Virus record (IMG/VR): IMGVR_UViG_3300023174_006722
Coordinates: 1 to 32,520 of that record
Direction: 5' to 3' (one strand)
DNA from: a virus
DNA length: 32,520 nt
Below the pieces are notes generated by a model that was not told where the DNA came from, did not search any database, and was given only the letters and a program-made list of their open reading frames with translations. Positions within the stretch are counted from its first letter, which is position 1. The number at the start of each line of letters is the position of its first letter. Positions 1 through 32,520 of the stretch are shown piece after piece. The translations under genes and the position numbers were made by a program.

Positions 1-3000
1 TTGGTTTGTGGTTGGAGGGGGGGGGGTGACAGTGGGTGTCCTGGTGGGAGATACTGTGGGTGTGGGGGTGGGAGTAATGGGCACCACATCAATGAAGAAT
101 CTGGCTGTTACAGAATTGTATTCAGCTGTGGGGTTGGAAATTGTGTCTATGGCAATCCTGCCCAGGCTGCTACCATATATGAAGCTGCCAATGAGGAAGC
201 CTGGGCCACTCACATATGAAAAATATGTGCCTGGGCCTGTGGTGTCTGTTAAATATGTTGCTGTTGCACTTGCTTGTATCCAATTGCCTATCTGCACAGC
301 TGTTGGACAGTTGATTGTTATGTCTGGTGTGGCCAACACTGGTGCATTATCTGGATTTATGAAGAACCCTCTGCTCATTAATGAATCATAAGCATCATTG
401 CTGTAAACAGTTCTGCCTTGGCCAATATCATACATTTGCAGATAACCACTACTATTAGCTGGATGTCTGCACAGAGAATCCAGAATTGTGTCTATGGCCT
501 TGCCACTCATGGCAGTGCAGTAATCAAGATACAACACCTCTATGTTTATGGCACTTGGTGGTATGATTACTGACAGATTGACACAATTGCTAAGATTGAG
601 CTCGCCAATACGTTTACCAGCATTGTAACTTGACAAATCCATGTAAGATATGGATGTTTCATTTAAGGTGATATAATCAATGGCTTGGGTCATGTTGAGT
701 TTGAATCCTGTGAGAGGATTGTTTGAAGCATAGAACTGTGTTAATTTTGTTAGAGTGGCTGGTATGTCCAGAGATGTGAGCTTGTTAGAAACCAACTGCA
801 AACTAGCTAGTTGTGTGTATGTGGCAGGTATGTTGATGGATGTCAAGGAGTTATTAGAAGCCAGGAAGTATGCAAGTGGTGCTGTGGCAGGCAGATTGAT
901 GCTGCTGAGCAAGTTGTATCCCAAACTGATAGTAGTGGCATTGGTGAGGGCGGACACATTGATGCTGGTTAATCTCTGATAATCCATGTTGCAGGTTTGC
1001 AGCAATGCATTGTTGGACAAGTCTATGCTACTGAGCAACCCATAATTGCAATTCAATATTTTTAAGTTTGGTAAATTGGATGGATTGAAGCTGCGCAGAT
1101 TGGTGTAGTCGACTCTTAGACTTGACAGAGCAGATGCATTATTGAAGGTGAGTGCATTTAAAGGAAGGTCATAGTCTGTTGGGAGGGGATACCCTGTTAT
1201 GGTAACATCTTTGAGGGATGGTGTATTATTTATGGCAAATGCAGGCACCCCAAATGCATATTTTTGAAAGTATGTCCTGGAAATGTCTATATTGTTTAAA
1301 CTGGGATTATTATCCAGATTCAAAGCAGTGAGAGGCACTCCAGCAGCAGTAAATGTAACTAGATTGGGACAACCAGTGAGGGTGCATGCACTCAAGCTTG
1401 CCAGATTCTGTATGCTGCCGCTGCCTGATCTTAATTCCACAGAAGTGAGTGCATTCATTGCAGAATCAAATTGAATGCCAGTCAATGATCTGGCAGCAGT
1501 GCCAACACTCAAAATAACCAAACATGAACTCAATGGTGCCACATCAGCAGAGGAGAGTGCAGTGGAAGATATGGAAAGATATCTGATGCTGGATAATTTT
1601 GCAAAGTTGGTGTAAGCCACAGGAGAGGCAACTGTGAAACCAGTTAATGCTCTCAAGGATGTAGGTGCAAATGATGTGACTACTGTGCTTGCAGTGGACA
1701 AGAATTTTATGTTGTTGGGCCATGCTGGGTACATGATGTCTCTGAGCCTGGTTCCTTGTATGGTGATTTGTGTGAGGCCTGTGTCACCAGTCAAATCAAG
1801 TGCAGATAGATTGGGTGAATAAATTGACAAGTAGTTTAAAGTGGGGGTTGCAGAAATGTCCAAGCTTGTGAGAGCTGTATTGTATAAGTCCAAGGTCTGC
1901 AAAGATTGTTTGTTGGCTGTTAAGCTGAACAAAGATGTGCAATTGTTTGCATATATCCAATTTAAGTCCTTGTTTGTTGATGCATCAATGCATGACAATT
2001 GGGGTGCATTTGCAATGTACAGTGTCTGCATGCTTGTGCCTATGGCATTGTAGGAGGACAGATGTTTTATGTTGATGGATGTTAGAGCTGGATTATTATG
2101 CAAGTATAGTTGATTGGTGTTGAATGAGTTGGTGGGACTGGCATAATAAAAATTAGAAAAATCTGCTTCTTTTAAGTTGGCATTGCCACCAAAGTCTATT
2201 ACAGTAAATCCACTGATTGCAGATATGCCTGTCACATTGTTCAATGCACTCATGGCAGTGCCATACATTCTCAATTCACGCAATGCAGTCAAACCTGTTA
2301 CATCAGTGCCTGACAGTATGGTGTTTGGGTTGAAATTTAATATGTTGAGGTTGGGCAGACCTCTGCTTGGTTTGGCAGGATTGCCCAGTCTGATGGTGCG
2401 GAGACCATTATTACTTTGTATTTCAATAGATCTGAGAGTTGAGTGCTCATGCAAGTAGAAATTAATAAATTGATTGTTGCTAAATGACAAACCATCAAGT
2501 GCAGATAATGCAGTCAGCACAGTTGTGGAGCAGTTGTTGTCTGTCAATGGGTAGGTTTGCGCACCATTTGTTCTGGCTTGCAGAGTTTTAAATGTGGTTT
2601 GTCGGGCTGGTTGTGACAAATTGTCAATTAATTCTGCAAATTGGTTGCTTGCTGTCAAGGGGTTGTTAGCAAAACTAATTTTTTCCAGGACAGGCAGCTG
2701 ATTTAAGCCACCAATATGATGAAAGGATTTGATGGCATTTGAAAAAATGTCAACATTTTTTAAGTTTATGTTCTCACTGTTGAAGAATGGTCCACCTGTT
2801 AGTATACCACCCCAGCATTCATACAAGTTTGCATTAATAGCCCCAGACAACCCTGCATAATAAAAGAATCCAGGTCTCACATCCAAATTGACTATTGTTC
2901 TGCAAGCAGAAATGCTTTGTCTGGCTGCTTCCACAGATGTGATCCATGGTGGAAGAGAACCCGGGAGACCATGCCTGCTGTTGAAACTAGTGTAAGTCTG

Positions 3001-3282
3001 CAAGTTGGGGGTCAAGCTGAAATCTACCCACCAACAGGGCGGACGCCCATTATATGTTGATGTGTCCATTGTGGCAATAGTTGATACTGGTCTGCTTGTG
3101 GTTTCAGCTGACAATGTTCTGGTGGAATCGCAATCAGCGCGCAGATCTACGCCGCAGATAAGGGGTGTAGTTGTAGTTGTATAGGATGGTATCCAGCTAG
3201 TTACCCAACTTGCACTATCATTATAACTGTTGCACCAACCTGACCGGGGTTGTTCAAAATACATGAATTTGGTGAATGCCAT
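1..3282 (-). CDS. Leucine-rich-repeat tail/baseplate adhesin, 3' end outside window
   Basis: An open frame without stops runs from ATG at 3282 to the left edge: 1,094 codons, in frame at base 1. Residues 1-165 are a Cys/Trp-containing N-terminal region. From about 170 to 930 there are many irregular leucine-rich repeats of roughly 20-24 residues with cores such as LTSINIPAT, LTSLDIPAT and LSSIDLSNN; the most regular copies lie at about 660-1110 on the plus strand. A beta-rich segment follows at about 960-1060, then a Pro/Thr-rich stalk (TPTPTPTV, then PPPP) at the window edge. LRR folds generally bind proteins or glycans, so a receptor-binding or fibre role at the baseplate rim is likely but inferred. 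The gene follows the 1,036-aa wedge gene by one base, with GGAG six bases before ATG. Coding is secure; the exact role is not. Confidence 0.85.
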   Translation of the reverse strand, partial: MAFTKFMYFEQPRSGWCNSYNDSASWVTSWIPSYTTTTTPLICGVDLRADCDSTRTLSAETTSRPVSTIATMDTSTYNGRPPCWWVDFSLTPNLQTYTSFNSRHGLPGSLPPWITSVEAARQSISACRTIVNLDVRPGFFYYAGLSGAINANLYECWGGILTGGPFFNSENINLKNVDIFSNAIKSFHHIGGLNQLPVLEKISFANNPLTASNQFAELIDNLSQPARQTTFKTLQARTNGAQTYPLTDNNCSTTVLTALSALDGLSFSNNQFINFYLHEHSTLRSIEIQSNNGLRTIRLGNPAKPSRGLPNLNILNFNPNTILSGTDVTGLTALRELRMYGTAMSALNNVTGISAISGFTVIDFGGNANLKEADFSNFYYASPTNSFNTNQLYLHNNPALTSINIKHLSSYNAIGTSMQTLYIANAPQLSCIDASTNKDLNWIYANNCTSLFSLTANKQSLQTLDLYNTALTSLDISATPTLNYLSIYSPNLSALDLTGDTGLTQITIQGTRLRDIMYPAWPNNIKFLSTASTVVTSFAPTSLRALTGFTVASPVAYTNFAKLSSIRYLSISSTALSSADVAPLSSCLVILSVGTAARSLTGIQFDSAMNALTSVELRSGSGSIQNLASLSACTLTGCPNLVTFTAAGVPLTALNLDNNPSLNNIDISRTYFQKYAFGVPAFAINNTPSLKDVTITGYPLPTDYDLPLNALTFNNASALSSLRVDYTNLRSFNPSNLPNLKILNCNYGLLSSIDLSNNALLQTCNMDYQRLTSINVSALTNATTISLGYNLLSSINLPATAPLAYFLASNNSLTSINIPATYTQLASLQLVSNKLTSLDIPATLTKLTQFYASNNPLTGFKLNMTQAIDYITLNETSISYMDLSSYNAGKRIGELNLSNCVNLSVIIPPSAINIEVLYLDYCTAMSGKAIDTILDSLCRHPANSSGYLQMYDIGQGRTVYSNDAYDSLMSRGFFINPDNAPVLATPDITINCPTAVQIGNWIQASATATYLTDTTGPGTYFSYVSGPGFLIGSFIYGSSLGRIAIDTISNPTAEYNSVTARFFIDVVPITPTPTPTVSPTRTPTVTPPPPTTNQ
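17..26 (-). repeat. Homopolymer tract C(10) in the adhesin stalk
   Basis: Ten consecutive C residues on the coding strand (G on the plus strand) encode part of a Pro-Pro-Pro-Pro segment in the Pro/Thr-rich stalk of the LRR adhesin. A gain or loss of one base would shift the frame of everything downstream. It could be a phase-variable tract or a site prone to sequencing error. Confidence 0.75.
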
Positions 3283-3283
3283 A

Positions 3284-6200
3284 TTATGCTCCGAATTCAA
3301 ACTCTCCGTTTATGATTGCTCCAGAACTAGATCCAGTCACATAGTAAGTGCCGTAATTGTACACATGAGGGTTGCCAAAATTCACATGACTTAGATCAAT
3401 GGTGGGCCTGTACATACGATTGGATATATTAGTTAATACACCATTGATGTATTTAAAGTCTATAACAAACAAATAACTCAAGTTGGAAGTGTCTTTGCCA
3501 AAGTAAGATATGGTGTATTGATCCAGTTCAGTGTTGTATGTTAAGATAGGTTTGTCTATGCGGGTAATATCAATGTCTTGATTGGTGCCAGACAGAGAGA
3601 AGGTGCTCACATCTTCAAATGTTAGGGTGGAGATGTTTTTACTGGGGTAAAGCTGTGTGATGTTCAGCCTGTTTAAATCCAATGTGTATATCACAGGATA
3701 AATTGCTTTGAAGTTGGATGCACTTAACACTGGATGCAACATCATGCTGCACATGAGCAACAGGTTTTCCTTCTCATTAAACCAAATTGTGCTGGTTTTT
3801 TCGAGCATTGGGTTGGTATTGCCTCTGGTTATGTATGTTTCATTGTGTGTTGAGTAGCCTATGGTAGCTGTTTCAGGATCAAAGGTTAATTTATCAAAAA
3901 CTAAATAATTTTCTGTTTCAATTTGAATCACATCATAAAACAGATCAAAGTTTATCACATTGTGATTGAGCTCATGCAGAATTTCGGTGGGGTATTTTAA
4001 AAATATGCCTGACAATGCAGAAGAAACAGGTATAACCAAAGAGCTGTTGTTATTTCTAAAGTAGAAACTACCATAATTTGCAAATCTTGTCTCATAGATT
4101 GTTTTGTTTTCATCAGGGCCTGCAACAGTTGGCAGGTAAGCAGTTTGTCTCAAAGGAATATTATAATTAACATAATTGCTTTGCATTACAAAATCAGAGT
4201 TATCACCCAAGTTGTCCAGTGCATTTTTGCATGGTTCAATGTAATCAGTGAACCCACTGATTATAAAATATGAACAATCATACAATTGCACAGCTGAGCT
4301 GGGTGCAGTGTATAGGAATGTAGGTGCAAATGCAAAATTAGCTCTATATTGTGGTCCCATTGGATTTGTAGCAGCTTCAATTAGCTCATCATAATAAGTC
4401 ACTGTAGTGTAGGGATCAAAAGATGTGGCATCAGAAGGAGAATCAACAAGTGCTGTTCCATTGGCATTGATGAAAGTGTATGCATCTTTAAAGAAGCATT
4501 GCACATCATTTTTGATGAAATCCTGGCAAAATACTTCTGGTTGATATCTGTATGAATTGATGAAGAAATATGCACCAGTTAATGCATAATGAGGTGATCC
4601 CATGTTGTAGAATTGATATGAGGGAGTGTAATAACCTGTGCCTGGTGGAATATTGTTTGTGGTCTTTAGTATTATCCCTGACAATGATTGCAAGTCATTG
4701 TTGGTGATGTATGTGTTTGTGAACATGTCACCACTTAAAATCAAGCAACGTGTCACAACAGCATCTCTTGCAGAAAGAATGTCTGATGTATTGGTTGCTC
4801 TATTAACATACTTGTAAAGCCCGTAGTCATTGCCATACACATCTGATTTGTATTGTACCAATGTTTTATCTATGGACACTAATGTGTCAAGTCTGCTTGC
4901 AATCGGAAATTCAGTTACCGGTATCTGTTTGTATATGTCACTGTTAGCCCATGTGTCTTTTTTAAACCCTTTGAAAAAATCTTGTGGGTCAATGTACCTG
5001 GAAATGCCTTGTGTGTTGTAGAGCAGTGATTGTTCTCTTGATTGATACCCTCTCAAGGTGGGAAGCAGGGGATCACTCTTAGCATCACCATACAGGTAGC
5101 TGTTTGTAAAGTCTGCTTGCACAACACTGTTATCTTCTATGAAATCTAATGGGGTAAATTGATTTTCTTTGGTATTGCCAATGATATTACCAAACTTTGT
5201 GGGGTCTGGAAATACATAAACAGCATTTTCAGATAACTTGTCTGAATTTATAAAAGAAGTGAAATTAAAATTATTAAAATTTAGGAATCCTATTTTGTCT
5301 GGCTTAAAAAACAATCCTTGTTGTTTTGCAGTCTTCAATCCACTCAGATTAGGAACAAATGCAACTGTGGGGTACAATTTATTCAAGTAGTTTGCAAAAG
5401 GCGCATCAGCTTTAAACAACAGCCCTGATACAACATTGCTGACAGTGGATCCAGTTGAAACATAGTAAAAATCTGTTCCCATGTATTTTTTGTTCAGAGC
5501 AGCCAGTAGATTGAGCTTCAAATTTGCTTGTGTGTTGTTGTTGATGAGATTTATAAAATCAGCATCTTTAAGTAAGTCCAACTGTGTTGCATCAATGGTG
5601 GGTATGACAGTGAAATTATTTGTACCGAGTTCAGTTAGATAGAAAGGATAAGAAGTGATGGCACTTACTATGGCACTGTTAAAATTTAAATACAGATTCG
5701 GGTCAACTTCGAAGAAATTGAGAATAAAATTTTCTGCCCTCTCGCCTGTGGCGTTGTAAGCAGAAGCAGTTGGTGTGCTTATGTCAAAATAGTTGCTGTT
5801 GTTGTCGTACAGCTCCTCAATTTCAATGACTGTGTTGTTTCGAATGGAGGATAATGTTAAGTTGAGGGTTCTTGTTAACTCAGTTAAATCCTGTGTTTCT
5901 AATGTTTTAGAAATTTCATTGTAAATGAGTTTTTGCAACCCAATGTTGCTGCCCTTCAGACTGTATTCAGTAGCTGCAGTCTTAACTTTGTCTCTCAATG
6001 TGGAAAAATACATGCATATGTCTCTTACTTTGCGAGCAAAGAAAGGCACAGCAATGATAACATCATGTGGGTTGTTGAAGTCTAGGTTTTTTAAAAATCT
6101 TCTCTCTTCTGTTGAAGTGTAATTCAGTACTATCTCATTTACAAGTGCTGTGTATTGCTCTCTGATAGTAAATTGTGAGACATCTGTAATGTTGTGCTGT

Positions 6201-6394
6201 TGATTGAAGAAGCTGTTGATGTATTCATTGTATCTTGCAAATTGCTGGTCATAACTCACTGTGGATACAGCATTAAGTCTGATCCACTCTATGAAACTCA
6301 AGGGATTAGTAGAAGTAGCCACGGTACCGTCAAGCGTTACATCGGTAACTGTTACTGCATTGTTCGGTGAATAAAATCTACCTAATTCTGACAT
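3284..6394 (-). CDS. Large baseplate structural protein, T4 gp7-sized and gp7-placed
   Basis: 1,036 residues, close to the roughly 1,030 of T4 gp7. The N-terminal 200 residues are helical and charged, with a segment around residues 100-165 (EERRFLKNLDF, VPFFARKVRDICMYF, YSLKGSNIGLQKLIYNEI) that resembles a conserved block I recall from T4-like marine phage virion proteins. The rest is rich in Asn, Tyr, Phe and Thr, as in beta-structured virion proteins. No enzyme motif is visible. It lies downstream of gp25- and gp6-like genes and the PKD/propeller gene, the region that encodes wedge proteins 7 and 8 in T4. I infer a baseplate wedge or peripheral baseplate role. An ATTAAATA motif five bases before ATG suggests its own late promoter. 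Confidence 0.6.
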   Translation of the reverse strand: MSELGRFYSPNNAVTVTDVTLDGTVATSTNPLSFIEWIRLNAVSTVSYDQQFARYNEYINSFFNQQHNITDVSQFTIREQYTALVNEIVLNYTSTEERRFLKNLDFNNPHDVIIAVPFFARKVRDICMYFSTLRDKVKTAATEYSLKGSNIGLQKLIYNEISKTLETQDLTELTRTLNLTLSSIRNNTVIEIEELYDNNSNYFDISTPTASAYNATGERAENFILNFFEVDPNLYLNFNSAIVSAITSYPFYLTELGTNNFTVIPTIDATQLDLLKDADFINLINNNTQANLKLNLLAALNKKYMGTDFYYVSTGSTVSNVVSGLLFKADAPFANYLNKLYPTVAFVPNLSGLKTAKQQGLFFKPDKIGFLNFNNFNFTSFINSDKLSENAVYVFPDPTKFGNIIGNTKENQFTPLDFIEDNSVVQADFTNSYLYGDAKSDPLLPTLRGYQSREQSLLYNTQGISRYIDPQDFFKGFKKDTWANSDIYKQIPVTEFPIASRLDTLVSIDKTLVQYKSDVYGNDYGLYKYVNRATNTSDILSARDAVVTRCLILSGDMFTNTYITNNDLQSLSGIILKTTNNIPPGTGYYTPSYQFYNMGSPHYALTGAYFFINSYRYQPEVFCQDFIKNDVQCFFKDAYTFINANGTALVDSPSDATSFDPYTTVTYYDELIEAATNPMGPQYRANFAFAPTFLYTAPSSAVQLYDCSYFIISGFTDYIEPCKNALDNLGDNSDFVMQSNYVNYNIPLRQTAYLPTVAGPDENKTIYETRFANYGSFYFRNNNSSLVIPVSSALSGIFLKYPTEILHELNHNVINFDLFYDVIQIETENYLVFDKLTFDPETATIGYSTHNETYITRGNTNPMLEKTSTIWFNEKENLLLMCSMMLHPVLSASNFKAIYPVIYTLDLNRLNITQLYPSKNISTLTFEDVSTFSLSGTNQDIDITRIDKPILTYNTELDQYTISYFGKDTSNLSYLFVIDFKYINGVLTNISNRMYRPTIDLSHVNFGNPHVYNYGTYYVTGSSSGAIINGEFEFGA
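3289..3292 (-). promoter_or_regulatory. Shine-Dalgarno GGAG for the LRR adhesin gene
   Basis: GGAG lies six bases before ATG 3282, inside the last codons of the upstream gene. It supports this start and shows that SD-type initiation is used within operons, in contrast to the genes preceded by the TAAATA motif. Confidence 0.6.
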
Positions 6395-6399
6395 TAAAA

Positions 6400-6407
6400 T
6401 ATTTAAT
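6400..6407 (-). promoter_or_regulatory. Late-promoter-like ATTAAATA
   Basis: ATTAAATA on the minus strand ends five bases before ATG 6394 and overlaps the stop codon of the upstream 1,157-aa gene. It matches the window-wide motif NNTAAATA at fixed distance from a start. No SD is present. Confidence 0.5.
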
Positions 6408-9400
6408 TGTTGTATACAATATTGGTATTGTTAGTAAACAACCTTAATCCTTTGGTAAGTTCATAAGAAATCATATTCTCCACAATGCCTGTGTTTTTTC
6501 TCCACTCTTCATATGAGCTTAAAGCGGGATTCAGGGTGTTTTGCGGGTTTTTCCAGTCAATTGTATTGTTATGGTATGTATTTTCTTCATTTGAAATGAA
6601 CTCAAAAAATCTGTAGTAATTGCCAATTTTTGTACCAGAGATGGATCTGGGAGCTACCAAGCCCCAGCCCCAATTGTATGCATAAGTGCTCAGAGGCACA
6701 ACACTGTTGCTGGATAGGTACGGCAAATATACATTGTTAACTAGAATGTAATTATTAGAAAAGATTTCTTGTGCAACAACAGGTTTACCTGAAGTTATGT
6801 AGCTAGTTTCTGTGGATAATAGGGGTCCCAGATTAATTCCATAAATTGAACTGTTGGAATAACCTTTTTTATCAAAATTCAAATTGTATGTGTTCTTATC
6901 TCCCCACAGTATTTTATGTTTTATGCTTAATATGTCTATCAATCGACGCAGCTGAGGAGGAAAAGGGTAGTTGTATTCTTCAAATTGCACACCAAGCTCA
7001 CCACAGAATGAAATTAATTTATCCACATTGCATTTATCTATGTCTGCATTATTGGAAACAAAGTTTGCAATTTTCTCATAAATAGTTTTCCCCAATTCAT
7101 ATGGTTGAGCAGATGTACCGCCCACTATTGTCTTTAGAAACTCATTAAAGAATACAGTCTTATCAAGTAGTGATTCTTGAAATCGTAAGCCATTTAAAAA
7201 CTCACTTGCATCAAAATCTTCATTAATCTTTGCAACAGAATACTTGCCTGTTTTGGGGTACACATTAAACACATTTGACTCCCCCGTTAGATACCTTGTG
7301 ATTGTATAAGGGACCATGTACTTGTTGATCCATCTGGCACCGTTCCAGTCACCATAAGCTTGGAATGTCTTTTCAACCATTGCACTCACAGGAATAATTG
7401 TACTCAAAATAGGAAAATCCAAAGCCAGGAAATCTTGATCATCCACTGATGTCAAAGTTGTTTGCTCAGTGTCAATGTAGTATAGCTTTTGATCAACATT
7501 ATTAATAGTCCATACGTAATTTGCAGTGTCACAAGCTATTCCACCTATGCTACAGATATAATTGGTGGTGTTACCGCCTGCAGAGCCAGCAGGGTAATAT
7601 GTTAATGCCCTTGAAATACCATCAATTCTGATTATAGTATCCCGGTCACTTACAACATATGCATTCTGCTGTCCATCCAGAGTAATATTACCAGCTAATC
7701 TGAAACCAGACAATGGATACCCTGATACCAAAGCGCCTGTAGATTCAAATTTATATACCAGATCATTTCTACCAGTGAGATCAGTTGCAAATGATAGTAG
7801 GTTCAATGCTGTGACCCATACATACTTGTTCCTATCCACAATGAGCTCTTCGGGAGATATGTTTGGTGGTATAGGCACAACAGTTATTATGGTACCATTG
7901 GAATCATATTTTATGAGCAAGCTTGAAGCAGGGTGGGTGTATGCAACCCACAAATTATTCTCATTATCTGTGTCAAGTGATGCAGGTAAGAGTAAATTTT
8001 CACCAGCAAACCCGCTCAACTCTGGTATATTGTAGTCAGCACTGAGAGAGACAACAATATTACTATATTCTGGGTATGCTACAGCTATACCTATGCCGGA
8101 AACAGTGTTCATTTTTATGCAAGACACAGAATCAAACAAGCTGAACCAAATATCACTGTTGCCATCAATTGCTATACTGTTTGGCGCAGCACTGCTTAAT
8201 TCAGGAGATGTGAGATCTATGTCTGCCACTACTTTTGCTGGGAGATTATACACATCTTCTACTAAGAAAGGAAAAGATGAGAGATAGAATGCAGATAATA
8301 TGGCACCAAAGATATCTATTTTATAAATTCTATCTGTTCTGCCATCAGCCACCCAGGATCTGTAGTCCTCACCAGCACCTGCTCCAGAGGGAGCAACAGC
8401 TACTGCATAACTTTCTGTACTGGCTGGGGTGCTGTAATCCATTATGTAGGCAGAAAGATACAAATCAGGGAAGCCACCGCAATAGTTATAAAAGGATGTT
8501 TTAAAAATGCGCTTAATGTAATTGTATTGTGGTTCTGCTATCCAGCCAACAATGCTATCCTTAGGAAAGTTCACAGGATCTTCCACAAAAATGCCAGCAG
8601 TCAACTTAACATTCTCTGTGGATGCACTTGCATTAAAATACCCTTTGTAAAATCCTCCTATGGATCGTGGTATTTCAGGAGAGAAATCACTGTAATATTT
8701 GACACTGGTGAGAGGTGACAGAGAGTTATCTTGCACTAAGTCAATCTGCACACTGAAAGCTGTGAGCGGGGGAATAATATCCTCAATGCTATTAGAATAA
8801 AGTGGTGGGTAAGTCTTAGTTGTGTAAAAGTCATTGTCTTTAAATCTTACTACAAATGGAATATCAGTATCTATGAAAGAATTCGGTGAAAAGAAGAAAC
8901 TTGATGAAGAGAGAGCCCCTTCACCATCTACACCGTTGGTAGTTATTGAAATTGAAGCTGCAGGATTGTGTCTTACTTTGATGATGGGCAGTACTGCAGG
9001 TTGAATATTTTGAAACCCATATGGTGGGTAGTCAACATAATCAAAGATGTTGCTATATTGTGAATAAAAATCTTTAAATTTAGCGTTATCCATTGACGCC
9101 ATCAATAAGATGGGGGCATCTCTTGTGGTATAGTTTTTGGTTCTGTCATCCACATAGTAGAAATCAGCTGATCCAGTAGTTCCTGCAAAATATGCACCTG
9201 TGTCAGTCTCAGCGCACTGTTCTATGTTATTATTATTAATTCTGGCATAAATTTTTGTACTTGGCAAGTCCAGCTTGTCGACAATAATAAATTCATCAAA
9301 GTCTCCTATGCGTTGCACTTGATAAAACCGAGACAGGCTTCTCAAATGACTCCATTTGTCATTAATGTATGAGTTATAATCAATGAATTCACCAGCGGCA

Positions 9401-9876
9401 CCTGATACATATAAATTAACTGTGTAAATACCACTTAATGCTTCATATGATTGCCAGCTATTTTGACATTGCACTGTTAAGGGTTCTATAATTTTACTTG
9501 CTGGTACATCATAGATAAATCTTTTGAAATCTTTGAACCCCAGGTCGTCACAAACAAAATTCTGAATTATAATGTTTGGTGTATATGAACTATCATAAGC
9601 TCTCCCGTTATTATCAAAAATAGTCAGTTTGGGTCTGTAAGTACCTGGCCATTTGTAGACATGGCTAGCTGTTAGCGTGTTGGCGTATGTACCATCACCA
9701 AAATTCCACTCAATTTTTTTATTAGATATGATTGTCTCACCAGACAACAGAGGGCATGATGTAAAATCTGGTATGAACTGTATTGGTGTGATGTCCAGTG
9801 TATATGCACTTAAAGTTGAATTGCCATCATACCCAACTGTATTGTAAAATACATATGTGTAGTATATGGATGACAT
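6403..9876 (-). CDS. Baseplate structural protein with PKD domain and beta-propeller
   Basis: 1,157 residues. A PKD-like fold occupies about 25-100 (WNFGDGT at 57-63, then HVYKWPGTYRPKLTIFD). Residues of about 505-800 hold at least five NHL/streptogramin-lyase-like propeller blades, each with a D/N-x-x-N/Y-x-W/Y-V turn: IAIDGNSDIWFS, LDTDNENNLWVAY, VDRNKYVWVTA, LDGQQNAYVVSD and IACDTANYVWTINN. The C-terminal 250 residues contain a helical segment (ELGKTIYEKIANFVSNNADID, LRRLIDILSIKHKILWG) that looks like a wedge attachment module. PKD and propeller domains are common ligand- or sugar-contacting modules, so this may link a wedge protein to a host-contact surface; that is inference. Its ATG overlaps the gp6-like stop (TAATG), with a weak GAGAG upstream, so translation is probably coupled. 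Confidence 0.65.
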   Translation of the reverse strand: MSSIYYTYVFYNTVGYDGNSTLSAYTLDITPIQFIPDFTSCPLLSGETIISNKKIEWNFGDGTYANTLTASHVYKWPGTYRPKLTIFDNNGRAYDSSYTPNIIIQNFVCDDLGFKDFKRFIYDVPASKIIEPLTVQCQNSWQSYEALSGIYTVNLYVSGAAGEFIDYNSYINDKWSHLRSLSRFYQVQRIGDFDEFIIVDKLDLPSTKIYARINNNNIEQCAETDTGAYFAGTTGSADFYYVDDRTKNYTTRDAPILLMASMDNAKFKDFYSQYSNIFDYVDYPPYGFQNIQPAVLPIIKVRHNPAASISITTNGVDGEGALSSSSFFFSPNSFIDTDIPFVVRFKDNDFYTTKTYPPLYSNSIEDIIPPLTAFSVQIDLVQDNSLSPLTSVKYYSDFSPEIPRSIGGFYKGYFNASASTENVKLTAGIFVEDPVNFPKDSIVGWIAEPQYNYIKRIFKTSFYNYCGGFPDLYLSAYIMDYSTPASTESYAVAVAPSGAGAGEDYRSWVADGRTDRIYKIDIFGAILSAFYLSSFPFLVEDVYNLPAKVVADIDLTSPELSSAAPNSIAIDGNSDIWFSLFDSVSCIKMNTVSGIGIAVAYPEYSNIVVSLSADYNIPELSGFAGENLLLPASLDTDNENNLWVAYTHPASSLLIKYDSNGTIITVVPIPPNISPEELIVDRNKYVWVTALNLLSFATDLTGRNDLVYKFESTGALVSGYPLSGFRLAGNITLDGQQNAYVVSDRDTIIRIDGISRALTYYPAGSAGGNTTNYICSIGGIACDTANYVWTINNVDQKLYYIDTEQTTLTSVDDQDFLALDFPILSTIIPVSAMVEKTFQAYGDWNGARWINKYMVPYTITRYLTGESNVFNVYPKTGKYSVAKINEDFDASEFLNGLRFQESLLDKTVFFNEFLKTIVGGTSAQPYELGKTIYEKIANFVSNNADIDKCNVDKLISFCGELGVQFEEYNYPFPPQLRRLIDILSIKHKILWGDKNTYNLNFDKKGYSNSSIYGINLGPLLSTETSYITSGKPVVAQEIFSNNYILVNNVYLPYLSSNSVVPLSTYAYNWGWGLVAPRSISGTKIGNYYRFFEFISNEENTYHNNTIDWKNPQNTLNPALSSYEEWRKNTGIVENMISYELTKGLRLFTNNTNIVYNN

Positions 9877-11741
9877 TAGTATTCTCTCTCAAGAAATTGT
9901 AGGGATGGGGTTATGACTAGAATTTTATTAATAAACTCCAGTTGATTGTTGAGGTAAGGAAATTTAAAAAATGGTAGCTGTGTGTCTTGTGCAATAATAT
10001 TGATATCTTTAAAGGGGTAAACAGGATTATATCCCATTAAGCTAACTCCTGGCACTTCAAGAGTTGTGCCATTTACTGTTCTTATGGTTTTAATATCAGA
10101 AATGCCATCAATGGCCTTGATACTATTGGTGAGACTGGTAAGTGAGATCAACAATCCAAGATTGTCATTGCTTGTTGAGAAGTACTTTCTAAAAATTTCT
10201 GAAATCTCTTTTTTAATTGCTTCAGGGTTACGCTTTGATGTGACACTTCTTGTTATCTGCAGATAGGTGGTATCGCTTATGGTAGGATCTAATGTTTCAC
10301 CTGGGGCTTGCAACCCTAGATCAATTTGCACATACACAGGATCATTTATAACAATTTCTGCTGTTACTACTTTTGTGTTATTAAGATTGTTTATTATCAA
10401 TTGCTTTTGTGCGCTGTTTAAATAGTTTGCCCTGGTAGTGAGAGAAGTTGTTTTTTCCAATCTTGGAACAGCATACACATATATGTTGTTGAAATTGCAT
10501 GAATCAGAAAACTTTACCTGATTGAAAAGAATGCGTGAATCCATGTTGGGTTGCTCTATGCCTATATCAAAATAATATTTGATGTGTTGGGCTAAATAAT
10601 CCCAGTTATTGACAACCTTTACAGAGCCAAGAATACTATTGAAATTTGCATCCAGATAGTTTTTGTAATCCTCTGCAGTGATTAATCTGTATTGACTTTT
10701 GAATGTGTTGGGTGCATTCTGCTTGATACTTTCAACAGATTCAGCTTCTACGTAATTAGTTGAAGGGCTGGTATTTGTAAAGATGATGTAACTTGCTTGA
10801 GTTTGTGTTAGTACCTGCAGGTTTACAGGTGTGGTATCAGTTTTAATCTGATTGAAACGGTCAGTATTGTAGCTAAAAAGTGTATTGCCGTTCAGTACGT
10901 TGGGACCTATTTGACCAGCAGCACCAGCAGATTTGAGATAATAGATTGCAACCTGGTCATTAGCGTTCAAGCTTCTTCCATTTATGTTGTTACCGAACTT
11001 TATCTCATACATTCCATTTTCATTCAAACGTATTTCATACTTTAATGCAGTTCCTCTTTCTAGAAATAAAGATTCAGTTGGTTCCCATTTGCTCCATGCT
11101 GCGTTCTCATTTGTAGTATTGTCTCTAACATATACATCAATGTTAAAATGGTCTATGTTAACGGTTTTTTGTGTGTTGTCTAGAGCCACCAGTGTTACAA
11201 CTTCAAATGGTTCACCGGTGGCAATGTATGTGGGGTATTCAGTGTAGTTTCCTTGATACAGGAGATTTTGCGTGCTCAGATCTTCAAGATATTCCACAGT
11301 AGGTAAACTCTTAGTAAAAGAAACATCTCTATTAAAAGAGTAATTGACCCCGTTTACTGTAAAATATGAGTACCTCTGAATTGTATATGTGTCAGGCGCT
11401 AGTTGCACACCAGCAGTTGCCTCAAATGGTAGTATTGATGATTGGTTTCCAATGGGTTTATAATTTAAAAGCTTCACAACTTTGTTTATATTCTCATACA
11501 GTTGTGCTCCTGTAAACGTGCTCTCAGAGCTTGTTTGATTTAGATAGAAAAGTAATACATGATAGGAGTAAGCAATAATATCTATGATGGAAGATATGTT
11601 GCTACCAAGAAAATTTTGATCAGTAAACACAGTATTGCTATTAAGTCTGGTGGTAATCAGGTCGCGTAATGATGTTGCATCAAATGCAGCATAACCATCT
11701 GTGTTTAGATTGAAATTGTTGAATGTATTTTGTGTTGCCAT
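9876..11741 (-). CDS. Baseplate wedge protein, T4 gp6 / P2 gpJ-like
   Basis: 621 residues; T4 gp6 is about 660. The N-terminal block is diagnostic of the gp6/J family: LRDLITTRLN at about 25-34, FLGSNISSIIDIIAYSYHVLLFYLNQ at about 44-69, then YENINKVVKLLNYKPIG before about residue 100. A middle beta-rich region contains YEIKFGNNINGRSLN, the F-G-D/N-G turn usual in baseplate J proteins. The C-terminal part (RNPEAIKKEISEIFRKYFS) also fits the family. In T4, gp6 dimers form the ring that ties wedges together around the hub. It lies directly after the gp25-like gene with a one-base gap and no SD or TAAATA motif, so it is probably translated from the gp25 transcript. Confidence 0.85.
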   Translation of the reverse strand: MATQNTFNNFNLNTDGYAAFDATSLRDLITTRLNSNTVFTDQNFLGSNISSIIDIIAYSYHVLLFYLNQTSSESTFTGAQLYENINKVVKLLNYKPIGNQSSILPFEATAGVQLAPDTYTIQRYSYFTVNGVNYSFNRDVSFTKSLPTVEYLEDLSTQNLLYQGNYTEYPTYIATGEPFEVVTLVALDNTQKTVNIDHFNIDVYVRDNTTNENAAWSKWEPTESLFLERGTALKYEIRLNENGMYEIKFGNNINGRSLNANDQVAIYYLKSAGAAGQIGPNVLNGNTLFSYNTDRFNQIKTDTTPVNLQVLTQTQASYIIFTNTSPSTNYVEAESVESIKQNAPNTFKSQYRLITAEDYKNYLDANFNSILGSVKVVNNWDYLAQHIKYYFDIGIEQPNMDSRILFNQVKFSDSCNFNNIYVYAVPRLEKTTSLTTRANYLNSAQKQLIINNLNNTKVVTAEIVINDPVYVQIDLGLQAPGETLDPTISDTTYLQITRSVTSKRNPEAIKKEISEIFRKYFSTSNDNLGLLISLTSLTNSIKAIDGISDIKTIRTVNGTTLEVPGVSLMGYNPVYPFKDINIIAQDTQLPFFKFPYLNNQLEFINKILVITPSLQFLEREY

Positions 11742-11742
11742 A

Positions 11743-12222
11743 TTAATTATTGAAAGAGAATCCAGAATTACTTAATACTCCGACCAATTTGAAGGCTGTG
11801 TTATTAACAAAGGGCACTGCAAGGATCAACGTAACAGTATATTGGTGGTTGTCTTCATCAGCAAATACTTTTACAGAGAGCACTTTCACTCTTGTCTCGT
11901 ACTTGTTGATTGATGTCAATATTTCTGTGCCTATTAAAGTGCCACCATCACGGTTCACAGGCTCAAATAAAAACTGAGACAAATTCATTCCGTATTCTGG
12001 ATTTAAAATTTTTTGTCCGGGGATGGTGGTGAACAGGTTGAACAGGCTGTTCTTGATGGCATCATAATCCAAGCTATTGACTGCATCTTTAATTGCATGC
12101 TTTTTTAACAGCTCATTATCAACAGTATAATTGAATGCTAGATCGAGTTTAATGTCAGAATACGTGAATCCTTGGTATGTTTCCTCTGGTTTCTTTATGG
12201 AGACTACATTTATTGATGCCAT
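11743..12222 (-). CDS. Baseplate wedge protein, T4 gp25-like
   Basis: The start is taken at ATG 12222 (MASINVV, 159 residues), not at ATG 12228 two codons upstream, because CATAAATA ends exactly five bases before 12222. The gp25/gpW lysozyme-like fold is recognisable: SLFNLFTTIPGQKILNPEYG, then LSQFLFEPVN (the conserved E-P pair), then a helix and beta strands (KYETRVKVLSVKVFADE, YTVTLILAVP). In T4, gp25 sits at the inner baseplate contacting gp6, gp53 and the first sheath ring, and helps start sheath assembly. It heads an operon with gp6-like and downstream wedge genes and is divergent from the unknown gene at 12283. Confidence 0.88.
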   Translation of the reverse strand: MASINVVSIKKPEETYQGFTYSDIKLDLAFNYTVDNELLKKHAIKDAVNSLDYDAIKNSLFNLFTTIPGQKILNPEYGMNLSQFLFEPVNRDGGTLIGTEILTSINKYETRVKVLSVKVFADEDNHQYTVTLILAVPFVNNTAFKLVGVLSNSGFSFNN

Positions 12223-12227
12223 ATACA

Positions 12228-12235
12228 TATTTATG
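12228..12235 (-). promoter_or_regulatory. Late-promoter-like CATAAATA
   Basis: Minus-strand CATAAATA ends five bases before ATG 12222 of the gp25-like gene. One mismatch to the T4 late consensus TATAAATA. It would drive the wedge operon leftward. Confidence 0.6.
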
Positions 12236-12259
12236 GTAAAAATTAAGTAGGAAACTCAT

Positions 12260-12276
12260 AATAAATAGTATAAATA
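12260..12276 (+). promoter_or_regulatory. Tandem late-promoter-like AATAAATA / TATAAATA
   Basis: Two motif copies, AATAAATA (12260-12267) and TATAAATA (12269-12276), one base apart. The second is a perfect T4 late consensus and ends six bases before ATG 12283. Lies in the 60-base spacer between divergent genes. Confidence 0.65.
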
Positions 12277-12282
12277 TCATTA

Positions 12283-12885
12283 ATGGAAAAGAAGTTTTTA
12301 AAGCTTTATGAAGCGGCTATTAGCAGATACACAAGAGGTGGATTTCTAACAAGTGACAGAGTTAAGTTCGTAGACACTGTGTTTAAGAATGATTTCTTCA
12401 AAGATCAGCCAGAATCCATCAAAAGTGCAGTGAAAGATCTCATTGATTCAGGGTTAAATCTAAGAGTTAAGAACATTAAATCGTTCACACCTGCAGTAAT
12501 GGGTGCTGGCAATCCAGATAATTTTGGCTATGGTTTTACAATAGAGGTTGTACCTGAAATAGCTCCAGGCACATTTGACTACAATAAGACTGTCACAGTT
12601 CCATCCAATTTACTCGTGCATCAGAATGACTACCCCAATCTGCCACCCATTCCTGATCAATTTAAATATGATAACAAAGTTCAGATTGACCCAATCCCAG
12701 TGAAGCTACCAGATACAGGCAATTATCTGACACCTCAGAAACAAACAGGGTTTTCTGATGTTGGGGGCAAGATGCAGCCTGGTGACAGAGAGCTAACAGA
12801 CAAAAATATCAAGATCCCTGCTGTACCTGCTGAAGGTCAAAAAGATCCTGCTGTGTACACGGCAATGTATTTACCGAAAAACTGA
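12283..12885 (+). CDS. Conserved-looking phage protein of unknown function
   Basis: 200 residues. The N-terminal third is helical (KKFLKLYEAAISRYTRGGFLTSDRVKF, then an amphipathic SIKSAVKDLIDSG). The C-terminal half is Pro-rich and extended (repeated PPIP, PIPVKLP, IPAVPA), suggesting a flexible tail that wraps a partner. No catalytic motif, signal peptide or membrane segment. It has a perfect TATAAATA six bases before ATG, so late expression and a virion or assembly role are likely, but I cannot name it. Its 3' end overlaps the clamp-loader gene tail to tail by 15 bases. Confidence 0.8.
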   Translation: MEKKFLKLYEAAISRYTRGGFLTSDRVKFVDTVFKNDFFKDQPESIKSAVKDLIDSGLNLRVKNIKSFTPAVMGAGNPDNFGYGFTIEVVPEIAPGTFDYNKTVTVPSNLLVHQNDYPNLPPIPDQFKYDNKVQIDPIPVKLPDTGNYLTPQKQTGFSDVGGKMQPGDRELTDKNIKIPAVPAEGQKDPAVYTAMYLPKN

Positions 12886-13821
12886 GAATAGTGTTGGGTC
12901 TGCCATCAGTATGAAGCAGCTGAAGCAATTAATCTCTTGATCCACAACAAAAGCAGATCTGTACAAATGCTCAGCTATTATTAGTAAATACTTTCTCTTC
13001 AAGTCAGCATCCATTTGCTTGTTTTCTATGTACTTAAAAAGTCCTCTGAGTAGCAGAACATAGTCTGCGTTGAATATGCTCTCATTCTCAATGAGTATCT
13101 TTCTCAAGATATTAATATTCTTGCTTACTATCTCTTTGAACACCGATTCATACAATTCATTATTTGAAAAACTGTGAATCTTAAGCTTGCCTGTAACTGA
13201 AAACTTTTGAAGTTCATTGATGCATGATCTGAGATCAGGGTAATATGATTTTATAAAGTCAAATAAGATGGACTTTTGATCAGCATCTATTTCTATCTTT
13301 TCTGTCTTCAGAATATTTATGCATCTCTTGATAGATTTGTCCAGTGGAGGTGTCACATCCAGATTCTGGCATCTGCTTTGCAAAGCAGGAATAATTCTAT
13401 ATTTGTAGTTAGCAGTCAGAATGAATCTTGTTAAATTAGAAAACTCTTCCATGGTATTTCTTAGTGCACGCTGACCATCTAATGAGATACCATCTGCTTC
13501 ATCAAGAATAATAACTTTAATACCACCATCAATGCTTCTGGTCTGGGCAAAGCTAGTTACCTTTGTTCTGATGGTCTCAATACCATTTTCATCACTGGCA
13601 TTGATATACAGATATTGACATTTTAAAATGTCTTTGACAATTATTTTAGCTAAAGTTGTTTTTCCTAGACCTTGCTTGCCTGCTAATAGGAGATTAGGAA
13701 TTTCTTTGTTATTGACAAAGCTATTTACTATTTCTAGATTTTGATCTGTAATGACAAAGCTATCTAGTTTTTGTGGTCGATACTTCTCGACCCAAAGATT
13801 TGAAATTTCTTGTAGGTTCAT
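12871..13821 (-). CDS. Clamp-loader ATPase large subunit, T4 gp44-like
   Basis: 316 residues; T4 gp44 is 319. The AAA+ motifs are complete: WVEKYRP at 10-16, Walker A GKQGLGKTT at 48-56, Walker B VIILDEADG at 103-111, sensor 1 around ILTANY (134-139) and the SRC arginine-finger motif at 149-151, followed by the helical lid and collar. The protein loads the sliding clamp onto DNA using ATP. In T4 the clamp (gp45) also activates late transcription, so a loader gene among late structural genes bearing T4-like late promoters is coherent. The ATG overlaps the dUTPase stop (ATGA), indicating translational coupling. The small loader subunit (gp62) and the clamp are not in the window. Confidence 0.93.
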   Translation of the reverse strand: MNLQEISNLWVEKYRPQKLDSFVITDQNLEIVNSFVNNKEIPNLLLAGKQGLGKTTLAKIIVKDILKCQYLYINASDENGIETIRTKVTSFAQTRSIDGGIKVIILDEADGISLDGQRALRNTMEEFSNLTRFILTANYKYRIIPALQSRCQNLDVTPPLDKSIKRCINILKTEKIEIDADQKSILFDFIKSYYPDLRSCINELQKFSVTGKLKIHSFSNNELYESVFKEIVSKNINILRKILIENESIFNADYVLLLRGLFKYIENKQMDADLKRKYLLIIAEHLYRSAFVVDQEINCFSCFILMADPTLFSVFR

Positions 13822-14270
13822 TTTCCAGAGGAACCGAAACCCTTTTCACCGCGGGTAGAAGCTTGTCCTGTGCCCCATTCAACTTGCATGTGTATGTTCA
13901 TGTAGACTATGAACTGTGCAATTCTGTCACCTGCTTTGATCTCGTACAGAGCATCTGTTGAATTGTATAACTTGATACCTGCATCACCTCTGTAACCATT
14001 GTCAATGATGCCTGGATGTGCAGTGATACCGTGCTTAAATCCTAAGCCGCTCCGGCTCTCAACCTTTACCCAATATCCTTCTGGAATGTCAGCAAATTTT
14101 AAACCAACATTCACTACAACTGACCCTCTGGCGGGTACTATTTTGTCTTCAATGGAATACACATCATAACCTGTATCAGAATCATGATTCTTGCTGGGGA
14201 GCTTAGCATCTGGGTGCGTCTTTTCAAATAGTAATACAGGCATGTATGTGAGGTTAAGATCAGAATTCAT
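13818..14270 (-). CDS. dut: dUTP diphosphatase (trimeric dUTPase)
   Basis: 150 residues with all five dUTPase motifs in order: DTGYDVYS at 32-39, ESRSGLG at 71-77, PGIIDNGYRGD at 86-96 (catalytic Asp and the uracil-pocket Tyr), KAGDRIAQF at 112-120 and the C-terminal arm RGEKGFGSSG at 140-149. It hydrolyses dUTP to dUMP and pyrophosphate, keeping uracil out of phage DNA and feeding dTMP synthesis; the family is homotrimeric. It is full length and looks intact. It leads a two-gene island with the clamp loader, divergent from the helical protein at 14322. The upstream region lacks NNTAAATA and instead has TATAAT-type sequences, fitting earlier expression. Confidence 0.95.
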   Translation of the reverse strand: MNSDLNLTYMPVLLFEKTHPDAKLPSKNHDSDTGYDVYSIEDKIVPARGSVVVNVGLKFADIPEGYWVKVESRSGLGFKHGITAHPGIIDNGYRGDAGIKLYNSTDALYEIKAGDRIAQFIVYMNIHMQVEWGTGQASTRGEKGFGSSGK

Positions 14271-14276
14271 AGTCTT

Positions 14277-14304
14277 ATTATATTATAAGTGTATATGAAA
14301 TCAA
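14277..14304 (-). promoter_or_regulatory. Possible sigma70-type promoter for the dUTPase/clamp-loader pair
   Basis: Minus strand: TTGATT (14304-14299), 16 bases, TATAAT (14282-14277), then six bases to ATG 14270. A second TATAAT overlaps at 14287-14282. Match to TTGACA is partial (4 of 6) and the DNA is A+T-rich, so this is tentative. It contrasts with the NNTAAATA elements before virion genes. Confidence 0.3.
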
Positions 14305-14308
14305 ATGG

Positions 14309-14316
14309 AATAAATA
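14309..14316 (+). promoter_or_regulatory. Late-promoter-like AATAAATA
   Basis: Ends five bases before ATG 14322. This spacing, constant across the window, is the main reason for choosing 14322 over upstream GTG 14289 or ATG 14295. Confidence 0.5.
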
Positions 14317-14321
14317 CTGTT

Positions 14322-14795
14322 ATGAGTGAAGAACTTAATGAAATGGTGGGTGATCTATTGAGTCAATTAACAGAAGCACAGCAAGCAGCTAAGAAAGTTG
14401 AAGCTGAGCAGAATCCTCTCAAGAAAGAGAATTTAGAGAAATTTGTTGTTGAAACAGCAGGTGCATTAGTTGAGGAGAGCTTAGCAATGTTAAAGAATGT
14501 TAAAGATTACATCATTTCATCACCAGAGAGTAAGGATGTGGCATCATTCTCTGAACTTGTACAGGCTACAGCCACTGCATTGGATGCTCTCAACAAGATC
14601 AACTTGAGTGATAAAAAGAACGACACAATAAAATCTGTTAAACAGATGGATATAGAAGCTAGAAAAGCTTTGAAACAAGAAGACTCCACTCAAAAATTGC
14701 TTGCTACCAGAGAAGAAGTGTTCAAGATGTTAATGGACAATTTGGGTAAGATTGATGAAGCAAAAACCATAGACATCAAGACAATTGATACTTGA
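14322..14795 (+). CDS. Small helical protein of unknown function
   Basis: 157 residues from ATG 14322 (MSEELNEM); a longer form starting at 14289 or 14295 is possible but would place the promoter motif inside the gene. The whole chain is predicted by eye to be helical, with heptad-like stretches (MVGDLLSQLTEAQQAAKKVEAEQ; TREEVFKMLMDNLGKIDEAK) and many Lys/Glu, suggesting a coiled-coil or oligomeric assembly factor. No Cys, no membrane segment, no catalytic motif. Late motif upstream; tail to tail with the 576-residue gene, one base apart. Function unknown. Confidence 0.75.
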   Translation: MSEELNEMVGDLLSQLTEAQQAAKKVEAEQNPLKKENLEKFVVETAGALVEESLAMLKNVKDYIISSPESKDVASFSELVQATATALDALNKINLSDKKNDTIKSVKQMDIEARKALKQEDSTQKLLATREEVFKMLMDNLGKIDEAKTIDIKTIDT

Positions 14796-14796
14796 T

Positions 14797-16527
14797 TTAC
14801 CCGCAACTTGTTAGATTTTTATATAAATCGGTAAATGTTTTTTCTATATTATCCAGAATGCCTGAAGAAAGCTGATCAAATATCTCACCAAAGCTAGATA
14901 GAGATATATCCAGCTTGGGAAAGAGGTTTAAAAGCTTTCTCTCTATTTCATCAAAATTAATATCAAAATTAAAGTCAAAATTCAAGCTGCCATTTAAATC
15001 AGGTATGGGGAAGTTGCAAATAATATCTTTTACACTTTTCAGACTGTTGTATACGCTCATTGGATCTGTTTTAAATCCGCCATTAAATAAATTAGCTACA
15101 CCTCCAAGGGAATTGGCAAGCTGACTTGCAGCTCCTACAACCTTGCTAAAATCACCAGCAATAGTACCCAGTGAACTACCAAATACACCACCAGGAATGA
15201 GATTACCTAGACTTGCCAAATTTGTTAGACTGGATATTTGTGTTGGATTTATGGATGTAATGAAGTTTGGTATCTGTGCAAACTCCATAAAATTAGGAAT
15301 ATTTAAATTGGATAGTCCAGGTGGGATGATGTTGGTTAAATTGCCAAATAGAAAATCAGGTGCATACTTGTTTATGTTGATTGATTTTAAGTAATCTGCA
15401 GGGTTAATATTAAGAGTTGAGAGGTTGGAGGTTAATGCTTTTTGAGCATCAGGTAGCTTGTTAATAGGAAGAGCAAAAGACATCTCTGTTATGTTGGGTA
15501 CTAGATTGGTTTGATTTGTTGCTGTGTTGGTGTATGTGTTATTCTGTGTTAATGGTGCAGAAATAGAATCTTTTATTGTTTTTGATTTTCTTGCAGGAAA
15601 TATTTCATTTAACAACAGGTCAACATATGGTTTACCATTTTCAACTTTTAATTGAAATGCAGCATTGCTCATTTTCTGTACATTAGTTTTGCTGTCACGT
15701 AAGTTGCAGCCTGTAAAGTTGCCGATGTTATTATGATACCTTACATATTCAAAAAATTTGCTGTAATACCCTACAAGGCTCAGGTAGAATGTCTTGAGAG
15801 CACTGGTATAATTCACATAATAGTTATAGTCAGCTATTAAATTTGTTCCATGAGGGCGGGTCGAATCTTGGTATGGATCATCATTGGGGCTTACAAAGTA
15901 AATATTTTGCAAATTAACTCTCATAAGAGAGCTAGTTTTGGTACTCAGATCTGTTATCACTTGCTTTGTTATTGGTGACACTTTATTCCTTAGTTGAATA
16001 GGTATGTAGTTTGGTGCACCATAGATGCCGCAGGTTAAGTCATAAACGGGAGTTGTAGAATCATCAATTTTATTATCTGAGTTGACAAGGAGACCAATGG
16101 AATCGCTAATATTTTTATAATAGTTCTTTTTAGTGTTGATTTGTTTCTCGACTAATGTTTTTACAGGCTCTATTGCACTGTCATATCTTTTGGACCAAAA
16201 TTCTATGAAATCACTGTCAAGATAGTCAAATAGTTTGTTATTTAATCCAGAATAAAATTCAGCAAAATCAGTTACAGGATCACCAGATTGTAAGATATTG
16301 TAATATAGCACTGCAATATTAATCTGATTCTCAATATTACTCATTATGCTAACGTAATTTGAATCTTGCTTGAGGAGTTCCAATTTGGATGAAAAATTGA
16401 TATCTGCCATTTTGGGTAGTATGGATTTTATTGGCAATTTTTCTTGATTGGGTGCAAGTGTACCTTGTGTTGCTGCTAGTGCACTAGCAGAATTACTATT
16501 TATATTGTATGAAAATCCTGGTGTCAT
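14797..16527 (-). CDS. Virion-associated protein of unknown function, in the hub region
   Basis: 576 residues. The N-terminal half is mainly helical with conserved-looking Cys (DLTCGIYG, TGCNLRDS). The middle (about 340-500) is rich in Asn, Pro, Leu, Ile and Gly in short loops (LPDAQKALTSNLSTLNINPADYL, IPPGLSNLNIPNFMEF, PGGVFGSSLG). The C-terminus is amphipathic with NFDFNFDINFDEIERKLLNLF. No lysozyme catalytic motif, OB-fold signature or beta-helix spike repeat is apparent, although the gene follows the hub gene, near where T4-like phages may carry gp5. The ATG overlaps the hub gene stop by four bases (ATGA), so the two are co-translated and probably interact. Not recognised. Confidence 0.75.
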   Translation of the reverse strand: MTPGFSYNINSNSASALAATQGTLAPNQEKLPIKSILPKMADINFSSKLELLKQDSNYVSIMSNIENQINIAVLYYNILQSGDPVTDFAEFYSGLNNKLFDYLDSDFIEFWSKRYDSAIEPVKTLVEKQINTKKNYYKNISDSIGLLVNSDNKIDDSTTPVYDLTCGIYGAPNYIPIQLRNKVSPITKQVITDLSTKTSSLMRVNLQNIYFVSPNDDPYQDSTRPHGTNLIADYNYYVNYTSALKTFYLSLVGYYSKFFEYVRYHNNIGNFTGCNLRDSKTNVQKMSNAAFQLKVENGKPYVDLLLNEIFPARKSKTIKDSISAPLTQNNTYTNTATNQTNLVPNITEMSFALPINKLPDAQKALTSNLSTLNINPADYLKSININKYAPDFLFGNLTNIIPPGLSNLNIPNFMEFAQIPNFITSINPTQISSLTNLASLGNLIPGGVFGSSLGTIAGDFSKVVGAASQLANSLGGVANLFNGGFKTDPMSVYNSLKSVKDIICNFPIPDLNGSLNFDFNFDINFDEIERKLLNLFPKLDISLSSFGEIFDQLSSGILDNIEKTFTDLYKNLTSCG

Positions 16528-18089
16528 ATGTGCGTTGGGTTAAGAAATACGTTATCCTCTATGTAGGCCTTCACACAGACCAATTCATTTGTATATAGTG
16601 CATTTCGAAAGGTATGCTTGACATTGACAATTAAATATATACCCAGAAGTTTTTTATCAAAATCAGATAAGGGTATGGAGGTGTCTCTGCTTATTGATAT
16701 GAATCTGCCTGCTTGTCTGTGTGTAGATCCTGTTACTTTAAAGATGAACAAATTGCTATTCAAAATATAATCATATAGAAATTTTGTTCTGCCTAGAGAT
16801 AGTCTCTGATCAGAGTTTGTCTCAACACTAGCAAAAGCATAACGCACATTCTTATTTTTATCGCGATAGTCACCTGGTAGAATATTTTGCATCTTAGATG
16901 TGGTTGTATCACCGCCAAATGAACAGTAATTGTCTTTTATTACATTAAAATTGCTTGCGGTGGAATTGCGTTCACTATCAATCTCAAATATCTTATCACC
17001 ATAGCCGTAGAAATTAACTATCTTGGGTACTAGCTCATCTTGTGTGAATTGACCGGACATATTATCAAAGGAATATGTGTCTATATTGCCTATGGTATTG
17101 AAATAAGGTGCATATTTTGGTGAAAATCCTTTGCTCAGCGTAAAGGACATGTTTTGGTTTCCCTCAAAAGGTAGATTATCAAAGCCTACAATTTTGTAAT
17201 CCTCTAGGAAATATTTGCCTGGGATGGCATTTTGTCCTTGTCCTTGCACCGCTCCCTTGAAATAATCAGCCATGCTAATCAAAGAGAATTCTCTTGGATA
17301 TCTCTCAAACCTTAAAATGCATGGATCGAATTTGTTGTCCACACTAGACACATGTCTATCAAGTATATAGTTTATTGTATCTATTGCTTTGTATTGTGCA
17401 GGAGCAGAGAAGAATATAGTTGTCGCGCCTGGGTCGAAATCTTTGCTTATATTTATTTTGTATCCTTCTGTGACCGGGAGTGCATCTAGCAAAGCACCAG
17501 AAATGGCTGCACCAGTTGTAATGGACCTGTCACTGTTGGACAGTAGTGTGACGCCTGGATCGGGTATGAAGTTGCTAGTAGCATAATAAGAGTTTTTTTC
17601 TCTTAAAATTTCATAATTTAAATCCCAAAAATATAGTTTTTTAGTTTTATTGTCAACGTTCTCATCTCTTACATCCTCCTCGTGATATACTGCAAATTCA
17701 AAATCGAGTAAAAAACTTTGTAATACTACATCATCATATGTTGTTGCAGGGCCGGGAATAACTTTAGGTAATACAGTGACACGCAAAACATCCCGGCAGT
17801 CACCTTTCATGAAAAAATCTTTTAAATTATCAGATAAGAGATCTTTCTGCTGTATGATGGGTGTGCGTTCAATACTATCATATTTGTTGTCTAATACTAT
17901 GTAGCCTTTGTGAAATATGGCAGTTAAATCATCTTCAATTACCAGTTCTTTTATGATCTGGGGAGTTAGAACCTTTAATCTGCCATCATAATTAATAAGA
18001 CTAACCTGGAATATGTAAAAGTTGTTATTAATCTGGTATGGAAAATCATTAAATTGATATTCCTGTGAAAAAGATGAATCATTATTCAT
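16524..18089 (-). CDS. Baseplate hub protein, gp27/gpD-like (tentative)
   Basis: 521 residues. The C-terminal segment reads like the end of tail hub proteins of the gp27/gpD/VgrG group: GSTHRQAGRFISISRD, then FDKKLLGIYLIVNVKHTFRN, then LYTNELVCVKAYIED, a pattern of a reduced-loop strand, G-x-Y-L-I-x-x-V-x-H and a final strand. The middle contains FFSAPAQYKAIDTINYILDRHVS, the usual helix after the first tube domain. Such hubs form the trimeric adaptor between the sixfold tube and the spike. The position between a gp53-like wedge gene and a co-translated unknown fits. The start overlaps the 123-aa stop (TAATG). Family call is by pattern only. Confidence 0.6.
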   Translation of the reverse strand: MNNDSSFSQEYQFNDFPYQINNNFYIFQVSLINYDGRLKVLTPQIIKELVIEDDLTAIFHKGYIVLDNKYDSIERTPIIQQKDLLSDNLKDFFMKGDCRDVLRVTVLPKVIPGPATTYDDVVLQSFLLDFEFAVYHEEDVRDENVDNKTKKLYFWDLNYEILREKNSYYATSNFIPDPGVTLLSNSDRSITTGAAISGALLDALPVTEGYKINISKDFDPGATTIFFSAPAQYKAIDTINYILDRHVSSVDNKFDPCILRFERYPREFSLISMADYFKGAVQGQGQNAIPGKYFLEDYKIVGFDNLPFEGNQNMSFTLSKGFSPKYAPYFNTIGNIDTYSFDNMSGQFTQDELVPKIVNFYGYGDKIFEIDSERNSTASNFNVIKDNYCSFGGDTTTSKMQNILPGDYRDKNKNVRYAFASVETNSDQRLSLGRTKFLYDYILNSNLFIFKVTGSTHRQAGRFISISRDTSIPLSDFDKKLLGIYLIVNVKHTFRNALYTNELVCVKAYIEDNVFLNPTHI

Positions 18090-18460
18090 TATGTTTGTTT
18101 GATTTGCCCTTGTATCTCAACTAGCACATCATTGAGGGCATCATAGTTTAGAACCTTGAGAACGGTTCCTGGTTCTGGTAGCTTAATGGGGTTCTCTATT
18201 CTATTAAGAAGACATATTAACCACCACAGCTCTATGGTGCCATATACATTGTAACTTATTGTAGTCCATGCTTGTTTTTGCTTGACAGTAATGAAGCTAA
18301 TCTTAGTTTTATCGATATCTTCAGGAAACCCTATGGACTTATTGATGTTATAATAGTATTGGCCCCTGTTGTTCTTGTACACTTTGAAAATATTTTCATA
18401 TCTTTGTCTGGATAGAGCAGGCAAATCTTTTAGTTTGTTCTGGTAGGTGCCTAAATCCAT
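18089..18460 (-). CDS. Baseplate wedge protein, gp53-like (LysM-type)
   Basis: 123 residues. The N-terminus has the RYENIFKVYKNNRGQYYYNINKSI segment and the C-terminus a LysM-like block, TISYNVYGTIELWWLICLLNRIENP, followed by PGTVLKVL, both typical of T4 gp53-type wedge proteins. In T4, gp53 clamps neighbouring wedges and contacts the hub. A perfect TATAAATA five bases before ATG indicates a promoter for the gp53-hub-576 aa operon, whose genes overlap by 1-4 bases. Confidence 0.75.
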   Translation of the reverse strand: MDLGTYQNKLKDLPALSRQRYENIFKVYKNNRGQYYYNINKSIGFPEDIDKTKISFITVKQKQAWTTISYNVYGTIELWWLICLLNRIENPIKLPEPGTVLKVLNYDALNDVLVEIQGQIKQT

Positions 18461-18465
18461 ATTAA

Positions 18466-18473
18466 TATTTATA
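18466..18473 (-). promoter_or_regulatory. Late promoter TATAAATA
   Basis: Perfect T4 late consensus on the minus strand, ending five bases before ATG 18460. Lies in the 37-base gap after the 455-aa gene. Confidence 0.7.
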
Positions 18474-18497
18474 AAAAGAGCTTTAAATGCTCTTCAA

Positions 18498-19865
18498 TCA
18501 ACCAATTAATCTCTCACCCACAGTATTCAAAAGTTCAGTTGTTGCAGTGTTTTGACTGTTGCCAAATGCATCTAATATATTGGAGTTGAACTGTCTTGAT
18601 TCAAAGTCACCTATGCCATATATTGTACCTGCAGTTGCAGCTTTATCTGCAGATGTTGTGACCTCTACTATGTTGCGTTCTGGTGCTAGATTATGTGCAT
18701 AAGCCATGAAATTTTTTGTTTCAGAGAGAAGAGATTTGAGTGTAATGGTTATGTAGTATGCATCAGGTATGATGGCATCGATGGTTCGTGTTGTGTGGGA
18801 TATGGATTCAAAATATTCATCAGTTCCAGTGGTTGCATACAGAGATTGCAATTCAGTAGGTAGCTCAAAACTCAAAGCGCGTCGTGCACCCTTGAAAGAG
18901 ACCTGCAGATTGGTGATGTATGCATAAGGTATGAACTTCTGCCCAGGGATGATGGCTTCATATATTACTGGTGGTTCAACTATGGTTCTGTTGAGTCTGG
19001 AGGGTTTGTTTTGATAGAGAAGTAGGAATATCAGCTGCCAGTTTTGCTTAACTTCATCAAATGTGGCAGATCCTGTGTTGATCAAGGGAAAACTGAAACT
19101 TATGGTTTCACCTTCTTGATTGAAATTGTAAAATTTTGCTTTTTCCTGGAAAGAGAATTCAAAAGGAGTATTTAGCATGCCCAATAGTCCACCACTCTTC
19201 ACAGCAATATCTTTTGTACCACTAAATACACCACCCGGTGAATCATCACCGAAAATGTTGACAGAAGAGTTGAGATAATCTTCAAAATATGGCATTAAGT
19301 ATGAAAACCCTGTGGGTTCTGTTAGATAGAGATCTTTATATGCTTTGAGCATGTCATCTTCCATGCGTGGATTCTCATCCTGTGTCAAGCTCTTGATGTC
19401 AGAAACAATGCTGCCTGTGACAGGGTTCTTGGCTGCTTGCTCTTGAATAGTTTGACTGACAATAGCCTCCAAGCTGGAGAGAAATGTTGATACATTGTTC
19501 CCTATTCCAACTTTGTTGAGATAGTTGCCTATACTTTTTATGCCTTGTATGGCAGCTCCACCTGAAGAAGTTATTTGTGAGACAAGTGCATTGGTTTTTA
19601 ACCTCTTTTCATTGAGAACAATTGTTGGCACTTGAAAGCGACCTGAATCACCGGGTTTGGAGTATGTCCAGGGAAAATTTCTGACTACATTAATGGGTCT
19701 ATTGGAGTTTGGTTTTAAAGTGGGGGGTTTGCTCTCCACAGAATAGGTTTTACCAACACTGCTCTTCCCAGGGCTTGAATTGCTTGTTGATATGAAAGCA
19801 TTACTGACACCCACAGCAAAACCAGGGGTGCCAGTAGCATCAACATTGAAGAGGTTAGTTGCCAT
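18498..19865 (-). CDS. Baseplate tail-tube cap, gp48-like (tentative)
   Basis: 455 residues. The first 200 are Ser/Gly/Pro-rich and partly disordered. From about 240 a tube-type beta domain appears: GETISFSFPLINTG, an interrupting helix (FDEVKQNWQLIFLLLYQN), the loop IPGQKFIPYAYITNLQVSFKG, and the closing strand PDAYYITITLKSLLSETKN, which parallels the end of T4 gp48 and gp54 (a strand ending in a T-L/M-R-E/S segment). In T4 these proteins cap the hub and seed the tail tube. It lies between tape measure and gp53-like genes. CTTAAATA is five bases before ATG. Confidence 0.6.
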   Translation of the reverse strand: MATNLFNVDATGTPGFAVGVSNAFISTSNSSPGKSSVGKTYSVESKPPTLKPNSNRPINVVRNFPWTYSKPGDSGRFQVPTIVLNEKRLKTNALVSQITSSGGAAIQGIKSIGNYLNKVGIGNNVSTFLSSLEAIVSQTIQEQAAKNPVTGSIVSDIKSLTQDENPRMEDDMLKAYKDLYLTEPTGFSYLMPYFEDYLNSSVNIFGDDSPGGVFSGTKDIAVKSGGLLGMLNTPFEFSFQEKAKFYNFNQEGETISFSFPLINTGSATFDEVKQNWQLIFLLLYQNKPSRLNRTIVEPPVIYEAIIPGQKFIPYAYITNLQVSFKGARRALSFELPTELQSLYATTGTDEYFESISHTTRTIDAIIPDAYYITITLKSLLSETKNFMAYAHNLAPERNIVEVTTSADKAATAGTIYGIGDFESRQFNSNILDAFGNSQNTATTELLNTVGERLIG

Positions 19866-19870
19866 TTAAA

Positions 19871-19878
19871 TATTTAAG
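19871..19878 (-). promoter_or_regulatory. Late-promoter-like CTTAAATA
   Basis: Ends five bases before ATG 19865 and overlaps the tape-measure stop codon (its TAA is the TAA of CTTAAATA). Confidence 0.5.
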
Positions 19879-22654
19879 ACATTATTAATGGAGCGCGTCC
19901 TAATTTAGATCTATAAGTTGATGAAGTGAGTGCATCCATATTAACATTATTCCTAACAGACTGATTTACCACATTCACTGCTTGTGATGGCGTTTCAGCT
20001 ATGCTTTGATTGCTCTTGGAAATATTTGCTAAATATTCATTCTGAAGTTTGATATGGGTGACAAGTGCTTCCAATCTGGTTGTATTTTTGGCCATCTCTC
20101 TGGCCATGGTGGTTGACATGCCTTCAAATGAAGATTTTAGTTCGTTGGTTTGTGTGTTGAAAGATGAGGTAAATATTTTATCAATGGGGCCACCTTTTCT
20201 GATGGCAAAGATTTCATCATCTTTTCTGAAGGTGACTCTGTTCTTGCCTGCAATCAGCATTCTGTCACCATCATCAATCAAATCACCTGCCACAGGGCCA
20301 GGTGGCTGTTCTGATCCACCTGCTGGTATGCCAGCGCCTGCCTTTTCAACTGACTCAGGAGTTGGTTGCGCATCAGCTAATTTTTTCTTGGCTTGTGCAA
20401 GCCACCATTCAGGGGTGAGAAGTCTTTTTAATGCCTCAAGAGCCATATCCACAAATCCTAAGAGACCTGTCATAATCTTATCACCAAGATCATAGAAAGT
20501 AAAGTCTCTCAAATGTTCATCCACACCTTCTTTTGCACCTTTAACATACATGCCTATCTTTTCACCTGCACCCTTGTCAAATAACCCAACCACCCATGCC
20601 ACCAATTTACCAGGCAATTGAATTAACAATTCATCCATTAGACTTATCATGGCTTTATAGGCTACATCTCCCACACTAGAAAATAACCTACCATAAAACT
20701 CCATTCCATCTTGTGAAGCTAGCCATTTTTTAATTTGTGGTTCTAATGATTGTTTGTCGAGAAAAATTAAAGGGAAGAAGGCTGAGCTCCCTAGCCATCC
20801 TAATAGTTGTAATGCAAAGTGTGTGAGATTTGTGACAAGCATTTCCTTGGGAATATCTTCGCCCTTGATTGCTTTTAATGCCAAGGGTAAGATGTCGTCT
20901 ATGGCTGCAAACAACACACCAAATATTTTTATGAATTTATCTGCAATGCCCATACCCGCTTTTACCGCTGGTATCTCCATGACGGTCTTGATTAAATCAC
21001 CTAATTTTACAAAAACAGTTCCAATAAAATTACCGATGGCAGCTGTAACCGACTCAGATGCAGCTAGTTCACCTGGCTTTGCTACTCCAAGCATGCTTGT
21101 TATCTTATCCAACATGCTTATCATATCACCTTTTAGTGCTTGTCTGTATTCTTTTATCTTGGCACCCATGGCTGCAGTTTCCTGTTCTGTGAACATGGAT
21201 CCAAGTAAATCTTTCTTAATTTCACTGAAAAAGTTTTTTGTACTGTCTCCCCAGCTTTTAAATGCTGCTTTAAAATCATCTATGCTAATTCTTAGTTCTG
21301 CTCTAAGTCCATCCAGATAAGCCTTCATATTAGCAGGCATTTCCAATATGAAATTGGGTGTTATGGCTGCAGCCATTTCTTTTAAATCTCTGATAAACAG
21401 GTTAAATAATGTTTTGCGTTTAGCGATTTCAACATTGAACAATTCAATGTCAGTTTTTAGGTTACGCAACTCTTCCAGTGTGTATCCTTCAATCTTTAAT
21501 CTCTTGAGTTCTTCCAAGGATTTTACAAAAGTACTATCAGCTGCACCAGAGTCTTTTAATTTTTCTATGATGTTTGTTAAATCTGCAAGAGACATTTTTA
21601 AAGTTTCATATTCAAACTTCTTAATGTATCCTCTCAATTCAAACATTTCAGCTTCAGAGAGTGTGGGGGCTTGTAGAGTCAATCTAAATTTTCTAAATAT
21701 CTTTAAATCATTTAAAAGTTTTAATTTTGATTCTTCATTTGCAGCTTGTAATTCAATGATGTACTGATCAAGTTCTTTGGGGCTCAGTTTTAATATTTCA
21801 GGTGGAAGCTGCTTGATTCTTTCAAGCATTATTTTTATATTGGGTACCAGTTCTTGATGGGTTGCATTGAGCATTTTGAGCTGACCAATAAAATCTTGTT
21901 CACCCTTTAAAATTGTCTTCAAATCAGCAACACGCATTCCATACATCTTAGCTATCTCATCCAAGTCCTTGAGTATTTTAGGGTCATTGAGAGACTTGAA
22001 TTCAAGTGATTTGGGATCTATCTTTAACATTGCTTCCAGGTCTTTGAAGAATTTCTCCTTGTCAGCGAGTATCTTTGCTCTCATTTCTGGGGAAAGTTTA
22101 AACACTTCCTCCATGTCTTTCAATAGGTCATTAAATTTTAATTTGTCTTTTGTAGGAACAAGAAACTCTTTGATGTCTTTAAAGAAGTTTTCCATTGTTG
22201 CAAATGCTTCTTTAACTATGTCATATAAAAATTTTGCTCTTTGTGTGATAAAAGCAAATGCACCTATCAAGAGTCCCAAGCCAAGTCCTGCAGCTGCAAG
22301 CAAGTCACCGAGCATGCCACCTGCACCACCAGCTTTCTTTATTCCGGGGATATCTGCACCGGGCAGCATATTTTTAAGAGCCTTATTAAGTTGCTTCCTG
22401 CCTTCACTAGTGACACCATCAAATACAAAAGGCATTGCTTGATATTGTCGTTCTTTTCTTTTGAAAGCTGAAAATCGAGTATTTTGTAGTGTTTCTTTCT
22501 GCTCTTTTTCTTCAACTAAATCATATATCCTGCTCTTCTTTACCTTGTCATCTTTATTTTCTGCATAGTTAGAATCTAAAAACTTTACAACATAATCCAT
22601 CTTATCATTAAGAGTGGATACATCATTTATAAGATCTTGTGTAACATCGTCCAT
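19874..22654 (-). CDS. Tail tape-measure protein
   Basis: 926 residues from ATG 22654; TTG 22657 upstream is in frame but ATG fits the CTTAAATA spacing. Largely helical and coiled-coil (about 140-480 is a run of Leu/Lys/Glu helices). Gly/Ala-rich hydrophobic segments occur at about 108-137 (probable membrane-inserting helix) and around 560-660. Near the C-terminus (about 790-825) the pattern DDGDRMLIAGKNRVTF, then KDDEIFAIRKGGPID, is typical of tape-measure proteins. It sets tail length and may help DNA cross the inner membrane. At about 0.15 nm per residue it predicts a tail near 140 nm, longer than T4 (gp29, 590 residues). It sits between chaperone-like genes and the gp48-like cap. Confidence 0.85.
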   Translation of the reverse strand: MDDVTQDLINDVSTLNDKMDYVVKFLDSNYAENKDDKVKKSRIYDLVEEKEQKETLQNTRFSAFKRKERQYQAMPFVFDGVTSEGRKQLNKALKNMLPGADIPGIKKAGGAGGMLGDLLAAAGLGLGLLIGAFAFITQRAKFLYDIVKEAFATMENFFKDIKEFLVPTKDKLKFNDLLKDMEEVFKLSPEMRAKILADKEKFFKDLEAMLKIDPKSLEFKSLNDPKILKDLDEIAKMYGMRVADLKTILKGEQDFIGQLKMLNATHQELVPNIKIMLERIKQLPPEILKLSPKELDQYIIELQAANEESKLKLLNDLKIFRKFRLTLQAPTLSEAEMFELRGYIKKFEYETLKMSLADLTNIIEKLKDSGAADSTFVKSLEELKRLKIEGYTLEELRNLKTDIELFNVEIAKRKTLFNLFIRDLKEMAAAITPNFILEMPANMKAYLDGLRAELRISIDDFKAAFKSWGDSTKNFFSEIKKDLLGSMFTEQETAAMGAKIKEYRQALKGDMISMLDKITSMLGVAKPGELAASESVTAAIGNFIGTVFVKLGDLIKTVMEIPAVKAGMGIADKFIKIFGVLFAAIDDILPLALKAIKGEDIPKEMLVTNLTHFALQLLGWLGSSAFFPLIFLDKQSLEPQIKKWLASQDGMEFYGRLFSSVGDVAYKAMISLMDELLIQLPGKLVAWVVGLFDKGAGEKIGMYVKGAKEGVDEHLRDFTFYDLGDKIMTGLLGFVDMALEALKRLLTPEWWLAQAKKKLADAQPTPESVEKAGAGIPAGGSEQPPGPVAGDLIDDGDRMLIAGKNRVTFRKDDEIFAIRKGGPIDKIFTSSFNTQTNELKSSFEGMSTTMAREMAKNTTRLEALVTHIKLQNEYLANISKSNQSIAETPSQAVNVVNQSVRNNVNMDALTSSTYRSKLGRAPLIMS

Positions 22655-22660
22655 CAAATA

Positions 22661-22668
22661 TATTTAAG
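22661..22668 (-). promoter_or_regulatory. Late-promoter-like CTTAAATA
   Basis: Ends six bases before ATG 22654 of the tape measure, in the short gap after the 247-aa gene. Confidence 0.5.
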
Positions 22669-22688
22669 ATGGAACAGTAGTTTTAACT

Positions 22689-23432
22689 TTATACTGTAAA
22701 GAAAGTAGGTTCCACTGTGATGACTGTCTTGGAATCAGGTAATGTTAACAGTTCTCGCTCAAATTGTTTGACGCTATTGATATAATCAATCAATTTAGCA
22801 TTCAACGAAATGGGTATCTTCTCAACAATTTGTGTTTTTTGATTGAATGTTAGTTCGCTAAACTTGATCTCTTCTGTGCCAACTTTTACTACTTTCATGT
22901 ATTTTATAATTTCATTAATATACATTTCACCGAGAGCTTCTCTTGTCAAGTCCCTTGTATTAGTAATTGGTAGCAGTTTTTTCTTTGTCTCGTTATTAAT
23001 GGCAATGTCCTCTGCTATTGTAGGAATGGCAGCTGAAATGCTTACTGTGCCATCAGTTACTTCTCTTGTTTTGAGAATATCAGGTGTAGCTATGTTCTTA
23101 TTGACTATGACTGTCAAGTCGACAGTTGTATCTGTATCATAAGGCTTGAAGCTTGGGCTAATTGATAGTGCCCTCAAAGATGTGAGAATGAAATTTTTAT
23201 CAGAGGCTAATATCAAAGACGGTTCATTGCAATTGTCACGAACTATTTCACTAGTTAAGTTAATAAAGCTTAATCCTGCAGTGCCTTCTTCAAGAGCACA
23301 CTTGACAATATTCTTCTGTTGCTTTGTTGTTACATCTTTAAATTTTAATTTCTTGTTTAATGATGGTACAAAGATCTCATAATCCTTTGAGAGCGAATTT
23401 AGAGCATTGAGAGCATTATTAAAATTATCCAT
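22689..23432 (-). CDS. Tail assembly chaperone / baseplate hub assembly protein, gp26/gp51-like
   Basis: 247 residues. The N-terminus (YEIFVPSLNKKLKFKDVTTKQQKNIVKCALEE) has the pattern of the T4 gp26/gp51 family: a short strand with a basic F-K/R-P/D-x-T turn followed by a helix. The remainder alternates strands and helices with FSELTFNQKTQIVEKIP near the end. In T4, proteins of this type assist hub and tape-measure assembly. The gene is just upstream of the tape measure, where chaperones are normally found. Own TATAAATA six bases before ATG. Confidence 0.6.
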   Translation of the reverse strand: MDNFNNALNALNSLSKDYEIFVPSLNKKLKFKDVTTKQQKNIVKCALEEGTAGLSFINLTSEIVRDNCNEPSLILASDKNFILTSLRALSISPSFKPYDTDTTVDLTVIVNKNIATPDILKTREVTDGTVSISAAIPTIAEDIAINNETKKKLLPITNTRDLTREALGEMYINEIIKYMKVVKVGTEEIKFSELTFNQKTQIVEKIPISLNAKLIDYINSVKQFERELLTLPDSKTVITVEPTFFTV

Positions 23433-23437
23433 ATAAC

Positions 23438-24274
23438 CTATTTATAACCTTGTGGTTTGTTTTCAACGCTCTTCTGCCGCTCTTCCTTGAGCTGGTTCAT
23501 TTCAGTTTCTAAAATGTTCTTCAAGATAAGGTTTTCTACTAGCGTATTCTTATCAATATACTCTGCAGAGTAAAACAGCTTGCTAACTAATATATACTGC
23601 AATTCATAAAGACTTTTTAGATTGGTGGTGAAGAGCACTTTGATAAATTCAAACATATTATTATCAAAAGGTGAGACAATAAAAGACTGATCACTATCAA
23701 AGAGCTTAATTTCACACTGCTTGAACACAGAGGACACTTCATTCTGATAAGCTCTTAAATCTGAAATTATGGAGGATGGTAATTTTTCAAAAATTGCAAT
23801 TTTTTCCTCATCTGAGAGACTGCTGTAGTTGATAGGAGCACCATTGATGATAATTTCTTGAATTGAGAAGCACAAGGGATCATACACATCGTTAAAACAT
23901 AAATTCTTAGGCAAATCGGTTTCAAGGGTAAAATTATCATGTGTAAAGGTACGTTTGAATGATTTGCTTAAACTTTGTAATTGTGTAAAAATAGGTATGA
24001 TGGATGTTTTCTTTGTAAACTTTCCAGAAGATATTTCCACTTCTGAAGATATGGATGCCAATCTTAGAAGGAATAAGAGCAAGAATTTATCAAAATTTGT
24101 GAGCAACGTTGCATTAGAATTGCTCTCTATAATGTGGTTGAAATATTCATCTATGTGCTTGTTGTTTTTATTGCCAATGAATTTATTTAAAATTCTGTAT
24201 TGCTCAAAGGTGAGCTCTTTTACTGTGAAGATTTTGCTTGTGGAGGGTTGAGTAAATGTTAAATGAAATTGCAT
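23438..24274 (-). CDS. Second gp26/gp51-like tail assembly protein (tentative)
   Basis: 278 residues. The N-terminus SKIFTVKELTFEQYRILNKFIGNKN shows the same strand-turn-helix plan as the next gene, and the protein contains LSDEEKIAIFEKLPSSI, comparable to FNQKTQIVEKIP in that gene, so the two may be distant paralogues. No enzymatic motif. Two adjacent small proteins before a tape measure suggest a chaperone pair. The ATG overlaps the upstream stop (TAATG) with AGGA eight bases before it, so it is probably translated from the upstream transcript. Confidence 0.5.
   Translation of the reverse strand: MQFHLTFTQPSTSKIFTVKELTFEQYRILNKFIGNKNNKHIDEYFNHIIESNSNATLLTNFDKFLLLFLLRLASISSEVEISSGKFTKKTSIIPIFTQLQSLSKSFKRTFTHDNFTLETDLPKNLCFNDVYDPLCFSIQEIIINGAPINYSSLSDEEKIAIFEKLPSSIISDLRAYQNEVSSVFKQCEIKLFDSDQSFIVSPFDNNMFEFIKVLFTTNLKSLYELQYILVSKLFYSAEYIDKNTLVENLILKNILETEMNQLKEERQKSVENKPQGYK
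23439..23446 (-). promoter_or_regulatory. Late promoter TATAAATA embedded in the end of the upstream gene
   Basis: Perfect consensus. Its bases are also the last codons of the 278-aa gene: TAT AAA TAG reads Tyr-Lys-stop. Ends six bases before ATG 23432. Confidence 0.7.
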
Positions 24275-25182
24275 TATAAGAATCCTAATGGATTTATAGA
24301 GCCAATGCCGTTTTGGAAGGATGTGACTCTAGGTATTTCACCATTAGCTATTCTATTAACAATATCGGCTATAGGCAAGTACAAGTTATTCTCAATTGTG
24401 TAATTGCTGTAAGACCAGCGTGTTGTATAGATTTGTTCTTTTTCTTCTGAAAAATCCAGTGTCTGTGTGCTTATGGAATATGGTGCACAATTAAAGAATG
24501 TATAAACCTTTCTTGGAATCATGGAGATGCCATTGAATGTTCTTGTGTACTGCAACAGCGTCATATTGCATTTCATGTTGAGTGGGTCTTTTGTTGTGGT
24601 AGTATCCTTCTGTCTAGCTGCTAATCCAAAATGAGATGTGAGAATTGTCCATGGTTTTAGAACAAAATCAATAAATGATGTGTTTGTTTCTCTGAACTCA
24701 ATTGATAGTTCTGGCGGTGTGTTGGATCTGTTGCCTGCTAATATTCCGGGTAGAAACCCTCTGTTATTGTTTACAGATATTGATTCCATGGCAAATTCTT
24801 CTACTGGAATAGTAACAGAATAAGCAAATAAACATCCTACGATTTTTTGAAGAGGAAAGCTTGCAAGAATTGTTTTAGCAGATGATATGTCCCAGCCTTT
24901 TCTTGCACCATCAGTTCTCTCTACTCCTTGTATTATTTGTGTTCTTAATGCAGGGGGGTAGTTATCTATTACAATCATCCACTGTGTGGACATTGGAATG
25001 GATGTGAACCACGATTCCATTTGTACGAGAAAATAATCTCTAGGACTTATTAAGGGTACACCTGGAAGATTAAATCCAAATAAATCAATTACTTGTGGGG
25101 CGAATAGAGAGTTAGTACCGTTTGATATGTTGGTAAAATTATTACCTAATGATTGCAGTGCACTGGCAAACGGATCGTTCAC
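24274..25182 (-). CDS. Tube-fold structural protein, possible tail-tube initiator (gp54-like)
   Basis: 302 residues from a GTG start; CTTAAATA ends five bases before it. Features: ISPRDYFLVQMESWFTSIPMSTQWMIVID near the N-terminus, then strands with the loop IPVEEFAMESISVN, then ELSIEFRETNTSFIDFVLKPWTILTSHFG, the strand-plus-helix hallmark of gp19/gp54/gp48 tube-type proteins (a strand ending in F-R-x-T followed by a W-containing helix). It follows the tail tube gene. A role in starting or capping the tube is inferred; a minor tube or baseplate protein is the alternative. Confidence 0.6.
   Translation of the reverse strand: MNDPFASALQSLGNNFTNISNGTNSLFAPQVIDLFGFNLPGVPLISPRDYFLVQMESWFTSIPMSTQWMIVIDNYPPALRTQIIQGVERTDGARKGWDISSAKTILASFPLQKIVGCLFAYSVTIPVEEFAMESISVNNNRGFLPGILAGNRSNTPPELSIEFRETNTSFIDFVLKPWTILTSHFGLAARQKDTTTTKDPLNMKCNMTLLQYTRTFNGISMIPRKVYTFFNCAPYSISTQTLDFSEEKEQIYTTRWSYSNYTIENNLYLPIADIVNRIANGEIPRVTSFQNGIGSINPLGFL
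24283..24286 (-). promoter_or_regulatory. Shine-Dalgarno AGGA for the 278-aa gene
   Basis: AGGA eight bases before ATG 24274, inside the last codons of the 302-aa gene. No TAAATA motif lies at the usual distance. Confidence 0.45.
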
Positions 25183-25187
25183 CTAAT

Positions 25188-25195
25188 TATTTAAG
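25188..25195 (-). promoter_or_regulatory. Late-promoter-like CTTAAATA before a GTG start
   Basis: Ends five bases before GTG 25182, supporting that non-ATG start. Confidence 0.5.
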
Positions 25196-25210
25196 AAGAG
25201 ACTGAATTAC

Positions 25211-25759
25211 TTAACTTGTTTTTCTCCAGTAATGATAGGAGATAGTTGCAGTAAATTCAATGGTGTTACCTGTGCCATCAGAGATGTTGTAGCTCAATGG
25301 ACCAACACTTCTAACAGAAACACCAACCAATTGATACTGGGCTATTTTGTTCATCTGATTGTCCAGCTGAACAAGATCAATTACTGCTGTCTGTTTAGGA
25401 GCAAAATAATTACCTGTGCTTGTTCCATCATTGAAAACATCTTGTGACCATGTTTCAAATTTCTGACGGATTTTTGATTGAGCATCAGCATAAAATGTTA
25501 ATGTGTAAGCTTCACTGCCAGGATATGTAGCATTGCCAGGTAAATTGAAGTTTAATCCCATGAAAGGAACTGCTACATTGGTAATGGCTCTTTCAGGTAG
25601 AGTTGCTGTTTTGACATATACTAAATCATCATTGTCAAATGAGACTGTGCTAGCTCCCCCAGTGTTAATTGACAATACTCTGAAAGCATAATCACGAGCA
25701 AACTCGCGGTTCTGAGCTACTCTGTAGAAGTCTGTAATTAGTTGATTTACGTCTGACAT
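25211..25759 (-). CDS. Tail tube protein, T4 gp19-like
   Basis: 182 residues; T4 gp19 is 163. The pattern is that of gp19-type tubes: N-terminal FARDYAFRVLSIN, strand DLVYVKTATLPERAITNVAVPFMGLNFNLPGNATYPGSEAYTLTFY ending in an amphipathic helix (SKIRQKFETWSQDVF), then the strands IDLVQLDNQ, YQLVGVSVRSVGPLSYN and the last strand FTATISYHYW. It polymerises as stacked hexamers inside the sheath. It lies directly after the sheath gene, as in T4, with its own AATAAATA six bases upstream. Confidence 0.88.
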   Translation of the reverse strand: MSDVNQLITDFYRVAQNREFARDYAFRVLSINTGGASTVSFDNDDLVYVKTATLPERAITNVAVPFMGLNFNLPGNATYPGSEAYTLTFYADAQSKIRQKFETWSQDVFNDGTSTGNYFAPKQTAVIDLVQLDNQMNKIAQYQLVGVSVRSVGPLSYNISDGTGNTIEFTATISYHYWRKTS

Positions 25760-25765
25760 AAAATT

Positions 25766-25773
25766 TATTTATT
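25766..25773 (-). promoter_or_regulatory. Late-promoter-like AATAAATA (tail tube)
   Basis: Ends six bases before ATG 25759, in the 16-base gap after the sheath stop codon. Confidence 0.55.
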
Positions 25774-25775
25774 CT

Positions 25776-28067
25776 TTAGGTTACTATCTCCTGAAAGTTT
25801 ACTCCTGTTCTTGTTGCGTAAAAGTTAGCTAAGATGAACTCAGCTGTTCTTACTGGTTTGATGTACACGTCCATGACTAGTGCATTGTCATCAATGACTG
25901 TTGGTGTATTGTTGCGCTCATCACAGATAATCAAATAGTCATATATGCCTTGTGTATTCTTTGCATTCTCAAAGATGGGTGACAGTGTATTGACCACTTG
26001 AGTGCGTGTAAACAGTGTGTTAGGCTCAAACACAAAATACTTCATTGTATTGCGTGTTGCAGTTTCTAGGTTCAAGAACATTCTGCGCACATTGATTCTG
26101 TCAAATGCACTGGGCTTCTTCTGTAAGGTTTTCTGACCAAAGATTACAAACCCTTCAGCAGGGAAGAATGCCACAGGGTTCAAGTTGACCTTGTAGAGAT
26201 CATCTCTCTGCTTTTGTTTGGGGTAGTAAGCAATGTCGCTGATGCCGCCTACAACACCACGGGTAAATCCTGCAGGAGCATACCAAGGTTGATAATTTGT
26301 ATCAGTGTTGGCCATTGATGCTGCAGCAAATCCAGAGAATGGAACATATGTCTGTAGAGAGGAGGCAATGTCAGGCACTCTTGCCACAGTTGCAAAGGTA
26401 CAGGCATAACTTGAATCTATTACTGCAAATTGGTTTCTTAATGGCCAGTATATATCAGCTGTGAATGACTTGGTGGGGTCAGATAATGTCTTTATTCCAC
26501 CTGAAATTAAGATGTTTGTCAATGGATCAGCAATAAACAAGCAATCCTTGCGTCTAGATTCTGCAAATGACACAAACTCTGAGGCAACTTCATTGTATAG
26601 TGTAGCTGCTTCAGGGAGACTGTTGGTTCTCTGAGCTGTCATTGCATAGAATAGTGAATTGAAGGTTACTGAGTCATCAAAATATCCAGAAGTTGCAGGG
26701 TTCAAGGAATTGACATACACTGTGCCTAGCCCTGCTTCAATTACCAGATTGAGAGGGTACACATCTTGATTGTCCAGTTTGTTTAACATGTTGGACAACT
26801 TAGCAGGTAGGTTACCAATTTCTTTTGTGTCGAGATTTTGATTGAGATAATCACCAAGAGAAACGAGATTGTCTGAGTCACCCAGAAGAGCTCTAAAACC
26901 TTCAACAACTCCCTGCGGGGCACCCACACGGCCTGTGTATTGGTTTGCATCTTCACCAGCAAGTGGTACTGCTAATCTTGAGCCCAAGAAGCGAACCCGC
27001 TTTGTGGGAACCCCATTAATATCTAGCCATGTGGCTTGATTTTTATTGGAAATGTAGGGGTTGATTAGAATGGATGCTTGCAAAAGATTGTTGTCTTGCG
27101 TTTCAAGTGAGAAGCTCTGTGAAGGCCCACCGTTTGAGCCATTGATTTGTCTGTTTGCATCAAATGACCCAACAATATTCTCTGATAGAACATAATCAAG
27201 AGCAATGGTGTCTGGAGCAAATACTGACTGGCGCAACTTAACTACTGAGAAGATGACTGTATCATCATATTCATTGCTAGAAATATCAAAACTAGGAATA
27301 TTTTCTATTGCTTCTGATAGACTGCCACCGGTGCCATTGGTGGTGGCGCTAAGTGCAAAATTTAACCGTGTGGATGGCAGTTCAACATAATCTTCTCCAG
27401 AAATAACTGGATTGTTGCTGTTCACAGACAAGATGCGGTGCACATCATCAAAATCTGTGGCAGGATTTAAATTGGTGTTGTCAGCAATATTGACATAGTA
27501 TCCTTCAAACCTGTTGTTAATGGAAGATTGAGATTTGTTTAACACAATGATACCAGCTCCACTCAGGCTGGCTATTGAATTGAATGTTGTTGTGCCACCA
27601 GTGTCAGCAGCCCATGTAAATCCGTCACCTTTGAGTAAGCCGAGATATTGTTCCTGTGTCAAGGAGAGGTGGGTTGGTTGGCCAAAGAAATAATTTGAAG
27701 AAACTCCATTTAGTACAGTTGAGGAAACTCCACCGACATATGTTGCAACAGGGTATACCAGTGCACTGAAATTGTTGGCTGTATCAATTCCTTGTCCATT
27801 GCCATAAGGCATTCTGTAAACTAGAACATCACTGGGGCTCTGCAGAACAGCTTTAGTTGAATGGTAAAAATATCTCTCTGCAGCATTGGAGGGTTGACCA
27901 TAAATTTGCTCAAATTCAGAAACACTGCTAATTTTGATAGGCTCGGAGATAGGTCCCCTTGAAGCAAATCCAGGAATAAGTACTGTAGTAACAGGGCTTC
28001 CTGTTGCTCTCAATGAAAGGTCTATTTCGCTAATCTGTACACCAGGGCTCTGAATTGTTCTTGCCAT
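25776..28067 (-). CDS. Tail sheath protein, T4 gp18-like
   Basis: 763 residues; T4 gp18 is 659. The N-terminus SPGVQISEIDLS...IPGFASRGPISEPIKISSVSEFEQIYG is the classic sheath start, a G-V-x-x-x-E-x-D strand followed by a nucleotide-like alpha/beta fold. The C-terminal domain contains ATRNTMKYFVFEPNT, then YDYLIICDERNN, and finishes with a strand (NFYATRTGVNFQEIV) that in other sheaths inserts into the neighbouring subunit. The extra 100 residues lie in the variable outer domains. Contracts to drive the tube through the envelope. AATAAATA six bases upstream. Confidence 0.93.
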   Translation of the reverse strand: MARTIQSPGVQISEIDLSLRATGSPVTTVLIPGFASRGPISEPIKISSVSEFEQIYGQPSNAAERYFYHSTKAVLQSPSDVLVYRMPYGNGQGIDTANNFSALVYPVATYVGGVSSTVLNGVSSNYFFGQPTHLSLTQEQYLGLLKGDGFTWAADTGGTTTFNSIASLSGAGIIVLNKSQSSINNRFEGYYVNIADNTNLNPATDFDDVHRILSVNSNNPVISGEDYVELPSTRLNFALSATTNGTGGSLSEAIENIPSFDISSNEYDDTVIFSVVKLRQSVFAPDTIALDYVLSENIVGSFDANRQINGSNGGPSQSFSLETQDNNLLQASILINPYISNKNQATWLDINGVPTKRVRFLGSRLAVPLAGEDANQYTGRVGAPQGVVEGFRALLGDSDNLVSLGDYLNQNLDTKEIGNLPAKLSNMLNKLDNQDVYPLNLVIEAGLGTVYVNSLNPATSGYFDDSVTFNSLFYAMTAQRTNSLPEAATLYNEVASEFVSFAESRRKDCLFIADPLTNILISGGIKTLSDPTKSFTADIYWPLRNQFAVIDSSYACTFATVARVPDIASSLQTYVPFSGFAAASMANTDTNYQPWYAPAGFTRGVVGGISDIAYYPKQKQRDDLYKVNLNPVAFFPAEGFVIFGQKTLQKKPSAFDRINVRRMFLNLETATRNTMKYFVFEPNTLFTRTQVVNTLSPIFENAKNTQGIYDYLIICDERNNTPTVIDDNALVMDVYIKPVRTAEFILANFYATRTGVNFQEIVT

Positions 28068-28073
28068 ATAAAG

Positions 28074-28081
28074 TATTTATT
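28074..28081 (-). promoter_or_regulatory. Late-promoter-like AATAAATA (tail sheath)
   Basis: Ends six bases before ATG 28067. The 44-base gap upstream of the sheath gene holds nothing else clear. Confidence 0.55.
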
Positions 28082-28111
28082 TGTTTCGGGGTAAGATTTT
28101 TGAAAAAATAT

Positions 28112-28732
28112 TTATATATTATCTGTATTTTCAATTAGATTGACAAATAGTTGTGAGAAAGTAAATGTAAAGTTTGTTTCAAGTTCCTCTGGGTTGCGGT
28201 AATTAAAGTCAATACCACCCAAAGAAACAGGAAAAGCTCTGGTATATTTAAACTCTATGATGCGTTTGTTGTACTCATCTAAAGGAAAGAGAGATATATC
28301 TGCTTTATAATCATCAAGAATTGTTTTATTTAGCATGGTGTTCCCTTTGGTTGCAGGTATCAGGTTTTTTGAGTCAAATGTACTGTCGTAAGTGTTGTTC
28401 AGGATGTTGAGCCAGGAATATATGACCCAGTAATTATTGAATCTGTTATCAACAGTGAAGTTCACAGTGACGGGCTCATAGGGTGGTCGGGCAAGACTTG
28501 ATTGTGACAATGTTTGCCCAGAGTATCTTATGTCTAGTTTAGGCACTTGTATGGTAGGTACAACAGCCCCATAAACAGAGAATTGCAGTGAATTGGGAAT
28601 AATATGTGCATTGTCTCTGCTAATTTTTTGTGATATCTCTTTTAATGCATCAGGAAAATTAAGGACAAATAAAAATTTATCTTTACGCTGTTTATTGAAA
28701 GGACTTTGAATATAGGATTCTGTGTTAGCCAT
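28112..28732 (-). CDS. Tube-fold virion protein between terminase and sheath
   Basis: 206 residues. The arrangement is that of tail-tube-type proteins: KDKFLFVLNFPDAL, then PNSLQFSVYGAVVPTIQVP, a strand ending in YEPVTVNFTVDNRFNNYWVIYSWLNIL (strand followed by a W-containing helix), and a last strand ETNFTFTFSQLFV. T4 has no gene between 17 and 18, so this is an insertion relative to T4. Possibilities are a second tube subunit, a tail terminator or a neck/tail completion protein; I cannot choose. The ATG lies eight bases inside the terminase end with a strong GGAGGAG, so it is expressed from the terminase transcript. Confidence 0.65.
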   Translation of the reverse strand: MANTESYIQSPFNKQRKDKFLFVLNFPDALKEISQKISRDNAHIIPNSLQFSVYGAVVPTIQVPKLDIRYSGQTLSQSSLARPPYEPVTVNFTVDNRFNNYWVIYSWLNILNNTYDSTFDSKNLIPATKGNTMLNKTILDDYKADISLFPLDEYNKRIIEFKYTRAFPVSLGGIDFNYRNPEELETNFTFTFSQLFVNLIENTDNI

Positions 28733-30425
28733 TTAGTCTCCTCCAGCCCTGTGATTCAAGATCTGATAGTTCATTGTAATCATCTTTATTCTTACCTTGT
28801 ATTAATACAGGCATAGGATTGAAACTTTGTGCATCTTTTTCATTGTGGTATGACCCTGCAGGGTTAATATAATACTTAATACCGAAATCTAATAGCTTGA
28901 GTTTAAGAGGCTTTTTATTGTCATCTAATTCTGCTATTTCAAAATATTTTTCACATAATTCATTTTCCAGAATTACAAGAGCCCATACCAAAGACATGAC
29001 TCTGTCATCCCAATTGTCTGCACCAGGTCTTGCTGCCCATGTGCCATTTGGATAGCGTACAAAGTTTTTTAACTCTACTAATGTGTTTAGATCAAAAATC
29101 TTAACAGCTTTCAATTCATTGACCCAGTATCTCATGTTGGTGACACCTTTGTATTTTGTATTGGTATGAGCTTGTACACCTATCTTATTGGTGTTAGTTT
29201 TGATTCCATAGGATACTATATTTTCATAGTTGTGACTATTTTTGAGCTGATCAACAACTTGTGCACCACAATTGTTTCTTTCAATCAGTGCAGGAGGCAT
29301 GCCCCAGTGCTGCAGAATGTCAAAAAGTTTTGCTGTAAAATTATATGGGGAGATGTTTCTGTCATGATAGCAAGCTACTTGCTTGATGTTTCTTAAATCA
29401 GTAAGATCAAGTATCTGTATCACACTTGCAGCAGCTCCAACACCTTCACAAACGTCCACACCTGCTACATATATGTGATCTTGCTTGAAGCTATCCCATA
29501 GTAGATATTTTCCATCATCATAAACAAAATCAGGCTCCCTGGCATCAGCTTTTAATTCTTCAAAAAGTTTCTCATTGATGGAGCTTTCACCAGTCTGTAA
29601 AAATACATTTCCAAATTCTTGATCAAATGCTTCAGCACTCCCTAGAGTGCGAATTGTTTTCTCCCTCCATGCTTCATCACGGTCTGGTACCTCCCACCAG
29701 TCAACGCGTTCAGCATGCCATCCATTCTTCCCTTCTGTGGCTCCAGAATATAATTCATGGAATAAATTTCCTGTGCCATTGGGAGTACTTGCTACAAATA
29801 TTTTTGATTTTTTGGAACTGGAAATAATTGGGTAAACTGATTTCCAGAATTGTTCAACCAAGTGATTATCAATAAATGCCAACTCATCCAAAATGACCAC
29901 ATTCACAGATTCACCTCGCCCAGCATCACTGCTGGTTGTTGAAATGCCAATTGATGATCCATTGCCAAGTGTCATGGATGTTTTCCCATATTCCACTGCG
30001 CCAGGCTTGAGATAGTTTGGCAGTTGCTCATAAGCTAATCTCACACGCTTAAAAATGTTGATGGCAGTCTGCTCTTTATTTGCCACAATTAATATGCGTT
30101 GATCAGGATTAAAACATGCATTCCAAAGAGCATATATGGTCATGAGTGTGGATTTACCTATCTGTCTACTAGCTAATAACACAACAAATCTATTGTCTCT
30201 CAGCCCTCTTAGAATTTTCTTTTGATAGGAGTGTAGCTTAATTTTCATTTTGCCCTCATCAAGGTTTACTATGTAAAAGAAATTTTCTGCAAAATGCAAT
30301 ATATTCTTACTGCATTTGCCTATTTCTTTGACCCACTGGGGGTTACTGGTGTAATCAAAAGTTGCATCTGGTCTCGGCAGATTTGCATTGCCCAGATAAA
30401 ATTGTTTATTGTTATTATCACTCAT
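28725..30425 (-). CDS. Terminase large subunit (packaging ATPase and nuclease), T4 gp17-like
   Basis: 566 residues; T4 gp17 is 610. ATPase domain: Walker A SRQIGKST at 86-93, Walker B VVILDEL at 176-182 with catalytic Glu181, coupling motif ASTPNGTG at 212-219. RNase H-like nuclease domain: first Asp in AGVDVCEG (D324), Glu in LIERNN (E382), last Asp in NWDDRVMSLVWAL (473/474). It powers DNA translocation into the prohead at the portal and cuts the concatemer. It is the first gene of the leftward structural block and is divergent from the acidic protein gene, with only 16 bases between the start codons. Confidence 0.96.
   Translation of the reverse strand: MSDNNNKQFYLGNANLPRPDATFDYTSNPQWVKEIGKCSKNILHFAENFFYIVNLDEGKMKIKLHSYQKKILRGLRDNRFVVLLASRQIGKSTLMTIYALWNACFNPDQRILIVANKEQTAINIFKRVRLAYEQLPNYLKPGAVEYGKTSMTLGNGSSIGISTTSSDAGRGESVNVVILDELAFIDNHLVEQFWKSVYPIISSSKKSKIFVASTPNGTGNLFHELYSGATEGKNGWHAERVDWWEVPDRDEAWREKTIRTLGSAEAFDQEFGNVFLQTGESSINEKLFEELKADAREPDFVYDDGKYLLWDSFKQDHIYVAGVDVCEGVGAAASVIQILDLTDLRNIKQVACYHDRNISPYNFTAKLFDILQHWGMPPALIERNNCGAQVVDQLKNSHNYENIVSYGIKTNTNKIGVQAHTNTKYKGVTNMRYWVNELKAVKIFDLNTLVELKNFVRYPNGTWAARPGADNWDDRVMSLVWALVILENELCEKYFEIAELDDNKKPLKLKLLDFGIKYYINPAGSYHNEKDAQSFNPMPVLIQGKNKDDYNELSDLESQGWRRLNG
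28738..28744 (-). promoter_or_regulatory. Shine-Dalgarno GGAGGAG for the 206-aa gene
   Basis: Strongest SD seen in the window, within the last terminase codons; the five-base core GGAGG is seven bases from ATG 28732. Confidence 0.65.
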
Positions 30426-30428
30426 TAA

Positions 30429-30442
30429 TATAAATATTTACA
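30429..30442. promoter_or_regulatory. Overlapping divergent late-promoter-like elements
   Basis: Plus strand TATAAATA (30429-30436) ends five bases before ATG 30442. Minus strand TGTAAATA (30435-30442) ends nine bases before terminase ATG 30425. They share two bases. The plus element is a perfect consensus; the minus one is weaker and off the usual spacing. Confidence 0.5.
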
Positions 30443-31329
30443 TGAATAAAGCAAAAGAGCTAATAGAATTGGGAAATCTTTATAGTGAAAAGGTTACGTT
30501 CCCGCCCAAAGGAACATTTGAAATGGTCAAGGATGCAAAAGAAAAGAAGAAGCCCTTCATTGGAAAGACTTCAGGACCAGAAGCAGCTGGTGGCTTTGAA
30601 CCAAAGAAATATGCTGATCCAAAGACTACTGCAAAAAAGAAAGACACATTTCAAGAGGTAGAGAAATTTTCTTCACAAAAATTTAGTGAAAAAGTTGGAA
30701 AAAGTGAAACTAAGAGTATAAATAATTACATGAGCAATATATTTGATAAACTTTTTGAAGAAGTAATGGGTCTTTCCCAGGATGATCAAGACGCACAAGA
30801 TCTTGGTCTCACACTACCTGCTGCTGGCGATAAGCCTGCAGGTGAGGAAGGTGCTGATGCAGAAGGTGATGTAACCTTCACATTACCCCGTGATGTAGCT
30901 CAGAAACTTTGTGATGTTATGCATGCTGCATTAGGCTCTGAAGATAAAGCTGAAACTGAAGGTGAAACTGAAGGTGAAACTGAAATGGAAGCTGAAGGTG
31001 AAGCTGAGAATGATGAATCTGAAGAAGCTAATGAAGAAGGCAGCCAAGCAATTGCTGGTGAAGCCACTGCCACAGAGACCCTACCAGATTCAAAGGGCAA
31101 AACCTTGCAAGGCAAGAGCAACAAGGTAACCGCTGATGTATCAAATAGTCTCAAGTCTTCTGGTGGTGGTGATGGTAAAACAACTGATAAGGTTGGTAAT
31201 GATGGTGACAAAGGTCATGCCCTAGTGGGTGGTGGTGTTAAGGGTGGTGCCTCAACATCTCCCAAGGGTAAAGCTAATGTAGTAGCTGGTAAAGCTTCTA
31301 ATGTTGGTCATTACGTTGCACAAAAATAA
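30442..31329 (+). CDS. Acidic repeat-containing protein, possible prohead core or virion protein
   Basis: 295 residues from ATG 30442 (MNKAKELIELG); an upstream in-frame ATG at 30409 would run through the promoter motif and into terminase. The N-terminus is Lys-rich. A helix NNYMSNIFDKLFEEVMG lies near residue 100, followed by a strongly acidic Glu-rich stretch (GETEGETEGETEMEAEGEAE) around 170-190. The C-terminal third is Gly/Lys/Ser-rich and probably disordered (GGGDGKTTDKVGNDGDKGH, PKGKANVVAGKA). No enzyme motif. Acidic, Lys-rich and low-complexity composition next to terminase and neck genes recalls T4 prohead core proteins (gp67/gp68 class), but this is inference from composition and place. 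It ends 21 bases before a terminator. Confidence 0.75.
   Translation: MNKAKELIELGNLYSEKVTFPPKGTFEMVKDAKEKKKPFIGKTSGPEAAGGFEPKKYADPKTTAKKKDTFQEVEKFSSQKFSEKVGKSETKSINNYMSNIFDKLFEEVMGLSQDDQDAQDLGLTLPAAGDKPAGEEGADAEGDVTFTLPRDVAQKLCDVMHAALGSEDKAETEGETEGETEMEAEGEAENDESEEANEEGSQAIAGEATATETLPDSKGKTLQGKSNKVTADVSNSLKSSGGGDGKTTDKVGNDGDKGHALVGGGVKGGASTSPKGKANVVAGKASNVGHYVAQK
30949..31010 (+). repeat. In-frame tandem repeat, GAA-GGT-GAA-ACT unit
   Basis: A 12-base unit coding Glu-Gly-Glu-Thr occurs about 2.5 times and then decays into GAA-GCT/GGT variants. It encodes the acidic tract. Copy changes would keep frame and only alter its length. Confidence 0.7.
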
Positions 31330-31350
31330 CACTATTTTTGAAATTAAAAA

Positions 31351-31378
31351 AGCCTAACGCAAGTTAGGCTTTTTTTTT
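31351..31378 (+). terminator. Intrinsic (Rho-independent) terminator
   Basis: Perfect 8-bp stem AGCCTAAC / GTTAGGCT with GCAA tetraloop, preceded by six A and followed by a run of nine or more T. The A-run on the left could also let it act on the opposite strand. It ends the acidic protein unit. Confidence 0.93.
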
Positions 31379-31379
31379 G

Positions 31380-31387
31380 ATTAAATA
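31380..31387 (+). promoter_or_regulatory. Late-promoter-like ATTAAATA before a GTG start
   Basis: Begins two bases after the terminator T-run and ends five bases before GTG 31393. It restarts transcription for the neck genes. Confidence 0.55.
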
Positions 31388-31392
31388 ACATT

Positions 31393-31716
31393 GTGACTAC
31401 TTTTAAGGATTTTTTTAATGCTGGTACTCCAGGTAGCATGGGCATTACACGCAAAAGACATCATGGAGCTCTTCTGAACACAAGAAGACCTCATGAACCT
31501 GTTCCAGATATGCACAAAAGTAAAAAAGATGTGGATAAATTTCGCTCTCTGAAAGGTAAGATGACAGGCAAATACAATATAACAAATAATGAGGCGGAGG
31601 AACTGAAAACCAGATTTAATGTTAAATTCTCACAGAGTAATGTAGCAACTCTTGGTAATACAGGCATAACATTATACAAGAATCCTAATGGAGAAGGGTA
31701 CATTCTACAAAAATGA
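31393..31716 (+). CDS. Small basic protein of unknown function
   Basis: 107 residues from GTG 31393. Strongly basic first half (TRKRHHGALLNTRRPHEP, KSKKDVDKFRSLKGKMTGK), then a helix and a Gly/Asn-rich end (NTGITLYKNPNGEGYILQK). No Cys or membrane segment. It is co-transcribed with the gp14-like neck gene, whose ATG overlaps its stop by four bases (ATGA), so a small head- or neck-associated or nucleic-acid-contacting protein is plausible but not shown. No family recognised. Confidence 0.75.
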   Translation: MTTFKDFFNAGTPGSMGITRKRHHGALLNTRRPHEPVPDMHKSKKDVDKFRSLKGKMTGKYNITNNEAEELKTRFNVKFSQSNVATLGNTGITLYKNPNGEGYILQK

Positions 31717-32450
31717 CTAATGCAGATTGCACAAATTATTACAAAGGCAATCCACAGATAACCTTTTATCCAGATTCCATCAATAATGTAAATGAATGTT
31801 TCTCTTTGGTTGACAAAAACAACAATCAGCCTGAACGTGATCTATACTCCAACTATTGGAAAGAGCAGATTAATTTATATGGTCAAAAAGTAGGTTATAT
31901 TGTACATAATTACTCTCTATCTGCTGCAGATAATCTATATGGTGAACAACCTACACAAGCATATTCTGCACCTGTTACAATAAAGATGTTAGTCAATTTA
32001 AATGAGAATGCTTTGATGTTGTCAAAGTTTGGATTGCAGTCTGATGATGAATTAACTGCGTTTGTTCATATATCTTCTTTTTATGAAACATTTGGCTATC
32101 CAAATGAGCCAAAGTCTGGCGATTTGTTTCAATTGATAGAATATGGGGATGATAGACCAGGTGGCCGCAATGGAAAAATCTTTGAGATTACAGAAAGGTT
32201 AGATGAAGATGCAGCACAAATCAATCCACTCATGGGCCATTATGTGTGGCTAGTAAAAGCAAAGCGATTTGAGTACTCCTTTGAGCCTGGACTTTCTGGT
32301 GAAGCCATGAATGATCAAGTGTTTGATGATGCAAAAGCCCCTGCAGTGTCAGGTGCTGATAAGCCATACTCTTATGATGTTAATGAGGCATCAAAGAGTG
32401 TATTTGACTATTCTAAGACAGATTATGGTGGTGTATATGGTGGATACTAA
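31713..32450 (+). CDS. Neck / head-closure protein, T4 gp14-like
   Basis: 245 residues; T4 gp14 is 256. Shared plan: a central YGQKVGYIVHNYSLSAADNLYGE segment (Tyr-Gly then Tyr then Asp-x-L-Y-G-E), strand IKMLVNLNENALMLSKFGLQSDDELTAFVHISSF, then the turn EPKSGDLFQLIEYGD and KIFEITERLDED, closing with GHYVWLVKAKRFEYSFE. The tail (DYGGVYGGY) is Gly/Tyr-rich. In T4, gp13 and gp14 seal the filled head and join it to the tail. The identification is by pattern and position. The stop overlaps the stop of the convergent gene at the right edge. Confidence 0.65.
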   Translation: MTNADCTNYYKGNPQITFYPDSINNVNECFSLVDKNNNQPERDLYSNYWKEQINLYGQKVGYIVHNYSLSAADNLYGEQPTQAYSAPVTIKMLVNLNENALMLSKFGLQSDDELTAFVHISSFYETFGYPNEPKSGDLFQLIEYGDDRPGGRNGKIFEITERLDEDAAQINPLMGHYVWLVKAKRFEYSFEPGLSGEAMNDQVFDDAKAPAVSGADKPYSYDVNEASKSVFDYSKTDYGGVYGGY

Positions 32451-32520
32451 GCAAAGCTCTCTTCTAAAACATCTTCTTCTGCAATATTTTCTTCCTTTGC
32501 TTTGACATCTATAACGGGCG
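32447..32520 (-). CDS. C-terminal fragment of an unidentified gene
   Basis: On the minus strand an open frame from the right edge ends at TAG (32449-32447), giving 23 residues ending PVIDVKAKEENIAEEDVLEESFA. The acidic, helical composition looks like a real C-terminus. It would converge on the neck gene with stops sharing two bases. Too short to identify. Confidence 0.4.
   Translation of the reverse strand, partial: PVIDVKAKEENIAEEDVLEESFA

Follow-up and report, generated by a model that had tools for sequence, protein, structure and literature searches.

Promoter motifs set against start codons in a lineage of T4-like phages, and a predicted leaderless mode of early and late expression

In a viral DNA fragment the hexamer TAAATA, the core of the T4 late promoter, ends 5 or 6 nucleotides before start codons on both strands, which raises the question of whether transcripts from such sites would begin at the start codon itself. 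The fragment is the 32,520-base virus record IMGVR_UViG_3300023174_006722 (the window, meaning the whole stretch that was analysed). It encodes T4-like gp6, gp25, gp26, gp3, gp14, gp17, gp18 and gp19-like proteins, a gp44 clamp loader and a dUTPase, and judging by this gene content it is a fragment of a T4-like myovirus. A DNA-level search of known phages with the window returned no match, and its terminase shares no more than about 40 % identity with those of GenBank phages.

Late-promoter motif beside start codons in the window

Thirteen starts had been listed in the original prediction as carrying the motif, and all coordinates and sequence variants were verified, with eight sites at gap 5 and five at gap 6, the gap being the number of nucleotides between the last motif base and the start codon (Table 1). 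The weaker copy described nine bases from the terminase start proved to be a TAAATA at that distance which is also present in two relatives. An adjacent motif is found at 13 of the 23 window starts, whereas none of 3000 dinucleotide shuffles of these upstream sequences gave more than 3. Gene calls were simple ORF calls; when the window was counted without a gene model, ahead of any ATG or GTG opening a frame of at least 100 aa, TAAATA occurred nine times at gap 5 and five times at gap 6, was the commonest hexamer at these gaps, and was seen no more than once at any of the remaining gaps between 0 and 40. The form wTAAATA, a TATAAATA-like -10 element, is matched by the 13 window sites and by hundreds of sites in relatives.

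Table 1. Promoter motifs and selected genes in the window
Feature	Variant	Gap (nt)	Start codon	Gene or remark	Position	Strand
TAAATA	ATTAAATA	5	ATG 6394	1036-aa gene	6400..6405	-
gp6-like gene				baseplate wedge; start 1 nt past gp25 stop; coupled, without adjacent motif	9876..11741	-
TAAATA	CATAAATA	5	ATG 12222	gp25-like baseplate wedge	12228..12233	-
TAAATA	TATAAATA	6	ATG 12283	200-aa gene	12271..12276	+
gp44-like gene				clamp loader; overlaps dUTPase stop; coupled, without own promoter	12871..13821	-
dUTPase gene				opens early operon	13818..14270	-
-10 box TATAAT (sigma70-type)		6	ATG 14270	dUTPase; early operon with gp44	14277..14282	-
-35 box TTGATT				16-nt spacer to TATAAT; layout as in early promoters of relatives	14299..14304	-
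TAAATA	AATAAATA	5	ATG 14322	157-aa frame	14311..14316	+
TAAATA	TATAAATA	5	ATG 18460	123-aa baseplate-wedge-like protein	18466..18471	-
TAAATA	CTTAAATA	5	ATG 19865	455-aa gene	19871..19876	-
TAAATA	CTTAAATA	6	ATG 22654	926-aa gene	22661..22666	-
TAAATA	TATAAATA	6	ATG 23432	gp26-like hub, 247 aa	23439..23444	-
TAAATA	CTTAAATA	5	GTG 25182	302-aa tail-tube-like	25188..25193	-
TAAATA	AATAAATA	6	ATG 25759	gp19-like tail tube	25766..25771	-
TAAATA	AATAAATA	6	ATG 28067	gp18 tail sheath	28074..28079	-
gp3-like gene				tail terminator, 206 aa; overlaps terminase stop; SD GGAGGAG	28112..28732	-
TAAATA		9	ATG 30425	gp17 large terminase; gap 9 kept in G001 and G002	30435..30440	-
TAAATA	TATAAATA	5	ATG 30442	295-aa gene	30431..30436	+
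TAAATA	ATTAAATA	5	GTG 31393	107-aa gene	31382..31387	+
gp14-like gene				overlaps stop of gene before; coupled	31713..32450	+

In T4 the late element spans -13 to -6 (PMC1524935). With a gap of 5, +1 would then coincide with the start codon's first base, provided that the gp55 of this lineage keeps the offset of its T4 counterpart. The late-promoter reading of the original prediction gained support on several counts, as the motif equals the T4 late consensus and tracks late genes, gp55 occurs in relatives, and outgroups keep the motif together with a leader. Across the window and the relatives G001, G002 and G003, it lies at gap 4–9 before 29 of 52 late genes vs 3 of 45 early or replication genes (p = 2e-7), the classes being set by homology to T4, P-SSM2 and HTVC008M and not by timing; the three early or replication genes concerned are phoH. 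No conserved -35 element was seen, base composition at gap-5 sites being flat over the tabulated positions from -15 to -22. A common AAAACTTT-like stretch is seen in sheath promoters alone. The gp55 late sigma family (phrog_234) was detected in 13 of 20 relatives, G001–G003 included, and was not found within the window, which is a fragment; gp45-like genes occur in some relatives. A gp55 homologue would be the candidate reader of the motif, and these sites are best read as T4-type late promoters whose predicted transcription start falls on the start codon.

Spacing in relatives and the choice of start codon

Searches with the sheath and gp6 proteins gathered more than 140 viral loci. The original prediction had named a scan of relatives as the means of telling a fixed spacing from random distances, and the scan returned a sharp peak at gaps 5 and 6: in loci with a sheath identity of at least 60 %, gap 5 accounts for 90 sites, gap 6 for 48, and each of the remaining gaps between 0 and 40 for 0–13. 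The two largest near relatives, G001 (162 kb) and G002 (157 kb), have 33, 8 and 8 and 28, 9 and 5 sites, respectively, at gaps 5, 6 and 7, and about one at each gap from 8 up. The pattern TAAATAN5RTG outnumbers its reversed control in relatives (40 vs 8, 36 vs 3 and 25 vs 2), compared with a ratio near 1:1 in cellular genomes.

A gap of 5 or 6 is kept in most sheath orthologues despite the divergence of the flanks, and the start is fixed by the conserved N-terminus. In a tree of the sheath C-terminal region the window falls in a clade of 27 rows (support 97/96), which includes 24 of the 25 leaderless-like rows. The geometry is therefore not peculiar to the window and is common to a well-supported clade of the sheath tree. 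T4, Syn9, P-SSM2, S-SRM01, S-H38, C48C1, XG4, DLP6 and Melnitz have almost no TAAATA at gap 5–7 and carry it mostly 18–41 nt out, as do 36 loci from cellular genome bins, any of which has a few gap-5 sites at most. Judging from this distribution, start-adjacent placement is a derived state of the lineage.

The start codons differ with the gap. At gap 5, ATG (156), GTG (57) and TTG (5) are used, vs ATG (103) and GTG (6) at gaps 6–7; GTG thus makes up 57 of 213 and 6 of 109 ATG or GTG starts, respectively (p = 1.4e-6). The base before the start is T in 72 % of gap-5 sites. This pattern fits initiation at a purine that follows a pyrimidine, although the GTG at gap 5 may equally reflect a start-codon habit. 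On leaderless mRNA, GUG is functional in some actinobacteria and is less effective in E. coli and Caulobacter (PMC9031893).

The same data bear on the possibility that these are gp55-type late promoters with +1 shifted relative to T4, giving leaders of 3–10 nt or a true start codon further downstream. The gp55 of the lineage is divergent, gaps of 7–9 do occur, and in the more distant relatives G004 and G006 the motif is spread more broadly, over 5–13 nt. Nevertheless, such a shift appears very unlikely, because the sharp peak at gap 5 coincides with the T4 offset, the start codons are purine-led with T at -1, and the sheath starts are fixed by the N-termini of orthologues that include some with another initiation layout. 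With the T4 offset, sites at gaps 7–9 would leave leaders of up to about 4 nt.

Early promoters, coupled cistrons and exceptions

A second, early class was missed by the original prediction. It has the form TTGAtw-N16-TATAAT, with the -10 box 6 nt before the start codon: in relatives, the regions upstream of replication genes read TTGATA or TTGATT, 16 nt, TATAAT or TATACT, 6 nt and the start codon, and the window has TTGATT-N16-TATAAT-AAGACT-ATG upstream of its dUTPase–gp44 operon. In all six relative samples, matches to both boxes show a sharp peak at gap 6 (12, 12, 9, 6, 8 and 9 matches), and no such peak was found in T4, cyanophages or Melnitz. This sigma70-type class precedes 17 of 45 early or replication genes vs 1 of 52 late genes (p = 6e-6). 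Genome-wide counts of TATAATN6ATG in cellular genomes and phages gave a signal too weak to use alone. An early TATAAT at gap 6 has its first T at -12, as in the class of leaderless bacterial genes in which TANNNT is found some 12 bp ahead of the start codon (PMC3160421). Two promoter classes with offsets of their own, sharing one +1 on the start codon, would account for gap 5 in late genes and gap 6 in early genes.

Window genes lacking an adjacent promoter, with gp17 as the exception, start on the previous stop, one base after it or overlapping it, and in G001 the motif is present at 6 of 62 coupled genes vs 43 of 104 others. SD sequences are used at about 6–10 % of genes in the main relatives and at 9–10 % in G001–G003, with a control of 3–9 % in each case, compared with 61 % in T4 and 51 % in HTVC008M. 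The original prediction proposed two mutually exclusive initiation modes, the second relying on an SD or on overlap. A second mode does exist; it consists mostly of stop/start overlap or abutment, that is, of coupling, and only rarely of an SD. Among the genes without the motif, the 206-aa gene (28732) alone has a strong SD (GGAGGAG); in the 278-aa gene, whose start lies on the stop of the gene before, the SD is no more than a weak AGGA. The label 'LRR gene' attached to a further example was not borne out, as a Pfam scan of ten window proteins gave no match to any LRR family.

Some genes depart from both arrangements. About 20–33 % of G001 and G002 genes fit no class, and the major capsid gene, for which no adjacent motif was found and which has a conserved leader instead, is a real exception to the start-adjacent layout. 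In a sub-clade of sheath loci (L025–L031, L042, L051, L059 and L060) the sheath start lies 44–52 nt from TAAATA. Nine of ten loci of this sub-clade have an 11-codon mini-ORF that starts 7–8 nt past the motif, and eight of the nine mini-ORFs end 1 nt ahead of the sheath ATG; at L026, where the script chose an ATG that comes earlier, inspection of the sequence by eye points to this layout as well. Several of the loci have an SD-like sequence inside the mini-ORF. In this sub-clade, too, the promoter stayed beside a start codon.

Taken together, these features very probably describe a T4-like lineage in which promoters have become fused to start codons, with leaderless first cistrons and coupled downstream cistrons. 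Late operons would be transcribed from gp55-type promoters (wTAAATA) that end 5–7 nt ahead of the first start codon, and early operons from sigma70-type promoters (TTGAtw-N16-TATAAT) with the -10 box 6 nt ahead of it. For either class +1 is predicted to fall at the A or G of ATG or GTG or no more than about 2 nt away, making the first cistron leaderless, while downstream cistrons would depend mostly on translational coupling where stop and start codons overlap or abut. The actual +1, leaderless translation and the competence of the host, whose ribosome would have to accept leaderless mRNA, are predictions from sequence.

The original prediction offered as an alternative that UAAAUA acts as an A-rich translation element. 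In the form considered here, UAAAUA and its A/U flanks would direct translation initiation in a non-SD host, with transcription beginning elsewhere upstream. A-rich initiation signals are known from some phyla, and both the short fixed spacing from UAAAUA to start codons and the near-background SD level in the main relatives could be accommodated. This alternative is disfavoured, and we regard it as very improbable, since replication genes mostly lack UAAAUA (it precedes 3 of 45) and have a sigma70 -35/-10 pair at another fixed offset instead, and a translation signal would give no reason for the one-base shift between gene classes. The motif is, moreover, that of the T4 late promoter, held mostly 18–41 nt upstream of a leader in related phages; it is depleted at coupled genes; and where the sheath moved about 45 nt away, the mini-ORF took the motif-adjacent place. 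Chance, or gene calling that picks starts to fit in AT-rich DNA (GC about 37 %, 48 TAAATA over the two strands of the window), is extremely improbable and is refuted by the controls, as the pattern is not reproduced by shuffles, unrelated motif permutations, reversed-pattern controls or start-model-free counts and the ratio in cellular genomes is about 1:1.

Known systems, host and implications

Fusion of both promoter classes to start codons resembles several known systems in part. T4 late promoters (gp55/gp33/gp45; Straboviridae and cyanophages) likewise have a TAAATA core, A/T at -12 and late structural genes as targets; in neither case is -35 conservation seen, and the gp55 family occurs in relatives of the window. 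In T4 and cyanophages, however, TAAATA lies mostly 18–41 nt out and is followed by a leader, whereas here it lies 5–6 nt out, no leader is predicted and SD use is near background. Leaderless genes with an ORF-adjacent -10 box have been described in Deinococcus-Thermus and Actinobacteria (PMC3160421, PMC12340547); their -10 first T lies about 12 bp from the start and no 5' UTR is expected, a geometry shared by the early promoters described here. Those genes are cellular and use the housekeeping sigma factor, whereas the phages use the layout for both sigma70-type and gp55-type promoters, at separate offsets. The Thermus phage phiYS40 has mostly leaderless middle and late transcripts and alters the expression of host IF2 and IF3 (review PMC3594737); the review does not describe it as having T4-type late promoters, and the likeness lies in the leaderless transcripts.

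The closest cultured parallel is HTVC008M, a T4-like phage of Pelagibacter, in which TAAATA lies at gap exactly 5 before 11 annotated starts, all of them ATG, and elsewhere at 18–21 nt from SD-led genes. It differs in falling outside the clade of the window in the sheath tree, in its mixed mode with an SD at about half of its genes, and in having no gap-6 early -10 peak. We consider it likely that leaders and SD sequences were dropped lineage-wide, in early and late genes alike, and that the result is a gp55-based leaderless programme with a partial parallel in this cultured SAR11 phage. Each of the ingredients is known, and their combination in T4-like phages appears to be unreported within the open-access library that was searched.

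A search of cellular genome contigs with the sheath protein returned nothing, and an alignment-query search yielded only distant relatives across many unrelated bins, so no host is named. WhiB, an actinobacterial marker, was absent from 14 relatives, and the glycan, GH108 and queuosine genes do not single out a host. A phage initiator tRNA, and phage S21 as a helper of leaderless initiation, were considered and rejected: the tRNA(CAT) of G001 and G002 appears to lack the GGG/CCC anticodon stem of an initiator tRNA, and the phage S21 of HTVC008M has no match in the clade loci.

If the proposed fusion is correct, promoter and translation signal have been merged into one short module, start codons could be predicted from promoters, and late genes could be recognised without homology. 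It would also imply hosts with efficient leaderless initiation and offer a handle on those hosts. Late promoters could not be predicted in a survey of pelagimyophages (PMC7029224), a failure that may be explained by the many HTVC008M late motifs lying 5 nt before ATG. As HTVC008M is cultured, a T4-type late promoter feeding leaderless translation is directly testable there. Sheath orthologues, which pass from an adjacent promoter to a promoter with an 11-codon mini-ORF, form a natural series for the change of initiation mode in phages.

Upstream regions of the sheath and major capsid genes

Between the late promoter and the gene for the tail sheath (gp18), several viral loci of relatives (L025, L027, L029-L031, L042, L051, L059 and L060) carry a mini-ORF that is constant in length (11 codons) and variable in sequence, the stop of which usually lies 1 nt upstream of the sheath ATG. 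Approximately 15 nt 5' of TAAATA, the core of the late-promoter motif, a AAAACTTT-like stretch is conserved in sheath loci, and this conservation is limited to the sheath promoter. A second TATAAATA before the sheath ATG is common to the window, L009 and L028 and was not found in the sheath upstream regions of the remaining relatives examined. The leader of the major capsid gene (gp23) is conserved in the relatives G001, G002 and G003 as GGTCGACAA, followed in two of the three by AAAGGAAA; in none of them does TAAATA adjoin the gp23 start.

Early promoter and other genes

The sigma70-type early promoter class that precedes the dUTPase gene, which was absent from the original prediction, was also found across relatives. 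The PKD-domain protein of the window has no PHROG match. The three phrog_45 proteins all match one tail-tube PHROG and are grouped in a single cluster.

Coordinates of the features in the window and in the relative G001
Feature	Location	Strand	Remark
Early promoter, TTGATT-N16-TATAAT	window 14277-14304	-	6 nt upstream of dUTPase ATG
Second TATAAATA	window 28109-28114	-	41 nt upstream of sheath ATG
gp23 upstream region	G001 132200-132399		also 5' of gp23 in G002, G003
1157-aa protein with PKD domain	window 6403-9876		
Three phrog_45 proteins	window 24274-25182, 25211-25759, 28112-28732		tail-tube PHROG
Queuosine/7-deazaguanine pathway genes	G001, L176-L184		QueC, QueF, PTPS, GTP cyclohydrolase I, radical SAM
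Glycan-synthesis cassette	G001, L176-L184
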